Assembly: GCA_025352125.1 (NCBI GenBank)
Contig: JANXTZ010000058.1
Coordinates: 1 to 64,000, forward strand
Length of the DNA: 64,000 nt
DNA from: Deinococcales bacterium
GTDB lineage: Bacteria > Deinococcota > Deinococci > Deinococcales > JAAFIG01
Reading direction: 5' to 3'
Part shown: piece after piece, positions 1 through 64,000 of the stretch
Numbering within the stretch: position 1 is the stretch's first letter
How the letters are laid out: every line of letters begins with the position of its first letter
Notes under the pieces: generated by a model
The model's database searches: none
Told to the model about the DNA's origin: nothing
The model's input: only the letters and a program-made list of their open reading frames with translations
Program-made: the position numbers and the translations under genes

Positions 1-139
1 CAGGCAGAGGTTGGGGCAGTTTGTGCGTAAGACGTTGAGTTTCTCGAAGCGTTGGGATTTGCATGTGGCGAGGTTGAAGTTGTTCGTGCATCGGTATAAT
101 TTGGAAATTGCGGAAAACATTCTAAAGTAAGCCACTACC
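1..139 (+). mobile_element. Right end of an IS1-family insertion sequence
   Basis: The window opens inside an insertion sequence. A transposase reading frame ends at 130, and the sequence at 131-139 (GCCACTACC, reverse complement GGTAGTGGC) resembles the conserved GGT..TG terminus of IS1-family inverted repeats. From 140 onward an unrelated gene (xisI) is in register, so the element boundary is placed at 139. The left end lies outside the window, so neither the paired repeat nor the target duplication can be checked. Confidence 0.65.
2..130 (+). CDS. IS1-family transposase, C-terminal end (partial)
   Basis: Only the last 42 codons are present, read in frame 2 to TAA at 128-130. The residues RLGQFVRKTLSFSKRW followed by a short basic and aromatic tail match the C-terminus of IS1-type (InsB-like DDE) transposases, which carry the motif R-L-x-R-K-T-x-x-F-S-K. 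The enzyme would catalyse transposition of its own element. The frame continues directly into the xisI remnant after the stop, so the insertion left the two genes in the same phase. Identification rests on the short motif alone; the rest of the protein is outside the window. Confidence 0.65.
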   Translation, partial: RQRLGQFVRKTLSFSKRWDLHVARLKLFVHRYNLEIAENILK

Positions 140-376
140 CATGATCGTTATCAAGTGCTTTTAAACGGCTGGACAGACTTAAAGCGTTCGTTTAGTATCG
201 TTGCTCAAATTGATATTCGTGATGGTTTGATTTGGTTGCAGCAAGACAATACTGACCTCGAGTTGGCAAATTGTTTGATTGAGCGCGGGATTCCAAAGGA
301 AAGAATTGTTTTGGGTTTTCATGCGCCGTATAAGCGTGGTTTAAACGGTTTTGGTACGGGTGAAAGCACAAGTTAG
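140..376 (+). pseudogene. xisI: xisI-like gene truncated by IS1 insertion
   Basis: The remnant reads HDRYQVLLNGW, then a VAQIDI segment, LIWLQQDNTDLELA and IPKERIVLGFHAP. This is the C-terminal two thirds of XisI-family proteins, which usually pair with a XisH nuclease-like partner and were first described as fdxN-element excision factors in cyanobacteria. The N-terminal roughly 35 residues are missing: upstream of 140 is the end of an IS1-type element with an in-frame stop at 128-130. GTG at 155 could begin a 73-residue product, but this lacks the start of the fold and a ribosome site. The likely interpretation is a disrupted gene. It overlaps the end of irrE tail to tail. Confidence 0.7.
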
Positions 377-1134
377 GGTTTTAATTCTCGAGTTTCCTTC
401 TCTGGCACTGTGAACACCACAAAAACCACATTCCCTTCTGGGTGCGCGTCCACGACAGCTTTCATTTTCTTGCCGCTTCTGAACGGAATGTAGCTTTCAT
501 CCGTCAGTGGCAATCCAGTCTCGAGCGCCACATGGGCTGGGTGGTCTTCGGGAATGATCGTGCCGTTACTTAACGGGTAGCGCATTTCGCTGCTGCGGGC
601 GCTAAATTCGACCTCCAGCATGTTGCCTTTGGAGCGAAGCACGCCGACAATCGCTTTGCCTTCCAAACTTTGCGCCAGAACTACGCAGGCGGCGGGTCGT
701 GAAATGGTAAAACTTTTGACGATGCGCGGTATCGCCCTTGCGCCTCGTCCGTATTTTTGCAGCAGTGCCTCGAGTTCGGCTTCTGGAACGAGAATGGCGC
801 TTGCGCCGACGTTGCACAGTATTTCGATGGCTTCCTCGAGATCGTCGCCCTGATACGCGTCGTGCAAGTCCGAGAGCAAATCAACGTCCGCCAAAATTAA
901 GGCGTGTGTGACTTCGTGCGCCATTGTGAAGCGTTGCCGCTCGAGGGTCACGGTTTTGGAGATAAAGATCACGTTGCGGTTTGGATCAAACGCGCCGTCC
1001 TTGTCGCCCAAATCGCCGTACTCGAGTTTCGCGCCTATCGCGGCGGCAAGGTCGAGTGGTTCTCGGGCGGGGTGTGAAAGGTTGAACTCGGCAGCGAGTT
1101 CGCGCACTCGGGTTTTGTGCTCAAATAAGACCAA
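373..1134 (-). CDS. irrE: IrrE/PprI, zinc metalloprotease of the radiation response
   Basis: IrrE (PprI) is the Deinococcus protease that cleaves the repressor DdrO after DNA damage. From the TTG at 1134 the protein has 253 residues. The zinc site is HEVTH (His73, Glu74, His77), with Glu104 at the spacing of the third ligand. It sits in the diagnostic stretch ERQRFTMAHEVTHALIL followed by DLLSDLHDAYQG. A helix-turn-helix-like middle and a GAF-like end containing YIPFRSGKKMKAVVDA follow. The frame stays open to 1185, but that segment is the ddrO terminator hairpin. TTG with AGGTG five bases upstream is therefore preferred. It lies just downstream of ddrO on the same strand. Confidence 0.88.
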   Translation of the reverse strand: MVLFEHKTRVRELAAEFNLSHPAREPLDLAAAIGAKLEYGDLGDKDGAFDPNRNVIFISKTVTLERQRFTMAHEVTHALILADVDLLSDLHDAYQGDDLEEAIEILCNVGASAILVPEAELEALLQKYGRGARAIPRIVKSFTISRPAACVVLAQSLEGKAIVGVLRSKGNMLEVEFSARSSEMRYPLSNGTIIPEDHPAHVALETGLPLTDESYIPFRSGKKMKAVVDAHPEGNVVFVVFTVPEKETRELKP

Positions 1135-1147
1135 GACAGCACCTCGA

Positions 1148-1182
1148 AATAAAAATGGGAACGGATTTGAAACCCGTTCCCA
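1148..1182 (-). terminator. Intrinsic terminator between ddrO and irrE
   Basis: On the minus strand, TGGGAACGGGTTT and AAATCCGTTCCCA form a 13-pair stem with one G-T wobble and a minimal loop, followed by TTTTTATTT. It lies 20 bases past the ddrO stop and before the irrE start. It should end ddrO transcripts and make irrE depend on read-through or its own promoter. Confidence 0.75.
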
Positions 1183-1202
1183 CACGTTACCTTAATTTTG
1201 CT

Positions 1203-1592
1203 TTACTCGAGGATGCGTTTTAAATTTCTGTAAATGTCGTACCAGTCTTCTTTGGTTTGTGGGCGCTTGCCGCGAAGTTCGATGCGTGAAAGGCTCGAGA
1301 CCCAATCGGGGGTGATGTGTCCGCCGAGAACTGGGTCGGCGAGCAAGTCTGCCAAGCCTTTTGGCAGGGCGCTGTCGCTGGCATCGCCGTAAAATTCGAC
1401 GGGGGCGAGCAGGTCATTGACGCTGAGGTCGTAGGCGGCTGCCAGGGTTTGCAGCGTCTCGAGGCTTGGGTTGGTGCGTCCACGCTCGAGGTCGCTGAGG
1501 TACGGGATGCTGATGCCAGCGATTTCGGAGACATCTTTGAGGCGTTGTCCGCGTTCGCTTCGGAGTTCGCGCAGTCGTTCGTGTAATTTCAT
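1203..1592 (-). CDS. ddrO: DdrO, XRE-family repressor of the DNA damage regulon
   Basis: DdrO represses the radiation/desiccation response genes of Deinococcus until it is cut by IrrE. The 129 residues match the family's usual length. The N-terminal XRE helix-turn-helix (about residues 7-60) contains [15 protein letters not shown] and [17 protein letters not shown]. The C-terminal dimerisation region contains [20 protein letters not shown] and [12 protein letters not shown], all recognisable from D. radiodurans DdrO. A strong ribosome site (GGAGGA) precedes ATG. A promoter overlapping a perfect inverted repeat at 1651-1669 suggests autoregulation. It is followed by a terminator and irrE, and is divergent from the ddrA-like operon. 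Confidence 0.93.
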
Positions 1593-1650
1593 AATTCCTC
1601 CTTTTGATTTTGTCCCGCGCTGGACGAAGAATGAGCTACTTTTGCCTGGA

Positions 1651-1679
1651 GTTAAATGTTGTATTTAACCCCTTGTGAA
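1651..1679 (-). promoter_or_regulatory. ddrO promoter with overlapping palindrome (candidate autoregulatory operator)
   Basis: Read on the minus strand, TTCACA (1674-1679) and TTTAAC (1651-1656) are separated by 17 bases. The -10 region lies within a perfect 7-5-7 inverted repeat, GTTAAAT-GTTGT-ATTTAAC (1651-1669). The 17-base core TTAAATGTTGTATTTAA has the length and TTA...TAA ends of the Deinococcus radiation/desiccation response motif (TTATGTC-n3-GACATAA), but only about 8 of 14 half-site positions agree. Binding by DdrO is inference. Confidence 0.5.
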
Positions 1680-1725
1680 TTTGAGCGCGGTTTTCTGCTC
1701 CTGGCGAGTGTAGCACCTGAATCGT

Positions 1726-1742
1726 TTACGGTCAAGACGTAA
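1726..1742. promoter_or_regulatory. Candidate radiation/desiccation response motif upstream of the ddrA-like operon
   Basis: The 17-mer TTACGGTCAAGACGTAA has inverted TTACG/CGTAA ends. Its right half GACGTAA differs from the canonical GACATAA by one base. Ten of 14 half-site positions match overall. It lies 13 bases upstream of the -35 box at 1756, in the intergenic region shared with ddrO. Position and neighbours favour DdrO binding; the match alone would occur by chance roughly 20 times in a window this size. Confidence 0.45.
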
Positions 1743-1755
1743 AACTGGCTGACGC

Positions 1756-1784
1756 TTGAACCAATCACGAAATTATGCTATAAT
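1756..1784 (+). promoter_or_regulatory. Promoter of the 1844 gene / ddrA-like operon
   Basis: TTGAAC (1756-1761), a 17-base spacer and a perfect TATAAT (1779-1784) form a strong vegetative promoter. The predicted leader of about 53 bases ends in AGGAGG seven bases before the ATG at 1844. Confidence 0.75.
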
Positions 1785-1843
1785 CGTAATTGTAGAAGAT
1801 GATTTAGTCAGCACGCCATCAAGACGCTCCCAGGAGGCACACC

Positions 1844-2203
1844 ATGCGAATTCTCGAAACGATTGCCCAATCACTGCGCACCCAAAAAATTCACCCAACC
1901 CAGGTTTTCAACGCCCTGATTGAACTCGAGAATGCGGGCGGGGTCACGACCATGTTTGAACTCGAGTACCGCCTGTCGAGGCTGGTTCGTGCCATGTTTG
2001 AACGCAACGACCAAGCCATCAAAATTGCGGAGGCATGGCTCGAGGCGACCCGAGCTTACCTGGATGAATTTGGTCAAACCGCGCCCGTTGTCGCGCCGCC
2101 TGTCGCACTTCACCGCCGAATTCTCGAGGTGGTCAATGCCGCCAGGAAGGTTCGACCTGTGGCGACCAAAGCCAGCAGCGTCTCTCGAGGAGGTGCGCTG
2201 TAA
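1844..2203 (+). CDS. Unknown protein, first gene of the ddrA-like operon
   Basis: I do not recognise this 119-residue protein. It is mostly predicted helix with acidic and basic faces (ALIELENAGGVTTMFELEYRLSRLV, split here as two helices around VTTM), then a Pro/Ala/Val-rich hinge (TAPVVAPPVALHR) and a basic tail. No membrane segment or signal peptide is visible. AGGAGG precedes the ATG and a strong promoter lies upstream. Its TAA overlaps the ATG of the ddrA-like gene by one base, so the two are almost certainly co-translated. A role as partner or regulator of the annealing protein is inference from this coupling. Confidence 0.75.
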   Translation: MRILETIAQSLRTQKIHPTQVFNALIELENAGGVTTMFELEYRLSRLVRAMFERNDQAIKIAEAWLEATRAYLDEFGQTAPVVAPPVALHRRILEVVNAARKVRPVATKASSVSRGGAL

Positions 2204-3096
2204 TGGCTGACACGACCTGCCAGCATCTTTCGCCCGTCGGCGGTTGGTGCAGATTGCAAAACAATTTCAAATGTCCCGCGTCAAAAGGACGCATTGGATG
2301 CCCAATGCCAAACGTTGTCAACCTCGAGGAACGCATTTCAGAGCGTCTCGAGCGCCAGGAGAACACAATGATCGCCCAACACCAAGCGTTTGCCAACCTT
2401 GCTTTGCCTTTTCCAGCCTCAGAGATTGACTGGAAGATCGAAACCATTTCAAAAGACGCCCGCCGTGCGCTGGTGCGCCCCGTGTTGCCCGCTCGAGCAA
2501 TAATTGATCGCCTCGATGCCGTGCTTGGTGCAAGTGGCTGGTCTGACAGTTATGAAACCCACCCGAGTGGTCAAGCCAAATGCAAACTCTCGGTGCTTGG
2601 GGTCAGCAAAGAGGACGTGTCAGAACGCGCCACCAACTGGAAAGATGCCCTGAATGAGAGTCTAACCCGTGCCGCCAGCAAATTTGGCATCGGACGCACC
2701 CTGGAGCGCATCAACGCCGTCTGGGTTGACTATGACGAGAACACTGCGCGAATCCTCGAGCAACCCATGCTGCCCGATTGGGCAATCTCGAGCGAACCTG
2801 TTAGTGTGCTCAGATCACTCGAGCCTCGAAAATTTGTTGCGCCGCAAACGCCAGTCAGCGCGGAAGTGGTTTCAAGCGATTCAAATATCTCAAGGATGCC
2901 AGCCCCAAATCCCGACAAACTCCTGGCAGAATTGATTCGTAGCGTGCGCGAATTACCGGGCGGCGAGAACGCCCTGAAGCGCATCATTCAACGTCAAAAC
3001 TGGCAACGCATCTCGCAGGAAGACAAGCGCAAACTGTACAGCGAATTGCGCCGCACCCACCGCGAACTTTCTGAACGCCTGCCGCAAAGCGCTTGA
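2203..3096 (+). CDS. DdrA/Rad52-like single-strand annealing protein
   Basis: DdrA is a Rad52-family protein that protects and anneals DNA ends in Deinococcus. This 297-residue protein carries the core at about residues 66-180: LALPFPASEIDWKI, AIIDRLDAVLGASGW, LSVLGVSKEDVS and AASKFGIGRTLE. The order and spacing match DdrA/Rad52_Rad22 proteins. It differs from D. radiodurans DdrA in an extra N-terminal region with Cys6, His8, Cys16, Cys24 and Cys33, possibly metal-binding. It also has a longer C-terminal tail ending in a basic helical stretch. GAGGAGGTG lies nine bases before the ATG, which supports the long start. It is coupled to the 1844 gene and divergent from ddrO, which suggests damage control. 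Confidence 0.72.
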   Translation: MADTTCQHLSPVGGWCRLQNNFKCPASKGRIGCPMPNVVNLEERISERLERQENTMIAQHQAFANLALPFPASEIDWKIETISKDARRALVRPVLPARAIIDRLDAVLGASGWSDSYETHPSGQAKCKLSVLGVSKEDVSERATNWKDALNESLTRAASKFGIGRTLERINAVWVDYDENTARILEQPMLPDWAISSEPVSVLRSLEPRKFVAPQTPVSAEVVSSDSNISRMPAPNPDKLLAELIRSVRELPGGENALKRIIQRQNWQRISQEDKRKLYSELRRTHRELSERLPQSA

Positions 3097-3104
3097 ACAT
3101 TAAA

Positions 3105-3191
3105 GTGCGACGGTACGTTAATCGCATACCGTCGCACCCAGGAGGGATGAACAAGATTAGTATAGCGAGCTTTTCAAAAGCCAATGGTTAA
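3105..3191 (+). other. Perfect hairpin and 14-codon ORF between ddrA-like and UDG genes
   Basis: GTGCGACGGTA (3105-3115) and TACCGTCGCAC (3127-3137) form an 11-pair perfect stem with an 11-base loop but no T-tract. It is followed by AGGAGGG and ATG at 3147, opening a 14-codon frame that ends at TAA 3189-3191. The strong ribosome site is unusual for a random short frame. A leader peptide or processed mRNA end is possible; no function can be assigned. Confidence 0.35.
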
Positions 3192-3248
3192 ATTTCACAC
3201 CGGAACTCGAGACCCGCGCCAGACGAGGTGCTCGAGTTAAACTTTTTT

Positions 3249-3917
3249 ATGGGTTTAGAAAAATTGAATTTAGAGTTGATTGCTTGTACCAAATGCCCCA
3301 GGTTGGTCGAGTGGCGCGAACGGGTCGGGTGCGAGAAACGGGCGGCGTACAAAGACCAAACGTACTGGGCAAAACCCGTTCCTGGCTTTGGCGACTCAAA
3401 TGCTCGAGTTTTAATTCTTGGACTTGCCCCAGGGGCACACGGCAGCAACCGAACGGGCAGAATGTTCACGGGCGATTCGAGTGGAAATTTCTTGTACCCA
3501 GCGCTTCACCGTGCGGGTTTTGCCTCAAGCGCAGTTTCGGTCAGCCGTGATGACAAACTCGAGTTGTTTGACTGCTACATCACCGCCGCAGGTCGTTGCG
3601 CCCCGCCCGACAACAAGCCCACACCACTTGAGCTTCACAACTGTAGACCTTGGTTGACCCAAGAACTCGAGTTGTTGCCGAACGTGTGCGTGATCCTGGC
3701 GCTCGGGAAAATCGCCCATGACACGATGCTCGAGTTTTACGGTTTGCAAAAATCCAAACATCCCTTTGGTCACGCACTCGAGTACCTGCTGCCTGACGGA
3801 AAATTACTGCTCGACTCGTACCATGTTTCGCAACAAAACACGCTGACGGGAAAGCTTACGGTTGAAATGTTCGACGCGATTCTCGAGCGAGCCAAAACAC
3901 TGATGGAGCAATCCTGA
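3249..3917 (+). CDS. Uracil-DNA glycosylase, family 5 (UdgB type)
   Basis: Family-5 enzymes remove uracil, hypoxanthine and related bases from DNA and carry a 4Fe-4S cluster. The motif GLAPGAHGSNRTG (residues 58-70) with FTGDSSG is diagnostic. The C-terminal motif is SYHVSQQNTLTGKLT, where family members usually have HPS; the substitution P to V is slightly unusual. Cys13, Cys16, Cys117 and Cys132 fit the cluster ligands. From ATG 3249 the length is 222 residues; GTG at 3228 would add seven. It lies downstream of the ddrA-like gene and overlaps the next gene at the stop codon, consistent with a small repair operon. Confidence 0.85.
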   Translation: MGLEKLNLELIACTKCPRLVEWRERVGCEKRAAYKDQTYWAKPVPGFGDSNARVLILGLAPGAHGSNRTGRMFTGDSSGNFLYPALHRAGFASSAVSVSRDDKLELFDCYITAAGRCAPPDNKPTPLELHNCRPWLTQELELLPNVCVILALGKIAHDTMLEFYGLQKSKHPFGHALEYLLPDGKLLLDSYHVSQQNTLTGKLTVEMFDAILERAKTLMEQS

Positions 3918-4507
3918 TTCGTGCAATTTGCTTTGATTTTGACGGCACGCTCGCCAGGTTTTGCGGTGATCTGAACGCATTGTCAATGCACTTGAACCTT
4001 CAACTTGGACTCAAGGATTTTTCACCCGCGACCCTGCAAAAACTCAGCACCACATTTCGTTCTTTCGAGTACGCGCCCGAACCCGTCACGCTCGAGTCTG
4101 CGACCCTCAAAACGATGGCGGCGCTTGAGATGACGCCAAACGGCAACGTGACCGATATTTGCCAAGCCTTCATTCGAGATTACGCGGCACAGATGAGACT
4201 TTTGCCCAACGCGCTCGAGATGCTCAAGTATTTTGGTCACTTGCCCAAAGCCATCATCACCAACGGACCAAGTGACGTGCAACGCGCCGCCATCAATGCT
4301 TTGAAACTCGAGCATCATTTTCAAACCATTGTGGTGTCTGGTGATGCGGATGTCTGCATCGCCAAGCCGAACCCCCGCATTTTTCAGATTGCTTGCGAAA
4401 GACTTGGGGTGGAACCTCGAGACACCCTGATGATCGGAGACAGATTAGACCTGGATGTCGAAGGTGCGATTGCTGCGGGATTACAAGCCAGCCACAAACC
4501 TGAATAA
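3917..4507 (+). CDS. HAD-superfamily phosphatase with a non-AUG start
   Basis: The HAD nucleophile motif FDFDGTLA is encoded at 3932-3955, upstream of the first conventional start (TTG 3980, ATG 3986). The in-frame codons before the motif are ATT 3917, CTG 3914 and ATC 3911, so translation must begin at a rare codon. GGAG at 3905-3908 is correctly spaced for ATT 3917, which overlaps the UDG stop (TGATT). The remaining motifs are present: ITNGPSDVQ (motif II), KPNPRIF (Lys) and MIGDRLDLDVEGA (acidic pair). At 196 residues it resembles phosphoglycolate phosphatase/YjjG-like small-molecule or nucleotide phosphatases. The substrate is unknown. Confidence 0.75.
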   Translation: MRAICFDFDGTLARFCGDLNALSMHLNLQLGLKDFSPATLQKLSTTFRSFEYAPEPVTLESATLKTMAALEMTPNGNVTDICQAFIRDYAAQMRLLPNALEMLKYFGHLPKAIITNGPSDVQRAAINALKLEHHFQTIVVSGDADVCIAKPNPRIFQIACERLGVEPRDTLMIGDRLDLDVEGAIAAGLQASHKPE

Positions 4508-4540
4508 CTTTGGTTCGAGACTCGAGATTGACTGAGATTG

Positions 4541-5566
4541 TTACGCCCAGCGAACCTCAACGCGTTGTCGAGTTTCGGCGCTTTCAATGGCTGCAAAAAC
4601 CATTGCCAGACTTTTGATGTTGTCGCTTGAGGGTGTGGCTTGCGCAGTCTGCTGCTCGAGGTTGGAGATAAAATCCCGAATCAAACCCTCGTGACCTGTG
4701 GCAATTTGCTGCTCGAGTTTTGGGAGATTTGTTTCGCTGTGCTTGGACAGAAACCCGCCCGTTTCGCTGACGATTTGCGCTCTCGAGTCTTCACCACCGT
4801 CCCAGCGCAGCGTGCCGCGCGTGCCAATAATTCGCCAATCGCTTTCCCAGGTCGTGTGAAAGCCCTCACTGCACCACGAGCCACGGTAGTTAAAAACCAC
4901 GCCGTTCGTCATTTCAAAAATACAATGCGCACTCGAGCCTTGCGCGTACCAGGAATCTTTGGGATTAAACTCGAGACAGTAGACGTTGAGCGGGTCGCAG
5001 CCCGTCATAAATCGAGCTTGGTCAAAAGTATGAATCGCCATGTCGAGCAACAGCACATGCGCCATCGAGTCACGGAAACCGCCAAAGTGAGCGCCAATAA
5101 AAAAATCGCTGTTGACGGTTGTGACCGCGCCAATCTGTCCCGACTCGAGAAACTGTTTGACCTGCAAAATATTGGGGTCAAAACGCCTGTTCTGCATGAC
5201 CGAATGCGTTAATTTCGCGTTTTGTGCCGCATTAACCATTTCGATGGCTCGAGCCAAATTATCCGCCAGTGGTTTTTCGCCAAGTACGTGTGCCCCGTGT
5301 TTGAAAGCCTCGAGTGCCACGTCGTAATGGGCGTCGGGAATGCTGACATCAAAAACCACATCGGCTTTGGTTTTCTCGAGCATTTCACTCAAACTCGAGC
5401 CGATTTGAACGTTCTCGAGCTTGAATTCTGTGGCTCGGGTTCTGGCATTTTCGGGGAAAAGATCGACCAAACCCACCAACTCGAGCTTTGGAATCTCGAG
5501 CGCGACCCGAATCCATTCTTTGGACATTGCGCCGCAACCGACCAAAACGACTTTGAATTGTTTCAT
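4541..5566 (-). CDS. Gfo/Idh/MocA-family NAD(P)-dependent oxidoreductase
   Basis: The 341-residue protein has an N-terminal Rossmann fold (VVLVGCGAMSKEW) and the family's catalytic Glu-Lys-Pro motif in VLGEKPLAD. The C-terminal alpha/beta domain includes VNSDFFIGAHFGGFRD and LLDMAIHTFDQARF. Family members oxidise or reduce sugars, inositols or related cyclic substrates; the specific substrate cannot be read from sequence. A TATGCT box lies six bases before the ATG, predicting a leaderless mRNA. It stands alone and converges on the HAD gene. Confidence 0.88.
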   Translation of the reverse strand: MKQFKVVLVGCGAMSKEWIRVALEIPKLELVGLVDLFPENARTRATEFKLENVQIGSSLSEMLEKTKADVVFDVSIPDAHYDVALEAFKHGAHVLGEKPLADNLARAIEMVNAAQNAKLTHSVMQNRRFDPNILQVKQFLESGQIGAVTTVNSDFFIGAHFGGFRDSMAHVLLLDMAIHTFDQARFMTGCDPLNVYCLEFNPKDSWYAQGSSAHCIFEMTNGVVFNYRGSWCSEGFHTTWESDWRIIGTRGTLRWDGGEDSRAQIVSETGGFLSKHSETNLPKLEQQIATGHEGLIRDFISNLEQQTAQATPSSDNIKSLAMVFAAIESAETRQRVEVRWA

Positions 5567-5666
5567 GGGTCGAGCATAGCAAAAGGCTGGGATTGAATCT
5601 GGTTGCTCAGTTTGAAATCAGGCTCGGGTCTTAAAGTGTTGTGATTTCAGTTTGAGGTGAATGCGG

Positions 5667-6170
5667 ATGGCAACGAGCCAGAAAAAGTTTGATTATGCCT
5701 TGGATTACTCGGGTCTGGATTTGCGTCAACAGCCCGAGTTGTACCGTGTCGGCGTCGGTGAACAGGGTGTGCTGCTGGTTCAGCCTTACAAATCCGAATT
5801 GCTGCCCCACTGGCGTTTTGCCACGCCCGAACTGGCTGAACAGAGCAGTGTCACCATTTATAAAATGTTTTTGGCGTACCTCGAGGTGGATGATTTTGTC
5901 GGTGCGGATATGGCACGAAAATTCTTGCAAATGGGTTTTACCAGGGCTAGGCGCTACGCCAATCACAAGGGTGGTAATAAGTACGATGGACCGGTGCCGA
6001 AAGCCTTGAAGGGGCAAAGTGGTGCGCATGGACGCCTCGAGTTACCGCGTACCCCTGAAGACCCAGTGAAGGCCAAATCGGCAGAGATTTTTAAGGTGCG
6101 TTGGGCGCAAGCTGAGGCGGATCCAAAATACGCCGCCATGAAGCTCGAGCACAAAAAACTGTACGGCTGA
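5667..6170 (+). CDS. DUF4385-family protein
   Basis: The 167-residue protein has the hallmark sequence of DUF4385: DYSGLDLR, PELYRVGVGEQGVL, VQPYKSELLPHWRF, then DFVGADMARKFLQMG and TRARRYANHKGG. The family is spread among bacteria and some phages and has no established function. GAGGTGA at 5654-5660 is correctly spaced for the ATG at 5667 and too close to the ATG at 5661, so the shorter start is chosen. It appears monocistronic. Confidence 0.82.
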   Translation: MATSQKKFDYALDYSGLDLRQQPELYRVGVGEQGVLLVQPYKSELLPHWRFATPELAEQSSVTIYKMFLAYLEVDDFVGADMARKFLQMGFTRARRYANHKGGNKYDGPVPKALKGQSGAHGRLELPRTPEDPVKAKSAEIFKVRWAQAEADPKYAAMKLEHKKLYG

Positions 6171-6319
6171 TGAGGATGAATTCTAAGTTGTGCTGGACGG
6201 TGTTTTGATTGCCCAAGAGATGAGGCTGAAGGCAATCAGAATTTATCCAGAGTTCATCTTGAACTAATGAATTACGTGTATAACAGAATATGGAGATGGT
6301 TTTCCAATCTGGAGGTTTT

Positions 6320-6799
6320 GTGAAAATACTCGAAACAGAAATTCAAAGCTGGCTCAAATCAAGCAAACGACACCAGGACGCCCTGGACATCGCCACCCTT
6401 GGACACCGCCGCGCCAACCGTCGCCTCAAGGACGCCCGTGAATCGTTAGACGAAGCGGTAGCCGAACTGTACGGCGAGGGCGAGATTGCTGGGCGCAACA
6501 AAGAAGCACGCGACGCCTGCCTGCGCCGATTGACCGTCATGGAACGTGCCGAACTTCACGAAGCCGAAGCCGCATACGATGAAGCCGTCTTTGCGCTCGA
6601 GCGGGCAAGAGCCGATCTCTCGAGGGACAGGCAAGACCGTTACGGCTTGCAGATGCGTGTCGCCTTGGCGACCACTTTTCCACCGTACATCGACAATTCG
6701 CAGCGCATTGAGCGCCATCCCCAAGTTTTGCCAACGACGATTGAGGCTGTGACATTGCCGCTCTTTGGTCAAGCCAGCGATCTGCCAAAAGCGAGCTAG
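6320..6799 (+). CDS. Unknown alpha-helical, coiled-coil protein
   Basis: No family is recognised. From GTG 6320 (GGAGG four bases upstream) the protein has 159 residues. Residues about 15-115 are highly charged and predicted to form long antiparallel helices or a coiled coil (RRANRRLKDARESLDEAVAE, YDEAVFALERARADLSRD). The last 45 residues are proline-rich and non-helical. There is no signal peptide or membrane segment. The frame is open to 6290, but the ribosome site decides the start. A structural or nucleic-acid-associated role is possible. Confidence 0.6.
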   Translation: MKILETEIQSWLKSSKRHQDALDIATLGHRRANRRLKDARESLDEAVAELYGEGEIAGRNKEARDACLRRLTVMERAELHEAEAAYDEAVFALERARADLSRDRQDRYGLQMRVALATTFPPYIDNSQRIERHPQVLPTTIEAVTLPLFGQASDLPKAS

Positions 6800-6814
6800 C
6801 GTTCAAAGCGATAA

Positions 6815-6847
6815 CAAGAAACCCCCGTCTCGAGACCCGAGCGGGGG
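6815..6847 (-). terminator. Terminator downstream of glyA, possibly bidirectional
   Basis: CCCCCG (6822-6827) pairs with CGGGGG (6842-6847); the loop contains CTCGAG. On the minus strand it is followed by TTTCTTGTT, which fits termination of glyA. It also lies just after the 6320 gene on the plus strand. Confidence 0.6.
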
Positions 6848-6871
6848 ATTTCACATTCAGATTTTGATGGC

Positions 6872-8107
6872 TCAGGGCAGCACAAATCTCGAGGCGAACG
6901 CGTGAACATCGAGTTTCACCAGTTCAGGGTTCTCGCCTTTCAATGTCCGATCAATCAAATTTGCAATGGTGCCCATGTCAAGATCAGACATCCCGCGTGT
7001 GGTCACGGCTGGCGTCCCAATCCGAATTCCGCCGCCGTGCAGAATTTTCTCTGTGTCAAACGGCAGCGTGCTTTTGGAAATCGTGATGTGTGCCGCATCC
7101 AGCATTTTGCTGGCTCTGGTTCCGTTGATGCCCAGTGGTCGCAAATCCAGCACAAACATGTGGTTGTCGGTTCCGCCCGAAATCACACGGTAACCAAGAT
7201 TTACAAATTCGTTCGCCAAGACCTGAGCATTTTTGATGATCTGCGCGGCATAAACTTTAAACTCGGGTTGCAATGCCTCGGCAAACGCAATCGCTTTGCC
7301 CGCAATCACGTGCTCGAGCGGACCACCCTGCGAGCCTGGAAACACGCTGCGGTCGATTTTCGCGCCGATCTCGAGGTCATTGCTTAAGAGCAATCCCGCC
7401 CGAGGTCCGCGCAAGGTCTTGTGCGTGGTCGTGGCGGTCACGTGCGCGTGAGGAATCGAGGTTGGATGCACCCCCGCCGCGACCAGTCCGGCAATGTGCG
7501 CGATGTCTGCGAACAAATACGCGCCAACCTCGTCGGCAATAACTCGGAATGCCGCAAAGTCAATCGTTCTCGAGTACGCGCTCGCGCCAGCAATAATCAT
7601 TTTGGGCTTGAACTCGAGTGCCAATGCCCGCACGTCGTCCATGTCGATGCGTTCGGTGTCCTCGCGGACTTTGTAACCAACAATGTTGTAGTTGAGTCCC
7701 GAAAAATTCACGGGATTGCCGTGCGTCAAATGTCCGCCGTGGCTCAAATCCATGCCCAGCACGGTATCGCCTGGTTTTAAGAGCGCCATGTAAACCGCCA
7801 AGTTCGCGCTCGAGCCTGAATGCGGCTGGACGTTCGCCCAGGCTGCCCCGAACAATTCTTTGGCGCGGTCAATGGCGAGTTGCTCGATCTGATCGACCAC
7901 CTGGCAACCGCCGTACCAGCGCTTGCCGGGGTATCCTTCGGCGTATTTGTTGGTCAGGATGCTGCCTACGGCTTGGCGCACGGCGGCACTCGTGAAATTC
8001 TCCGATGCAATCAGCTCCAGACCGTCGCGTTGACGCGCAAACTCGAGTTCGATCAAATCGAAGATGGGGTCTTTGGTTTGGGCGGGTTTGATGAGGGTTT
8101 GCGTCAT
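6872..8107 (-). CDS. glyA: Serine hydroxymethyltransferase
   Basis: GlyA interconverts serine and glycine using PLP and tetrahydrofolate, feeding one-carbon units to nucleotide and methionine synthesis. The 411-residue protein has [43 protein letters not shown] and the PLP-lysine region [15 protein letters not shown]. The upstream 30 codons of open frame are rejected because the family begins near [25 protein letters not shown] box lies six bases before the ATG at 8107, predicting a leaderless mRNA. TTGCAC sits 16 bases further upstream as a -35 candidate. Confidence 0.95.
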
Positions 8108-8247
8108 GGCTTCAGCGTAGCATTTTGAAATCTGAGTGCAAGCGGCAAACGTTTGGAAATTCTGAAATCTCGAGTTTAAGTAAGCCGATTTACGCACTGA
8201 TTACGGCTTTGTTTCAAATAGACTGGGTACATTGTGGAGGCTCGAGG

Positions 8248-9159
8248 ATGAACATTTTAGGTTGTGAAGTTTCGGTGCTCACGCTCGAGGGATGGTCGGG
8301 TTTTTTTGTCTTTGAACTCGAGCCGTTTTTTTTGCTTTCAGAATCTCGAGCATTGTTGTCAAATTCTCAGCCGCGTGCTGAATTAAAACCCTCGCTCGAA
8401 TTAGCGGATGCGTACTTGACATACTTGGTTTCCAAAGAAGCCCAATTTGTAGCCTTGCTCAAACCCAACGAATTCAGGGCGCTGCCTCGAGAAGCTCAAA
8501 ACGATTTGATGGCAGTTCAAAAGCAATTGGGGCGTGGGCAGTTTTACGAACTCGAGTTTGTGCGAAACGTGCTGGGTGAAATTCCAGTTTTCCTTGAGCC
8601 AGATGTTGTTGCAGATCAATTTGTGCTGCGTCACGATGTTTGGATTGCTTTCACGCCAGAAATTCGCTTTCGCTTGATGGTAGATTATGTCAGCTTGGAG
8701 CGCCAAGACTGCCTCTCGAGCATCACGCCAGAAAATACCTGGGCTGCAATTCCAGAACAGGTTCGCAGATTGGCAGGAACGTTCTCGAGTGCGAGCGGCG
8801 CGAATTGTTTTGCCACCGTCATCGCAGCTCTGACCCCAGATTTGCTCGAGTCGCAACGTATTTCAAACCTCTGGATGCTCGAGTGTGAATTTTTAGAGTC
8901 ACTCCAAGCCCAAGGTTTTCACGATGCTGGCAAACTCAAGCTTCCCATAAAACCAAATTCAGTGCTGACGTGGTGGAATCCAAGCGGCAACGTCATTCAT
9001 GCCTGTTTGATGCTCGAGTTTGGTTTGGCACTCAACAAAGACGCGCAAAGTTGGTTCACGCCAAGGCAGATTCTAAGGCTTGAGGATGTGCTGAAATCCT
9101 GGTCGCAAGATCAATGTGAAGTTCGGGTTTGGACTCCAACTTCCGATGCTGCCCCGTGA
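8248..9159 (+). CDS. Unknown protein with papain/NlpC-like Cys-His pattern
   Basis: I cannot place this 303-residue protein in a named family. The C-terminal half contains GANCFATVIAAL, then WWNPSGNVIHACLMLEFG and LNKDAQSWFTPRQI. This order, a Cys at a helix start, then a His in a strand, and a late polar residue, resembles papain-fold NlpC/P60-like cysteine peptidases. That is inference. The N-terminal half is mixed alpha/beta with many Leu-Glu pairs encoded by CTCGAG. The start is ATG 8248, with GAGGCTCGAGG upstream and a TACATT box; the frame stays open to 8125 without signals. There is no signal peptide, so a cytoplasmic role is more likely. Confidence 0.65.
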   Translation: MNILGCEVSVLTLEGWSGFFVFELEPFFLLSESRALLSNSQPRAELKPSLELADAYLTYLVSKEAQFVALLKPNEFRALPREAQNDLMAVQKQLGRGQFYELEFVRNVLGEIPVFLEPDVVADQFVLRHDVWIAFTPEIRFRLMVDYVSLERQDCLSSITPENTWAAIPEQVRRLAGTFSSASGANCFATVIAALTPDLLESQRISNLWMLECEFLESLQAQGFHDAGKLKLPIKPNSVLTWWNPSGNVIHACLMLEFGLALNKDAQSWFTPRQILRLEDVLKSWSQDQCEVRVWTPTSDAAP

Positions 9160-9268
9160 GTGTGGTTTTCATGAGGCTTTACTTTGCGAAATTGAATTGT
9201 GAACTGTAAACTTTGCGATGGTTGCATTGCTTTGTGAAAATTGATTTCAGCCTGCACCAAGGAGAACA

Positions 9269-10510
9269 ATGAATAGAATATTTTCAAAATTGGCTTTTCT
9301 CGCGTGCATCGCACCTCTCGCCATTGGTGTGGTTGCCCAACAAAGCACACTGATCAAAATGGTGGACTGTCTGAAAGAAAAAGACAATCTGAAATGCAAG
9401 CGCCTTGACCCACGGCAGGCGGGTGGTATCGGAGAAGGACCAGCCTTCGCGCAGGGGATTGGCGATGAGATCACAGGTGGTTTCGTTCGCGGCGAAAAAC
9501 TAATTGTCAGCAGTGCCCCCACAGGTCACGGCGCGATCATTGAGGTTGACTTGAAAACGGGCAACCGCACGCTAATCGCCGGAAGTGTCGATTCCAGCGA
9601 ATCCAAGGGCGAGAACATCAAATACAAAGACAACTTTGCCAAAGACCAGGAGGCGTACACTTTAAATGGAATCTCGAGCGTCAGACCGCTACCAAACGGA
9701 AATTACGCGGTTTTGTCTCCTGGGTCACGCCGTTTGGAAATTCTGGAAGTGGATGCCAAAACCAGCAATTATAAATTGCTCTGGGCGAGCAACCTTTCAG
9801 AAGATGCTGGTCAAAAAACCTTCGAGAACCTGCCCAGCAGCATGTTCTGCGAAACCTCGGGTGACCGTGATGAACACCCAAACCTGGGTGGGTTTACCTT
9901 TGAGGTCGCCAAGGATGGTGGACTGTACCTGTTCGCCCGAGAGAATCCCGTTGCAACGGGTTTGGGCTTGTACCTGGTGAAGGACAGCGTTTGCAAAGCG
10001 ATTTCGACTTATGGTGCCAGTGGCAAAAACAAGGTTGGATCGGGTTACATGTTGACCGCAACCAGTTCCATCGATACCAGTTCGAGCGTTTTGATGCCGG
10101 ACGGCAAGATTCTGAGCATTTTGAGTTCGTTCACGACCGGTACAGCCCTGATGACCTGGGATGTCACGACGGGCAGTCGTGCCGCACTGTCGTTCAGAGG
10201 CGCATCGATAGCCAAAAGCAAAGGTAAGGGTGATGATGACGTGGGCGATTCGGGTCTGGCGGTCAATGCAAACGGCATTTATACCGCACATCACGGCGGA
10301 TTCGAGTTGATTCGAATTGATCCCTCAACCGGTGATCGAAGCAGGGTCGAAATCAAAACTGGTCCACTCTCCAACAACAATGGGCGCTTAGATGACGATA
10401 TTCAGCGCCTCTGGGCGGTACCAAACAGCAATTTGTTACTGATGAGCTTTCAAAACGCATTGATTTTGATTGACCCCAAGGCTGGCACGAGTAACGTCTT
10501 TTCCTATTAA
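9269..10510 (+). CDS. Secreted beta-propeller-like protein
   Basis: The 413-residue protein begins with a clear signal peptide (FSKLAFLACIAPLAIGVVAQ, cleavage after VVAQ). The mature part has repeated strand-turn units such as GAIIEVDLKTGNRTLIAG, YLVKDSVC and LIRIDPSTGDRSRVEI. These spaced x-x-x-D-x-x-T/S-G-x-R motifs are typical of beta-propeller blades. No catalytic residue set is evident. It probably acts in the periplasm or outside the cell. AAGGAG precedes the ATG. The gene has only one CTCGAG in 1.24 kb, unlike its neighbours. A terminator hairpin follows. Confidence 0.72.
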   Translation: MNRIFSKLAFLACIAPLAIGVVAQQSTLIKMVDCLKEKDNLKCKRLDPRQAGGIGEGPAFAQGIGDEITGGFVRGEKLIVSSAPTGHGAIIEVDLKTGNRTLIAGSVDSSESKGENIKYKDNFAKDQEAYTLNGISSVRPLPNGNYAVLSPGSRRLEILEVDAKTSNYKLLWASNLSEDAGQKTFENLPSSMFCETSGDRDEHPNLGGFTFEVAKDGGLYLFARENPVATGLGLYLVKDSVCKAISTYGASGKNKVGSGYMLTATSSIDTSSSVLMPDGKILSILSSFTTGTALMTWDVTTGSRAALSFRGASIAKSKGKGDDDVGDSGLAVNANGIYTAHHGGFELIRIDPSTGDRSRVEIKTGPLSNNNGRLDDDIQRLWAVPNSNLLLMSFQNALILIDPKAGTSNVFSY

Positions 10511-10527
10511 ATTGACTCTAGATTGAC

Positions 10528-10560
10528 TGAATGGGGCACTAAGTGCGTCCCATTCATATT
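10528..10560 (+). terminator. Terminator after the secreted propeller gene
   Basis: TGAATGGG (10528-10535) pairs with CCCATTCA (10549-10556), with an inner GCAC/GTGC extension, followed by TATT. It separates the convergent gene for haemoglobin and may serve both. Confidence 0.55.
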
Positions 10561-10939
10561 ATTCTGAATTCACCAGCGCCGCCGCCACCCGACCCACCGC
10601 CTCGAGCAATTCAGTTTTGACCCCAGACTCGAGATCCACCGAATTTACAGCCTCGGAAAAACATTCAAACCAAGCTCGAGCATGGTCAATTGTGATTTTA
10701 AATCTCATGTGCCTGCCGCGCAGCATCGGGTGTCCGTAGGTTTGATGGTACAGCGGCGGTCCACCCAGAAAACCAGTCAGAAAAGCCTCTTGTTTGTTCA
10801 TGGTTTCCGATAAATTCTCGGGAAACAATTCCGTAAGGAGCGGATCGGCTTTGACGAGTGGATAAAACGTTTGCACGATTTCTCGGAGATTCGCCGCGCC
10901 AATTTGCTGGTACAAACTTTGTGCAAGACCATTGTTCAC
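10559..10939 (-). CDS. Group II truncated haemoglobin (trHbO type)
   Basis: The 126-residue protein matches trHbO proteins: LREIVQTFYPLVKADP, LTGFLGGPPLYHQTYGHP and LRGRHMRFKI with the proximal haem ligand His77. DHARAWFECF follows, with the conserved Trp (G8) at residue 90. Such globins bind O2 or NO and are linked to oxidative and nitrosative stress. The start is GTG 10939, with TAACAT six bases upstream, predicting a leaderless mRNA. The divergent FUN14 gene starts 78 bases away. Confidence 0.88.
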   Translation of the reverse strand: MNNGLAQSLYQQIGAANLREIVQTFYPLVKADPLLTELFPENLSETMNKQEAFLTGFLGGPPLYHQTYGHPMLRGRHMRFKITIDHARAWFECFSEAVNSVDLESGVKTELLEAVGRVAAALVNSE

Positions 10940-10981
10940 AGCATCATGTTACGCAAACTCGAGCTTGCTTTTGCCCCCAAC

Positions 10982-11010
10982 TTGAGGGTTTTGGACTTCA
11001 AGGGTATGCT
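10982..11010 (+). promoter_or_regulatory. Promoter giving a leaderless FUN14 mRNA
   Basis: TTGAGG (10982-10987), exactly 17 bases, and TATGCT (11005-11010) are followed after six bases by the GTG start. This is one of the clearest leaderless promoters in the window. Confidence 0.7.
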
Positions 11011-11016
11011 CGAGTC

Positions 11017-11397
11017 GTGTCAAAAGCAACCACCGTAACCCAAACCGCTCAGAATGCCGCACAATCGGCAACCAACAACTTTTTTGATTCGATTGCGCCG
11101 TATTTGGGACAGATTTCTTTTGGCGCATTGGCTGGGTTTGCCACGGGTTATGCCCTCAAAAAAATCGGAAGAACCGCCATCGTCATTTTTGGCTTGTTGT
11201 TCATCACCATTCAATTTCTGGCATATTTGGGTGTGGTGCGGGTCGATTGGTTGCGAATTCAGCAATATGCCGACCCACTGCTCTCCAAAAACTCACTCCA
11301 GGGCTTTTTCAACGGTTTGACTGGCATTTTGACCAACAACGTGCCATTTGCGGGCGCGTTCATTCCAGGCTTCTTGTTGGGTTTGCGCTACGGTTAA
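11017..11397 (+). CDS. FUN14-family membrane protein
   Basis: The 126-residue protein carries the FUN14 pattern: FDSIAPYLGQISFGALAGFATGYALKK (shown here as two adjacent parts of one glycine-rich helix), then IVIFGLLFITIQFLAYLGVV. A third hydrophobic helix follows, ending PGFLLGLRYG. Bacterial members are small inner-membrane proteins of unknown function. GTG 11017 is chosen because TTGAGG-n17-TATGCT lies six bases before it. The longer open frame upstream runs through the divergent promoter region. Confidence 0.82.
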   Translation: MSKATTVTQTAQNAAQSATNNFFDSIAPYLGQISFGALAGFATGYALKKIGRTAIVIFGLLFITIQFLAYLGVVRVDWLRIQQYADPLLSKNSLQGFFNGLTGILTNNVPFAGAFIPGFLLGLRYG

Positions 11398-11513
11398 ATC
11401 CCACCTCGAGATTGTGATTTGGCAAGGTTTTCTTTTCGGTCGTCTCTCGAGATAGAATACGCAAACTCGAATTGAATGTAGCGGTTCAATTTTGGTTTTG
11501 GAGGAGGAAGGTT

Positions 11514-12611
11514 ATGAAGAAAAACGCCGTTCTTACTGCCATTGCCCTGTCAGGTCTTGCCGTCGGTGGCATGTTGCTGGGTTCCTCAACGAGTGCCGCT
11601 TCCAAGACCGTTGCTGTCAAGTTGCAACTGAAGTGGTTTCCTCAAGCCCAATTCGCTGGGTACTTCGCGGCAGTTTCGCGTGGTTACTTCAAAGACGAGG
11701 GTTTGGATGTCACACTGATTCCGTCTGGTGATGCCAACCCAGTACAAGCTGTGGTGTCTGGAGCAGCCGATTTTGGTACGACTTGGATCACGGATTTCTT
11801 GGTCAACCGCGAAAAGGGTCAGAAGATCGTGCACATCGGTCAGATGTTCCAAAAATCTGGTTTTACGCTTGTGTCACTCAAAGATTCCAACATCAACACT
11901 GTGGCTGACCTGAAAGGCAAAAAAGTTGGCGTCTGGCCCGGCGGCAACGAATACCCAGTCATCGCGCTTCTGAAGACCGCCGGCTTGACCAGCAGCCTCG
12001 ACGCGAGTGTTGCCAGCCCCGATGTGACAGCGGTGACCTTCCCGTTTGATCCCGCCATCGTTTTCCCTGACAAGGTGGACGCGGTGTCTGCCATGACTTA
12101 CAACGAGGTCAATCAGATCATTGGTCTGGGTTATCCGCTCGGCAAATTGAACGTCATGAAACTTGCCGACAATGGCATCAATTTGCTCGAGGATTTGATG
12201 TTCGCACCAGAAAAAGTGCTTGCGGACAAGAACTTTAAAGGTTCTGGCATGAAAGGCTCGGATATCGCCGCAAAGCTCCTGAAAGCCAGCATCAAGGGTT
12301 GGAACTGGGCAGCCCGCAACCAGGGCGCTGCGGTGGACATTGTGCTCGCCAAGTGCGGCAACACCTGTAAAGGTTCGGGCAGCATCGATGCTCGAGGTCA
12401 TCAGACCTGGCAGATGGCAGAAATCACCAAGCTTTACATGGCAGGACCAACCCTCAAAGGTTACGCCGGTTATCTGGACCCTGAAGTGTACAAAGCCAAC
12501 ATCAAGATTTTGCGCGATCAGGGCATCCTCAAGTCCGATCCTGACAAGGGTGCTGTGGACTGGAGCATTTGGGAGAAAGCCACTGGCAAAAAAGCTGGAA
12601 TGATGAAGTAA
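11514..12611 (+). CDS. ABC transporter substrate-binding protein, NMT1/ThiY type
   Basis: The 365-residue protein has a signal peptide (KKNAVLTAIALSGLAVGGM, ending near TSAASK). The mature domain starts with VKLQLKWFPQAQFAGYFAA and RGYFKDEGLDVTL, typical of periplasmic proteins that bind hydroxymethylpyrimidine, riboflavin or alkylsulfonates. No permease or ATPase gene is adjacent and a strong terminator follows. It therefore must use components encoded elsewhere. GAGGAGGAAGG precedes ATG 11514. CTCGAG is rare in the gene (two sites), consistent with high expression. The ligand cannot be told from the sequence. Confidence 0.85.
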   Translation: MKKNAVLTAIALSGLAVGGMLLGSSTSAASKTVAVKLQLKWFPQAQFAGYFAAVSRGYFKDEGLDVTLIPSGDANPVQAVVSGAADFGTTWITDFLVNREKGQKIVHIGQMFQKSGFTLVSLKDSNINTVADLKGKKVGVWPGGNEYPVIALLKTAGLTSSLDASVASPDVTAVTFPFDPAIVFPDKVDAVSAMTYNEVNQIIGLGYPLGKLNVMKLADNGINLLEDLMFAPEKVLADKNFKGSGMKGSDIAAKLLKASIKGWNWAARNQGAAVDIVLAKCGNTCKGSGSIDARGHQTWQMAEITKLYMAGPTLKGYAGYLDPEVYKANIKILRDQGILKSDPDKGAVDWSIWEKATGKKAGMMK

Positions 12612-12628
12612 AAGCAGTAACTCGAGAG

Positions 12629-12658
12629 GCGAGAAGGCATTTGTCTTCTCGCTTTTTT
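12629..12658 (+). terminator. Intrinsic terminator of the NMT1-type binding protein gene
   Basis: GCGAGAAG and CTTCTCGC form an 8-pair stem with an 8-base loop, followed directly by six T residues. It is a classical rho-independent terminator, 17 bases past the stop codon. Confidence 0.85.
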
Positions 12659-12732
12659 GTGCCTCGAGTCTGGAAAAATTGCTTTGCGATTGTCGCTTGG
12701 TGTTATGCACTTTGTGCTATATTGAAAGCACC

Positions 12733-13011
12733 GTGACCCAACAAACCAAAATAATCGAGGGTACAATCAGCCCAAAACATCAAATCACAATCCCTGCCCA
12801 AATCAGGGACGCATTGGGATTGCGCCCTGGGCAAAAAATAGAATTTAAACTCGAGCAGGACAACGTGATTGAATTGCGAGTAAAACGCCCGAAGGCAAAA
12901 GAAGTTCTCGACGCAATTCTTAAAAAGTATGATTTTAGTGAATTGAGAGAGGAAACCAAAGGCGATGCTGTTAAGACATTGCGCGAGAATCGTTGGGGTG
13001 ACGACCTGTGA
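12733..13011 (+). CDS. VapB-type antitoxin with SpoVT/AbrB domain
   Basis: The 92-residue protein has an N-terminal AbrB swapped-hairpin domain (EGTISPKHQITIPAQI, LGLRPGQKIEF). The acidic and basic C-terminal tail is expected to neutralise the toxin. The GTG at 12733 follows a TATATT box by nine bases; the longer frame from 12679 lacks signals. Its stop overlaps the start of the PIN-domain gene by four bases (GTGA), the usual arrangement of vapBC operons. Such antitoxins also bind and repress their own promoter. Confidence 0.82.
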   Translation: MTQQTKIIEGTISPKHQITIPAQIRDALGLRPGQKIEFKLEQDNVIELRVKRPKAKEVLDAILKKYDFSELREETKGDAVKTLRENRWGDDL

Positions 13012-13412
13012 TTTCACTTGATACCAACATCATTCAAAGCGCCCTGGAAATAACTGACATCAATCATGCTCGAGCACGACAGGCATTCGAGAATTACGAC
13101 AGCCAAGCATTTTGTATTTGCCCAATTGTCAGGGCTGAACTTCATGCTTCAAGAGGCTGGTTTAAAATAGAACAATGGCTCGAAACCCAAGAAGTCAGTG
13201 TGATCTGGGGAATTCCCAATTCCGTTTGGGACGCAGCAGGTGTTGCCTTTGGGAAATACGCTGTGTTGCGTCGTGGCGGTCAAACCTCACGGCGTATCGT
13301 GGCAGATTTCTTGATCGCTGCCCATGCCGAACATCATGAACTCGAGATGTTGACTTTTGATGAAACCGTGTTCAAAAACGTTTTTCCCCAAGTCACATTG
13401 CTTGCCTGCTAA
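13008..13412 (+). CDS. VapC-type PIN-domain ribonuclease toxin
   Basis: The 134-residue PIN protein has the acidic metal-binding set: Asp5 in SLDTN, Glu44 in RAEL, Asp100 in VADFLIAAHA and Asp118 in TFDETVF. VapC toxins cleave tRNA or rRNA when freed from the antitoxin. The GTG start overlaps the antitoxin stop (GTGA). All catalytic positions are intact, so the toxin is probably functional. A long perfect hairpin follows the stop. Confidence 0.85.
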   Translation: MISLDTNIIQSALEITDINHARARQAFENYDSQAFCICPIVRAELHASRGWFKIEQWLETQEVSVIWGIPNSVWDAAGVAFGKYAVLRRGGQTSRRIVADFLIAAHAEHHELEMLTFDETVFKNVFPQVTLLAC

Positions 13413-13413
13413 A

Positions 13414-13446
13414 CAATAACGGTGAGCGCAATGCTCACCGTTATTG
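13414..13446. terminator. Bidirectional terminator between vapC-like gene and gyrA
   Basis: CAATAACGGTGAGC (13414-13427) and GCTCACCGTTATTG (13433-13446) make a perfect 14-pair stem with a five-base loop. It sits between two convergent genes. T-tracts are weak on both sides. Confidence 0.65.
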
Positions 13447-13463
13447 AATCTCAAAACCCGAGA

Positions 13464-15974
13464 TTACAATTCAGTGTTGTCTGTTTCGTTCTCAGAAATC
13501 TCTTCAGCATCGCTCGAGATTTCAGTTGTTTCAGTTGTCCCGTCCGCCATCAAGCTTTCCTCTTGCTTGATCGAGAAGGCGCTGGTCACACGGTCGCTGT
13601 CGCCCATGCGCATGACTTTGACGCCTTGGCTCGGGCGTCCGTAACTCGAGATTTGCTCGATTCTGGTGCGAATCGCCACGCCGTTGGCGCTAATCACCAT
13701 CAATTCTTCGTCGCCGCCAACCCGCTCGAGTGACACGAGTTTGCCGGTCTTGTCGGTGACTTTGAGCGTGATGACGCCCTGTCCGCCGCGTCCTTGCAGT
13801 GGGTATTCTTGAATGGCGGTGCGTTTGCCGTAGCCATTTTCGGAGATGGTCAGCAACTCGCCGTCATCATTGGCGCTGACTTTGGTCATGCTGACCACCT
13901 CGTCACCGTCGCGCAAGCGAATGCCGATCACGCCTTGGGTGGCGCGTCCGGTGGCACGCACGTCGTCTTCGCCAAAGCGGATGCTTTGCCCGTCACGTGT
14001 GGCAAGTACGACGTGCTCATTGGTGTTCAGGATCGAAACGTGAATCAGATCGTCGTTCTCGAGCAGGTTGATGGCGATCAAACCAGAGCTGGTCATGTTG
14101 CCGTATTCCTTGATTTCGGTTTTCTTGACAATGCCCTGGCGCGTGCAAAAGGCGAACGATCCCTCCTGCTCGAGGTCTTTGATCGACAGAATCGACTTGA
14201 CGTTCTCATCGTCTTTAAGCGGCAGCACATTGCGAAGGTGCGCCCCCTTGGCATCGCGTCCGGCTTCGGGCAATTCAAAGATTTTCTCGCGGTAGACGCG
14301 TCCCTTGTCGGTGAAGAACAGCAGGTAATCGTGGGTGCTGCCAACGATCAGGTTGGTGTTGGCGTCCTCGTCGCGCAACTTGCCAGAATTTGCGCCGCGC
14401 CCACCACGTCCCTGTGAACGGTAAGCCTCGAGCGTCGTGCGCTTGATGTAACCACCCTTGGTCACGGTAATCACCATGTCCTCAATGGCAATCAGGTCTT
14501 CTTTATTGATGTCTTCGGACAGGTCGGTAATTACGGTGCGGCGCTCGTCGCCGTACTTGTCACGAATGATCGTGATTTCTTTTTTGACCTCGTTCCAGAG
14601 TTTGCCCTCGTCTGCCAGAATCGACTCGAGAAAACCGATGGTCTCTAAAAGTGCGTTGTATTCGTCGTTCAATTTGCCGCGCTCGAGTCCGGTCAGACGT
14701 TGCAAGCGCATGTCCAGAATAGCTTGGGCTTGAATTTCCGAGAAGCTGAAACGTGCCATCAATCCGTCTTTGGCTTCCGCGCCCGTTTGCGCGGCGCGAA
14801 TAATCCGAATGATCTCGTCGATGTTGTCAAGTGCAATCAGCAGTCCCTCGAGAATATGGGTGCGCTCTCGGGCTTTTTTCAGATCGTACCTGGCGCGGCG
14901 GGTAACCACGTTTTTGCGGTGATCCAGGAACAGCGTCATGCCTTCTTTGAGTGCCAATACCTTTGGTGCGCCATTGACAATTGCCAAGTTGATGATGTTG
15001 AAACTGGTTTGCAATTGCGTGTGCTTGTAAAGTTGGTTCAAGACCAAATCTGGCAGCGTGCCGCGTTTGAGTTCGATCACAATGCGAACTGGCGTGGTGC
15101 GATCTGATTCGTCGCGCAGGGCGGCAATATCAGGGATTTTGCCCTCGCGGTACTGCGCCGAAATGGTGGTCAGCAGATTGGTTTTGTTAACCTGATACGG
15201 AATTTCGGTAATCACGATCTGGCTGCGACCCTTAATTTCCTCAATTCTTGCTTTACCGCGTACCCGAATGCTGCCTTGACCGCTCGAGTACGCTTCACGG
15301 ATGCCTTTTTTGCCGAGCCGTCCACCGGTTGGGAAATCTGGTCCTGGCACAATTTTCATCAGATCATCCAAGTTGATCTCTGGATTGCGGATGATCTCGA
15401 GCAGACCATTGCAAATTTCGGTCAGGTTGTGCGGCGGAATGTTGGTCGCCATGCCCACGGCAATCCCGACCGCGCCGTTGACCAGCATGTACGGAAAGCC
15501 ACCAGGCAGCACGGTTGGCTCTTCGGTGGTCTCGTCAAAATTCGGTTTGAAATCCACCGTCTCTTTTTCGATGTCCTCGAGCATCACCTCGGCGGCTCGG
15601 GTCATGCGGGCTTCGGTGTACCTGTAGGCGGCGGCAGGGTCGCCGTCGATGCTGCCGAAGTTGCCTTGACCGTCCACGACTGGGTAGCGCAAGTTCCAGG
15701 ATTGCGCCATGCGAACCATCGCCTCGTAAATTGGGCTGTCGCCGTGCGGGTGGTATTTTTTGATGACCTCACCGACCACACCCGCGCTTTTTTGGTGCTT
15801 GCGTCCTGGCGAAAGCCCCTCTTGAAGCATGGCGTACAGAATGCGGCGCTGCACGGGTTTCAAACCGTCGCGCACGTCGGGCAGCGCACGGTCCACGATT
15901 GTGGACATGGCGTAATTGATGAATGCGGTTTTGACTTCATCGGTAATTTCGACAGGTATGACGGCGTTTGACAT
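13464..15974 (-). CDS. gyrA: DNA gyrase subunit A
   Basis: GyrA cuts and rejoins DNA to introduce negative supercoils together with GyrB. At 836 residues it has the winged-helix/tower core with catalytic Tyr119 ([10 protein letters not shown]). The quinolone region [20 protein letters not shown] has Ser80 and Glu84 at the E. coli Ser83/Asp87 positions, the quinolone-sensitive type. The C-terminal pinwheel contains a GyrA-box-like QGRGGRG. The final 25 residues form an acidic Ser/Thr/Glu tail. GGAGGA precedes the ATG. gyrA belongs to the DdrO regulon in Deinococcus, and a candidate operator overlaps the -35 box at 16103-16119. Confidence 0.96.
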
Positions 15975-16081
15975 ATTCCTCCAGGGTTTTTGAAGCTCGA
16001 GAATGGGCTGTTTTAGATTGCTTTGTTTCTCGAGTTTGACGTGCGATTAGCGATTTGAGTTTCGCCTTTTGCGAACGCTCG

Positions 16082-16119
16082 ATCATACCATTTCAAAGTG
16101 CATTCTGTCTACAGCAGAA
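16082..16119 (-). promoter_or_regulatory. gyrA promoter with candidate DdrO operator
   Basis: On the minus strand, TAGACA (16106-16111) and TATGAT (16082-16087) are spaced by 18 bases. The -35 lies inside the imperfect palindrome TTCTGTCTACAGCAGAA (plus strand 16103-16119). Its left half TTCTGTC differs from TTATGTC at one position; the whole matches the response motif at 10 of 14 half-site positions. Operator overlap with the -35 is a sensible geometry for repression. Confidence 0.45.
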
Positions 16120-16364
16120 CTGTAAACTGGATACGGTCTTTTTGGTGTCCACCACGCAGATTTTGCCTGACTCTCAAAGCAAATGCGAAAACCCGTAATT
16201 TTGCAACTCAAGCGCCATCAAAACTCAGTTTTCAACGTATCTATGTTGTTAAAACCTGCTCGAGTTTCTCTTGAAACTCGAGCAGGTTTTAAAATTGTGG
16301 ACAATAAAATCCTCAAAGGCAACCATGATCTATTTGGTTGCCCTCGAGTCCTGTTTTCAAATTT
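16120..16364. other. Non-coding interval upstream of gyrA with a 20-pair hairpin
   Basis: Between the gyrA promoter and the DinB gene there is no convincing gene. The only strong feature is a perfect inverted repeat at 16249-16292: a 20-base arm reading TTAAAACCTGCTCGAGTTTC, a TCTT loop, and its exact complement. T and A runs at both ends would allow termination in either direction. It includes CTCGAG in both arms. It lies 98 bases from the DinB stop on that gene's strand and may terminate dinB transcription. A 61-codon frame at 16183-16368 has no signals and is rejected. Confidence 0.5.
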
Positions 16365-16820
16365 TTAGCGTTCCCAAAACGCTGGCGGCTCAATCCCCAA
16401 TGCCCGCAAGTACACGTAACCCTGCCCACGATGGTGAATCTCGTTGTCCACCCAATACTGGACTTTCCACAGGTTGGGGGTGGCTTCAGTCATCCAGAAA
16501 TTGTCGGCTTCGACGGCGTTCAAACGATCAACCGTCACGCCCTTCCAAACCTCGAGCAATTGCGAGTCGGTTTCATCCCAGGCTTGTAAAAGCGCTTCTT
16601 TGGTGGTCACATCATCAAAAGCGGGTTGCCATTTCCATTCGCCCGTAACCACACCTTTTAGGGTCGGAATGATTTGCAGCATCTCGAGCGCCAGTTTGTC
16701 GTAAGGTCGCATGTTGCCAATAGTGAAGGTAAACAATTGATTTTCGGGGAACAACTCGAGGGTGCGGCGTGAAAGGTGGCGATGTCCCATCCAATGTTCG
16801 AGAATCAAAGCTGTGTTCAT
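16365..16820 (-). CDS. DinB-family protein
   Basis: DinB/YfiT-like proteins are four-helix-bundle, metal-binding proteins, many acting as thiol-dependent S-transferases or stress proteins. This 151-residue protein has the family's helix layout with candidate metal ligands in ILEHWMGHRHLSRR and in the conserved DNEIHHRGQGYVYLRALG near the C-terminus. AAAGGAAAAG precedes ATG 16820; the extra 29 codons upstream have no ribosome site. DinB proteins are numerous in Deinococcus genomes, some being damage-inducible. The substrate is unknown. Confidence 0.82.
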   Translation of the reverse strand: MNTALILEHWMGHRHLSRRTLELFPENQLFTFTIGNMRPYDKLALEMLQIIPTLKGVVTGEWKWQPAFDDVTTKEALLQAWDETDSQLLEVWKGVTVDRLNAVEADNFWMTEATPNLWKVQYWVDNEIHHRGQGYVYLRALGIEPPAFWER

Positions 16821-17000
16821 GGTCTTTTCCTTTGGCGTGTCGCTACACGCTTGGTTAGGCAATGCAACCGATGTTGTTCGAGCAAAATTGTTTGACCTGA
16901 GCCTCAAAAAATGATTTTGTTGGTATGCGAATTATAAGTCTTAATCTGTTTAAAACATATCACGAATCACTGTTTTACGTCAAGACTCGAGCCAAACACT

Positions 17001-17029
17001 CGGCGAACGAAGAAAGATTTCGTTCGCCG
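17001..17029 (-). terminator. Hairpin downstream of ppa
   Basis: CGGCGAACGAA (17001-17011) and TTCGTTCGCCG (17019-17029) form an 11-pair stem with a seven-base loop, 34 bases past the ppa stop on the minus strand. The following T-tract is poor, so efficiency is uncertain. Confidence 0.5.
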
Positions 17030-17063
17030 ATTTGGGTCAATACACTCGATTTTTAAGCAAAAC

Positions 17064-17603
17064 TCAACCAACAATTGGTACGCGTTTGCCACGTTCGATG
17101 CAGTATAGAATTTCTTCCATTGCCTCCAAGCGCCCTCGCCAGCCTTTGGTTTCAACCGCCTTGCCCTCTAAGGTTTTGTACTCCGAAAAAAAGTGCTCGA
17201 TCTCGTCCAGTACGTGCGCGGCAACATCCTCGAGTTCGACGGTGTCGGTAAAACGCGGGTCGTTGTGCGTGACTGCCAAAATTTTTTCGTCCTCGCCCTT
17301 GTCATCTTTCATGACCAGCATTCCGACCACCCGAGCCTCGACCAGAACACCAGGAACAAACGCGTGGGTTGAAAGCAGCACGACATCCAAAGGGTCGCCG
17401 TCGCCACCCAAGGTTGAGGGAATAAAACCATAATCGCCCGGGTAGGACATGCTGGCAAACAACACACGGTCAAGTTTCATGACGCCGAAGTCTTTGTCAT
17501 ATTCGTATTTGTTCGAGCCGCCTTTTGGCACTTCGATCACGACATTGACGATTTCGGGCGAATTTTCGCCGGCGGGCAAGTTGTACAAATTTGGTTTTGC
17601 CAT
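17064..17603 (-). CDS. ppa: Inorganic pyrophosphatase (family I, soluble)
   Basis: Ppa hydrolyses pyrophosphate from biosynthetic reactions to phosphate. The 179-residue protein has the family-I active-site residues: KYEYDKDFG, YPGDYGFIP, the DGDPLDVVLL motif with its metal-binding aspartates, and MKDDKGEDEK. CAGGAG precedes the ATG. The leader is unusual because a full intrinsic terminator (17626-17657) lies between the TATAAT box near 17702 and the ribosome site. A membrane pyrophosphatase is also encoded at 36656. Confidence 0.95.
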   Translation of the reverse strand: MAKPNLYNLPAGENSPEIVNVVIEVPKGGSNKYEYDKDFGVMKLDRVLFASMSYPGDYGFIPSTLGGDGDPLDVVLLSTHAFVPGVLVEARVVGMLVMKDDKGEDEKILAVTHNDPRFTDTVELEDVAAHVLDEIEHFFSEYKTLEGKAVETKGWRGRLEAMEEILYCIERGKRVPIVG

Positions 17604-17625
17604 TTTCAGCTCCTGTCATTTTGGT

Positions 17626-17657
17626 AAAAAATCCACACCCGAAAATCTCGGGTGTGG
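17626..17657 (-). terminator. Intrinsic terminator inside the ppa leader (candidate attenuator)
   Basis: On the minus strand, CCACACCCGA and TCGGGTGTGG form a 10-pair perfect stem with a five-base loop, followed by ATTTTTT. No minus-strand gene lies just upstream; miaA is divergent. The predicted ppa promoter (TTATAAT, about 17702-17708) is upstream. The hairpin therefore sits in the ppa 5' leader, 23 bases before its ribosome site. Confidence 0.6.
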
Positions 17658-17760
17658 CGGGCAGATTCTGATTTCTGAGCGCAAGAAACGGCTCGCTCTG
17701 AGCATTATAACGGGTTTTAAGGCATTGTGTGGTTTTGTCCAGAACGGTTAGAGTGATGTT

Positions 17761-18717
17761 GTGAGGCGAAGCGCCACCAACAAAACACTGCCCATTCCTG
17801 TGCTGGCTGGACCGACCGCCAGTGGAAAAACCGCCCTGTCGCTCGAGATGGCTGCACGCTACCCCGTCGAAATCATCAGTAGCGATGCCATGATGGTCTA
17901 CCGGGGGATGGACATTGGCACCGCCAAACCCGGACCCCTCGAGCGCGGCAGCGTTCCGCATCACATGATCGACTTGATCGAACCTGGTGACGATTACAGC
18001 GTCAGCGCCTGGGTGGTACAAGCCGAGAAAGTCATTGGCGAGATTCTGAAGCGCAAACGCATTCCCTTGGTGGTTGGGGGCACAGGTTTTTACATTCGCA
18101 GCTTGGCGCAAGGCTTGCCGACCACGCCAGCCTCAAACCACAATGCGATTTTGCAACTCGAGGCAGAACTAGCCGAGAAGGGCTTGGAGGTCATGCTCGC
18201 AGAACTCGAGCGAGCCAGCCCAGAAGACGCCATTCGTACCGAGCGCAATCCGAGGCGGGTGTTGCGGGCGCTCGAGATTTACCGCAGTTCAGGCAAGCCT
18301 CCCAGTTTTTTTGCCTTAAAGCCAGCCGCGTATTTGTATTCCAAACTGGTGCTCTTGCCGCCCAGGGCGACACTGGAATCCAGAATCCAAGCCCGCACCA
18401 AAACCATGATCGAAGCGGGTCTGATCATGGAAGCCGCCGAACTGAGCCTGGATTTTGTCAAAGACGGCAAACGCCTGACCTCGTTTCAAGCCATCGGTTA
18501 CAAGCAAGCCATCGACCACATGACGGGTGTGATTCAACTTGATGAGGTCGAACGGCGCATCAACTTGGCGACCCGTCAACTTGCCAAACGCCAGGAAACC
18601 TGGTTCAAAGCCGAACCTGACGCGACCATCCTGACCAACATCGAAGATGCCCGAACTGAATTGGATGCGCGTCTCGAGCGCTGGCACACGATGTACAACG
18701 AGCGCGGCTGGGAATAA
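17761..18717 (+). CDS. miaA: tRNA dimethylallyltransferase
   Basis: MiaA adds a dimethylallyl group to A37 of tRNAs that read codons starting with U. The 318-residue protein has the P-loop GPTASGKTALS, SSDAMMVYRGMDIGTAKP, HHMIDLIEPGDDYSV and the family signature VVGGTGFYIRSL. RNPRRVLRALEIY and the C-terminal IGYKQAIDHM and TRQLAKRQETWF follow. The GTG start lies six bases after TAGAGT, predicting a leaderless mRNA. It is divergent from ppa and followed by the molybdoenzyme gene. Confidence 0.94.
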   Translation: MRRSATNKTLPIPVLAGPTASGKTALSLEMAARYPVEIISSDAMMVYRGMDIGTAKPGPLERGSVPHHMIDLIEPGDDYSVSAWVVQAEKVIGEILKRKRIPLVVGGTGFYIRSLAQGLPTTPASNHNAILQLEAELAEKGLEVMLAELERASPEDAIRTERNPRRVLRALEIYRSSGKPPSFFALKPAAYLYSKLVLLPPRATLESRIQARTKTMIEAGLIMEAAELSLDFVKDGKRLTSFQAIGYKQAIDHMTGVIQLDEVERRINLATRQLAKRQETWFKAEPDATILTNIEDARTELDARLERWHTMYNERGWE

Positions 18718-18776
18718 GGCTCGAGCTTTGTGTGCTGGGTTTGAACCAATTTCTTTGGATGCGCGTATGCTAAATC

Positions 18777-20219
18777 ATGATACCTGTACTCTTGATTGGA
18801 TTTATTGCCAGTGTTGCGCTCTCAGCCGTGGGATTGCTGGCTCGACTTGCCAACCTCGCGCCGTTCCCAGCCGAAAAACTCTATAACTGGGCGACCTATC
18901 AACTCGGTGTGCCAGCCATGTTTCAGTTGGTGCACAAGATTTTTGGCTTCGGCGAGGGTGGCAAAATTTTTGCCTTTGTTGGCGTTCTGTTCGCCTGGGT
19001 TGGCGGGTTGACCCTGCTTGGGCTTGCACCGCCACTGATCGGCGGTTTGGTGGTTGCCGTCGTGTCACTCCTTTTCGTGAATCCAATCTGGGCACTGGTG
19101 TACGGACTGCTTTACATTGGTTTGCGTTTTGCGCTCTCGCCCGTGCAGACCGACCCCAATCGTCGCGGGGTGCTGAACACCTTAAGCCTGGCTTCGCTTG
19201 GCTTGTTTGGCGCTGGCGTGGCGGGTGCGTTGCGTCCCCTGTTCACAGGCCCAGTCGGCAAGACCAATGTCACAACCGCCGCCGCCAACTCGAGCAAAAC
19301 CCCGTTGCTCGAGGGACTGACCAGTCAAGACGATTTTTATTACGTGTCAATCAACAACGAAGCCCTCGACCCGCGCATAGCTGAGAACAACTGGAAACTC
19401 GAGGTGGATGGTCTGGTGAAAACCCCGCAGAAGTTTGCGCTCGCCGACCTCAAAACGTTCAAACCCGTCGATCTCGAGCTGACCATGTGCTGCATCTCCA
19501 ACCCGGTTGGTGGCGATTTGATCGGCAACGCCATCTGGACAGGTTTAAAGTTCAAAGACTTGATGGACAAGGTGGGTGTGCAGCCCGGCGCAAAATGGGT
19601 GACCTGGGAAGCCGAAGACGGTTTTTATGAGTCCATTGCGTTGCGTGATGCGCTCGAGCAAGACGTGATGCTGGCGTACAGCATGAACGGTGAGGCATTA
19701 AATTTCAAGCACGGCTTTCCACTTCGGGTGATTGTTCCAGGGCGTTTTGGCATGAAACAACCGCGCTGGCTGACCAAAATCACGTTCACGAGCGACGAAA
19801 AACCAGGCTACTGGGCAAACCGTGGTTGGAGCAAAACCGCGTTTATTGCGCCACTCTCGAGAATCGACTACCCGACGCGTGGCTTGGTCTTCAAACCAGG
19901 CGAGGTTGTGAAAGCTCGAGGGATTGCGGCGGCGGGCAACAAGCAAATCACCAAGGTCGAAGTCTCAACAAATGGCGGGGATAGCTGGCTCGAGGCAACC
20001 TTGCAACCCAAACGCAGCAAGTGGGCTTGGACGCAGTGGACGCTCGATTGGAAGGCAGAGGCGGGCACTGCGGACTTGGGAGAAATCAAAAGTGGGCGGC
20101 AGTTTATCGTGCGTTGTTACGCCGATGGTGTGGTGCAGGGCAGCGAGGAACGTGACAGTCTGCCTGAAGCCGCCAGTGGCTTGCACCGTCTGACGGTAAG
20201 CGTTCCAAACAAAGCTTGA
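18777..20219 (+). CDS. Membrane-anchored molybdopterin oxidoreductase, sulfite oxidase family
   Basis: The 480-residue protein joins about 160 residues with four or five hydrophobic segments to a periplasmic-side catalytic domain. The molybdenum-cofactor domain has the likely Mo-ligand cysteine in LTMCCISNPVGGDLIG (Cys238 or Cys239) and GFPLRVIVPGRFGMKQPRWL. The end is the Ig-like dimerisation domain (KVEVSTNGGDSWLEA, WTLDW). Relatives act on sulfite or on oxidised methionine. No haem partner gene is nearby, so the electron acceptor is unknown. TATGCT lies five bases before the ATG, predicting a leaderless mRNA. Confidence 0.85.
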   Translation: MIPVLLIGFIASVALSAVGLLARLANLAPFPAEKLYNWATYQLGVPAMFQLVHKIFGFGEGGKIFAFVGVLFAWVGGLTLLGLAPPLIGGLVVAVVSLLFVNPIWALVYGLLYIGLRFALSPVQTDPNRRGVLNTLSLASLGLFGAGVAGALRPLFTGPVGKTNVTTAAANSSKTPLLEGLTSQDDFYYVSINNEALDPRIAENNWKLEVDGLVKTPQKFALADLKTFKPVDLELTMCCISNPVGGDLIGNAIWTGLKFKDLMDKVGVQPGAKWVTWEAEDGFYESIALRDALEQDVMLAYSMNGEALNFKHGFPLRVIVPGRFGMKQPRWLTKITFTSDEKPGYWANRGWSKTAFIAPLSRIDYPTRGLVFKPGEVVKARGIAAAGNKQITKVEVSTNGGDSWLEATLQPKRSKWAWTQWTLDWKAEAGTADLGEIKSGRQFIVRCYADGVVQGSEERDSLPEAASGLHRLTVSVPNKA

Positions 20220-20235
20220 GTTTTAGCATTCTTCT

Positions 20236-20262
20236 GTCGCTCGAGTCGCAAACTCGAGCGAC
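20236..20262. terminator. Convergent-gene terminator hairpin with CTCGAG in both arms
   Basis: GTCGCTCGAGT and ACTCGAGCGAC form an 11-pair perfect stem with a five-base loop between the molybdoenzyme gene and the convergent Uma2 gene. T-tracts are short. Confidence 0.55.
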
Positions 20263-20269
20263 GGAGAGT

Positions 20270-20842
20270 TTATTCGCCTTCTTCGATTGCAGGTAAGTTT
20301 TCGTACAAATCTGAAAGCCTCAGTTCAAACTCGAGGCTGGGGAATTTTAGGATGTCGTTGTTGGTCAGGTGTTCGTAAATCCATTTTTCATCCTGACGCA
20401 AAAAAACTTCAACAATGGTTTGGTTTTGCGAAACCAGCACGTACTGTTCGAGGCTTAAAATTTTCTGGTATTGCTCCCATTTTTCGCCTCGATCAAACAC
20501 TTCGGTGCTGTTTGAAAGCACTTCAACAATAATGTTTGGGCGGTGTGTCACTCGAGATGAATCGATGCTGGAGTCGCAAGTGACAAAAATATCAGGATAG
20601 TAACCACGTCCATTTGGTGTTTTGAGAATGACATCGTTGATGAAAATACGGCAGCCTTGTGCGAGAACTTTTGTTAATAAACTTGCGTACAAGATTCCTG
20701 CAAGCATGTTATGACGTTGAGTTCCGCCTGCCATGATGAACAAGTTGCCATCTACAAACTCGTGTCGTGTCTGTAAGTGTTGCTCGAATTCGACGTATTC
20801 GGCAAAAGTCGTTCCAGTTTTCACGGGCGCTTCGCGGAGCAT
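20270..20842 (-). CDS. Uma2/DUF820-family putative restriction-like endonuclease
   Basis: The 190-residue protein has the Uma2 pattern: TFAEYVEFEQ, HEFVDGNLFIMAGG, the PD-(D/E)xK-like core (GYYPDIFVTCD, then NIIVEVLSNSTEVFDRGEK) and YVLVSQNQTIVEVF. This family is abundant in cyanobacteria and Deinococcota. Its fold is that of nucleases, but its function is unknown. TATACT lies six bases before the ATG, predicting a leaderless mRNA. A second member of the family is at 60336. Confidence 0.82.
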   Translation of the reverse strand: MLREAPVKTGTTFAEYVEFEQHLQTRHEFVDGNLFIMAGGTQRHNMLAGILYASLLTKVLAQGCRIFINDVILKTPNGRGYYPDIFVTCDSSIDSSRVTHRPNIIVEVLSNSTEVFDRGEKWEQYQKILSLEQYVLVSQNQTIVEVFLRQDEKWIYEHLTNNDILKFPSLEFELRLSDLYENLPAIEEGE

Positions 20843-20917
20843 GAAAAAAGTATACGCCAGTTTGGATTATGTTCGGCTAGGCTTTCAGCATCTTCATGCT
20901 CGAGTTGCCCAAAACCG

Positions 20918-22927
<2,010 letters not shown>

Positions 22928-22979
22928 AGTCCTTGCCTCGAGCAGAGCCTCATCGTTTCACTGTAGAATTTGAACCGTT

Positions 22980-23984
22980 GTGAAATCCTTTCGTATTTTA
23001 TTGGTCATTGTTGCCGCCCTGGTTTTGCTGCTCGGTGGCGGCTGGTTGTATGCCTCCAAGTTGGTGTCGCCCACGGGCTTTGGTAAGGTCACGCTCGAGA
23101 TCAAACCTGGCATGAACATGTCCGATGTCGCCAAAAAGCTCGAGGATGCTGGATTGATTCGATCCTCGCAAGCGTTTCGGGCGCTGCTGAAACTGACCAA
23201 TCAAGAAGTCGTCGTGCAAGAAGGTTTGTACGATCTCGACGGCACGCTCTCGAACCTCGAGATTGCCAAGAAACTGGGTTTAAAAGGTCGCCCCAGGGAA
23301 ATTCGGGTTGCCATTCCAGAGGGTTTGCGGCTGGTGGACATCGCGGCGAGGTTTGGGGGCACGCCATTTGGCTCGAGGGAAGATTTTATAAAAGCCTTTG
23401 CCAACAAATCCCTTGAGGCTGAAAGCAAGAACGCCCCAAATTTGGAGGGTTTTTTGTTCCCAGCCACGTATTTGTTCAGACCCGAAGATACCCCAGAAAG
23501 CATTGCCAAAACCCTGGTGAATCGTTTTGACCAAGAACGCTCAAACTCGAGACTGGAAAAACTAAAAGCGCTGAAACTCAGTGTGTTTGACTGGGTGACG
23601 CTCGCCAGCGTGGTGCAAGCCGAGGCGGGCAACAACCCTGAGATGCCCACCATTGCGGGAGTGTTCCTCAATCGGCTCGAGATTGGCATGGCGTTGCAAT
23701 CAGACCCGATCATCGCCTACGGTCTGAACAAGCGACTGCCCGAACTCAGCCGTGCGGGAGGAGATTTCAAGATCGATACGCCCTACAATTCTTACCTGCA
23801 CGTCGGTTTGCCGCCGACACCGATCAACAACCCTGGCAGCGCGGCGCTCGAAGCAATTTTGAGGGCAAAACGCACGGACTCGAGCGGTCAGAAGTATTTG
23901 TACTTTTTGCACGGTCGGGGCGGCGAGTTCAGACCGAACACGAATTTCAACGCGCATTTGCGTGACACAAACAGGTTTCGTTGA
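22980..23984 (+). CDS. mltG: Endolytic murein transglycosylase
   Basis: MltG cleaves nascent peptidoglycan strands at the inner membrane. The 334-residue protein has one N-terminal membrane anchor (ILLVIVAALVLLLGGGWLYA), a LysM-like domain and the YceG catalytic domain. The last contains the catalytic Glu in ASVVQAEAGNNPEMP, FLNRLEIGMALQSDP and INNPGSAALEA. The GTG start follows a TAGAAT box by ten bases. Its stop overlaps the start of the next gene by four bases (TTGA). Confidence 0.93.
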   Translation: MKSFRILLVIVAALVLLLGGGWLYASKLVSPTGFGKVTLEIKPGMNMSDVAKKLEDAGLIRSSQAFRALLKLTNQEVVVQEGLYDLDGTLSNLEIAKKLGLKGRPREIRVAIPEGLRLVDIAARFGGTPFGSREDFIKAFANKSLEAESKNAPNLEGFLFPATYLFRPEDTPESIAKTLVNRFDQERSNSRLEKLKALKLSVFDWVTLASVVQAEAGNNPEMPTIAGVFLNRLEIGMALQSDPIIAYGLNKRLPELSRAGGDFKIDTPYNSYLHVGLPPTPINNPGSAALEAILRAKRTDSSGQKYLYFLHGRGGEFRPNTNFNAHLRDTNRFR

Positions 23985-24547
23985 TTCCAAATTCATCCGC
24001 CAGCAAGGCAGATGGGCGTTCCTGGGCGAAAAAATTGCGCCCAAGTTTGCCGAATATTTCAAGTGAAGTCTGCAAGCATCTCGAAAAATTCTTGAAATCT
24101 TCAGATGCTCAGGTGGTGCTGGCTTATAAAGCATTCGGTTCTGAGATCAATCTCGAGGCGCTGGTCACAGCCTGTCCGAATCTCGAGTTTTGGACGACCC
24201 GCGTCAACCCAAACTCCAGATTGTCCTTGCATCCTCTCAAAAGCGCTTCAACCCGTAACAAACTTGGAATGCTCGAGCCTGACCTGTCCGAACCCGAACT
24301 CGAGCCAGAATTGGTTGATGTGGTGCTCGTGCCTGGGTTGTTGTTTGACCATTTTGGAACGCGGTTGGGGCACGGCGCGGGATTTTATGACCGGCTGTTG
24401 CCCAAGTTGCGTTCAAATGTGGTTTTGATTGGCGTGACCCACGATGCACTCCTGCTCGAGATTTCGTTGCCAAGAGAGGTGCTTGATGTTCCCATGACGC
24501 AAATTGTGACCGAATCGGGTTTGATCATTTGCGAATACCAGCCTTAA
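23981..24547 (+). CDS. 5-formyltetrahydrofolate cyclo-ligase
   Basis: This enzyme uses ATP to convert 5-formyl-THF to 5,10-methenyl-THF. The 188-residue protein matches the family's usual size. It has an N-terminal basic segment, VLVPGLLFDHFGTRLGHGAGFYDRLL (split: substrate loop and the diagnostic GHGAGFYDR), and VPMTQIVTESG at the end. The TTG start overlaps the mltG stop (TTGA), so the two are coupled. glyA and folC in this window belong to the same folate metabolism. Confidence 0.88.
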   Translation: MIPNSSASKADGRSWAKKLRPSLPNISSEVCKHLEKFLKSSDAQVVLAYKAFGSEINLEALVTACPNLEFWTTRVNPNSRLSLHPLKSASTRNKLGMLEPDLSEPELEPELVDVVLVPGLLFDHFGTRLGHGAGFYDRLLPKLRSNVVLIGVTHDALLLEISLPREVLDVPMTQIVTESGLIICEYQP

Positions 24548-24564
24548 ATTGCAGTCCAGGTTGA

Positions 24565-24593
24565 TTGATCTTCTTCACCTCTCGGCTTACAGT
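24565..24593 (+). promoter_or_regulatory. Promoter giving a leaderless polyprenyl synthase mRNA
   Basis: TTGATC (24565-24570), 17 bases, TACAGT (24588-24593), then six bases to GTG 24600. This spacing decides the start codon of the gene. Confidence 0.65.
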
Positions 24594-24599
24594 GAGGGC

Positions 24600-25616
24600 G
24601 TGACCATCGCAAGTTCAAACTCGAGTCTCGATTCGGGGCGTGTTTCAAACGCCATTGGCGGTTTTATTGATGCCGTTTTGCCCAAGTCCCATGCCATTCC
24701 CGAAATCGCTCAGTTGTACGCCATGATGCGCGAGTACCCGTCGCGTCCTGGAAAAATGATTCGCTCAAAATTGTTGATTGCCTCTGCCATCGCGCACGGT
24801 GCAAGTTTTGAACGGGCGCTTCCCCTGGCGGCGGCGCTCGAGTTGTTCCAGAATTGGGTTTTGATTCATGATGACATCGAGGACGATTCGGATGAACGGC
24901 GCGGCAAGCCTGCGCTGCACCGTTTGTATCCGGCTGCGCTGGCAATCAATGCTGGCGACGCGCTGCATATTTACATGTGGCAGGTGGTGCATCAGGCGGG
25001 GGTCGCGGGTGCGTTCGAGGAGTTTTTGGAAATGATCCACCGCACCGCCGAGGGGCAGCAGATGGATTTGTCATGGGTGGCGCAGGCGCGTTGGGATGTC
25101 AGCCCAAGCGATTACCTCGAGATGGTGCGGCTCAAAACGGCACGTTACACGGTGGTTTCGCCGCTCAAGCTGGGAGCGTTGGCGGCGGGTTGTGCTCCAG
25201 ACGAGAAACTCGAGCTGGCGGGTTTGGATTTGGGTGTGGCGTTTCAAATCAGGGACGATGTGCTGAATCTGGATGGTGATTTTGCCAGTTACGGCAAGGA
25301 AATCGCGGGTGATCTCTTCGAGGGCAAGCGCACACTCATGCTGCTGCACATGCTCGAGCGTTTGAAGCCAGACGAAAAATCTGAGGTGGTTCAGATTCTC
25401 GAGAAACCGCGATTGCAAAAAACAACGGCGGAGGTGGAACGAATTCTGGTCTTGATGAGGTCACATGGCAGCATTGACTTTGCCCAATCGGTCGCCTCGG
25501 ATTTTGGAACTCGAGGTTTGGATTTGCTGCATCAAGCCCTGGCAGACTTGCCCGTTCAGGCGGCGGCGCTGGAAATTCTTGAAACGGCAAAGTCTTTCGT
25601 GACCCGCAAAACCTGA
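24600..25616 (+). CDS. Long-chain polyprenyl diphosphate synthase
   Basis: The 338-residue protein has both aspartate-rich motifs of trans-prenyltransferases: LIHDDIEDDSDERRG (residues 88-102) and FQIRDDVLNL. SRPGKMIRSKLL near the start binds isopentenyl diphosphate. It elongates allylic diphosphates, probably for the menaquinone tail or carotenoids. The exact chain length cannot be read. GTG 24600 is chosen on promoter spacing; the frame is open from 24549 without signals. It follows mltG and the cyclo-ligase gene. Confidence 0.88.
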   Translation: MTIASSNSSLDSGRVSNAIGGFIDAVLPKSHAIPEIAQLYAMMREYPSRPGKMIRSKLLIASAIAHGASFERALPLAAALELFQNWVLIHDDIEDDSDERRGKPALHRLYPAALAINAGDALHIYMWQVVHQAGVAGAFEEFLEMIHRTAEGQQMDLSWVAQARWDVSPSDYLEMVRLKTARYTVVSPLKLGALAAGCAPDEKLELAGLDLGVAFQIRDDVLNLDGDFASYGKEIAGDLFEGKRTLMLLHMLERLKPDEKSEVVQILEKPRLQKTTAEVERILVLMRSHGSIDFAQSVASDFGTRGLDLLHQALADLPVQAAALEILETAKSFVTRKT

Positions 25617-25708
25617 TTTTCTCAATTTTGGCTCGAGATTGTCTGTTTCGTTGTCGATGGCGGTGTCGGTTTTGAATGCTTCAAGGATTTTCGGGTTAAA
25701 CTAAAGCC

Positions 25709-26743
25709 ATGGCGCAAGTGCTTGTCCTCGATGATGAACCCTCCATTGGTCGGTTGATTGACGCAATCTTGAGCGGCGCAGGTTACGAGGTCAGAAGTTT
25801 TACCCGTGCCAAAGATGCGCTCGAGGCGCTTGAGAGCTTCGAGCCTGACGCGATTATTTCCGACATCAACATGCCTGGCATGGACGGTTTGGAATTTTGC
25901 CGGGTGGTGCGTGAAAAAGACCGTTTTCATTTCACGCCGTTTATTTTCTTGTCGGCACTCTCCGAGCGCCGCGACATGCGCGAGGGCATGAACCAGGGTG
26001 CTGACGATTACCTGACCAAACCCTTCACCAGCCAAGAACTTCTCGAGTCGCTCGAGGTGCGAATTCGTCGTTCCGAAGAACTGCGTCCCGCCAGAATTGA
26101 CACGATAGAGGCACGCGCTCTGGGCGAAGCAAGTTTGACCTGGAAGGGGCAGGAGGTCGTCTGGGGTTCAAAAAAAGCCGCAGAATTCTTTTTTCTTCTG
26201 CTCGAGCATCCGAACGGTGTGACCACCTGGGAGGCAGCTGAGGCGTTGTGGCCCGACAAGGACGAATCCAAAGCCGCCAGCGTGTTTCACACGACCCTGC
26301 ACCGTTTGCGCAAAACGCTCGAGATGGACATTGTGCAGTCCACCAACCGGCGCTATTACATCGCGCCCGATCTGACAATCGTTTATGACGTTCAAGAGTA
26401 CCTGGCAGCCGCCAAGGGGGCACAAGCCACCAGAGACACATCTTTGTTTGACAAAGCCGCCGGCTTGTACCGTGGCAGTTACATGGCGGGGTTTGAATCT
26501 GCCTGGTGCGAGGACCAGCGCGACACCTTGCACGCCACGCATCTGGGTTTATTGAGCGAAGCCAGCAAGGTTTTGGAAAGCCAAAACAACATGCAGCAGG
26601 CGGCATGGTATGCCCATCTTGCAACCCAACACGAACCGTACAGCGATTCGGTCTGGAATGAATTGGCACGCCTTTTTGACCTGATGGGCGACTCGAGGCG
26701 GGCGGAGCGTGCCCGAGAGCGCAGTTCAAATTGGGATTTCTAG
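25709..26743 (+). CDS. Response regulator with BTAD (SARP-like) output domain
   Basis: Residues 1-120 form a receiver: LVLDDEPSIG, phospho-acceptor Asp in IISDINMPGMDG, and YLTKPF with the conserved Lys. An OmpR/SARP winged helix follows (KKAAEFFFLLLEHPNGVTT, SVFHTTLHRLRKTL). The C-terminal bacterial transcriptional activation domain of TPR-like helices includes AAGLYRGSYMAGFESAWCEDQR. The 344 residues fit this architecture. No kinase is adjacent. TAAACT lies six bases before the ATG, so the mRNA is probably leaderless. The target genes are unknown. Confidence 0.85.
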   Translation: MAQVLVLDDEPSIGRLIDAILSGAGYEVRSFTRAKDALEALESFEPDAIISDINMPGMDGLEFCRVVREKDRFHFTPFIFLSALSERRDMREGMNQGADDYLTKPFTSQELLESLEVRIRRSEELRPARIDTIEARALGEASLTWKGQEVVWGSKKAAEFFFLLLEHPNGVTTWEAAEALWPDKDESKAASVFHTTLHRLRKTLEMDIVQSTNRRYYIAPDLTIVYDVQEYLAAAKGAQATRDTSLFDKAAGLYRGSYMAGFESAWCEDQRDTLHATHLGLLSEASKVLESQNNMQQAAWYAHLATQHEPYSDSVWNELARLFDLMGDSRRAERARERSSNWDF

Positions 26744-26975
26744 CCAAAGACAAATTTTTGAAGTCTGTCAAAACCTTCATCAATCCTTGAGCTTAACTGA
26801 CACGGGTTTATATCAGATGCTCAATTCTCGAGTGGCTGACACGATTTTTTTGTACACAAGGCAACTTGGTTAAAGATTGGGTTTTGAACTCAGGTCATAA
26901 ACTCTATTTGTTAACTAAACCAATGTTTAGAATTCTCGTACTGTGTTGCTTAAAGACTCCAGTTACAATCTTGTC
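26744..26975. other. Gene-free interval
   Basis: No gene or stable hairpin is evident over these 232 bases. They contain one CTCGAG and A/T-rich stretches (for example around 26880-26940), and the TACAAT promoter box of the next gene at 26964-26969. Confidence 0.5.
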
Positions 26976-27353
26976 ATGAGGTTGTTGGCTCTCCTACTGA
27001 TCATTTCGACTGCCCTGGCGGCGGCGCTCCCACCGCTTCCTGGCGTAAGTGGCTTGCCTGATGGCAGCGAGGTGGTGATTTGGAGTGCAGATGCCCAGTC
27101 CAAACTGGCAAAAGGCGCAATCAAATTGCGGATTTTAAGCCTCACGGCACTGTATGACAAACTCACCCCAAACGATAAGGTCGGAGTTTGGGTCCTGCCA
27201 TTCAAAAACACATCTGACCTGAAAAGCTTTGCCTTCGCGGGCACAGTCAGCAAGGATGGTTTGGATGTCATGCTCGAGCTGGCAAATAGCAAAGTTTCTT
27301 TTACCCAGACTTTAAAAGAGGCTTACGGCGTCAGGCTCGAGTGGAAGAAGTAA
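26976..27353 (+). CDS. Small exported protein of unknown function
   Basis: The 125-residue protein begins with a signal peptide (RLLALLLIISTALAAALPPL). The mature part is about 100 residues of alternating strands (VVIWSADAQSKL, KVGVWVLPFKNTSDLKSF). No cysteines or known motif are seen. TACAAT lies six bases before the ATG at 26976, which fixes the start and predicts a leaderless mRNA. It precedes a two-component system, but no link is evident. Confidence 0.65.
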   Translation: MRLLALLLIISTALAAALPPLPGVSGLPDGSEVVIWSADAQSKLAKGAIKLRILSLTALYDKLTPNDKVGVWVLPFKNTSDLKSFAFAGTVSKDGLDVMLELANSKVSFTQTLKEAYGVRLEWKK

Positions 27354-27479
27354 AACCGATCAACAATGGTTGTCTTCTGGTGAACCGATTGCGCCGAATT
27401 GGGTTTTCGGGCGTTTGGTGCGGTACAATGCAAAAAGTAGCAAAAAAGCTGCCAGAATCACATTGCTTGGGAGGCATTC

Positions 27480-28154
27480 ATGGCTGATGCGCCACATGTT
27501 TTAATAGTTGAAGACGATGCAGACGTTGCTGAGGCGGTACGCTTTGAACTCGAGGAGGCTGGCTTCAGGGTAACGCACGCCAGCGACGGGGTGACGGGTC
27601 TAACCATGGCTCGGGAGCACACGCCCGAACTGGTGATCTTGGATTTGGGTTTGCCCGACCTTGATGGCGCAGAGATTGCGCGTCGGATTCGCAAGACCTC
27701 CGACATTCCAATCATTATTTTGACCGCAATGGACGCGCTGGATCGCAAGGTCAGCTTGCTCGAGGGTGGGGCGGACGATTATTTGACCAAACCCTTTGAA
27801 CCCGCCGAACTATTGGCTCGGGTGCGGGTTCAATTGCGTCGCAACCGTGGCGGCGAGAGCGTGGTGCTCGGGCAGCTCGAGATCAACACCGAAAAGCGCC
27901 TGGTACGTTACGCCGAAAAAGAGGTGCGCTTTTCGCCCAAGGAATTCGAGTTGCTGGCGTTTTTGGCGCGTCAACCAGGGCGCGTCTACACCCGCGAGGA
28001 AATCGAGCGCGGCGTCTGGGGCGAGGATTTGCCCGCCAATTCCAATGTGGTCGATGTTCACATGGCAAACATTCGCAGCAAACTGCGCGACGTTGACGGT
28101 TATGGCGTGATCCGAACGGTTCGTGGCATTGGTTACGCCTTAAAAGGTCAGTAA
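27480..28154 (+). CDS. OmpR-family response regulator
   Basis: The 224-residue protein has a receiver with acidic pocket VEDDADV, phospho-acceptor in LVILDLGLPDLDG, and YLTKPFEPAELLARV. The winged-helix output domain includes KEFELLAFLARQPGRVYTREE, VVDVHMANIRSKLRD and VIRTVRGIGYAL. GGGAGG precedes the ATG and a TACAAT box is at 27425-27430. A histidine kinase follows, with a terminator-like hairpin between. This implies more regulator than kinase mRNA. Confidence 0.93.
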   Translation: MADAPHVLIVEDDADVAEAVRFELEEAGFRVTHASDGVTGLTMAREHTPELVILDLGLPDLDGAEIARRIRKTSDIPIIILTAMDALDRKVSLLEGGADDYLTKPFEPAELLARVRVQLRRNRGGESVVLGQLEINTEKRLVRYAEKEVRFSPKEFELLAFLARQPGRVYTREEIERGVWGEDLPANSNVVDVHMANIRSKLRDVDGYGVIRTVRGIGYALKGQ

Positions 28155-28177
28155 ATGAAGACAGATGCCGTGGGTGA

Positions 28178-28205
28178 GGGCGAATTCAAGATTCGCCCTT
28201 CATTT
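28178..28205 (+). terminator. Partial terminator between regulator and kinase genes
   Basis: GGGCGAAT (28178-28185) and ATTCGCCC (28191-28198) form an 8-pair stem with a five-base loop, followed by TTCATTTT. It lies 23 bases past the regulator stop. Confidence 0.6.
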
Positions 28206-28225
28206 TATTGTGGTTTGATTCAATC

Positions 28226-29566
28226 ATGAGTCTCGAGCCATCCTCAAACCCAAGTGGCATGAGCTTGAAATGGCGCGTTTCATTGCTGACCACGGCATTG
28301 CTGGCATTTTTTGCACTTGTGCTCGGTGCGGCGGTCTTGGCGGTGGTCAATTCGACCCTCGAGGAATACCAGCGCAGTTTGCTGGAGCAAGATTTGGAAA
28401 AATTTAAAGAATTGTACGGTAAGGAAGGCTTGGGTGTCGCCAATCCAATCACTTTTGGTGGGGTCAAAATTGAATTTCTCGAGTTGAATGGCAAACACTT
28501 TTCTGGTTCGGAGTTGAAACTTCCAAACCTCGCCAACCTCGAGAGGCTGATCGAACCTCAATACTTGATTCTTGACCATGAAACCAAACCTTTAAGGGTT
28601 TTGCTCGCGCCAATTGACGTGAAATTGGTCAAGAAATCTGTGAGACGCGTTTTTGCCGTGGCGGCAGATGCCAAATACATCAAAGACCTGGCAGCCAGAA
28701 TTCAGACGGTGGTGTTTTTGGTCACCCTGGCGCTGGTGGTTTTGGCACTGATCGGTGGGTATGTTTTGGCTCAATTTGGCTTGCGTCCACTGGTCAGCGT
28801 GGCTCGAGAAGCCACCACCCTGAACGAAACCAACTTGCGTCCGCTCGAGTACCACGGTGCGCACGACGAACTCGGGGCGTTGACCCTGACCATCAACCGG
28901 TTTGTCGAGCGCCTGAAATTGGCGTTTGACGCCCAACGAACCTTCCTTGCCGAAGCCGCCCACGAACTCAGGACACCCTTAACCGGTCTGGAAGGTTATC
29001 TTCGCAGGGCGCTCAAAGATTCGAGCGGTGAACAAAAAATGGCGCTCGAGGATGCCCTGCGCGTTTCTGGGGGCATGACGCGCTTGGTTGCCGATTTGTT
29101 GCAACTCTCGCGCGGCGAGGTGGTGCGCGAAGTTTTACCGCACGTGGTGGACTTGACCGACGTGGCACGCAATGTCGCCAGCGAATTTCCTGGGGTCAAA
29201 CTCGAGTTGCCCAATCAAAGCCTCGAGGTTGTCGGCGACCCTGACCGTTTGACCCAGGTGACCCGCAACCTGGTCTCCAACGCCGCCCGAGCCGCAGGAC
29301 ACCGTGAGGGCGTGACGATTCGGGTTGAAGCCAAGCAAAAAAACCTCGAGTTGAGTGTGATTGACGATGGTCCTGGAATTCCCAGCGAGGTGCTGCCGCG
29401 AATCTGGGAGAAGTTTTACAAGGGTCCAGGCGGCGGGGCAGGACTGGGCTTGGCAATCGTAGCCCAGATTGTTCACGCGCACAACGGCAAAATTTTAGCC
29501 TCGAGCAAACCTGGGCAGGGCGCAACATTTACGGTCAGTTTGCCCGCCTTGGAGGAGGAAGAGTAA
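28226..29566 (+). CDS. Membrane sensor histidine kinase
   Basis: The 446-residue kinase has an N-terminal membrane helix (VSLLTTALLAFFALVLGAAV), a short extracytoplasmic sensor of about 110 residues and a second helix (VFLVTLALVVLALIGGYVLA). HAMP, HisKA with phospho-acceptor His246 (AEAAHELRTPL) and HATPase (NLVSNAARAAGH, DDGPGIP, GAGLGLAI) follow. ATG 28226 is preferred over TTG 28208, which lies close to the terminator. It pairs with the regulator at 27480. The signal is unknown. Confidence 0.9.
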   Translation: MSLEPSSNPSGMSLKWRVSLLTTALLAFFALVLGAAVLAVVNSTLEEYQRSLLEQDLEKFKELYGKEGLGVANPITFGGVKIEFLELNGKHFSGSELKLPNLANLERLIEPQYLILDHETKPLRVLLAPIDVKLVKKSVRRVFAVAADAKYIKDLAARIQTVVFLVTLALVVLALIGGYVLAQFGLRPLVSVAREATTLNETNLRPLEYHGAHDELGALTLTINRFVERLKLAFDAQRTFLAEAAHELRTPLTGLEGYLRRALKDSSGEQKMALEDALRVSGGMTRLVADLLQLSRGEVVREVLPHVVDLTDVARNVASEFPGVKLELPNQSLEVVGDPDRLTQVTRNLVSNAARAAGHREGVTIRVEAKQKNLELSVIDDGPGIPSEVLPRIWEKFYKGPGGGAGLGLAIVAQIVHAHNGKILASSKPGQGATFTVSLPALEEEE

Positions 29567-29631
29567 AGCAGACTCGAGCCGCCCGAGAACCAAATTACTC
29601 GAGTCTCATGCAGATTTCTTAGGATTGAACG

Positions 29632-30111
29632 GTGAAATGTTCTTTCTGGCTTGCACCCGTCGCTGTGTTGTCCTTTGGGCGATTGCCCAAGAGACAGGTG
29701 GCAAAATTGGTTTTGTCTCGGTCAGGGCATTGCTTGAAACCATCCCCGAAGGGCAGGCGGTGCTCGAGATTCGTCGGGCTGCAGCCAGGAACTTCAACCC
29801 AGTCAAACTCAACCTGCGGCGTATAACCAACAGGCTCAGGCAGGAATGCTGAGCGAGGCGGATTGTGCCCAATTGAATTTATTGCAACTCAATTACACGC
29901 AAGAAATTCAGGATTACCAAGCAAACTTGACGCCGCGTACTCGGGTTTTTCCCAAGCCATTGATCCGGTGATTGCCCAGAGCGCCAAAGAGCAAGGCTTT
30001 TCGGCGCTCATGAACTCCGAGATTGCCGCCTCGGGTGGACTGGTGATCTATGCAGATTTGGACGCCACAAATTTGACCGAAGATGTCAAAACCAAGCTTC
30101 AACCCAAATGA
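29632..30111 (+). pseudogene. OmpH/Skp-like periplasmic chaperone gene with three frameshifts
   Basis: A signal peptide (CSFWLAPVAVLSFG) is in frame 1, and GGKIGFVSVRALLETIPEGQ plus AVLEIRRAAA in frame 0. A Gln-rich coiled-coil segment (QELQPSQTQPAAYNQQAQAG, LLQLNYTQEIQDYQA) is in frame 2, and LDAAYSGFSQAIDPVIAQ to the end in frame 1. Joined, they form a normal Skp-like protein with signal peptide, GFV strand, coiled coil and C-terminal strand ending LVIYADLDATNLTEDV. Each change equals loss of one base, near 29685, 29786 and 29926. Neighbouring genes are intact, so real decay is likely; assembly error is possible. The end overlaps gluQ-RS by 13 bases. Confidence 0.7.
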
Positions 30112-31022
30112 TTTTGCTGCCCCTCGAGCCACCGGCTGAATAATCCGATTAAATCTTTTGGCTGAGAGCTTTGCGTGACATTCCAACCGAGGCTCAGGGC
30201 AAGATCACGGACGATCTCGTTTGGATTTGCGCCACCGTCGCGCAAGGCTTTGATGCTTGGTGCTCCGCCGCGTTTGGCGAGACGTTCGCCTCGGTAATCG
30301 GTCATCAACGGCACGTGGGCATAAATTGGGGCAATACCACCCAACAAATCGATCAGCAGGATTTGACGCGCCGTGCTGGACAGCAGATCATCGCCGCGCA
30401 GCACATGGCTGATCTGCATCTCGAGGTCATCGACAGCGCAGACGAGTTGATACGCCCAAACGCCGTCGTTGCGTTGAATGACCAGATCGCCCAGGCTGTC
30501 ATGCACGTTTTGCGACACTTTGCCTTTCACCAAATCCCAAAAGGTGATGGTTTTATCTGGCACACGAAGGCGCAGGGCGCTCGGGCGTTCTGGGTGTGTC
30601 ACACCACTCGAGCACGTGCCAGGGTAACGGACTTCATGTTCTGTGTGGCGTGCCGATGCACTCAAGAGCACCTCGGTTCTGGTGCAGGTACACGGATAGG
30701 TCTCGAGTTTTGCCGCCGCCGCCTTGTAATGCGCGAGGCGTTCGGTCTGGCGGTAGGGTCCGAACTTCCCAGCGATGTCCCAGCCCTCGTCCCAGTCAAG
30801 ACCCAACCACGCCAGGTCTTGCAAGATCAGATCAGCGCTGCCAGGGCGCACGCGTCCAAAGTCCAAATCCTCGAGCCTGAGAACAAACTGACCGCCCAAT
30901 TCGCGTATTTGCAACCAGGCGAGCAAGGCAGTGCGGGCGTTGCCCAGGTGCATTTCACCAGTTGGCGAGGGCGCAAAACGTCCTCTGGCAATGAATTTCG
31001 GGCTGGGGTTTAATTCGTTCAT
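30099..31022 (-). CDS. gluQ: Glutamyl-Q tRNA(Asp) synthetase
   Basis: GluQ-RS attaches glutamate to queuosine in the anticodon of tRNA(Asp). The 307-residue protein has the catalytic core of glutamyl-tRNA synthetase without its anticodon-binding domain: RFAPSPTGEMHLGNARTALL (HIGH-type motif HLGN) and VLRLEDLD. A zinc-site region (CTCTR, and CSSG downstream) and the KMSKS-like GERLAKRGGAPS follow. The length fits the paralogue, not GltX. It converges on the ompH-like pseudogene. Confidence 0.9.
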   Translation of the reverse strand: MNELNPSPKFIARGRFAPSPTGEMHLGNARTALLAWLQIRELGGQFVLRLEDLDFGRVRPGSADLILQDLAWLGLDWDEGWDIAGKFGPYRQTERLAHYKAAAAKLETYPCTCTRTEVLLSASARHTEHEVRYPGTCSSGVTHPERPSALRLRVPDKTITFWDLVKGKVSQNVHDSLGDLVIQRNDGVWAYQLVCAVDDLEMQISHVLRGDDLLSSTARQILLIDLLGGIAPIYAHVPLMTDYRGERLAKRGGAPSIKALRDGGANPNEIVRDLALSLGWNVTQSSQPKDLIGLFSRWLEGQQNHLG

Positions 31023-31126
31023 GTTGAGTCGTTGATTTCGTGAACAATGATACCCGAGTTTAAATTTTCCCTGACCTCAATCTGACCAATCGTGAGTTGA
31101 GCCTAGAAATTCTCGGCTTTTTCTGC

Positions 31127-31298
31127 TACAGTACCCCCTTGTGACGAAGACCCTGCGCTTATCCTCAAACTTTTCAGGACGCAGGGCGCTAGGCACAAGA
31201 CAAATCGGTTTTTCTCTAGTCGGCATTGACCACCAGTGTCGTCTTTCAGTGTTTTTCGACGTTCAGTTCAAAGCTGAAGGTCGGAAGGGAGCTAAAGC
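31127..31298 (+). promoter_or_regulatory. carD promoter and structured leader
   Basis: A TACAGT box at 31127-31132 opens a leader of about 165 bases before carD. CCCTGCG (31151-31157) can pair with CGCAGGG (31180-31186), with inner TCCT/AGGA, giving a stem-loop. The leader also holds an open frame that overlaps the carD start. Confidence 0.45.
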
Positions 31299-31302
31299 GT
31301 GA
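31141..31302 (+). CDS. Possible 53-codon ORF overlapping the carD start
   Basis: From GTG 31141, eight bases past TACAGT, an open frame of 53 codons runs to TGA at 31300-31302. It overlaps the carD GTG by four bases (GTGA), the typical signature of translational coupling. The product would be basic (SGRRALGTRQIGF and AEGRKGAKA). It has no recognised domain and could be a chance frame; a stop-free run of this length has roughly an 8% chance at random. Confidence 0.35.
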   Translation: MTKTLRLSSNFSGRRALGTRQIGFSLVGIDHQCRLSVFFDVQFKAEGRKGAKA

Positions 31303-31799
31303 AGAAAGAACAGTACAACCCAGGTGATCGCGTTGTTCTCCCACCTTACGGTGTCGGTGTCGTCCACGGTATTCATACCAAAAAAGTGGCGGGCGACGAC
31401 CACGATTATTATCAGGTCGAGTTTCCAAACGGAACCAGCAAGGCTTTCGTGCCGGTCAACGCCCCGCAGAGCGTCGGTTTGCGTCCGGCACTCTCCGAGT
31501 CCGAACTGCCAGAGATCATGGGTCGTTTAAAATCGGGCAAGGTCTCATTGCCGCGTCAATGGGCAGCCCGTCACCGCAAAGTGACCGAAATCTTGGCGTC
31601 CGGCGATCCGTACCGCATTGCCAACCTGGCAGCCGAACTGCGCCGCTGGGACGACGAGCGCGGTCTGCCCGACCTCGACCGTCAAGCCTACGCCCGCAGC
31701 ATCAAGTTACTCGGCGACGAAATCTCCGAGGTTTTGCAAGCCGACCAAAAAGAGATTCGCACCATGCTCGAGGGTGCCTGGGACAGCAAAGCAAACTAA
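31299..31799 (+). CDS. carD: CarD-family RNA polymerase-binding regulator
   Basis: CarD binds the RNA polymerase beta subunit and stabilises the open promoter complex. The 166-residue protein begins with the Tudor-like interaction domain (YNPGDRVVLPPYGVGVVHGI, EFPNGTSKAFVPV). The helical DNA-binding domain includes PRQWAARHRKVTEILASGDP, ELRRWDDERGLPD and LLGDEISEVL, as in Thermus and Deinococcus CarD. GTG is the start, with GGGAG upstream. Only one CTCGAG occurs in the gene, consistent with strong expression. A long terminator follows. Confidence 0.93.
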   Translation: MKKEQYNPGDRVVLPPYGVGVVHGIHTKKVAGDDHDYYQVEFPNGTSKAFVPVNAPQSVGLRPALSESELPEIMGRLKSGKVSLPRQWAARHRKVTEILASGDPYRIANLAAELRRWDDERGLPDLDRQAYARSIKLLGDEISEVLQADQKEIRTMLEGAWDSKAN

Positions 31800-31806
31800 G
31801 GTTTTA

Positions 31807-31845
31807 AAAAAGCTCGAGACTGAACATTTCAGTCTCGAGCTTTTT
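31807..31845. terminator. Bidirectional terminator between carD and anti-sigma gene
   Basis: An 18-base arm (AAAAAGCTCGAGACTGAA) pairs perfectly with its complement at 31828-31845 across a three-base loop. A and T tracts serve both directions. The right arm includes two bases of the anti-sigma stop codon, and both arms contain CTCGAG. Confidence 0.85.
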
Positions 31846-32572
31846 ACATTTTGGCGACCGCCCTTGGGGTGGTCGGTTTTTCGCTGCCACCGTCGGGTTC
31901 TTCGCTGATGCCGACTGCCGTCACCTCGCTCGGGATGGTCGCGGCGACGCTCGGACCACGGAAAGTTCCAATCGATGTGGGCATTGTTGATTTCTTGGGC
32001 ACAAACCAAGCTTGCCAGGTTTTCCCAGGCGGCAATTTGCCCATGTTGTGCGCCATCAAGACCCGCCCATCGTGGGTGATGATGGCTTGACCGACCACCG
32101 TTTTGCCGTCGGGCGCTAGCAATGCCACCACGCGGGCGCGGTTGTCGGCAACAATACTCGAGAGCGCGGTTTTCTGATCTTGCAGGGATTTGAGGTCGCT
32201 GGAAAGCTGTAAATTGCGCACTCCAAACCAAACCCCCGCCAAACTTGCCGCCAGTGCAAAGCCCAAACTGGCACGGGCAAACCAGGGAATGACCACTCGG
32301 GTGGCTGGACGCATGACCGAGGTTGGGGCTGTGGGTTGCGACGGCGTTTGAAGCTGACGAATTTTTGCCAGCACTTTTGACTCGAGGGCGTCGGGAGCAG
32401 TTTTTGACGGTACTGTGAACGCCAGCATCTCGGTCAGCTCGAGGTTGGCTTTTAATTCTGCTCGGGCGTCGGCATCTTGCTCGAGCAATTTTTCGACACG
32501 TTCACGACCCGCAAGCTCGAGGGCATCCAGTGCGTAAAGTGCGATCAAATCTTGGGTTTCGAGGTCAAGCAT
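31844..32572 (-). CDS. Anti-sigma factor, RskA type
   Basis: The 242-residue protein has an N-terminal zinc-less anti-sigma domain (LYALDALELAGRERVEKLLEQD split by acidic helices). One membrane helix lies near the middle (ASLGFALAASLAGVWFGV), and the extracytoplasmic RskA domain contains GQAIITHDGRVLMAHNMGKL and GKTWQAWFVPK. Such proteins hold an ECF sigma factor inactive until proteolysis. It overlaps the sigma gene by eight bases, confirming the pair. Confidence 0.9.
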   Translation of the reverse strand: MLDLETQDLIALYALDALELAGRERVEKLLEQDADARAELKANLELTEMLAFTVPSKTAPDALESKVLAKIRQLQTPSQPTAPTSVMRPATRVVIPWFARASLGFALAASLAGVWFGVRNLQLSSDLKSLQDQKTALSSIVADNRARVVALLAPDGKTVVGQAIITHDGRVLMAHNMGKLPPGKTWQAWFVPKKSTMPTSIGTFRGPSVAATIPSEVTAVGISEEPDGGSEKPTTPRAVAKM

Positions 32573-33116
32573 TTTCTTCCCTTAAAAATTGACGCAACTG
32601 CAAAAAAATGTTTCGCATTCTGGTTTTGACCGTGCCGAGCGCAATATTCTCGCGGGATGCAATCTGGGTTTGGGTCAAACCCTCAAAATAGCTCGCTTCG
32701 ATCAACTTGCGGTCTGAAACCTCGAGCCTACCCAGGGCACGTTCGATGTCCGCACGGTCAAGCATTATGTTTGAGCGGTCGTCGGTGATGGCTTTGGTCT
32801 CGAGTTCGCCTTCCTCGAGATTGATGGTTGCACGGTGCTCACGGTGACGAAGCGCATCAATGGCGGTGTGGTGCGCGATGGCGATGACCCAGGAACTGAC
32901 CGAACCCTTGACATGCGAAAAATCATCGGCGCGGTGCCAGATTTTGACGAAAACATCCTGAACGGTTTCTTCGACACCATTTTGGTCAAACAAAATTCGC
33001 CACGACAGTGAATAAACCCGGTCCTTAAAGCGCTTATACAAAATATTCAGCGCAACCTCTGATCCGTTCGCAATCAGGCGAAGCAATTGTTCGTCACTTA
33101 TCTCAGGCTCTGTCAT
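32565..33116 (-). CDS. ECF-family RNA polymerase sigma factor
   Basis: The 183-residue protein has sigma region 2 (ALNILYKRFKDRVYSLSWRI, VEETVQDVFVKIW) and region 4 (RLEVSDRKLIEASYFEGLTQ, IASRENIALGTVKTRMR). It belongs to the SigK/RskA-partnered ECF group. ATG 33116 is used; the 30 upstream codons in frame are non-homologous. TAAATC lies seven bases before the ATG. It is co-transcribed with the overlapping anti-sigma gene and probably responds to envelope stress. Confidence 0.92.
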   Translation of the reverse strand: MTEPEISDEQLLRLIANGSEVALNILYKRFKDRVYSLSWRILFDQNGVEETVQDVFVKIWHRADDFSHVKGSVSSWVIAIAHHTAIDALRHREHRATINLEEGELETKAITDDRSNIMLDRADIERALGRLEVSDRKLIEASYFEGLTQTQIASRENIALGTVKTRMRNIFLQLRQFLREENA

Positions 33117-33242
33117 GATGCACGATTTAGGATACCACGACCTCGAGCCTCGCAGAATTTGGGCTCTGGGCTGTGCTTGGCGTGAGGGGTAAAAACCGTT
33201 CATCACTTGGGTATACGTTCAAAACCGTCAGGACAGATGCAG

Positions 33243-33279
33243 AACAAAAAACCTCTCGGGCAAATGCCCGAGAGGTTTT
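33243..33279 (-). terminator. Terminator of the cytochrome gene
   Basis: On the minus strand, AAAACCTCTCGGGC and its exact complement form a 14-pair stem with a four-base loop, ending in TTTTTTG. It lies 20 bases past the stop. Confidence 0.85.
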
Positions 33280-33298
33280 GTATAGCTTCGTGACGGAG

Positions 33299-33724
33299 TT
33301 ATGGTTTTGGTTTGTAATAATCCACGCCGCCCAAGATTTTAAGTTGTGCCTCGAGTGTGTCTTTGGGCGTTCTGGGTATTGATTTTGCATCACCAGGACG
33401 TGAGCCGCCAACCACCTCGAGCACATCGTCGTAACCGTCACCGTCGGAATCTTTTCGGTCTTTCATGGTCAAGTACAATGCCTGGGCAATGTTTTTGTTG
33501 GCTGCCCCGAATAGATTGGCTCCCACGCTCATGCCAAAGACATTAAAGGGTTTACCGCCACTTGCATTCTCGTGACAAAATTGACATGTGATACTTGGCT
33601 TACCGTCTTTTGTGAGTTTGAATTGCGTTACCGCCTGAGCGAAATACGCTGGACGTGCCGAACCGATGGGTGCAGCGATCACACCGACAGCCACCAACAT
33701 GCCAAGAACTTGCACTGGTTTCAT
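33299..33724 (-). CDS. Exported single-haem cytochrome c-like protein with Asp-rich calcium loop
   Basis: The 141-residue protein has a signal peptide (VLGMLVAVGVIAAPIGSA) and one CxxCH haem c motif (CQFCH, about residue 47). A DSDGDGYDDVLE loop resembles thrombospondin type-3/EF-hand calcium sites. It would act in the periplasm in electron transfer or sensing; no partner oxidase is nearby. AGGAGG precedes the ATG. It is followed by a strong terminator and lies next to the ECF sigma operon. Confidence 0.78.
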   Translation of the reverse strand: MKPVQVLGMLVAVGVIAAPIGSARPAYFAQAVTQFKLTKDGKPSITCQFCHENASGGKPFNVFGMSVGANLFGAANKNIAQALYLTMKDRKDSDGDGYDDVLEVVGGSRPGDAKSIPRTPKDTLEAQLKILGGVDYYKPKP

Positions 33725-33921
33725 AATGACCCTCCTGGATAAGTCTGGATTTCAGAGCGGTTTACGTTTCAAAGCTGCCAATTGGATTTAATCAAATCAT
33801 TACACCACTCTCATCAATCAATTCATATGGCATTCACACTGTGACCATCCAACCTTCACTGCGCTGGGACTACCTTATGAACACAAGCCCGAGGGACACT
33901 CGAGCACAAGGAGGCAAGTTT

Positions 33922-34350
33922 ATGCACGACGGTTTTGGATTTTTTGGTTTCTTTCACTTTCTCTGGTCACTGTTTTGGTTGTTCGCTTTCGTCTGGGGCA
34001 TTCGGTTCTTCGTCCGTGGCATGAAGCATTCCAGGGGTTGGGGAAATGGGCGCGGTTGGGGCAAAAAAATGTGGCAGGATTTTGGTCAGATGGGCACTCA
34101 AGACCAAGCCATGAGCACCGCTCGAGAACGCATGGCACGCAGCGAAATCACCCCCGAACAGTTCGAGACGATCAAAAAGAGCCTCGAGACTCGGAAAGTT
34201 GCACCAGACCATGACGAACAGGATTGGAAAGGACGTTTTGGGAACTGGACGAACAACGACTCTGCGCTGAATGTCGCCAGATTGCGTCTGGCAAAAGGTG
34301 AAATCTCGAGCGAGGAGTTTGAGATGATCCGACGCGCTTTGGAGAATTAA
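33922..34350 (+). CDS. Small membrane protein with two SHOCT domains
   Basis: The 142-residue protein starts with an aromatic membrane segment (FGFFGFFHFLWSLFWLFAFV), then a Gly/Trp-rich linker. Two SHOCT-like helical hairpins follow, ARERMARSEITPEQFETIKK and LRLAKGEISSEEFEMIRRAL. SHOCT units occur at protein ends and are thought to mediate oligomerisation. AAGGAGG precedes ATG 33922; the extra 27 codons upstream lack a ribosome site. It lies just upstream of a two-component system and may be related to it, but a terminator separates them. Confidence 0.78.
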   Translation: MHDGFGFFGFFHFLWSLFWLFAFVWGIRFFVRGMKHSRGWGNGRGWGKKMWQDFGQMGTQDQAMSTARERMARSEITPEQFETIKKSLETRKVAPDHDEQDWKGRFGNWTNNDSALNVARLRLAKGEISSEEFEMIRRALEN

Positions 34351-34359
34351 ATCTGGTTT

Positions 34360-34398
34360 CTCGGGCAGCCCTCAGAATTTAAGGGCTGCCCGAGTTTT
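34360..34398 (+). terminator. Terminator after the SHOCT gene
   Basis: CTCGGGCAGCCCT and AGGGCTGCCCGAG form a 13-pair perfect stem with a nine-base loop, followed by TTTT. The next gene starts ten bases later. Confidence 0.85.
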
Positions 34399-34407
34399 GA
34401 GGTTAGG

Positions 34408-35088
34408 ATGAACAGCATGTCAGCCACGATCTTGATTGTCGAAGATGAAACCCGACTTGGGGATATTCTCGAGGAATACCTGCGCCGCGAAAACTACCGT
34501 GTCGAACGAGCCAAAGATGGTGCTCGGGCGCTCGAATTGTGGCGGGCGGCAAAACCAGATTTGATTTTGCTCGATCTGATGCTGCCGATCATTGACGGTT
34601 TTGAGGTGGCTCGCAAGGTTCGCGCCGAATCGAGCACCCCGATCATCATGCTGACTGCCCGCGATGAGGAACTCGATAAATTGCTGGGCTTGGGTTTGGG
34701 TGCAGACGATTATGTGGTCAAACCATACAGCCCCCGCGAGGTTGTGGCTCGGGTCAAAGCGGTCTTGCGCCGTGCCAGTGGTGTGCTGATGCCAAGTGAA
34801 ATTTACCGCATCGGAACGCTCGAGGTTGACATTCATAGCTTTGTGGTGCGCTGCGGGGGCGAAGTTGTGGCGTTGACCACCAGCGAGGTCAAATTGCTGG
34901 CGGTGCTGGCAAAAACCCCAGGACATGTGCGGCAACGCGCTGAACTGTTGGCGGCGACGGGCGACAGTGATCGTTACGCCGATGAGCGCACCGTTGATGC
35001 CCACGTCAAAAACGTCAGGCGCAAACTCGGCGCGTGCGGTGAGATGCTCGAGACGGTACGCGGTATGGGTTACCGCTTGAGGGTCTGA
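34408..35088 (+). CDS. OmpR-family response regulator
   Basis: The 226-residue protein has a receiver (ILIVEDETRLGDIL, phospho-acceptor in LILLDLMLPIIDG, YVVKPYSPREVVARV) and a winged-helix domain (VALTTSEVKLLAVLAKTPG, VDAHVKNVRRKLG, VRGMGYRL). ATG 34408 follows GAGG. ATG 34417 would be leaderless after TAGGAT; the choice is open and affects three residues. It overlaps the kinase gene by one base (TGATG). Confidence 0.92.
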   Translation: MNSMSATILIVEDETRLGDILEEYLRRENYRVERAKDGARALELWRAAKPDLILLDLMLPIIDGFEVARKVRAESSTPIIMLTARDEELDKLLGLGLGADDYVVKPYSPREVVARVKAVLRRASGVLMPSEIYRIGTLEVDIHSFVVRCGGEVVALTTSEVKLLAVLAKTPGHVRQRAELLAATGDSDRYADERTVDAHVKNVRRKLGACGEMLETVRGMGYRLRV

Positions 35089-36389
35089 TGTGGTGGATTC
35101 TTGGCATTCTGGCGTTCTGGTTTTTCTCGAGCCGAAGGTGGCACAAAAGACGCTGGCAGCAAATGCGCACCGACCAGAACTGGCTTTCGGCGATGGAACA
35201 TTGGAAACAAGGCGACTGGTCTGGCGCCCGAAAATTTGCCAGAGCCGCCGCTCGAGATCAAAAATGGCACGTTCGTCACTGGGGACTGCGGCGGCGTTTG
35301 ACCATTTTTTTTGCCATCGTTGCCCTGGTTGCCGTGTCACTGACCACGTGGCTGACACTGCAAGCCTCGGTGCGGTTTTTTCTTGAAGAGGGTCCACAGG
35401 TTTTTTCAGGCTCGAGCTTCGGCGGCGAACCAGTGCGAGGTTTTGATGATCCCCGATTTGCGGCGGCACGTCACGCTTTTGGTCGTGTAACCTCAATCTC
35501 CTTGCTGGCGGCGTTTTTGTCTTTTTTGTTCGCCAGTGCCGCCGCCGCGATTATTGCCAGGTTGCTGACCAACCCCCTCAATGCACTCGAGGATGCCGCC
35601 AACCGCATTGCCGCCGGTGAGCGCGGCGTGCGGGTCAAACCGCCCAGCAGCAACGACGAACTGCGAACCGTCTCCGAAGCCTTCAACAGTCTGATTTCCA
35701 GTCTCGAGCGTCAAGAGTCGTGGCGGCGCAACATGGTCGCCGACATCGCCCATGACCTTCGCACGCCGCTTGCCGTCATGCGCAGCGAACTCGAGGCGAT
35801 GCAGGACGGCATTCGTACCCCAGATGAAGCGGGTTTGGATCGTCTGCATTCCGAAGTTCTACTGCTCTCGAGGCTGGTCGATGATTTGCGTACCTTATCG
35901 CTAGCCGAGAGTGGCGGCATGAAGCTCGAGCTTAAAGAAACTGCTCTTCAACCCCTTCTGGGCGCGGTGCTCGAGAGTTTTGCTCCTCGAGCCTCTTCGG
36001 TTTCGATAGCTCTAACCCTCGACGTGATTCCACCAGATTTAAAAGCCAAATTCGATCAAACCCAAATCACACGGGTTCTCAACAACCTGCTCGAGAATGC
36101 CCTGAAGCACTCTGGCACAACACAAATCACGGTGTCGGCAAGCCTCGAGGCAGAATCTGTCGCCATTTCGGTCAGGGACTACGGGCGCGGCTTAAGCAAT
36201 GAAAACCTCGAGCGTGCCTTCGAGCGTTTTTACCGTGGCGATGCCAGCCGAACCCGTGGCACGGACGGCTCGAGCGGATTGGGGCTTTCCATTGCCCGCG
36301 CCATCGTCGAAGCGCACCACGGTAAACTCGAGGCTGGGAATCATCTGGGTGGCGGCGCGGTCTTCACGATCTTGCTGCCTTTGGTTTGA
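35088..36389 (+). CDS. Membrane sensor histidine kinase
   Basis: The 433-residue kinase starts with a Trp-rich membrane segment (WWILGILAFWFF) and a basic cytoplasmic stretch. Two helices (IFFAIVALVAVSLTTWLTL, and SISLLAAFLSFLFASAAAAI) flank a short periplasmic loop of about 70 residues. HAMP, HisKA with His222 (DIAHDLRTPLAV) and HATPase (NLLENALKHSG, GSSGLGLSI) follow. The extra N-terminal helix and basic region before the usual first helix are unusual. It is the partner of the regulator at 34408. Confidence 0.9.
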   Translation: MWWILGILAFWFFSSRRWHKRRWQQMRTDQNWLSAMEHWKQGDWSGARKFARAAARDQKWHVRHWGLRRRLTIFFAIVALVAVSLTTWLTLQASVRFFLEEGPQVFSGSSFGGEPVRGFDDPRFAAARHAFGRVTSISLLAAFLSFLFASAAAAIIARLLTNPLNALEDAANRIAAGERGVRVKPPSSNDELRTVSEAFNSLISSLERQESWRRNMVADIAHDLRTPLAVMRSELEAMQDGIRTPDEAGLDRLHSEVLLLSRLVDDLRTLSLAESGGMKLELKETALQPLLGAVLESFAPRASSVSIALTLDVIPPDLKAKFDQTQITRVLNNLLENALKHSGTTQITVSASLEAESVAISVRDYGRGLSNENLERAFERFYRGDASRTRGTDGSSGLGLSIARAIVEAHHGKLEAGNHLGGGAVFTILLPLV

Positions 36390-36655
36390 ACTCGAGCCAG
36401 AGACTTTTACGGATTTGCTTGAGAAAATGCAACCACAATATGTTGTCAAACTCGAGAAATTACCGTGCTCGAGGGTGAAGCGATTCTGCCCGTCAGGTGC
36501 GTGTTAGAATCAAGAACACAAGGTTCACCCCTGTAAAATCCATCGATTCTGTCAGCAGTTCACGCTTCCATTTACACAAGCCATAAGGTTATATTGCACT
36601 CGTCCCAAACCCAAACCCCGATTGAACTCGAGGGAAATCTAGCGGAGGTGAACGA
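36390..36655 (+). other. hppA upstream region
   Basis: This gene-free 266-base interval carries several CTCGAG sites and, at its end, the hppA expression signals: TTATATT near 36589 and GGAGGTG at 36644-36650. No stable hairpin or short gene is seen. Confidence 0.5.
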
Positions 36656-39268
36656 GTGTTAATTCCATTGATTGCAGGCGTGATTGCATTGTTGGCAGGC
36701 GTTTATTTGACCTGGCAAATTCTCAGGTTGCCAGATGGCAACGACCGAATGCGGCAGATTGCCGCCGCGATTCAGGAGGGCGCGGGAGCGTACCTGACCA
36801 AGCAGTACACCGCCGTCGGCATTGTCGCGGTGGTGCTGGCAATACTCATCGGCATTGCCCTTGGTATCACCAGCGCGATTTACTTCCTGATCGGTGCTGC
36901 CGCGTCGGCTGCCGCAGGTTTTATTGGCATGAACGTTGCGGTTCGCGCCAACGTGCGCACCGCGCAAGCCGCCTACGGCGGTCTTGGACCTGCGATGAAA
37001 GTCGCCACCTGGGGCGGCGCGGTCACGGGATTGTTTGTGGTCGGTCTGGGCATTGTGGTGCTGACGCTGCTGACCAACTTCTCTCCTCGAGACGCGCAAG
37101 GACTTTTTAATCCAGACGCCCTGATTGGACTCGGTTTCGGCTCGAGCCTGATTTCGGTGTTTGCGCGCCTTGGTGGCGGTATTTTTACCAAAGCCGCCGA
37201 TGTCGGCGCGGATTTGGTCGGTAAAGTCGAGGCGGGCATTCCCGAGGACGATCCACGCAACCCAGCCGTGATTGCCGATAACGTCGGTGATAACGTTGGT
37301 GATGACGCTGGCATGGCAGCCGATTTGTTTGAAACATTGATCGTGACCGCGATTGCCGCCTTGTTGCTCGGGCATCTGAAATTCCCGACCAACGATTCGG
37401 TGATGTGGTATCCATTGATCGTCGGCGGTTTTGGCATTGTCGCGTCGGTCGTCGGTATTTTCTTTATCAACGCACCCAAAGATGCCACGCCAAAAGGCAT
37501 CATGGGCAGCCTCTACCGTGGCGTCTGGGTTTCGGTGGTGCTCGCCGCCATCGGCTTTTACTTCGCGTCCACAATGGTTTCCGGTGACGGCATCAACTCC
37601 ATGAACCTATTCCTCGCCAGCCTGGTTGGACTTGCGGTCACGATGGGCTTGATGTACATCACCGACTACTACACCTCGAGCGAGTTCGCGCCGGTTCGCG
37701 GCATCTCGAGGGCGAGCATTACAGGTCACGGCACAAATATTATTGCCGGTCTGGCTGTCGGCATGAAATCCACCGCGTTTCCAGTTTTGGTGATCGTGGC
37801 TGGAACGCTGGTGGCATTTGCCTTGGCTGGTCTTTACGGCGTGGCAATTGCCGCTATGGCAATGTTGTCGCTTTGCGGCGTGATCGTGACCGTGGATGCG
37901 TTTGGTCCAATCACCGACAACGCTGGCGGCATTGCCGAAATGGCAGAACTCGGCGACGAGGTTCGTGGCGTCACTGATCCTCTGGATGCCGTGGGCAATA
38001 CCACCAAAGCCGTGACCAAAGGTTATGCCATCGGTTCGGCTGGCTTGGCGGCGCTCGCGTTATTTGCCTCTTACACCGCCGAACTCGACAAACGTGTTCC
38101 GGTCGGCGGCTTGCCACTGCGTTTTGACCTTGGCGACCCACTGGTTGTGGCTGGTCTTTTGATCGGCGGCATTCTGCCGTGTCTGTTCGCCGCCATGAGC
38201 ATGGAAGCTGTCGGACGCGCCGCCGGTGCGGTGGTGCTCGAGGTCAGGCGTCAATTCCGTGAAATGCCAGGCATCATGCTCGGCACTCAAAAACCCGATT
38301 ACGCCAAAGCCGTGGGTATTGTGACCGATGCCGCACTTCGTGAAATGATTGTTCCCGCGCTTCTGCCCGTGCTGGGACCAATTGCCGTCGGTTTGATCCT
38401 CGGACCAAAGGCGCTAGGCGGTCTGTTGATGGGCGTGATCGTGGTCGGTATTTTCATGGCAATTCAGATGACCACCGGTGGCGGCGCTTGGGACAACGCC
38501 AAAAAGTACATCGAATCAGGTGATCTGAAAGACGAAAACGGCGTGGTGCTGAAAAAAGGTTCGTTCGCGCACCAAGCCTCCGTCACTGGCGACACCGTGG
38601 GCGATCCTTACAAGGACACCGCAGGTCCAGCCATCAACCCGATGATCAAAGTTGCCAACATTGTTGCGCTCCTAATTGTGCCGCTTTTAGGCTCGAGCTT
38701 GTTCGGTGGTCTGGCAGACTCGAGTATTCCTGCTGCGGGAACGGCGATGGCTGCCAGTATGAACACGAGCGATTTTAAATTCTCATACCCAAGCTTAAAC
38801 GAACAACTCGATGCCCAAGATTTTATGCTGCGCGGCTCTGGCAAACCAGGCATGATGTTTGACGTGTTGCAAAACGGTGCTAAAGTTGGCAGCGAAACCG
38901 TTGGCAGCGACGGCGAATGGGTTTACTCCGTCGAGAAACCAACGGCTGGTGATTACACCTATCAACTTCAAGCGGACGGTCAAAACCTTGGCAGTGCCAT
39001 GGTTGTCAACGTCGGAACGGGCAGGGTTGATGCCAGCAACGCCAAATGTCCGTGTCTGTTGCGGATTTTCTCAAATGTCTCGAACGCCAAAATCACCTTG
39101 TTCAGAGGTGGCACCGAAGTTCAAAGTGGCATGAGTGGAAAGTTGTTTGAGAATCTCGAGGCTGGCGATTACACCTACAACATGGACGCCGACGGTTACA
39201 AGAGTGAAAAAGACGTGCAATTTAGCACTCCAAAGAATAAGAACTTGAAAGCTTTCCTCAACAAATAA
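36656..39268 (+). CDS. hppA: Proton-pumping membrane pyrophosphatase with extra C-terminal periplasmic domains
   Basis: HppA couples pyrophosphate hydrolysis to ion pumping. Residues 1 to about 700 are the many-helix core, with [20 protein letters not shown] at the active site. [10 protein letters not shown] follows; the Lys (not Ala) after GNTT marks K+-independent, H+-type enzymes. The core normally ends after [20 protein letters not shown]. Here about 170 residues follow: an Ig-like unit ([42 protein letters not shown]) and a PEGA-like unit ([29 protein letters not shown]). They would lie outside the membrane. The start is GTG with GGAGGTG upstream. Confidence 0.93.
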
Positions 39269-39281
39269 CGCCTCCATTCAG

Positions 39282-39317
39282 AATCCCGTCACTCGAGTCA
39301 TTCGTGGCGGGATTTTT
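39282..39317 (+). terminator. Terminator of hppA
   Basis: AATCCCGTCAC and GTGGCGGGATT pair over 11 positions with one wobble, an 11-base loop containing CTCGAG, and a run of five T residues. It shows that the folC frame cannot start at 39304. Confidence 0.75.
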
Positions 39318-39333
39318 ATGTTTTACTGAAACC

Positions 39334-40587
39334 GTGAGCATCGAATGGTTGTGGTCGCAACAAGAGCGCGGAATCCATCCTGGGTTGGGTCGCATGAAAG
39401 CCTTGCTCGAGGCGTTGGGGCATCCTGAACGTGGTTTGACCGTGGCGCAAGTTGCTGGCACGAACGGCAAGGGCAGCACCGCCAGATTTCTAAACGCCAT
39501 GATCGCGTCCGTCTCGAGCGTGGGCTTGTTCACCAGCCCGCATTTGTTTAAATTTCACGAACGTATTTTGGTCAACAAGCTCGAGATTCCAGACACCAAC
39601 CTCGAGCGGCACATCAAAACCCTTCAAGCTGTGAATGACAGTATCGGCGCAACTTTTTTTGAACTGATTACTGCCATCGCTCTGCTGTATTTTCACGAAT
39701 CTCGAGTCAATCATGCCGTGCTCGAGGTTGGTTTGGGTGGACGGCTTGATTCGACCAGTGCGGTGGATGCTCAAGTCAGCGTGATTACGAACATTGACCT
39801 TGACCACATGCAATTTTTGGGCGACACGCTCGAGAAAATTGCTTTTGAGAAAGCTGGTATCATTCGTGCCGGAGTTCCTGTCGTGACTGGGGCAACGGGT
39901 GCGGCACTCGAGGTGATAGAAGCCCGAGCTTTGGAACTGAATGCTCCAATCTGGGTTTTGGACCGTGAAATCCAACTCGAGGTTGTGGATTTGGGACTCG
40001 CTGGACTCGAAATTTCAGTTTCCACACCACGTGGAATAATTTTTGGACGCTCAAAGATGCTCGGCATTCATCAAAGTTCAAACGCCGCGCTTGCCATTGC
40101 CGCCGCGCAGATTCTCGAGACACCCGCCGCAGCGATTCAGCAGGGCTTAGAAACGGCTGTGAACCCTGGCAGGCTCGAATACCTGCCTGGAACTCCAAGC
40201 GTGCTTCTTGATGCCGCTCACAACCCACACGGCGCTCGAGCCTTGGCATCTTTTATCACCACGCATCATCTCGAGCCAGTGACCTTAATTGTCGGCAGTC
40301 AAGCCGATAAAGATTTTGCCCAAATCGCTCGAGTTTTACAACCCATCTCGAGCTTTGTTGTTTGTACCAAAGCCAGCTATTCTGCTCGAGCTGCCGAACC
40401 GAAAACCATCGCGGCACACTATCAAAACGCCAGAATCTCGAGCAACATTGAAGACGCACTTCAACTCGCCCGAGAAATTACGCCCGGAAACGGTTTAATC
40501 CTGGTTGCGGGAACGATTCCGCTCATTGCCCAAGCGCTCGAGAAACTCGGGAATCTCGAGTCTGAAGGAAGAATACGTTGGCAGTGA
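39334..40587 (+). CDS. folC: Dihydrofolate synthase/folylpolyglutamate synthase
   Basis: FolC adds glutamate to dihydropteroate and to tetrahydrofolates. The 417-residue protein has the Mur-ligase P-loop AGTNGKGSTARFL, FTSPHLFKFHERI, LEVGLGGRLDSTS, NIDLDHMQFLGDT and DAAHNPHGARAL. GTG 39334 is chosen because the longer frame starts inside the hppA terminator. TTTACT lies six bases upstream, a weaker leaderless-type box. The gene is rich in CTCGAG and followed by hemW. Confidence 0.93.
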   Translation: MSIEWLWSQQERGIHPGLGRMKALLEALGHPERGLTVAQVAGTNGKGSTARFLNAMIASVSSVGLFTSPHLFKFHERILVNKLEIPDTNLERHIKTLQAVNDSIGATFFELITAIALLYFHESRVNHAVLEVGLGGRLDSTSAVDAQVSVITNIDLDHMQFLGDTLEKIAFEKAGIIRAGVPVVTGATGAALEVIEARALELNAPIWVLDREIQLEVVDLGLAGLEISVSTPRGIIFGRSKMLGIHQSSNAALAIAAAQILETPAAAIQQGLETAVNPGRLEYLPGTPSVLLDAAHNPHGARALASFITTHHLEPVTLIVGSQADKDFAQIARVLQPISSFVVCTKASYSARAAEPKTIAAHYQNARISSNIEDALQLAREITPGNGLILVAGTIPLIAQALEKLGNLESEGRIRWQ

Positions 40588-40634
40588 ATACGCCCCTTGC
40601 CAGAATTGATGAATGATCCGACAATACATTCACT

Positions 40635-41762
40635 TTGATTCCTCACCTTTACGTTCACGTTCCATTCTGCCCAACCATCTGCCCGTATTGCGATTTTCAC
40701 GTGCTCGAGCGGCGGGCTGGGCTGGTCGAGGCGTATTTGAGGGAACTCGAGAACGATGCGAAAGTTTTAGCAGAACAATACGGTGGCACTGAATTGACGA
40801 CCTTGTACGTTGGCGGCGGCACGCCGTCGTTCTTGCGTGACCATGAACTCGTTTCACTTGCTGGCATCATTCGCACGCATTTTGGTTGGGCAAACCTGGA
40901 AGCCACGCTCGAGGTCAACCCTGGAACGGTCAATACCGCTCGAGCCAAACTCTGGCGCGAACTGGGTTTTACGCGGGCGAGTGTGGGTGTGCAAAGCACT
41001 CAAGATTCGGTGCTCAAATTTTTAGGGCGCACCCACGACGCCAAGCAAGCACTTTTAGCACTCGAGACACTGCTGGCGGCTGGATTTCAGGTCAGCAGCG
41101 ACGCGATCACGGCAGTCCCAGGGCAAAATGTCGAGCAGGATTTACGCACCCTCGGCGCGTTGGGACTCGAGCACATCAGTTGTTACACCCTGACCATAGA
41201 GGAGGGAACAGCCTTTTTTCGCACTGGTGTCAAAGTCCGAGCCGAAGACGAGGAACGCTCCCTCGAGCTTGCCGAATCCGTGCTTGCCGAATTTGGGTTG
41301 GCGCGTTACGAGGTGTCCAACCATGCCAAACCAGGCTTTGAATCCAAACACAACATTGCCTACTGGCAAAACCGTTTTTACTACGGCTTGGGCGCTGGCG
41401 CGGCGGGGCATTACCCAAACCTCGAGACTGAAACTCGAGATTTGTCGCTCGAGCATCAAATTATTGCGCACCGCCGCACCAACCCGCACCTGTCAAACTG
41501 GTTGACGGGCGAACGCGGCGAGATTGAACCCGTCACTCGAGAATCTTTTGTGACCGACGCGCTTTTTTCTGGATTGCGCTTGCTTTCTGGCGTCAGCCTG
41601 ACCGATATTTCAACTCGAGCGGGATTGAACGCATCAGATTTTTTTGCGCCTCAATTCGAGAAACTGGTTTCTCAAGGTTTGCTCGAGTTTGAGGGCAGCA
41701 CAGTTCGCGCCACCACCAATGGATTATGGGTGTTAAATCAGGTGATAAGCGAATTCTTGTAA
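40635..41762 (+). CDS. hemW: HemW-type radical SAM protein
   Basis: HemW is a radical-SAM haem chaperone related to coproporphyrinogen dehydrogenase. The 375-residue protein has the cluster motif FCPTICPYCDF (Cys12, Cys16, Cys19) with Phe after the third Cys. HemN enzymes instead carry a fourth Cys, so HemW is favoured. YVGGGTPSFL, VNPGTV, GVQS and the C-terminal HemN_C domain are present. The TTG start lies four bases after TACATT. It follows folC with a 47-base gap. Confidence 0.88.
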   Translation: MIPHLYVHVPFCPTICPYCDFHVLERRAGLVEAYLRELENDAKVLAEQYGGTELTTLYVGGGTPSFLRDHELVSLAGIIRTHFGWANLEATLEVNPGTVNTARAKLWRELGFTRASVGVQSTQDSVLKFLGRTHDAKQALLALETLLAAGFQVSSDAITAVPGQNVEQDLRTLGALGLEHISCYTLTIEEGTAFFRTGVKVRAEDEERSLELAESVLAEFGLARYEVSNHAKPGFESKHNIAYWQNRFYYGLGAGAAGHYPNLETETRDLSLEHQIIAHRRTNPHLSNWLTGERGEIEPVTRESFVTDALFSGLRLLSGVSLTDISTRAGLNASDFFAPQFEKLVSQGLLEFEGSTVRATTNGLWVLNQVISEFL

Positions 41763-41788
41763 AATAGACCATCCCCTACTATTTTTGT

Positions 41789-42280
41789 TTATTGAAGCGG
41801 CGTGATCGAATCGCCGCCAATTGTTCCATTGACCGTGACAGACCCAGCGGAAGGTCCAGTATCACCAGCCAGTTTTCCTAAGGTCACGCCAATCAATTCA
41901 AAAATCAGCGTTTTGCCGCTTTTGCGAACCACTTTGATGCTTCCGCCAGTGACGCTCCAGATTTTTGTGGTGCTTGAGTCACCTTCGCTGTAGTTTAAAC
42001 TGGCGTTGGTGACGTTTTTGATGACGTAAGTCACGCCTTCATCGCGGCTGTTTTGCGGCAACGACACTCCAAACACGCGTTTTGAAGCGCCGGAGCCTTG
42101 CGTGGTTGTGACAATGAGGTTAACCACCGTCACATTGCTGGTGATCGGTTCCAAACTGCCGTTGTAACCACCCGTTGCGCTCGAGAACGTCAGGTTGGCG
42201 TTTGAGGTTGGATTGCCTGAATTGCCACCACAAGCTGCGAGTGAAGTGATAAGGATAAAGCCGAGAATGAGTTTCTTCAT
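41789..42280 (-). CDS. Putative lipoprotein of unknown function
   Basis: The 163-residue protein has a lipoprotein signal peptide (KKLILGFILITSLAACGGN, lipobox LAAC with Cys17). The rest is rich in Ser, Thr, Gly and Val with a predicted beta-sandwich pattern (NVTVVNLIVTTTQGSG, YVIKNVTNASLNY). No family is recognised. CAGGAG precedes the ATG. It should be anchored in a cell-envelope membrane. The gene has only one CTCGAG and an Ala/Ser-rich composition unlike its neighbours. Confidence 0.7.
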   Translation of the reverse strand: MKKLILGFILITSLAACGGNSGNPTSNANLTFSSATGGYNGSLEPITSNVTVVNLIVTTTQGSGASKRVFGVSLPQNSRDEGVTYVIKNVTNASLNYSEGDSSTTKIWSVTGGSIKVVRKSGKTLIFELIGVTLGKLAGDTGPSAGSVTVNGTIGGDSITPLQ

Positions 42281-42325
42281 GAATCTCCTGTTGCAGCGTT
42301 TTTATGACTTTTAAATCTTAACATT

Positions 42326-43336
42326 TCATAACGCTTTGGTTTGCTGCCACGCCTCGAGCAACTCGGTTTCTTTTTCTGGCGTCAAACCAGATTTCCAAAC
42401 ATAATCTGCCCCTCGAGATTTCACGAATTCGATGGTGTCTCGAACCGTGTATTCCAGTGGTCGGAATCCCAGGTGCAATTCCAGGGCTTTTTGTATTGGA
42501 ACCCTGGCAAAGTTGCTACTGTCAGCGTCGTTCGAGGGTATCCACAAGGGCAGGCTGTTCTCACCCATCCAAGAGTTGACTTGCTGCTCGAGCAAGAATG
42601 TCTCGGAAACATATTCAAATTCCGCATCCGCCTCTAGCGTGGTCGTGATTGTCTCGAGCACGTGACCAATAGTGCTGGTGTTGCCAGTGGCGTTGAAAAT
42701 ACCGGTGGTGCTCCGTTCAACCATGCGAATCGTCCAGGTGGCAAGGTCAGCCGCATCAATAAACTGCGTCTCGAGGTTTGCGGAAGCTGGGGCAAGGATT
42801 TTGCCACCTCGAGCCACGCGATCCACCCAGTAGGTAAAACGGTCTGTGGGGTCAAATTCGCCCACGATCAAGCCAGGACGAATGTTGAGGGTCCTTCCTG
42901 GAAATACATTTTCGACGGCTTGTTCGCACAAGACTTTCAAACCGCCGTATGTTTCGCCCGTGACCGCCTCTGCTGTTTCATCCTCGAGTTTTGCCAGTGG
43001 AGCGTCCTCGGCTGTGGGTTGGGCAAAACCCGCGTAAACACTGATGCTCGAGATAAACGTGTAATGCTGGGTATGTTCTTTTAAGAGTTCCGCGCTGGCT
43101 TTGACGATGCGTGGCACGTAACCACTCGGGTCGATCACCGCATCAAAATCGCGGTGCTTCAATGCCTCGAGTCCATTGCCCTTGTCGGGGTCACGGTCGC
43201 CTTTGATCGTCTCGAGGTTTGGGAATGGATTGCGGTTTCCACGGTTAAAAAGTGTGACCGTATGACCTCGCTCGAGTGCCACGTTCACCAGATGCCGCCC
43301 CAGAAATTGCGTTCCACCGATCACCAGAATGTTCAT
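42326..43336 (-). CDS. NAD-dependent epimerase/dehydratase (extended SDR)
   Basis: The 336-residue protein has the Rossmann motif VIGGTQFLGRHLV, ISSISVYAGF and a YGGLK active site in place of the usual YxxxK (Tyr and Lys spaced by three: ETYGGLKVLCE). RPGLIVGEFDPTDRF and a C-terminal variable domain follow. It resembles isoflavone-reductase/UDP-glucose-epimerase-like proteins; the substrate is unknown. TAAACT lies five bases before the ATG, predicting a leaderless mRNA. Confidence 0.85.
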   Translation of the reverse strand: MNILVIGGTQFLGRHLVNVALERGHTVTLFNRGNRNPFPNLETIKGDRDPDKGNGLEALKHRDFDAVIDPSGYVPRIVKASAELLKEHTQHYTFISSISVYAGFAQPTAEDAPLAKLEDETAEAVTGETYGGLKVLCEQAVENVFPGRTLNIRPGLIVGEFDPTDRFTYWVDRVARGGKILAPASANLETQFIDAADLATWTIRMVERSTTGIFNATGNTSTIGHVLETITTTLEADAEFEYVSETFLLEQQVNSWMGENSLPLWIPSNDADSSNFARVPIQKALELHLGFRPLEYTVRDTIEFVKSRGADYVWKSGLTPEKETELLEAWQQTKAL

Positions 43337-43416
43337 GGTTTAGTTTAAAGGGATTTAGGTTCTCGTGTGCTGGAATCTCAATTTTATGCTTGTCGGACGC
43401 TCAAACAACCACAAAT

Positions 43417-43697
43417 TTAAAGATAAACCTCATCGTGAGTTCCAATGTTTAGCAGGACGATAGCAGCTTCTTCAGGGGAACTGTGGCTTCAAAAATAATT
43501 CGTAAATCGTAAGCTACCGTACAAGCGTAGCGTTTCTCGAGCTTACCTTTTAGTTTGTGTGTCTCGAATCTTGGATTGAATGGATTGTCTTGAAGCGCTT
43601 CTATGATGGTTGTAATTTTGTCTGTAAACTGTGAGGACTTACGAATAAGTTTCTCGTATCTTTTTGCAAAGTGAGTCGTAAGAATCAAATCTCTCAC
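43417..43697 (-). pseudogene. RelE-family mRNA interferase toxin, frameshifted at the 3' end
   Basis: The frame from 43697 reads LILTTHFAKRYEKLIRKS, HKLKGKLEKRYACTVAYDLRI and IFEATV, the RelE/YafQ toxin fold. It then stops early at 43449. Adding one C to the CCCC run near 43476 restores the family ending, PEEAAIVLLNIGTHDEVYL, with a stop at 43417-43419. The final strand and helix carry residues near the RNase active site. The toxin is therefore probably inactive, or made by slippage at the C run. The antitoxin upstream is intact and overlaps by four bases. Confidence 0.72.
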
Positions 43698-43915
43698 TTC
43701 ATTAGGGCTTTCATAATGGTTTTGGCATCCCCTCGAATGAATCGTCCTTCAGCAAAATCTTTTTCTGCTTCTTTGACACCTGCGACAAATTCTTCATGCA
43801 GCTTGGCTTTGTGTTTCTTTTGTAGTATCTCGAGCAACGTATTTTGATCGTCAACTGGCAGAAGGTCAACCATCTTGAGCGCTTGGTCAAGGGTGACTGG
43901 GGTTGTTTGAGTCAT
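43694..43915 (-). CDS. Antitoxin partner of the RelE-type gene
   Basis: The 73-residue protein has a helical N-terminus (VTLDQALKMVDLLPVDDQ) and a charged C-terminal helix (FVAGVKEAEKDFAEGRFIRG). This resembles small antitoxins that precede RelE/ParE-type toxins. Its stop overlaps the toxin start (ATGA). No ribosome site of standard strength is seen; a TAATAC box lies upstream. The pairing with the toxin gene is the main evidence. Confidence 0.68.
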   Translation of the reverse strand: MTQTTPVTLDQALKMVDLLPVDDQNTLLEILQKKHKAKLHEEFVAGVKEAEKDFAEGRFIRGDAKTIMKALMK

Positions 43916-43981
43916 AAATTCTCATGTCCCGAGTTTGGTATTAAAGTTCTTGGATTATTTTAGCACTTTCACCAGCATTTT

Positions 43982-44863
43982 CTAACCTTCAATTCCCAAT
44001 TCTGTCCCTGCCCAACGCTCGAGCAGTTGCGATGCCGCCACATGATCCACGTCGGGTCCCAGTTCCCTCAAGGCAATCTCGAGCAGGTTTTCGGTCAGGC
44101 TGGTGATCGGCGAGGGCACTCGAGCTTCACGTAAAGCCTGCGATGCAATCCGCACGTCTTTTGCCATCAAACCAAGCGCGAACGTGGCTGGAAAACCGCG
44201 TCCGACCACGCGTTCTGGAAATAAGTTCATGCTTACGTTTGAACGTCCGCTTGATGCGTTGATCACGTCCAAGGCGGTGCTGGTCCGAACGCCTGCTTTC
44301 TCGAGTCCCAACAACACTTCGGAGAGTGCCAGAATGTTCACACCCAACAGCGCTTGATTGGCGGCTTTGACCGCCATGCCTGCACCCGAAGGACCGCAGT
44401 GAACAATCTTGGCGGCAAAGCTCTCAATCACATTTTTAACCCTCTCGAGACTGCTTTCATCACCACCCACCATCACCGTAAGTTTGCCGTTGATCGCTCC
44501 AGCCACGCCGCCAGATACAGGTGCATCCAGATAAAACATTCCCCGTTCCTCAAGCATCCTGTTCAAAGCCCGAGCGCTGGCAGGGTCGCCACTGGTGCAA
44601 TCCACCCAGACCAAACCCGCTTTTGCCACCTCGAGAATTTTGGGGGCAAGCTCGATCACTTCTTTGGACGTTGGAAAGCAGGTAAAGAGCACGTCCACGC
44701 TCGAGAGGTCATTAAAATTCGAGATGGTTTTCGTGCTGTATTCGATGTTGTGCGATTCGGCTTTGGTGGTCGTGCGGTTCCAAACCAAAGTCTCGAACTG
44801 CTTGGAAAGGTGTCCCGCCATCGGATAGCCCATGATGCCCAAACCCAGGAAAGCTGTTTTCAT
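43982..44863 (-). CDS. 3-hydroxyisobutyrate dehydrogenase-like oxidoreductase
   Basis: The 293-residue protein has the beta-hydroxyacid dehydrogenase signature FLGLGIMGYPMAGHL and the cofactor-binding WNRT. The substrate motif YLDAPVSGGVAGAINGKL and catalytic Lys in AVKAANQAL follow. Family members act on 3-hydroxyisobutyrate, glyoxylate, succinic semialdehyde or tartronate semialdehyde with NAD(P). A role in valine degradation would fit the liv transporter nearby, but that is inference. It is divergent from dppB. Confidence 0.9.
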   Translation of the reverse strand: MKTAFLGLGIMGYPMAGHLSKQFETLVWNRTTTKAESHNIEYSTKTISNFNDLSSVDVLFTCFPTSKEVIELAPKILEVAKAGLVWVDCTSGDPASARALNRMLEERGMFYLDAPVSGGVAGAINGKLTVMVGGDESSLERVKNVIESFAAKIVHCGPSGAGMAVKAANQALLGVNILALSEVLLGLEKAGVRTSTALDVINASSGRSNVSMNLFPERVVGRGFPATFALGLMAKDVRIASQALREARVPSPITSLTENLLEIALRELGPDVDHVAASQLLERWAGTELGIEG

Positions 44864-44952
44864 GCGTTATTCTTGCTCGAGATTGCTTTCAAATGCAAAC
44901 AGTGCGGCTCGTCAACTGGTGCTTTTGCCGTTCCTCGAGTTACACTTTTTTG

Positions 44953-45903
44953 GTGACGGTTTCATTTCTGGTGCGCCGAACCTTGACTGCGTTCATCACG
45001 CTTTTTCTGGCGGCGGTCATGGTTTTTAGTGCGCTGCTCATTGTGCCTGGTGATCCTGTGCAACTCATCATCGGTCTGAACAATGACCCAGTGCAGTACA
45101 AAGTCTTGTCTCAGCAACTTGGACTCGACAAGCCACCACTCGAGCGCTTTGGACGCTGGATTCTTGGACTTGCCCGAGGTGACCTCGGGCAGAGTACGTC
45201 ATTGTCGGCTCCAGTCAAAGATTTGATTTTGACCAGACTGCCAGTCACACTGCCCTTGATTCTCGCCTCGAGCCTGCTGGCAGTGCTGATTGCACTGCCA
45301 GCAGGTATTTTTGCGGCAAGGCGCAAGGGGACCGTTTTTGACTTGGGAATGGTGTTGCTGACTCAAATTGGTTTGGCCATTCCCAGTTTTTGGCTTGGAC
45401 TGATTTTTATTCTGGTTTTTGCCGTCACGCTGCGCTGGTTGCCCGCCATCTCGAGCAGCGTCACCTGGACTGAAAATCCTGTTGGTGCCTTTCGGAATCT
45501 GATTTTGCCCGTGCTGACTTTGGCGCTCGGACAAGCCGCCGGTTTGGTTCGCATGGTTCGTTCCAGCGTGCTCGAGGTGCTGAGTCAAGATTATGTGCGC
45601 ACCGCCAGGGGCAAGGGCTTGCTCGAGTCGGTGGTGATTCAAAAGCATGTCCTCAAAAACGCTGCAATTCAGATTTTAACGCTCATCGGCATTCAACTGG
45701 GGCAGTTGCTGGCGGGCGCAATCATTGTCGAGAGCGTCTTTAACCTCAACGGTCTTGGAAAACTTGGTTTGAGCGCCGTGAAGACCAGTGATTTTCCATT
45801 GGTGCAAGGCGTGGTCTTCAGTATTGCCGTCATGATTGTGCTGATCAATTTGATCGTCGATTTGCTATACGGCGCTCTCGACCCAAGGATTCGCTATGAC
45901 TAA
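44953..45903 (+). CDS. ABC transporter permease, DppB/OppB family
   Basis: The 316-residue protein has six membrane helices, the N-terminal TLTAFITLFLAAVMVFSALL anchor and IVPGDPVQ. The EAA loop is DYVRTARGKGLLESVVIQKH, with FNLNGLGKLGLSAV after it. It imports peptides or nickel together with DppC-type permease. TACACT lies six bases before GTG 44953, which fixes the start and predicts a leaderless mRNA. It overlaps the next permease gene by eight bases. Confidence 0.9.
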   Translation: MTVSFLVRRTLTAFITLFLAAVMVFSALLIVPGDPVQLIIGLNNDPVQYKVLSQQLGLDKPPLERFGRWILGLARGDLGQSTSLSAPVKDLILTRLPVTLPLILASSLLAVLIALPAGIFAARRKGTVFDLGMVLLTQIGLAIPSFWLGLIFILVFAVTLRWLPAISSSVTWTENPVGAFRNLILPVLTLALGQAAGLVRMVRSSVLEVLSQDYVRTARGKGLLESVVIQKHVLKNAAIQILTLIGIQLGQLLAGAIIVESVFNLNGLGKLGLSAVKTSDFPLVQGVVFSIAVMIVLINLIVDLLYGALDPRIRYD

Positions 45904-46732
45904 AAACCTCGAGAATCTTTATGCCAGAAAATCCGAAGCCAACCTGGTGTTTGGCGCGTTGGTTTTTGGATTTCTGATTATGTGCGCCATTATCGGCTTG
46001 ATCTGGACGCCGTACCCACCAAATGCCCAAGATTTCGCCGCGCAACTCGTGTCGCCGTCACTTGCGCATCCGTTCGGTACAGACAATTTCGGGCGCGATA
46101 CCTTGTCCAGAATGCTTCGTGGCGCGAGTACCAGCGTTCTGGTCGGCATCATCAGCGTTGGCATCGGCTCGGGTTTTGGCTTGTTGCTCGGGTCGCTCGC
46201 AGGATTTTTTGGCGGGTTGCTTGACGACATAATCTCGAGAATCCTCGATGCCACCAGCGCCTTTCCAACCGTGCTGTTGGCGTTGCTCATCTCGACTGCG
46301 TTTCGCCCCAGCGTTTGGAGCGCCATGCTTGCCGTTGGCATCTCGAGCATCCCAACCTTTGCGCGTTTAACCCGTGCGGGTGTGCTCAGCGTCAAAAACC
46401 TCGAGTATGTGGATTCGGCTCGAGCCTTGGGTGTTTCCAACTCGAGGATTTTATGGCGGCACATTCTGCCCAATGTTGCCGCGCCATTGCTGGTTCAAGG
46501 CACGTTCGCGTTTGGTGTGGCGATTCTGGCGGAGGCGGCATTGTCTTACCTGGGTCTTGGCACGCAACCACCCCAAGCCTCGTGGGGCAGAATGTTGTTC
46601 GACGCTCAGACATTTATTTACAATTCGGCGTGGGCAACTATTTTTCCTGGAGTAATTATTGCGATCACGGTGCTCGGGTTAAACCTTTTAGGTGACGGTT
46701 TGCGTGATCGTTTTGACCCTCAAGGACGTTAA
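45896..46732 (+). CDS. ABC transporter permease, DppC/OppC family
   Basis: The 278-residue protein has the family layout: a first helix (LVFGALVFGFLIMCAIIGLI), then HPFGTDNFGRDTLSRMLRGA, five more helices and the EAA loop EYVDSARALGVSNSRILWRH. It pairs with the DppB-type protein. Neither a substrate-binding protein nor ATPases are adjacent, so these must be encoded elsewhere. It overlaps the convergent AbrB gene by four bases. Confidence 0.9.
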   Translation: MTKNLENLYARKSEANLVFGALVFGFLIMCAIIGLIWTPYPPNAQDFAAQLVSPSLAHPFGTDNFGRDTLSRMLRGASTSVLVGIISVGIGSGFGLLLGSLAGFFGGLLDDIISRILDATSAFPTVLLALLISTAFRPSVWSAMLAVGISSIPTFARLTRAGVLSVKNLEYVDSARALGVSNSRILWRHILPNVAAPLLVQGTFAFGVAILAEAALSYLGLGTQPPQASWGRMLFDAQTFIYNSAWATIFPGVIIAITVLGLNLLGDGLRDRFDPQGR

Positions 46733-46989
46733 AATCCTTTACGTTTTGTTTCCAGCCGTCGTTCCTCGAGTAATTCTGAAGTCAAATCTCGAGCATCGGT
46801 CGCTTTGAGAATCCCGCGAAGTCGTTTTGCTTTTGATTGGCGGGTTTGCAATACAATTTGGTCATCAACCAAAGTTGCGATCAAATCGTAGCCTTCTCTG
46901 ATTCCAAGTGCGTCGCAGAATTCAAGTGGTATCTGTATTTGACCTACATCATTGACGACAATATTCCGACTTAAACTTACACGGGACAT
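46729..46989 (-). CDS. Orphan AbrB/MazE-type antitoxin
   Basis: The 86-residue protein has an N-terminal SpoVT/AbrB domain (NIVVNDVGQIQIPLEFCDAL, LGIREGYDLIATL). The charged C-terminal tail (RDLTSELLEERRLETKRK) resembles VapB antitoxins such as the one at 12733. No toxin follows; the stop overlaps the end of dppC on the opposite strand. It is either a solitary regulator or the remains of a TA pair. TATACT lies seven bases before the ATG, predicting a leaderless mRNA. Confidence 0.72.
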   Translation of the reverse strand: MSRVSLSRNIVVNDVGQIQIPLEFCDALGIREGYDLIATLVDDQIVLQTRQSKAKRLRGILKATDARDLTSELLEERRLETKRKGF

Positions 46990-47078
46990 AAGATGAAGTA
47001 TAGCTCACGTTTTGTCTCAAGGTATGAATCTAAGTGTGTTGGATGCAAAGTATTGGCTTCTCGAATTAGACCTAAAAC

Positions 47079-47220
47079 GCCCTTCTCCTGATGTGGGGAG
47101 AAGCGCCCCAAGCCCGAAGGTGCTGCTTTAAGGGGCAAGAAGGGTCGAGGATGAGCGACCATGCCCGTTGGGTGCAAGTTTATGGTCAAGAAAGGGTAGA
47201 AGAGCAATTGCTGATTTCTC
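47079..47220. repeat. Dispersed intergenic repeat, copy 1
   Basis: CGCCCTTCTCCTGATG with downstream GGAGAAG (47079-47104), GAGGATGAG near 47147 and CAATTGCTGATTTC at 47205-47218 match, in order, the elements of the repeat at 50001-50063. About 75 extra bases separate the parts here. It is a palindrome-bearing non-coding element found twice in the window. Confidence 0.5.
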
Positions 47221-47241
47221 GAGATTACGCCAAACCCATTA

Positions 47242-47270
47242 TTGACCTCTTCCCCTCAAACCTTTAGACT
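47242..47270 (+). promoter_or_regulatory. leuS promoter
   Basis: TTGACC (47242-47247), 17 bases, TAGACT (47265-47270): a near-consensus promoter. ATG of a 14-codon frame follows six bases later, so the leader peptide would be translated from a leaderless mRNA. Confidence 0.75.
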
Positions 47271-47276
47271 ACTCCC

Positions 47277-47321
47277 ATGATCCACTCTGGACTAGACAAT
47301 TCGGGAAGCCGCCAAGCGTAA
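47277..47321 (+). CDS. Putative 14-residue leader peptide of leuS
   Basis: The frame encodes [14 protein letters not shown] and ends at TAA 47319-47321, 20 bases before an intrinsic terminator that precedes leuS. It starts at the spacing from the -10 box seen for leaderless genes here. It contains one leucine codon, the rare CTA (codon 6). This layout fits ribosome-mediated attenuation, but a single leucine codon is weaker than the runs seen in classical leader peptides. Confidence 0.5.
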
Positions 47322-47341
47322 CGTTTCGCATTGGTTCGTTT

Positions 47342-47368
47342 CCCCTGGTCACGCACCAGGGGTTTTTT
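47342..47368 (+). terminator. Intrinsic terminator in the leuS leader (attenuator)
   Basis: CCCCTGGT and ACCAGGGG form an 8-pair stem with a five-base loop followed by six T residues. It lies between the leuS promoter and its ribosome site (AAGGAG), 24 bases before the ATG. GGGAA at 47303-47307 can pair with TTCCC at 47340-47344, which would open the stem's left arm. Confidence 0.85.
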
Positions 47369-47391
47369 ATTGCTCAAATCAAGGAGCTTTT

Positions 47392-49857
47392 ATGACCGAT
47401 ACCATCACCCGACGCATCGAAAAGTACAATCCGCAAGAGGTCGAACCGCGTTGGCGGCAACACTGGCAAAATTCGGGTTTGTACAACACGGATTTCTCGA
47501 GTGTGAAGCCCAAGTATTACGCCTTCACCATGTTCCCGTATCCTTCGGGCAATTTGCACATTGGGCATTGGTACAGCGCCGCCGTGCCGGACACTCGAGC
47601 CAGGTTCATGCGCATGAAGGGCTTTAACGTTTTCTTTCCGATGGGTTTTGACGCGTTTGGGCTTCCTGCCGAGAACGCGGCAATCAAGAAAAATATTGAT
47701 CCTGCCATCTGGACGAATCAGAACATCGAGCACATGAAAACCCAGTTTGAGTTGATGGGCAGCATGATCGACTGGAACAGCGAGTTGCGCACGTGTGACC
47801 CCGAATATTACCGTTGGAACCAATGGTTTTTCGTACAGTTTTACAGGGCGGGTCTGGCGTACAAAAAAGAATCTTTTGTCAATTGGGACCCTGTGGATCA
47901 GACGGTGTTGGCGAACGAACAGGTGATTGACGGGCGCGGTGACCGTTCTGGCGCACTGATCGAGCGTCGTTTGATGTCGCAGTGGCATCTGCAAATCACC
48001 AAGTACGCCGAGGAGTTGCTCGAGTTTGATGGCATCGAATGGCCCGAGCGCGTGCGGGTCATGCAACAAAATTGGATTGGCAAGTCGGTGGGCGCGGAGA
48101 TTGATTTTGCGACCAGTGCTGGGATCATCACGGTCTTCACCACACGCCCCGACACGGTCTTCGGCGCAACATTTATGGTGATTGCCCCAGAACACCCACT
48201 CGTGGACGCCTTGACCACCCCTGACGCTCGAGAGGCGGTGGCAGCCTACAAAGTGGTCGCGTCCAAAACCTCCGAGATTGATCGCACGGCGGAGGGCAAG
48301 GAAAAAACGGGTGTGTTTTTGGGAAGTTACGCCAAGAACCCGCTCACGCTCGAGGATGTACCAATCTACATTTCGGATTACGTGATGGTGACGTACGGCA
48401 CGGGCGCGATCATGGGCGTGCCGAGTGGCGATCAGCGCGATTTTGAATTTGCGCGAAAGTTTGGTTTGAACATTCGCGTGGTCGTGCAACCCGAGGGCGT
48501 GGAACTCGACGGCGAAACCATGACCGAGGCATATTCGGGCGACGGCATCATGGTCAACTCTGGGCAGTTCAACGGTCAAAAATCGGGTAAATCCATGATT
48601 GCGCCGATCATTGGCGAACTCGAGCAACTGGGTGTGGCAAAAGCCAAAACCACCTATCGCCTTCGTGATTGGTTGATCTCGAGGCAGCGTTATTGGGGAA
48701 CGCCGATTCCCATCATTTATTGCGATACTTGTGGTCAACAACCCGTGCCAGAAGAAGATTTGCCAGTTTTGTTGCCGCAAAACGTCGAATTCTTGCCGAC
48801 GGGTCAAAGCCCGTTGAAGTTGCTCACAGATTGGCAGCGTTGCACCTGTCCCAAGTGCGGCGGTGTGGCGACGCGTGACACGGACACGATGGATACGTTC
48901 GTGGACTCGAGTTGGTACTTTTTCAGGTATCTCGACCCAAGAAACCCGAGCAGCGCGATCAACGCCGAGATGGTCAAGAAGTGGTTGCCCGCCGATTTGT
49001 ACTCGGGCGGGATCGAGCACGCCATTTTGCACCTGTTGTACGCCCGTTTCTGGACGAAAGCCATGCGCGATTTGGGTTTGATTGATTTTGGCGAACCGTT
49101 CAAAAAAGTTTTGAATCAGGGCTTAATCCTTGGAGAGGACAACGAGAAAATGTCGAAATCCAGGGGCAATGTGGTTGACCCCGATGATCTGGTCAAAGAG
49201 TACGGCACGGACACCGTGCGTCTATACTTGCAATTTATTGGACCCTGGGAGGCTGGCGGACCTTGGGCACCCAAAGGCGTCAACGGTCTGGCGAATTGGC
49301 TGGGACGCATCTGGAATTTGTTCCTCGAGCAGCCCAGCACCACCGAACCCGCCGAAAAGGTCAGCGTCAATGACCTCGAGTACAACCTGCATTACACCAT
49401 CAAAAAAGTGGGCGACGACACCGAGAATTTCAAATTCAACACCAGCATTGCCGCCATGATGGAATTCAGCAATTTCTTGGGCAAAGCCAAACGCTCGAGC
49501 GTTTACGGCACAGCGTTATGGCACGAGGCGCTCGAGAAATTCAATCTGATCCTCGCGCCGTATGCCCCGCATTTGGCAGAAGAACTCTGGAAAGCCTCAG
49601 GTCACAAAAATAGCGTTCACCTCGAGTCGTTCCCAGATTTTGATGAGGCAAAAATCGTCAAGGACGTGTTTGAATTGGTGATTCAAGTCTCGGGCAAATT
49701 GCGCGGCAAAGTCGAAGCCCCGTTCGGGATTTCGCAGGACGCAGCAATCGCCTTGGCAAAAACTGTTCCAAGCATTCTTGCTTTAATCGATGGCAAACAA
49801 ACCGTCAAAGAAATTTACGTGCCTGGAAGATTGGTTAATATTGTTGTCAAAGGCTAA
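47392..49857 (+). CDS. leuS: Leucyl-tRNA synthetase
   Basis: LeuS charges tRNA(Leu). The 821-residue protein has the class I motif HIGH (residues 56-59, NLHIGHW) and an editing domain with [19 protein letters not shown]. The zinc-type insert contains CDTCGQQ and CPKCGG, and KMSKS appears as EKMSKSRGN near residue 587. A C-terminal anticodon-binding region is present. AAGGAG precedes the ATG. A terminator and a possible leader peptide lie upstream. Confidence 0.96.
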
Positions 49858-50000
49858 TTGATTTGAGTCCACGTCCAAACATATACTTCAATGAAATCAA
49901 AAACCTTAAGTACAAGCAAACGCATGATTCATTTTGTTGCACCTGGAGTCCGCATTTAAAGTTACAAAAAAATCTCGAGCCACACGTGTAAAAGAGCTAA

Positions 50001-50063
50001 ACCCCCTTCTCCTGAATGTTAGGAGAAGGGCTGGGGATGAAGGTAGATCAATTGCTGTATTTC
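50001..50063. repeat. Dispersed intergenic repeat, copy 2
   Basis: CCCTTCTCCT (50004-50013) and AGGAGAAGGG (50021-50030) form a 10-pair perfect hairpin, followed by CTGGGGATGA and CAATTGCTGTATTTC. The same elements in order occur at 47079-47220. It lies in the glnA upstream region. Confidence 0.5.
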
Positions 50064-50126
50064 GTGTCTGTTAAGGAAAAAATTTGGAGTACATGACCAA
50101 ATTACCAATTCCCGAAAGGAATATTC

Positions 50127-51470
50127 ATGCCCACCAGCAAAGCCGAAGTCTTAAAAACCCTTAAAGCAGAAAACGTGCGATTTTTGCGCTTGCAATTTAC
50201 CGATGTCCTCGGCGTTGCCAAAAACGTCGAGGTGCCAGTCTCGCAATTTGATAAAGCCCTGGACGGCAACATCATGTTTGACGGCTCGAGCATCGAGGGC
50301 TTCACCCGTCAAGAGGAATCGGACATGTTGCTTCAGCCCGACCTCGAGACGTTTCGGGTCTTTCCAGCTTTTTCCGAGAGTGACGCAAAACGTGGACGGG
50401 TGGCTCGAGTGGTCTGCGATATTGCGCTGCCCGATGGCAAACCGTTTCTGGGCGATCCCAGGGCAGCGTTGAAGCGCACCGTGGAAAAAGCCAAGAAAAT
50501 GGGTTTTGAGGGCGTGTTTGCGGGTCCAGAACTCGAGTTTTTCTTGTTTCAACGTTCTCCCGAGGGCACGGCAACGACAATCACGCACGATGCGGCGGGG
50601 TATTTTGATCTGGCACCGATAGACCGTGGCGAGGAAGCCCGCCGCGACATGGTGAACATGCTGCTCGAGCTTGGCTTCGAGGTCGAGGCGGCACACCACG
50701 AGGTTGCGCCTGGTCAGCACGAGATTGACTTTAAATACGATACGGCGCTGCGAACCGCCGATTCGATCACGACCTTTAAATTTGTGGTCAAACGCGTGGC
50801 GCTCGAGCATGGCTTGCACGCGACCTTCATGCCAAAACCGGTGGCGGGCATCAACGGTTCGGGTTTGCACACGCATTTGAGTCTGTTTAAAAACGGCGAG
50901 AACGCGTTTTTTGATGCCAAAGGCGAATTTCAGCTCTCCAACACCGCCATGTATTTTATTGGTGGACTTCTCGAGCACGCCCAGGGGATGGTGGCGATCA
51001 CCAATCCTTTGGTAAACTCTTATAAACGCCTCGTTCCAGGCTTTGAAGCCCCCGCGAGCATCGCGTGGAGCGCCAGCAATCGCAGCGCCATGATTCGTGT
51101 GCCAGCCCGGCGCGGCGCGGGAACTCGAGCTGAGTTGCGAATGCCCGATGGCACGTGCAATCCTTACCTGGCATTGTCAGCCATGTTCGCGGCTGGACTG
51201 CACGGTATTTCCGAAAAACTCGAGCCGCCGCCGCCGATTCAACGCGATGTCGACGACATGAGCGTGCGCGACAAGCGCCGTCACAAGGTCAAGACCTTGC
51301 CAGGAACACTGCGCGAGGCACTGGATGAACTCGAATCTGACCGCACCATCCGCGACGCCCTGGGAGACCATATTTTTGATCACTTCCTGGATGCCAAACG
51401 CGCAGAATGGGGTCTGTATGCCGCCACGGTTCACGATTGGGAACTGAACAGATACCTCGAGATTATGTGA
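50127..51470 (+). CDS. glnA: Glutamine synthetase, type I (alpha-like)
   Basis: GlnA makes glutamine from glutamate, ammonia and ATP. The 447-residue protein has FDGSSIEGF, GPELEFFLF, the NGSG region INGSGLHTHLS and NRSAMIRVPARRG. The region GISEKLEPPPPIQRDVDD lacks the adenylylation tyrosine motif of GSI-beta, so control by covalent adenylylation is not expected. AAAGGA precedes the ATG. It lies between leuS and the branched-chain amino acid transporter. Confidence 0.95.
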   Translation: MPTSKAEVLKTLKAENVRFLRLQFTDVLGVAKNVEVPVSQFDKALDGNIMFDGSSIEGFTRQEESDMLLQPDLETFRVFPAFSESDAKRGRVARVVCDIALPDGKPFLGDPRAALKRTVEKAKKMGFEGVFAGPELEFFLFQRSPEGTATTITHDAAGYFDLAPIDRGEEARRDMVNMLLELGFEVEAAHHEVAPGQHEIDFKYDTALRTADSITTFKFVVKRVALEHGLHATFMPKPVAGINGSGLHTHLSLFKNGENAFFDAKGEFQLSNTAMYFIGGLLEHAQGMVAITNPLVNSYKRLVPGFEAPASIAWSASNRSAMIRVPARRGAGTRAELRMPDGTCNPYLALSAMFAAGLHGISEKLEPPPPIQRDVDDMSVRDKRRHKVKTLPGTLREALDELESDRTIRDALGDHIFDHFLDAKRAEWGLYAATVHDWELNRYLEIM

Positions 51471-51629
51471 GCCAGCACCAGTTCTTAGGGTTTTTGTTGA
51501 AGATTGTTCAGGTTTTGGTGCAAGGGGGCGTTGACAGGGTTGTATGCAATCTTTATGATTTCACGGAATCAAAAAACGAATCCAGAGCCAACGTGCTCGA
51601 GATTCAAAAGTTCTAAAAAGGAGTAAGGG

Positions 51630-52814
51630 ATGAAGAAACGTATTTTGTTGACGGCAGCCTTGGCGGCAGGTGTGTTCGTTGGTGCGGATGCCCAAACCAA
51701 AGGCACGATCAAGATTGCCAGCCAGACCCCACTTTCGGGCGGTCAATCGAACCTGGGAACAGCCATCAAGAACGGTGCCGATATGGCAATTTCTGAAGAG
51801 AAGCGCCTGATCGAAGCTTACGGTTACAAGGTTGTTTATCAACCAGAAGACGATCAGGCGACCGCCAACGTCGGTGTTGCCAACGCCAACCGTTTGATCA
51901 ACGATCCTGACATTTTGGGCGTTGTCGGTCACCTCAACTCGGGCGTCGCAATCCCCTCGAGCGAAGTCTACGCCAAGGTCAACTTGACCATGGTCAGCCC
52001 TGCGAACACCAACCCACGCGTCACAGACCGTCTGTCCACCGCCCAAGTCACCAACCGGATTTGCGGTCGTGACGATGTGCAAGGACCAGTCGGCGCTGAC
52101 TTCGTGGTCAATGTTCTCAAAGCCAAGCGCATTTACGTTCTGAACAACAAGACCGCTTACGGCGAAGGCATTGCCAACGCATTCGCGGCACGTGCCAAGC
52201 AACTCGGCGCAAAGGTCTTGGTCGAAGCCGGTCAGGAAGCCGCCGACACCGATTTCAGCTCGTTCATCAACAAAGCCAAAGCCGACAAGCCAGACGCCAT
52301 TTACTTTGGTGCGATTTACACCGAGGCTGCCCCAATGCTCAAGCAGCTTCGTCAAGCTGGCTTGAACACCCCGCTCGTCGGTGGCGACGGCTTCGACGGT
52401 CAGGACCTTCAGAACACCGCAGGCGCTGACAACATGAAGAACATTTACTTCACCACCACTGCCGTGCCAATCAACCTCTTGCCAGCCGCCAAAGCGTTTG
52501 CCAAGAAGTACAAGACCAAGTACGGCACCGACCCAGAAGGCTACAGCGCCTATGGATACGATGCCGCCCGCGTGGTCATCCGTGCGATTGCCGCTGCCCT
52601 CAAAGCCAACAACGGCAACAAGCCAGAGCGCTTGGATGTGGCAAAGCAGGTTCGTAACGTCACCTTCAACGGTGTGACTGGTAAAATTGCCCTGAACGCA
52701 CGCGGCGACCTGAAAGTTGCCAAGTATGTCGTGGTTGCCGCGCAACCTGATTACAACAACAACAAAGTCATCAAGAGCATCACCTTCAATGCTCCAGAAC
52801 CCGAGATGAAGTAA
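51630..52814 (+). CDS. livJ: Branched-chain amino acid ABC transporter, binding protein
   Basis: The 394-residue protein has a signal peptide (KKRILLTAALAAGVFVGADA) and the type I periplasmic binding fold with QTPLSGGQSNLGTAIKNGAD and VVGHLNSGVAIPSSE. VSPANTNPRVTD and a C-terminal lobe with YSAYGYDAARVVI follow. It captures leucine, isoleucine, valine or similar amino acids. AAGGAG precedes the ATG and a strong terminator follows, so it is expressed above the downstream livHMGF. One CTCGAG occurs in the gene, as expected for a highly expressed gene here. Confidence 0.93.
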   Translation: MKKRILLTAALAAGVFVGADAQTKGTIKIASQTPLSGGQSNLGTAIKNGADMAISEEKRLIEAYGYKVVYQPEDDQATANVGVANANRLINDPDILGVVGHLNSGVAIPSSEVYAKVNLTMVSPANTNPRVTDRLSTAQVTNRICGRDDVQGPVGADFVVNVLKAKRIYVLNNKTAYGEGIANAFAARAKQLGAKVLVEAGQEAADTDFSSFINKAKADKPDAIYFGAIYTEAAPMLKQLRQAGLNTPLVGGDGFDGQDLQNTAGADNMKNIYFTTTAVPINLLPAAKAFAKKYKTKYGTDPEGYSAYGYDAARVVIRAIAAALKANNGNKPERLDVAKQVRNVTFNGVTGKIALNARGDLKVAKYVVVAAQPDYNNNKVIKSITFNAPEPEMK

Positions 52815-52833
52815 TTCAACGCTAAAGTAATCT

Positions 52834-52864
52834 TGAGGGGTGGGGAAATCCACCCCTCATTTTG
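52834..52864 (+). terminator. Terminator between livJ and livHMGF
   Basis: TGAGGGGTGG and CCACCCCTCA form a 10-pair perfect stem with a six-base loop, followed by TTTTGTT. It should limit read-through to the permease genes. Confidence 0.85.
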
Positions 52865-53145
52865 TTAGGCTCGGGTTTTTGTACGCTCGAGCCATCCAAA
52901 TCGCAAGCCAACAAAAGACATTCAAACTCGAGGTGGTTGGTGTGCTCGAGACTGATTGCTGGGCTTTCTATTTTCGCTATTCTTGTTTGAACCCCAAAGC
53001 AGCTCGAGCTTTTGATGTGGTGAAGCTCTGGCGTGTTAAAATTCAGCAGAATCCACAAAGAACCTAACGTTCGTTCAAGTTGGTCAGGCTCGAGATCGCA
53101 ACACTCGGGTTTTTGGTTTAAAGAGAGGAGTGATGATACCCACGA
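52865..53145 (+). other. livJ-livH interval
   Basis: These 281 bases have no clear gene but several CTCGAG sites. Near the end, GAGGAG precedes ATG 53132, opening a nine-codon frame that overlaps the livH start. The ribosome site is better spaced for this frame than for livH, so re-initiation is possible. A separate promoter for livH was not clearly seen. Confidence 0.4.
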
Positions 53146-54087
53146 ATGCAGCTCTTTATTGAAACCCTGCTCAGCGGTCTGGCACTCGGTCTGGTCTATT
53201 CGGTCATTGCGCTTGGTTACACGATGGTTTACGGTGTACTCGAGCTGATCAATTTCGCCCACTCAGAAATTTTTATGTTTGGCGGCATTGTCGGCGTCGA
53301 ATTGCTGCTTGGCGTGTTGACCAAAACCACCTGGCATCCATTGTTGCAACTGGTCTTTGCATTGATTGTTGGCGCGGCTGCGTCTGGTGTGCTTGCCGTG
53401 ACCGTCGAAAGGGTGGCGTATCGACCGTTACGGTTGCGAGGTGCGCCCAGGTTGGTTCCGCTGATTTCCGCCATCGGCATGAGCTTGTTTTTGCAAGACA
53501 TCGTGCGCCTGGTGGAGAGCTTGTTCGGTAATTTCAACAGACCATTTCCAAGTTACATCAAGGGCGACGAACCAGATTTTTTTGCGATCACCCATCCTCT
53601 GGTCAGTGGCGCAACCATCTCAAACACGACCTTGACCATTTTTGTGGTCGGTGCAATCATGCTGGCGGGCTTGACCTATTTTGTCAATTACACCAAAACC
53701 GGTCGCGCCATCCGTGCCGTTGCCCAAGACCAAAGCACCTCGAGCCTGATGGGCATCAACGTCAACAACATCATCACCGTGACATTCTTGCTTGGTGGCG
53801 CTTTGGGTGGTGTGGCGGGTGTGCTCTACGCTTTAAAGTTCGGGACACTCAATCCGTACAGCGGTTTCTTGCCAGGACTCAAAGCCTTCACGGCTGCCGT
53901 CCTCGGCGGCATCGGCAGCATTCCAGGTGCAATGCTCGGCGGTGTGGTGCTGGGGCTTCTCGAGCAACTTGCGGCGCAGTACATCAGTTCATCTTACAAA
54001 GACATTATTGCCTTTGGACTGCTGATTTTAATCTTGATTTTTAGACCATCGGGCTTGCTTGGTCGTAAAGTATCGGAGAAAGTATGA
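53146..54087 (+). CDS. livH: Branched-chain amino acid ABC transporter, permease LivH
   Basis: The 313-residue membrane protein has LVYSVIALGYTMVYGVLELINF (first helices), VAYRPLRLRGAPRLVPLISAIGM and the coupling-loop region RAIRAVAQDQSTSSLMGI. It ends in GLLILILIFRPSGLLG. It forms the channel with LivM. Its stop overlaps livM by four bases (ATGA). The ATG is about 13 bases from the nearest GAGGAG. Confidence 0.93.
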   Translation: MQLFIETLLSGLALGLVYSVIALGYTMVYGVLELINFAHSEIFMFGGIVGVELLLGVLTKTTWHPLLQLVFALIVGAAASGVLAVTVERVAYRPLRLRGAPRLVPLISAIGMSLFLQDIVRLVESLFGNFNRPFPSYIKGDEPDFFAITHPLVSGATISNTTLTIFVVGAIMLAGLTYFVNYTKTGRAIRAVAQDQSTSSLMGINVNNIITVTFLLGGALGGVAGVLYALKFGTLNPYSGFLPGLKAFTAAVLGGIGSIPGAMLGGVVLGLLEQLAAQYISSSYKDIIAFGLLILILIFRPSGLLGRKVSEKV

Positions 54088-55340
54088 GTCAGCTTGTCAG
54101 ACCAAAACGGGACTTCACGATTCCCGTGGTTGCTTTTACGCTTATCACATTTTTCCTAAAATTCTTTGTTTTCAAGGGAATCACCTTCGTTGACAGCATG
54201 ATCTTCTTAACATTTATCTCGAGTTTGTATTTTCTGGTGACGTTTCCAATGAACAAATACGTTCAAATCGCGCTTGGAATTTTGGTTTTGTTTGTTGGAA
54301 TCCCTTTGATTGGCTTTCAGAATACCTCGAGCATCAATGTTGTGATTGACATCGCTATTTATGCGGCATTGGCGCTGGGTTTAAATATCGTCGTTGGTTT
54401 TGCGGGTCTGCTCGATTTGGGTTATGTTGCTTTTTTTGCAGTTGGCGCTTATCTTTGGGCAATTTTTGGCTCGGGGCAAGCCACCGAACTGTTTGGTTGG
54501 CAACTTCCAGAAAATGGTTTCTTTTTAATTGCGATAGTTGCAGTCTTGGTCGCGGCTCTGTTTGGTGTGCTGCTGGGTTTACCAGTCTTGCGCCTCAAAG
54601 GTGATTACTTGGCAATTGTGACGCTCGGTTTGGGTGAAGTGATTCGGGTGATCGCCAACAACAACCCTGCTGGATTGACCAAGGGTTCGGTTGGTATTGA
54701 CAGCATTCAACAACCGCTTCACACGTTCACCAATTCTCTGGGATCTGACGGTTACAAATGGCAATCGGTGGTCTTTTATGTGATCGTTTTGGCGGTCATC
54801 GCAGTCGCCATTTTGGTCACCAATCGCCTCGATCAAAGCCGCATCGGTCGGGCTTGGACCGCCATTCGTGAAGATGAAATTGCCGCTCAGGCGATGGGCA
54901 TTCCTCTGGTCGCAACCAAACTTGTGGCGTTTGCCACGGGCGCGAGTTTCGCTGGCATCATGGGCACCATCTTTGCCGCAAAACAGAGTTTTGTTGATCC
55001 AGCCTCTTTTGATGTCAACCAATCCATCGGCGTTCTGGCAATGGTGGTGCTCGGCGGACTGGGTTCGATTCGTGGCGCGGTGGTCGGTGCTGCCGTGGTG
55101 ACAAGCCTCAACCTTGTGGTGCTGCCCACATTGGCAATCGAATTTAACAACCTGCGTCAGAGTGGTGCCTTAAATCTGCCTCCGCAGTTCGAGGTGTCCA
55201 AATATCAACGCCTGATTTACGGCATCATCCTCATCATCATGATGATTTACCGCTCGCAAGGGCTTGTGCCAGCCAGCCGCAAGCACATTGAAGTGGACGA
55301 TGCCCACGCCGGACAGGGCGCCATGCAGGGAGGCGACTGA
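54084..55340 (+). CDS. livM: Branched-chain amino acid ABC transporter, permease LivM
   Basis: The 418-residue protein has an extra hydrophobic N-terminus of about 80 residues. The family core follows: ALGLNIVVGFAGLLDLGYVAFFAVG, LRLKGDYLAIVTLGLGEVIRV and the coupling region GRAWTAIREDEIAAQAMGI (shown in part), then VVLGGLGSIRGAV. It overlaps livH by four bases, and its last base is the first of the livG start. Confidence 0.92.
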   Translation: MSQLVRPKRDFTIPVVAFTLITFFLKFFVFKGITFVDSMIFLTFISSLYFLVTFPMNKYVQIALGILVLFVGIPLIGFQNTSSINVVIDIAIYAALALGLNIVVGFAGLLDLGYVAFFAVGAYLWAIFGSGQATELFGWQLPENGFFLIAIVAVLVAALFGVLLGLPVLRLKGDYLAIVTLGLGEVIRVIANNNPAGLTKGSVGIDSIQQPLHTFTNSLGSDGYKWQSVVFYVIVLAVIAVAILVTNRLDQSRIGRAWTAIREDEIAAQAMGIPLVATKLVAFATGASFAGIMGTIFAAKQSFVDPASFDVNQSIGVLAMVVLGGLGSIRGAVVGAAVVTSLNLVVLPTLAIEFNNLRQSGALNLPPQFEVSKYQRLIYGIILIIMMIYRSQGLVPASRKHIEVDDAHAGQGAMQGGD

Positions 55341-56158
55341 TGCTTCTGGATGTCAATGCGGCGCGAAAAATCTTTGGTGGTCTGGTTGCGGTCAACGACG
55401 TGACCTTACAAGTTCCAGAGAAAGCCATCATCAGCGTGATCGGACCGAACGGTGCGGGTAAAACCACGTTTTTCAACATGATTACCGGCATTTACCAACC
55501 CGACGGTGGCACGATCAATTTCAACGGTTCAAGCATTGTGGGTCTACGCCCAGACCAAGTGGTCGAACGTGGTATCGCCAGAACCTTTCAGAACATCAGG
55601 TTGTTCGGCGCGATGACGGTGCTCGAGAATGTCATGGTGGGCAGGCATGTGCGCAGCAACACGCGCTACATCGATGCGATCTTTCACACCAAACGCTTCC
55701 GTGACGATGAAAACTCGAGCATCACCAGGGGCATGGATTTGCTGCGCTTTGTCGGGCTTGACGCCAAACGCAACGAACTCGCTGCCAATCTGCCTTACGG
55801 CGAACAGCGCCGGCTCGAGATTGCCAGGGCGCTGGCGACCAGCCCAAAATTGATTTTGCTCGACGAACCCACCGCAGGTATGAACCCGAACGAGACAGAG
55901 GAAACCAAGCATCTGATTCGTCGCCTGCGGGACGAGGGCAACATCACCGTGGTCTTGATTGAGCACGACATGCGCGTGGTGATGACGATTTCGGACAATG
56001 TGACCGTGCTCGATTACGGCACCAAAATAGCCGAGGGTTTGCCTGCTGCCGTGCGTAGCAACCCCAAAGTGATCGAGGCGTATTTGGGCGCTGGAGCAGC
56101 GGCAGGCAATTTCGGACTCGAGAAAACCGAGCCAAAAAGCACAGGAGGTACAGCATGA
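55340..56158 (+). CDS. livG: Branched-chain amino acid ABC transporter, ATPase LivG
   Basis: The 272-residue ATPase has Walker A GPNGAGKTT, the LivG-specific ITGIYQPDGG and RTFQNIRLF. The signature region is LPYGEQRRLEIARAL and Walker B is LILLDEPTAGMNP, followed by IEHDM with the switch His. The C-terminus is extended by about 20 residues (GAAAGNFGLEKTEPKSTGG). It overlaps livF by four bases. Confidence 0.94.
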   Translation: MLLDVNAARKIFGGLVAVNDVTLQVPEKAIISVIGPNGAGKTTFFNMITGIYQPDGGTINFNGSSIVGLRPDQVVERGIARTFQNIRLFGAMTVLENVMVGRHVRSNTRYIDAIFHTKRFRDDENSSITRGMDLLRFVGLDAKRNELAANLPYGEQRRLEIARALATSPKLILLDEPTAGMNPNETEETKHLIRRLRDEGNITVVLIEHDMRVVMTISDNVTVLDYGTKIAEGLPAAVRSNPKVIEAYLGAGAAAGNFGLEKTEPKSTGGTA

Positions 56159-56886
56159 CCGCCAAACCTTCTGAGGTGATGCTCGAGCTTAAGAATGTCA
56201 ATACGTTTTATGGGCAGATTCATGCCTTAAAAGGCATTTCGTTTACGGTCAACAAGGGCGAAATCGTCACGTTGATTGGCGGCAACGGCGCGGGTAAAAC
56301 CACGACTTTGCGCACCATCTCGAGCTTGAAAACCCCAAAAACGGGCGAGGTGATTTACAAGGGCAAGGCGCTGCACACAACACCCACCCATGACATCGTT
56401 AAATTGGGTATGGCGCACGTGCCCGAAGGACGGCGGATTTTTCCGCGTTTAACAATTCGTGAAAACCTCGAGATTGGCGCATTTTCGATCAATGGCAAAG
56501 ATGTGATCGAAGAACGAATTCAGAATGGTTACAAAATTTTTCCACGCCTCAAAGAACGCGAAAAACAGTTGGGCGGCACGCTTTCGGGCGGCGAACAACA
56601 AATGCTGGCGTTTGCTCGAGCGTTAATGATTGACCCTGAAATGATTTTGCTCGACGAGCCAAGCATGGGTTTGTCACCTCTTTTTGTCGAAACGATTTTT
56701 GACAGCATTCGCGCTTTAAATGCGGCTGGCAAAACGATTTTGCTGGTCGAACAAAACGCGCTCATGGCGCTGGGCATTGCCAACCGTGGATACGTCTTGC
56801 AAACCGGAGAGATTGTGCTCTCCGGAACTGGCAGCGACCTCGCCCAAAACGATGAGGTGCGTAAAAAGTACCTCGGTGAAGATTAA
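56155..56886 (+). CDS. livF: Branched-chain amino acid ABC transporter, ATPase LivF
   Basis: The 243-residue ATPase has Walker A GGNGAGKTT and VPEGRRIFPRLTIRENLEIGA, typical of LivF. The signature is LSGGEQQMLAFARAL, Walker B MILLDEPSMGLSP and the switch region VEQNA. It completes the livHMGF operon, which ends in a strong terminator. Imported branched-chain amino acids would feed protein synthesis and acyl-CoA formation. Confidence 0.94.
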   Translation: MTAKPSEVMLELKNVNTFYGQIHALKGISFTVNKGEIVTLIGGNGAGKTTTLRTISSLKTPKTGEVIYKGKALHTTPTHDIVKLGMAHVPEGRRIFPRLTIRENLEIGAFSINGKDVIEERIQNGYKIFPRLKEREKQLGGTLSGGEQQMLAFARALMIDPEMILLDEPSMGLSPLFVETIFDSIRALNAAGKTILLVEQNALMALGIANRGYVLQTGEIVLSGTGSDLAQNDEVRKKYLGED

Positions 56887-56903
56887 AACTCTACAAATCC
56901 TGT

Positions 56904-56930
56904 AAAGGCGCACAAAAGTGCGCCTTTTTT
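56904..56930 (+). terminator. Terminator of the livHMGF operon
   Basis: AAAGGCGCAC and GTGCGCCTTT form a 10-pair perfect stem with a four-base loop, continuing into TTT. Confidence 0.88.
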
Positions 56931-57028
56931 GGTTTTTGAGCGAGCGTGAAACGTTTTTGGCTCCTCGCCTCAGCTCGAGGTTTGAAGTGTACTGGCTTGG
57001 ATTTAGAACTGAACACCATCAATTGCGG

Positions 57029-57055
57029 TTTTGACATCAAATCTTGATGTCAAAA
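57029..57055. promoter_or_regulatory. 27-base perfect palindrome upstream of ftsK
   Basis: TTTTGACATCAA (57029-57040) and TTGATGTCAAAA (57044-57055) are exact inverted repeats with a three-base centre. It lies 62 bases before the ftsK start. Symmetry and position suggest an operator for a dimeric regulator; it lacks GC content and a T-tract for a terminator. Confidence 0.5.
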
Positions 57056-57116
57056 CACAGTATGTTGTGTTAAAATTCAACGTAATCGCATTCTCTGGTG
57101 TGTTAGTATTTTCTCA

Positions 57117-60317
<3,201 letters not shown>

Positions 60318-60335
60318 ACCCTCTATACTTTGAAC

Positions 60336-60902
60336 ATGACCCAAGTTTTAACGCGATCACCAAATCCGCAACCGTACAAGTTTACGGTTAAAGCTTATGA
60401 GGCTGTCAGTGAGGCGGGATTGCTGACGGGGCGTACAGAATTGATTCACGGGGTGATTGTTGAAATGCCACCAATGGGCAACGAGCACGTAGACGCTGTA
60501 GTGACCTTAACCGCCAAGCTCTTCACAGCTTATTTCCCTCGAGCTGCAATCGCCTGTCAAGTTCCGGTTCGCTTGCCACCTTACGGCGAACCCGAACCTG
60601 ATTTTATGCTGGTGACAGCCAATTCAAGGGGCGTCCGCGAAGCTTCGGATGTGTTGCTGATTATTGAAATCAGCAACAGCACCTACAAACTTGATACTGA
60701 AGAAAAACTCCCCATGTATGCCGAACACGGCATTCAGGATGTCTGGATTTTGAACGTTAAACTGAATCAACTCGAGGTCTACCGCAACCCGAAAGATACT
60801 GTACCTGGAGGCTGGGGTTATGACCCACCAATCATCTGTAAACCTGGGACTTCAATTGCGCCGCTCGAGTTTCTCGATGATCCCCTCGAATGGTGGACGT
60901 GA
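60336..60902 (+). CDS. Uma2/DUF820-family putative restriction-like endonuclease
   Basis: The 188-residue protein has the Uma2 core: RTELIHGVIVEMPPMGNEH, PVRLPPYGEPEPDFMLV with the nuclease-like Pro-Asp and VLLIIEISNSTYKLDTEEKL with the Glu and Lys. YAEHGIQDVWILNV follows. The function is unknown. ATG 60336 lies six bases after TATACT, so the mRNA is probably leaderless; TTG 60330 is rejected. Its end overlaps the rhomboid gene by 13 bases. Confidence 0.82.
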   Translation: MTQVLTRSPNPQPYKFTVKAYEAVSEAGLLTGRTELIHGVIVEMPPMGNEHVDAVVTLTAKLFTAYFPRAAIACQVPVRLPPYGEPEPDFMLVTANSRGVREASDVLLIIEISNSTYKLDTEEKLPMYAEHGIQDVWILNVKLNQLEVYRNPKDTVPGGWGYDPPIICKPGTSIAPLEFLDDPLEWWT

Positions 60903-61597
60903 ACAACCAAAATTCCGAAAACGTATTCTCGAGTCATCCACTGACGGTTGGTTTGCTCGGATTGCTGGCTGTGTTGTACGTGCTCGAGGCGAGTTACGGG
61001 GGTTTTAACTTTGCCAATATCGGCAACGGCGCAAGTATTGATGCGCTGGTGAAATACGGTGGCAATGCCCACGATTTGGCGGTCAATCAATCCGAGTGGT
61101 GGCGTTTGCTGACGGCAACCCTGCTTCACGGCAGCCTTGCGCACATCATCATGAACAGCTTTTCACTCTGGAACTTGGGGCGTTCACTCGAGAAATACTT
61201 TGGACGTGAGACTTTTTTGACGGTTTTTGTGGTCACCGGAATCGTGTCTTCACTCAGTTTTGCCCTGTTCGGCTCGAGGAACACGATTTCGATTGGCGCG
61301 AGCGGTGCAATTTGTGGAATGCTGGGATTCTTGATCTCGCACGGCGCACGCAACTTTGGAGAGTTGACCAAGCAACTCCAGCGGAATTGGATCAACTTTG
61401 CGCTGTTGTTCGTGATCGGTTTCGCCATACCCAACGTGGACAATTGGGCGCACGGCGGCGGTGTGGTTTCAGGCATCGCGCTGGGTTTGATTTACCCCAG
61501 ATTCTCTCGAGCAATTTGCATCACCTTGGGCAGATTGAGCGGGGTGTTGCTGCTCTCGAGCGCCGCCTGGATTGTCAAACTTGCCATTCTGGGCTAA
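60890..61597 (+). CDS. Rhomboid-family intramembrane serine protease
   Basis: The 235-residue protein has the rhomboid pattern: WWRLLTATLLHGSLAHIIMN (WR motif region and membrane histidines) and catalytic Ser in SIGASGAICG. The catalytic His is in DNWAHGGGVVSG, and six or more helices are present. It cleaves single-span membrane proteins. The ATG at 60890 overlaps the Uma2 gene; GTG 60899 is an alternative start. It converges on the phosphatase gene. Confidence 0.9.
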   Translation: MVDVNNQNSENVFSSHPLTVGLLGLLAVLYVLEASYGGFNFANIGNGASIDALVKYGGNAHDLAVNQSEWWRLLTATLLHGSLAHIIMNSFSLWNLGRSLEKYFGRETFLTVFVVTGIVSSLSFALFGSRNTISIGASGAICGMLGFLISHGARNFGELTKQLQRNWINFALLFVIGFAIPNVDNWAHGGGVVSGIALGLIYPRFSRAICITLGRLSGVLLLSSAAWIVKLAILG

Positions 61598-62403
61598 ATT
61601 TTGACGACTTTATACTCGAGCTTGACGGGTTCGATGCCGCCCACAGCTTGCAGGGTGTCCATTTCGACAAGCGGTTGCTCACCCTCTCCCTGAAAGATTG
61701 TGATCTCGAGCGTGTCGAGGTCAAAGGTGCACAGATGTCCAGTCCAATACGCACCAAGGTCGATAAAAACGTTTTGTCCGATGCGGGTCGGAAATGCGAT
61801 GGGCGTGTGACCGTGCAAGCTGAACAACACGCCTTCGGGCACTGGAAATGGACCCTCTTCTGGTCGTGCCCAAACCATGATGTCTTCTAGACTGCGATAG
61901 CCTTTTAATTGGCAGGGCGGCGCGGCGTGGACGCAAAAAATATCGCCTCGGATGCCGCCCTCGTGGCGGTACGTGAACTCGCAACGCTTGGCAAAGGTGA
62001 TCAACTCTGGCGGCAAGCCCCAAGGACCAAAGGCATCCGACGCCCCGCCCTTGTCAAAATCGTCGTCCCAACCGCCGTACTCGAGGATCACGGTGTCGCC
62101 GCCATTCTTGATCCAATTCTCGAGCGAGAGTTTGGCATCGTTGCGCCGCAGGTCGTTGTTCTCGCGCTGGAAGCGGTCGTAACACTCGTCCACCTCGAGC
62201 ATGATGGCTTCGTGGTTGCCGCGCAGCAGGGTCATGCGTCCCTCGTCGGCAAGTTTGGTCAAGAGCCTGATGGCGTCTTTGTTGCGGTGTCCACGGTCCA
62301 CGGCGTCGCCCAAAAAGACAAATTCGGTGTCGGCTGGCGTGTTTGCCACCAAACCCTCAAGCAAATCCGCACGTCCATGAATGTCGGCGATGGCAAGTTT
62401 CAC
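61594..62403 (-). CDS. PPP-family metallophosphatase
   Basis: The 269-residue protein has the three PPP metal motifs in order: AIADIHGRADLL, FLGDAVDRGHRNKDA and LRGNHEAIML, then FCVHAAPP and SLHGHTPI. It resembles bacterial serine/threonine phosphatases and Ap4A hydrolases; the substrate is not determined. GTG 62403 is preferred because the DIHG motif lies eight residues later, as in relatives. The frame is open to 62514. Confidence 0.88.
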   Translation of the reverse strand: MKLAIADIHGRADLLEGLVANTPADTEFVFLGDAVDRGHRNKDAIRLLTKLADEGRMTLLRGNHEAIMLEVDECYDRFQRENNDLRRNDAKLSLENWIKNGGDTVILEYGGWDDDFDKGGASDAFGPWGLPPELITFAKRCEFTYRHEGGIRGDIFCVHAAPPCQLKGYRSLEDIMVWARPEEGPFPVPEGVLFSLHGHTPIAFPTRIGQNVFIDLGAYWTGHLCTFDLDTLEITIFQGEGEQPLVEMDTLQAVGGIEPVKLEYKVVKI

Positions 62404-62534
62404 TGGCTCACCACGTTTTGATTGCGGCTCGAGTGGCTGTTTGGTTTCATAAATCAGTTTAACGCACAGAGGTAACAATTGGCAGTTGGCAATTTGGGTT
62501 TCTCGAGCTTGCAAAAACGGCGTAAACTTCAGAA

Positions 62535-63122
62535 ATGATCCCTGTCCCTCCTAACCCAGTGACCAAACCCGAAGCTCGAGTTCTTAAATTGCAGGGTTTG
62601 AAAGTTGTTTTTGTGGTTGCCGATGAGGTTGAAGACCTCGAGTATCACGTGCCAAGAATGCGGCTTCTCGAGGAGGGCGCGATGGTGGTGACGGCGGCGT
62701 TAAAACCTGGAACATATCTGGGAAAAAGTGGCTTGGGCTTGACGGCGGGTTTGGCAACGTCGGAATTGAGTGCCAACGATTTTGATGCGGTGGTTGTTCC
62801 TGGCGGCTGGGCACCCGACAAAATGCGGCGCGACCAGTACCTTTTAAAATTCTTGCGCGACATGAAAGCCAGTCACAAAATTCAGGCTTACATCTGCCAT
62901 GCCGGTTGGGTGGCTGCCAGTGCAGGGATTCTCGAGGTTGGACGACCGGTGACGGGCAGTTTGGGCATCAAAGATGACATGCTTGCCAGGGGGGCAGTCT
63001 GGCAGGACGTGGCGGCGTTTTGTGATGGCGATTTGGTCTGGGGTCGGGTGGTTGCAGACATTCCAGATTTTTGCCGTGAATTGGTGGCGGCGCTGGAAGG
63101 TTCGCGTTCAAACGAGTGCTAG
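62535..63122 (+). CDS. DJ-1/PfpI-family protein
   Basis: The 195-residue protein has LKVVFVVADEVEDLEYHVPRM with the family's acidic residue, and VVVPGGWAPDKMRRD. The nucleophile region is YICHAGWVAASAG, where the Cys is followed by His as in PfpI-type hydrolases. Relatives include stress chaperones, glyoxalases and glycation-repair enzymes. TAAACT lies six bases before the ATG, so the mRNA is probably leaderless. It overlaps the convergent ROK gene by 15 bases. Confidence 0.88.
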   Translation: MIPVPPNPVTKPEARVLKLQGLKVVFVVADEVEDLEYHVPRMRLLEEGAMVVTAALKPGTYLGKSGLGLTAGLATSELSANDFDAVVVPGGWAPDKMRRDQYLLKFLRDMKASHKIQAYICHAGWVAASAGILEVGRPVTGSLGIKDDMLARGAVWQDVAAFCDGDLVWGRVVADIPDFCRELVAALEGSRSNEC

Positions 63123-64000
63123 TTTTGGTGAATCCGCAACCTGCTGCGCCGCGACACAGGCAGCGCCAATCACGCCCGCGTCCGTGCCGAGATCGGCTTG
63201 GCGAATATTTACGGGTGCAAACTCGAGGGCATATTTGTTGGCGGCGGCTTGAATGCGGTCCAGAAAAAAACCGCCCGCCTCGGAGACGCCGCCGCCCAAA
63301 ACAAACACTTCGGGGTCAACGATCAATTGCAAATCGCAGAGCACCTGCCCAATACAGCTCGCGGCTCGGTCAATGATTTTTAACAAACTCGGGCTTCCGG
63401 TTCGAGCCTGTTGAAAGACCTCCAGGGTGCTGATGGGATGACCCACAATACGGCTGGCTTCTCGAGCGATGGCTGTTCCACTGGCAACATTTTCCAGTGA
63501 CTCAAACAGCCCTGCCCTTGTATGGGACGTACTGATATGTCCAATTTCGCCAGCGATGCCATGAAAGCCGCGCCAGATTCGGTTGTCTTGAATGATCGCC
63601 CCGCCAATGCCAGTCGATATGGTCAGAAAAACGCTCGAGTCGGCAAACCGTGCCGCACCGTAAAGATGTTCGGCGAGGGCGGCGGCTTTGGCATCATTCT
63701 CCAGCGCAATCGGTTTGCCAAAGCCTGCTGCCAGAGCGTCCCGAAGGGGTACATGTTCAAAGCCTGGAATGTTGAGGGCAATCCTCACGATGCCAGCCAG
63801 AACGTCAACGCTGCCTGGAGAACCCACGCCAATGGCTTTGATATTTGGCGCGAATTTCATGAGTTCATTTCCCAACTCGAGCATCGCCGCAATCACAGAC
63901 GCCGCGCCAGTTTGTGGGGTGGGTACAATCTGTTTCTCGAGGATTTTTCCGTTCATGACAATTGCGCCAGCAATCTTGCTGCCGCCAAGGTCAAGTCCGA
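63108..64000 (-). CDS. ROK-family sugar kinase, N-terminus cut by window edge
   Basis: The visible part has about 297 residues. Beyond the ATG at 63956 the frame continues to the window edge as GLDLGGSKIAGAIV, the phosphate-binding N-terminus of ROK kinases, so the true start lies outside. LENDAKAAALAEHLYGAA, STGIGGAII and FHGIAGEIGHI with the His metal ligand follow. The usual CxCGxxGCxE zinc motif is replaced by AGLFESLENVASG and has no cysteines. It may phosphorylate glucose or a related sugar. Confidence 0.85.
   Translation of the reverse strand, partial: GLDLGGSKIAGAIVMNGKILEKQIVPTPQTGAASVIAAMLELGNELMKFAPNIKAIGVGSPGSVDVLAGIVRIALNIPGFEHVPLRDALAAGFGKPIALENDAKAAALAEHLYGAARFADSSVFLTISTGIGGAIIQDNRIWRGFHGIAGEIGHISTSHTRAGLFESLENVASGTAIAREASRIVGHPISTLEVFQQARTGSPSLLKIIDRAASCIGQVLCDLQLIVDPEVFVLGGGVSEAGGFFLDRIQAAANKYALEFAPVNIRQADLGTDAGVIGAACVAAQQVADSPKLALV

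Follow-up and report, generated by a model that had tools for sequence, protein, structure and literature searches.

The CTCGAG word in the window and in its genome

The window, which comprises the whole 64,000-base stretch of DNA that was analysed, is marked by a single six-base palindrome. CTCGAG, which by symmetry reads on both strands, occurs 403 times within positions 1–64,000 (the first sites being at 257, 387, 520, 769, 835, 940, 1021 and 1206) while 17.2 copies are expected from a zero-order model of base composition. It is the most frequent of all 4096 hexamers in the window, and the next palindrome, AAATTT, is found 36 times. The mean spacing is 158 bp and the counts per 4 kb range from 13 to 36 throughout, as expected from the original prediction that the density is kept to the end of the window; its tally of 49 copies in bases 1–6000 was reproduced exactly upon recounting. 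The densest 1-kb stretches (35501–36500 and 39501–40500) hold 15 sites each. Only four pairs of sites are less than 15 bp apart: one at 20240–20258, with a separation of 13 bp, and the others at 26042/26051, 41421/41434 and 41434/41448. The largest CTCGAG-free gap (54332–55621, 1.3 kb) lies mostly within a branched-chain amino-acid permease gene (54084–55340, PF02653), and the second largest spans 0.9 kb (51962–52885). The gyrA gene (13464–15974, minus strand) was used to place the genome.

The genome to which the window belongs (G000; 4.53 Mb in 84 contigs, 92.5% complete) is equally dense, with 28,178 copies in 4,534,309 bases. This corresponds to 6.2 per kb or one per 161 bases and, by arithmetic, to about 3.7% of all bases. 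GAGCTC, which has the letters of CTCGAG reversed, is present in 9 copies in the whole genome. Over 334 kb, the ratio of observed to expected copies (O/E) is 23 relative to base composition and 31 relative to a first-order Markov model, such that counts outside the window are far from Markov expectation. A maximal-order Markov model, which predicts 332 copies in the window as compared to the 403 observed, is a poor null for this word since nearly all occurrences of CTCGA and TCGAG come from CTCGAG itself. The over-representation is confirmed and is larger than first claimed.

Genome-wide word tables were drawn from 734 kb of G000 and 866 kb of G006, a genome from a second genus. Many palindromes might have been equally enriched; instead, the other hexameric palindromes are depleted, with a median O/E of 0.15 in G000 and 0.25 in G006 as compared to 0.84–0.85 for non-palindromic hexamers. 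GGCC is present at 0.02 and 0.01 of expectation in G000 and G006, respectively, and CTAG at 0.06 in G000. Across these two genomes, 23–26 of the 64 hexameric palindromes fall below 10% of expectation. This avoidance, to which CTCGAG is the exception, presumably reflects restriction pressure. A longer word built around CTCGAG was considered and rejected as there is only a weak flank preference; the 8-mer extension GCTCGAGC was observed 39 times in the window against 52 expected.

Words that differ from CTCGAG by one base are near neutral (0.4–2.3 of expectation). The rarity of CTAG accounts for the low count of CTAGAG, and the three transition neighbours are in excess, which is expected from mutation leaking out of the large CTCGAG pool. 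CTTGAG, at 1.2–1.8 of expectation, is not depleted, which disfavours a drive by Vsr-type T:G repair.

Codon frames and non-coding DNA

The original prediction placed CTCGAG in all codon phases and in non-coding DNA, and attributed it to a pressure on DNA and not on protein. For this comparison, the genes were the longest frames without overlap, called mechanically and hence with some noise. In 334 kb of G000, CTC-GAG is the spelling used for 73% of 1431 Leu-Glu pairs, and the positions in the other two frames at which the protein permits CTCGAG are filled in 39% (280/715) and 42% (354/849) of cases. Measured against background synonymous codon use, the word is 14–23 fold above expected in each frame; when expressed as odds, it is about 30–50 fold over the synonymous expectation and similar in all three frames. 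Non-coding DNA is enriched by about 25–31 fold, and its density of 6.7 per kb compares with 5.95 per kb in coding DNA. Frame-independent filling was also observed in genomes G005, G006 and G007.

Frame occupancy and non-coding density bear out the first part of the prediction. The second part, that the pressure acts on DNA and not on protein, is supported by frame occupancy together with the spacing and ortholog comparisons presented below. The added suggestion that CTC leucine codons occur mainly before GAG was partly right: 43% of CTC codons precede GAG within a site.

Spacing of the sites

In all four genomes of the window's family (f1), CTCGAG pairs less than about 20–30 bp apart are rarer than under independence. 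The effect may be considered in terms of permitted Leu-Glu sites, by which coding opportunity is controlled. When such a pair lies 6–8 bp from another site, it is written CTCGAG in 14% of cases in G000 and 21% in G006; at 90–150 bp from another site, these values are 82% and 79%, respectively. The close-pair effect fades by 30–60 bp. Inverted hexamers, both in general and when GC-matched with a CG step, have no short-range deficit (0.94–1.38 at 9–30 bp), and the GC-matched inverted repeats show that the spacing rule does not stem from an avoidance of hairpins. At 100–300 bp, the counts are mildly under-dispersed (variance/mean 0.79–0.87), and 95% of bases are within 250 bp of a CTCGAG. The spacing points to a reader that has a footprint, or else to a regional function with diminishing returns.

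Turnover and CTCGAG-poor stretches

A comparison of G000 and G006 yielded 88 reciprocal best pairs of orthologs with 50% identity, in which 67% of four-fold sites differ. A permitted G006 site is filled with a probability of 0.75 if its G000 counterpart is filled and 0.52 if it is not. A further 289 G000 sites lie at places where the G006 protein no longer allows CTCGAG; the overall densities are nonetheless 6.10 per kb in G000 and 5.75 per kb in G006. Positions turn over under a steady density pressure, with some extra persistence at the level of individual sites.

Some stretches are poor in CTCGAG. From a reading of translations, these include an element (L219, 15.9–20 kb) that is AT-rich and encodes a tyrosine integrase-like protein, and two polysaccharide gene clusters (L051, 1–4 kb, and L178, 10–18 kb). 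CTCGAG is likewise scarce at locus L048, in the vicinity of a cytosine methylase gene. Incoming DNA evidently lacks the word at first and would gain it later. A search for RNA genes that might explain the poorest stretch (L206) returned no Rfam match.

Distribution across the phylum

The original assignment of the window to Deinococcota fits the GyrA comparison, in which the nearest named record was a metagenome-assembled genome labelled "Deinococcales bacterium" with 78% identity and 4.65 CTCGAG per kb. A survey of 111 genomes of the phylum revealed about 6–8 copies per kb in all four f1 genomes and in two genomes of the sister family (f2), and the f1 density holds from 45% to 60% GC. Two other f2 genomes have 3.6 per kb (G001) and only 0.3 per kb (G004). 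Within family f4, genera g10–g12, which to judge from size and GC are probably Meiothermus-like, have about 1.4–3.4 per kb, and the large genus g13, probably Thermus-like, has about 1.1 per kb or less. Most f5 genomes have 1–2 per kb. In sampled DNA, the O/E relative to base composition is 22–41 for f1 and the rich f2 genomes, 5–10 for g10–g12, about 4–6 with exceptions for f5, 2.6 for g13 and 0.9 for G004.

As an outgroup control, 79 gyrA-containing loci from other phyla have 0.124 CTCGAG per kb with an O/E of 0.69. One locus from a Bacillota metagenome-assembled genome (L266) contains TCCGGA 31 times in 22 kb (O/E 7.7) and is possibly a case of another iterated palindrome.

Candidate methylases and the XhoI-type endonuclease

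PaeR7I is an isoschizomer of XhoI. A methyltransferase of the M.PaeR7I type, with 53% identity to the annotated paeR7IM, was identified in g11 (both genomes), four g12 genomes and two f5 genomes. A second family, referred to here as A1 (for example, L001, L004 and L006–L010), is about 550 amino acids in length and composed of an N6_Mtase domain and an M.Eco57I C-terminal domain (M_Eco57I_C). Among the 18 g12 genomes, 14 have A1 only and four have the M.PaeR7I type only, with none having both and none having neither. This pattern of replacement suggests that A1 has the same target, CTCGAG. The four M.PaeR7I-type carriers may be one clade, and hence one event. A1 was rejected as a general cause, since the four g12 genomes in which it is replaced by the M.PaeR7I type are equally rich in CTCGAG.

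Across families f3–f5, the ratio of CTCGAG to GAGCTC is 5.6 in genomes with either methyltransferase and 1.6 in those without (p about 1e-11, uncorrected for kinship). Inside f5 alone, the corresponding ratios are 3.6 and 1.8 (p = 0.004, again uncorrected for kinship). The correlation is confounded by shared ancestry.

An XhoI-type endonuclease (PF04555) was identified in four of the 111 genomes, with one of the four copies broken, and is absent from the other 107, the genome of the window among them. Since this endonuclease is nearly absent, nearly all of these methyltransferases are solitary with respect to that endonuclease family. At L086–L088 (G012–G014), the endonuclease is paired with a PF01555-type methylase that is not of the M.PaeR7I type. 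At L089 (G108), where the broken endonuclease lies beside an intact M.PaeR7I-type gene, a restriction-modification system is in decay and leaves a solitary methylase. In f5, the surroundings of A1 are conserved among G083, G097 and G099 and include no XhoI-type endonuclease. The plasmid homologues of A1 are neighboured by an endonuclease-like gene, which had no Pfam match and did not reveal the specificity of A1.

Neither methyltransferase was found in the four f1 genomes, whose assemblies are 91–94% complete, in the f2 genomes or in the two g10 genomes. The M.PaeR7I-type search gave no match in G000 at E = 1e-15, and the G007 match has only 26% identity. Searches with PF02384, PF07669, PF01555, PF00145 and PF02086 identified several methyltransferases per f1 genome, none of which is common to all f1 genomes. 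A search with MT-A70 gave no signal anywhere, controls included, and carries no information. Two further candidates were rejected: the L047 methylase of G000 as a shared agent, since it is present in no other genome, and a PF01555 methylase of about 300 amino acids (L061–L065) as a general agent, since it is absent from f1 and f2. The latter is conserved in g10–g12 with 67–87% identity, and most of the f4 genomes that are rich in CTCGAG carry it as well. It is possible that each f1 genome has a separate, non-orthologous CTCGAG methylase, which is conceivable because replacement is seen in g12. A methylase was one of several possible roles named in the original prediction; the link is supported in the sister families and no such gene was found in the window's own family. 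As a separate observation, a cytosine-5 methylase of 639 amino acids in G000 (L049, 9437–11356) is apparently split by a long intein-like insertion between the two parts of its domain.

Comparison with known systems

The comparison with the highly iterated palindromes (HIPs) of cyanobacteria that was first proposed is supported, given a dominant palindrome that is genome-wide, frame-independent and kept across related genomes. Like HIP1 (GCGATCGC) and the alternative HIPs, one palindrome lies far above all others throughout the genome, in coding and non-coding DNA alike, and solitary methylases occur in some carriers, here as candidates in the sister families only. HIP1 is described as maintained by selection in work cited in PMC6604393. 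Unlike HIP1, CTCGAG is six bases long with no fixed 8-mer extension and is found in a different phylum. It reaches 6,200 copies per Mb as compared to about 500–2,500 per Mb for HIPs (PMC4390886), although the word lengths differ. In further contrast to HIPs, a close-pair exclusion is observed here, and a cognate methylase was not found in the strongest carriers. The CGATCG word itself is absent from the window and has an O/E of 0.00 in 734 kb of G000.

The closest precedent is a solitary (orphan) CTCGAG methylase in Nocardia, where the motif is enriched and clustered near dnaA (Blow et al. 2016, PMC4752239). The word and its enrichment are shared with the present case; the enrichment here, however, is genome-wide and near-uniform. 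The XhoI and PaeR7I restriction-modification systems recognize the same word and M.PaeR7I homologues are found in relatives, but the endonuclease and the M.PaeR7I-type methyltransferase are both absent from the genome of the window. In addition, a restriction site would be avoided, whereas CTCGAG is accumulated. Chi sites, DNA uptake sequences and KOPS are likewise short words over-represented by selection. These are typically oriented, non-palindromic and sparser. CTCGAG, being palindromic, cannot carry orientation. Thus, CTCGAG works like a HIP and is neither HIP1, since CGATCG is absent, nor part of an active XhoI/PaeR7I system. A literature search returned no paper on a CTCGAG HIP in Deinococcota, in keeping with the original prediction, although absence from the literature is not thereby proven.

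Interpretation

CTCGAG may best be considered as a highly iterated palindrome, present about once per 160 bp, that is selected, read by a protein and probably linked to methylation, a reading held with about even confidence. The word would be kept at its density by selection that acts on the DNA itself and is pervasive though weak, with a 2Ns of roughly 3–4 fitting the observed odds. Where a site already exists, another within about 20 bp is worth little or is excluded. The reader of the word would be a sequence-specific protein acting over a neighbourhood of tens of base pairs, and the marking step would most likely be solitary CTCGAG DNA methylation, as in the cyanobacterial HIPs. The genome-wide task served could be strand discrimination, the initiation of repair or recombination, or chromosome organisation. 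In the sister families, the putative marker is the M.PaeR7I-type methyltransferase without its endonuclease, or the second family that replaces it. Methylation is the likeliest candidate for the mark.

The mark could also be independent of methylation. An abundant nucleoid-associated, recombination or repair protein may bind CTCGAG directly, with the methylases of the sister families acting, for example in protection, on a motif that was already there. The lack of a methylase common to f1 and f2 favors such binding, as do the reach of the sites to nearly all bases and an exclusion zone of about 20–60 bp that resembles a footprint or diminishing returns. However, no candidate protein was identified, every genome in the cyanobacterial survey that had highly over-represented sequences also encoded one or more putative methylases for these (PMC4390886), and many of the sister genomes in this survey also carry a candidate methylase. 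Direct binding is the main alternative, if a tentative one. A particular form of it, in which CTCGAG is a methylation-independent docking site for a protein that acts in chromosome organisation or repair and has an exclusion zone spanning a few tens of base pairs, would make 3.7% of all bases a dense sequence-encoded scaffold; it is possible but similarly doubtful.

Neutral molecular drive would produce CTCGAG from one-off words with no benefit, either by methylation-directed or Vsr-like repair or by biased gene conversion, and has a precedent in Elhai's G-meC mismatch-repair model for HIP1 (PMC4390886). A steady gain that is independent of gene function agrees with drive, and slow accumulation predicts that islands that were probably acquired recently are poor in CTCGAG, as observed. 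In its single-mismatch (T:G) version, drive predicts a depletion of CTTGAG with the other neighbours untouched; the measured CTTGAG counts show no such depletion, and the one-off words as a set are near neutral or have a transition excess only. The close-pair exclusion, which is specific to CTCGAG, speaks against a drive acting on each site alone, as the site-autonomous version does not predict it. General biased conversion gives the same stationary pattern as selection, and neighbour counts alone do not separate the two. Overall, neutral drive is considered unlikely and has less support than selection on a mark that is read by a protein. A dense word might instead serve as a self-marker that tells own from foreign DNA in uptake or defence. 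Mobile or exchanged stretches are indeed poor in the word (the L219 integrase element and the L051 and L178 polysaccharide clusters), and the depletion of most other palindromes, with GGCC reduced to 1–2%, implies strong restriction pressure. Foreign islands would lack any lineage-specific word, though, and so do not discriminate, and known uptake sequences are longer and far sparser, and few of them are simple palindromes. A self-marker is very improbable.

Implications

The function of HIP1 has been an open question since 1995. The literature search found no HIP studies outside cyanobacteria. A selected, protein-read CTCGAG would provide an independent HIP-like system outside that phylum, with a new word and a several-fold higher density. 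Its relatives are graded, from near none through 2–3 per kb to 6 per kb, and form a natural comparison for HIP function, and two mutually replacing solitary methylases are offered for testing. The spacing rule distinguishes selection for a mark that a protein reads from a neutral build-up driven by repair. Isolates of the sister genera that have 2–3 sites per kb would make the question testable in culture.

What the first reader, a model, noticed from the sequence alone, without database searches (positions are those of the whole stretch)
373..3096. DNA damage response island: irrE, ddrO and a ddrA-like operon side by side
In D. radiodurans and D. deserti, as I recall, irrE and ddrO are far apart. 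Here the protease gene lies directly downstream of the gene for its substrate, and the ddrA-like operon is divergent from ddrO. This puts sensor/protease, repressor and a likely effector in 2.7 kb, similar to ImmA-ImmR pairs of mobile elements from which the system may have arisen.
Basis: partly seen in the sequence, partly recalled or inferred. Interest (0 to 1): 0.75.

Follow-up and report, generated by a model that had tools for sequence, protein, structure and literature searches.

The report
Ancestral IrrE–DdrO damage-response control locus
This is the bacterium's ordinary radiation/DNA-damage switch (a repressor, DdrO, and the protease that destroys it, IrrE) sitting next to a DNA-repair gene it controls; the side-by-side order is not unusual but widespread in this bacterial order and probably ancestral, with Deinococcus itself being a lineage that broke it apart.

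Summary
Window 373-1134/1185(-) is an IrrE/PprI orthologue, 1203-1592(-) is DdrO, and a divergent unit follows: a small gene (1844-2203, at the position of Deinococcus ddrQ) and a Rad52-like DdrA homologue (2203-3096). Each is single-copy in the 4.5-Mb genome. Two DdrO-type operators (RDRM) lie in the divergent intergenic region, over the ddrO -35 and the ddrQ-ddrA -10. Further sites precede cinA-ligT-recA, uvrB, uvrD, recQ, nurA-herA, a dinG-like helicase, gyrA and ligA. So this is the chromosomal radiation/desiccation-response control locus, not a paralogous mobile pair.

The gene order is not special to this genome. ddrO and irrE are neighbours (same strand, ddrO first) in 29 of 34 genomes of the phylum sample that have both. 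The ddrQ-like gene is divergent from ddrO in all four families with the system. The linked state is most simply ancestral, lost in Deinococcus/f2 and in a sister genus. I found no published statement of this in the searchable library.

Lineage-specific details: a terminator-like hairpin between ddrO and irrE, loss of two of three ssDNA-sensing arginines in IrrE, and a conserved Cys/His module fused to DdrA. The system is known; the arrangement is mildly informative.

The parts
   Evidence: PDB 8slm/3dte 3e-61/5e-59; Pfam Peptidase_M78 1.8e-16; start
1155..1183 (-). terminator-like hairpin between ddrO and irrE (13-pair stem followed by TTTTTATTT)
   Evidence: fold z-score -3.9, 0 of 200 shuffles as stable
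1203..1592 (-). ddrO: XRE repressor, 129 aa, with intact IrrE cleavage motif RIEL|RGKRP (L106/R107)
   Evidence: PDB 6jq1/6rnx/6rmq ~1e-62 to 1e-64; motif RIELRG(K/R)RP in all 35 DdrOs compared; cleavage position from PMC4374696
1707..1735 (-). ddrO promoter: TTGACC -17- TACACT
1726..1742 (.). RDRM operator B, TTACGGTCAAGACGTAA, covers the ddrO -35 box; identical copy at the same place in G007; one base from the published D. radiodurans ddrA site
1756..1784 (+). ddrQ-like/ddrA promoter: TTGAAC -17- TATAAT
1773..1789 (.). RDRM operator A, TTATGCTATAATCGTAA, covers the -10 of the ddrQ-like/ddrA promoter; 47 bp from operator B
1844..2203 (+). small conserved gene, 119 aa, divergent from ddrO in all families with the system; at the position of ddrQ (Deide_20580) of D. 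deserti
   Evidence: no Pfam hit
2203..3096 (+). ddrA-like gene, 297 aa: N-terminal Cys/His module (C6, H8, C16, C24, C33), Rad52-like core about 60-200, conserved C-terminal helices 237-291
6272..6288 (.). RDRM-like site directly upstream of orf169 (6290-6799 +), unknown function
16103..16119 (.). RDRM site upstream of gyrA (13464-15974 -)
20918..20934 (.). weaker RDRM-like site (TTATGCTGAGAACATAT) overlapping the start of ligA (20933-22927 +)

Best explanation
This is the control locus of the chromosomal radiation/desiccation (RDR) response. DdrO dimers sit on two RDRM operators 47 bp apart and block both divergent promoters, its own and that of the ddrQ-like/ddrA operon, as well as distant RDRM promoters (cinA-ligT-recA, uvrB, uvrD, recQ, gyrA, others). 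After damage or oxidative stress, metal-loaded IrrE cuts DdrO between L106 and R107, DdrO can no longer dimerise, and all these promoters open; resynthesised DdrO shuts the response off again. The neighbourhood ddrQ-like <- -> ddrO - irrE is most likely the ancestral arrangement of the order, kept here and taken apart in Deinococcus. Shown here: gene identities, single copies, operator sequences, operator/promoter overlap, regulon sites, conservation of catalytic and cleavage residues, distribution of linkage. Inferred: DdrO binding, cleavage, induction, termination between ddrO and irrE.
For: IrrE and DdrO orthology; the DdrO+IrrE tree places them as sister of f2 plus Deinococcus; single copies. 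HEXXH..E and the RIELRG(K/R)RP cleavage motif are invariant (PMC4374696). Operators: only 8 TTAYGN7CRTAA in 4.5 Mb, two of them in this 251-bp intergenic region; scored with a matrix made only from published Deinococcus sites the two give 16.0 and 15.2 against a shuffled mean of 4.6, 1 of 3000 shuffles as good. Both overlap promoter hexamers. The two best sites are 47-52 bp apart in 19 of 34 genomes, including all four f1 genomes. Regulon: sites at cinA-ligT-recA, uvrB, dinG-like, uvrD, recQ, nurA-herA, gyrA, ligA; in relatives gyrA, ssb, ddrB. No LexA DNA-binding domain found in the own genome. Linkage: 29 of 34 genomes; ddrQ-like gene divergent from ddrO in f1, f2, f3, f4.
Against: No expression, binding or cleavage data for this organism. 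Total RDRM counts are not above the reversed-pattern control (8 vs 15; 43 vs 76), so only the location of sites, not their number, supports function, and individual weaker sites may be chance. Parsimony alone cannot tell retained linkage from loss and regain in the G000/G007 pair (3 changes either way). Deinococcus genomes were not among those searchable; their separated state is taken from the literature.
Confidence: 0.88

Rival explanations
1. The locus is a mobile-element immunity pair (ImmA-ImmR type) or a paralogous copy, with the true irrE/ddrO elsewhere.
For: Same order as ImmR-ImmA pairs; IrrE and DdrO match phage metalloprotease and repressor PHROG families weakly; an XisI-domain fragment lies at the contig end.
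Against: No other copy in the genome; DdrO aligned over its full length with Deinococcus DdrO at 1e-64; operators at core repair genes throughout the chromosome; same locus in four families.
Confidence: 0.03
2. The linkage was lost at the base of the Deinococcus-f1-f2 clade and regained in the G000/G007 lineage, so the present arrangement is derived and only looks ancestral.
For: Equally parsimonious on the gene tree, 3 changes; in f1 the ddrO-irrE gap differs from f3 (hairpin present), and in G007 irrE is not followed by the NUDIX/SDR/folE-type genes seen in f3/f4.
Against: Regaining exactly the same order and strand is unlikely a priori; Deinococcus irrE lies by a folate operon (PMC1978522), as irrE does in f3 (folE, SDR), which fits break-up of an ancestral ddrO-irrE-fol cluster.
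Confidence: 0.15
3. irrE is co-induced with ddrO as one operon (adjacency serves co-regulation). This concerns the function of the adjacency and is compatible with the best explanation.
For: Same strand; 68 bp from ddrO stop to the likely irrE start; gaps of only about 34-50 bp in f3.
Against: A stable terminator-like hairpin lies in the gap, and a hairpin of similar stability in G007 (z -4.1); D. radiodurans irrE is constitutive (PMC1978522).
Confidence: 0.3

Closest known systems
IrrE (PprI)/DdrO radiation-desiccation response of Deinococcus
   Same: Orthologous protease and repressor, invariant catalytic and cleavage residues, RDRM operators, core regulon including cinA-ligT-recA, autoregulated ddrO with a small divergent gene (ddrQ)
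   Different: ddrO and irrE adjacent; ddrA operon directly divergent from ddrO; two operators in the ddrO region; IrrE R207 and R267 (D. geothermalis numbering) replaced by E and V; ddrB not found in this genome
IrrE/DdrO homologues of Meiothermus, Calidithermus, Marinithermus, Oceanithermus, Deinobacterium (presence noted in PMC8072749)
   Same: Same proteins; by my comparison f3/f4 genomes (probably these genera, names not shown) also have ddrO followed by irrE and a divergent ddrQ-like gene with RDRM
   Different: In f4 ddrO and irrE are 0.26-1.9 kb apart, often with a gene between; ddrA is elsewhere except in G008
ImmA/ImmR (ICEBs1) and other COG2856/XRE pairs of mobile elements
   Same: Repressor gene followed by metalloprotease gene; protease inactivates repressor
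   Different: No mobile genes seen here, extra GAF-like domain in IrrE, repressor controls chromosomal repair genes
DdrA (Rad52-like) of Deinococcus and Thermaceae
   Same: Rad52/Erf-like core and C-terminal helices; under RDRM control
   Different: About 60-80-residue N-terminal extension with conserved C-x-H...C...C...C, found only in the four f1 genomes

Membership tests
IrrE/DdrO RDR system | IrrE orthologue with HEXXH..E zinc peptidase and C-terminal GAF-like region | tested here: met
IrrE/DdrO RDR system | DdrO orthologue with the IrrE cleavage site (Leu-Arg in RIELRGKRP) | tested here: met
IrrE/DdrO RDR system | RDRM operator upstream of ddrO (autoregulation) | tested here: met
IrrE/DdrO RDR system | RDRM upstream of core repair genes, above all cinA-ligT-recA | tested here: met
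IrrE/DdrO RDR system | Damage- or zinc-triggered DdrO cleavage and induction of the regulon | not testable with these tools
   needs bench work
ssDNA-sensing PprI as described for D. geothermalis (PMC10904395); not a defining feature of IrrE as such | Patch-1 arginines R85, R207, R267 | tested here: not met
   R85 kept (R83), R207 is E193, R267 is V253; R207 is kept only in the two Deinococcus sequences of the sample
DdrA | Rad52-superfamily core | tested here: met
   PHROG 1097 7.8e-21; homologues reach Pfam Rad52_Rad22 1.5e-18; the window protein itself is below the Pfam cut-off
DdrA | Orthology with DR0423 | not tested
   no Deinococcus ddrA sequence could be fetched
DdrQ | Small gene divergent from ddrO under RDRM control | tested here: met
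   sequence similarity with Deide_20580 itself not tested
ImmA/ImmR mobile pair | Location on a phage, ICE or plasmid-like element | tested here: not met
   the contig ends 373 bp beyond irrE, so that side is unseen

The most novel reading that the evidence does not exclude
In this family the damage switch has been rewired: IrrE, without two of the three ssDNA-sensing arginines, is triggered mainly by released zinc; its dosage is tied to ddrO by read-through of a terminator (attenuator-like coupling); and DdrA carries a redox-sensitive zinc module that both gates annealing activity and feeds the zinc signal.
Probability: 0.07. Interest if true: 0.6.

Novelty: new member of a known kind. Interest (0 to 1): 0.34.

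Why it matters
It suggests that the separate location of irrE and ddrO in the model Deinococcus species is derived, and that the core circuit (divergent ddrQ-like gene, two operators about 50 bp apart, ddrO, irrE) is older than Deinococcus and shared with Thermaceae- and Marinithermaceae-like families. It also provides natural IrrE variants lacking two ssDNA-contact arginines, a ready test between the ssDNA and the zinc models of IrrE activation.

Tried and rejected
Mobile-element/paralogue reading: rejected. Structure prediction of the DdrA-like protein: mean pLDDT 46, pTM 0.25, not used for any claim except the C-terminal helices; no fold search run on it. orf169 (6290-6799): no reliable family, and no homologue in the f1 relatives. 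Total RDRM counts as evidence: not above control, so not used. The genome-contig scan returned only three uncultivated Deinococcales MAGs. Plasmid search for irrE found only a weak Burkholderia M78 hit; the two Deinococcus plasmid ddrO copies inspected have no irrE-like annotated neighbour. Pfam gave nothing for the nurA and herA candidates; PDB comparison settled them. Literature search for a published statement of ddrO-irrE adjacency outside Deinococcus: none found, but subscription papers (e.g. Ludanyi 2014) are not in the library.
Full report
WHAT IS THERE. The window is the first 64 kb of contig C45 of a 4.53-Mb, 84-contig genome, 92.5% complete. Reading leftwards from the middle of the locus: ddrO (1592-1203, minus strand) and irrE (ending at 373, minus strand). 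Reading rightwards: a 119-residue gene (1844-2203) and a 297-residue DdrA-like gene (2203-3096), overlapping by one base, so probably one operon. IrrE matches solved IrrE structures at 3e-61 and 5e-59, DdrO matches solved DdrO structures over its full length at 1e-62 to 1e-64. The DdrA-like protein matches the Erf/Rad52-like annealing family PHROG 1097 at 7.8e-21; its own Pfam Rad52 score is below the cut-off, but homologues reach 1.5e-18. Each is single-copy in the genome.

THE irrE START. The ORF called from GTG 1185 begins just upstream of, and reads through, a 13-pair hairpin followed by TTTTTATTT (1183-1155), which folds 3.9 standard deviations better than shuffles. A TTG at 1134, with GAGG 7 bases upstream, gives MVLFEHKTRV..., matching MVLNEHKTRV of G007. 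So ddrO and irrE are 68 bp apart with a terminator-like hairpin between them. G007 has a comparably stable hairpin in its gap (z -4.1), although the terminator consensus scan did not call it. In f3 genomes the gap is only about 34-50 bp and the three examined show no such hairpin. In D. radiodurans irrE is constitutive (PMC1978522) and has its own -10 motif next to the start (PMC12340547). Whether irrE is insulated or read through here is inference.

OPERATORS. The published 17-bp RDRM has the form TTAYG-N7-CRTAA in a strict version. That pattern occurs only 8 times in the genome, and two copies are in this one 251-bp intergenic region. A matrix built only from published Deinococcus sites scores them 16.0 and 15.2; shuffled versions of the region average 4.6 for their best site, and 1 of 3000 reached the observed best. 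One covers the -35 of a ddrO promoter, the other the -10 of the ddrQ-like/ddrA promoter. The site at 1726 is identical in G007 and one base from the published D. radiodurans ddrA site. Across the phylum the two best sites upstream of ddrO lie 47-52 bp apart in 19 of 34 genomes; in most of the rest the scan ranked a third, more proximal site second (sequences).

REGULON. Other RDRM sites in the own genome lie immediately upstream of cinA-ligT-recA (L194), uvrB (L197), uvrD and recQ, nurA-herA (L133; NurA 2.3e-24 and HerA 1.5e-227 against PDB 7f6d), a dinG-like helicase (L193), and inside the window gyrA (16103) and ligA (20918). In relatives they precede gyrA, ssb and ddrB. Many of these are published RDR genes in Deinococcus (PMC5552922, PMC8533742). 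ligT and recA were named from their position and by eye from the translation, not by a library search. Site counts as such do not exceed the control pattern (8 vs 15, 43 vs 76), so the argument rests on location. No LexA DNA-binding domain was found in the own genome, and DdrB was not found either.

GENE ORDER ACROSS THE PHYLUM. Of 111 genomes, 35 have irrE and 35 ddrO; 34 have both. ddrO and irrE are neighbours on one strand with ddrO first in 7 of 7 f3 genomes (directly adjacent), 20 of 21 f4 genomes (0.26-1.9 kb apart) and 2 of 4 f1 genomes (G000, G007). They are apart in G005, G006, G001, G003 and G031, on contigs whose flanks rule out close linkage. The ddrQ-like gene is divergent from ddrO in f1, f2 (G001), f3 and f4, as Deide_20580 is in D. 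deserti (PMC5552922). The ddrA-like gene follows it in all four f1 genomes and in G008. On a DdrO+IrrE tree, f1 is sister to f2 plus Deinococcus, and linkage needs three changes: three losses, or one deeper loss, a regain and a loss. Retention is the more likely because the order and strand are the same and because irrE lies near folate-type genes both in f3 (folE and an SDR) and in Deinococcus (PMC1978522). The genus Deinococcus was not among the searchable genomes; its separated state is from the literature.

LINEAGE-SPECIFIC POINTS. (1) Of the three arginines needed for ssDNA sensing in D. geothermalis PprI (PMC10904395), only R85 is kept; R207 is E and R267 is V. R207 is present only in Deinococcus in this sample; R267 is kept in the f4 genomes. 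(2) The f1 DdrA proteins share an N-terminal C-x-H-x7-C-x7-C-x8-C module absent from f3, f4 and Thermus-like homologues; zinc binding is a guess.

VERDICT. A real and canonical IrrE/DdrO control locus. The system itself is known.

Noticed in passing
whole window; also G005-G007 and f2 loci: CTCGAG occurs 403 times in 64 kb (one per 159 bp; about 17 expected from base composition), similarly dense in all f1 and f2 loci sampled and enriched several-fold in f3/f4: a highly iterated palindrome like cyanobacterial HIP1. A search for a paper on CTCGAG palindromes and Meiothermus found none. In coding regions it mostly falls in the frame that reads Leu-Glu.
   Followed up: partly
6290-6799 (+): Unknown 169-aa protein with the best-scoring RDRM of the window 1 bp upstream of its start; no homologue in f1 relatives, weak matches in a few Thermus-like genomes. 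Candidate new damage-response gene.
   Followed up: partly
L189 3090-3320 (-) (G000:C3): 76-aa protein with a likely membrane segment, with two RDRM sites 25 bp apart at its start; no Pfam hit. Candidate damage-induced small membrane protein.
   Followed up: no
L191 about 2986 (G000:C8): RDRM-like site between a gene whose product contains MCGRYTIN (SRAP/YedK-like by eye) and a Y-family polymerase/ImuB-like gene (IMS domain 1.4e-9).
   Followed up: no
155-376 (+): XisI-domain fragment at the contig start (Pfam 7.7e-20, covers profile 45-109 of 110), apparently cut short upstream.
   Followed up: no
3228-3917 (+): Uracil-DNA glycosylase superfamily gene just downstream of the ddrA-like gene; an inverted repeat (about 3104-3138) separates them, so it may not be in the operon.
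   Followed up: no
NC_012528.1 and other Deinococcus plasmids: Extra ddrO copies on Deinococcus plasmids; in the two regions inspected (D. ficus, D. deserti) no neighbour is annotated as an IrrE-like protease, so they may depend on the chromosomal IrrE.
   Followed up: partly
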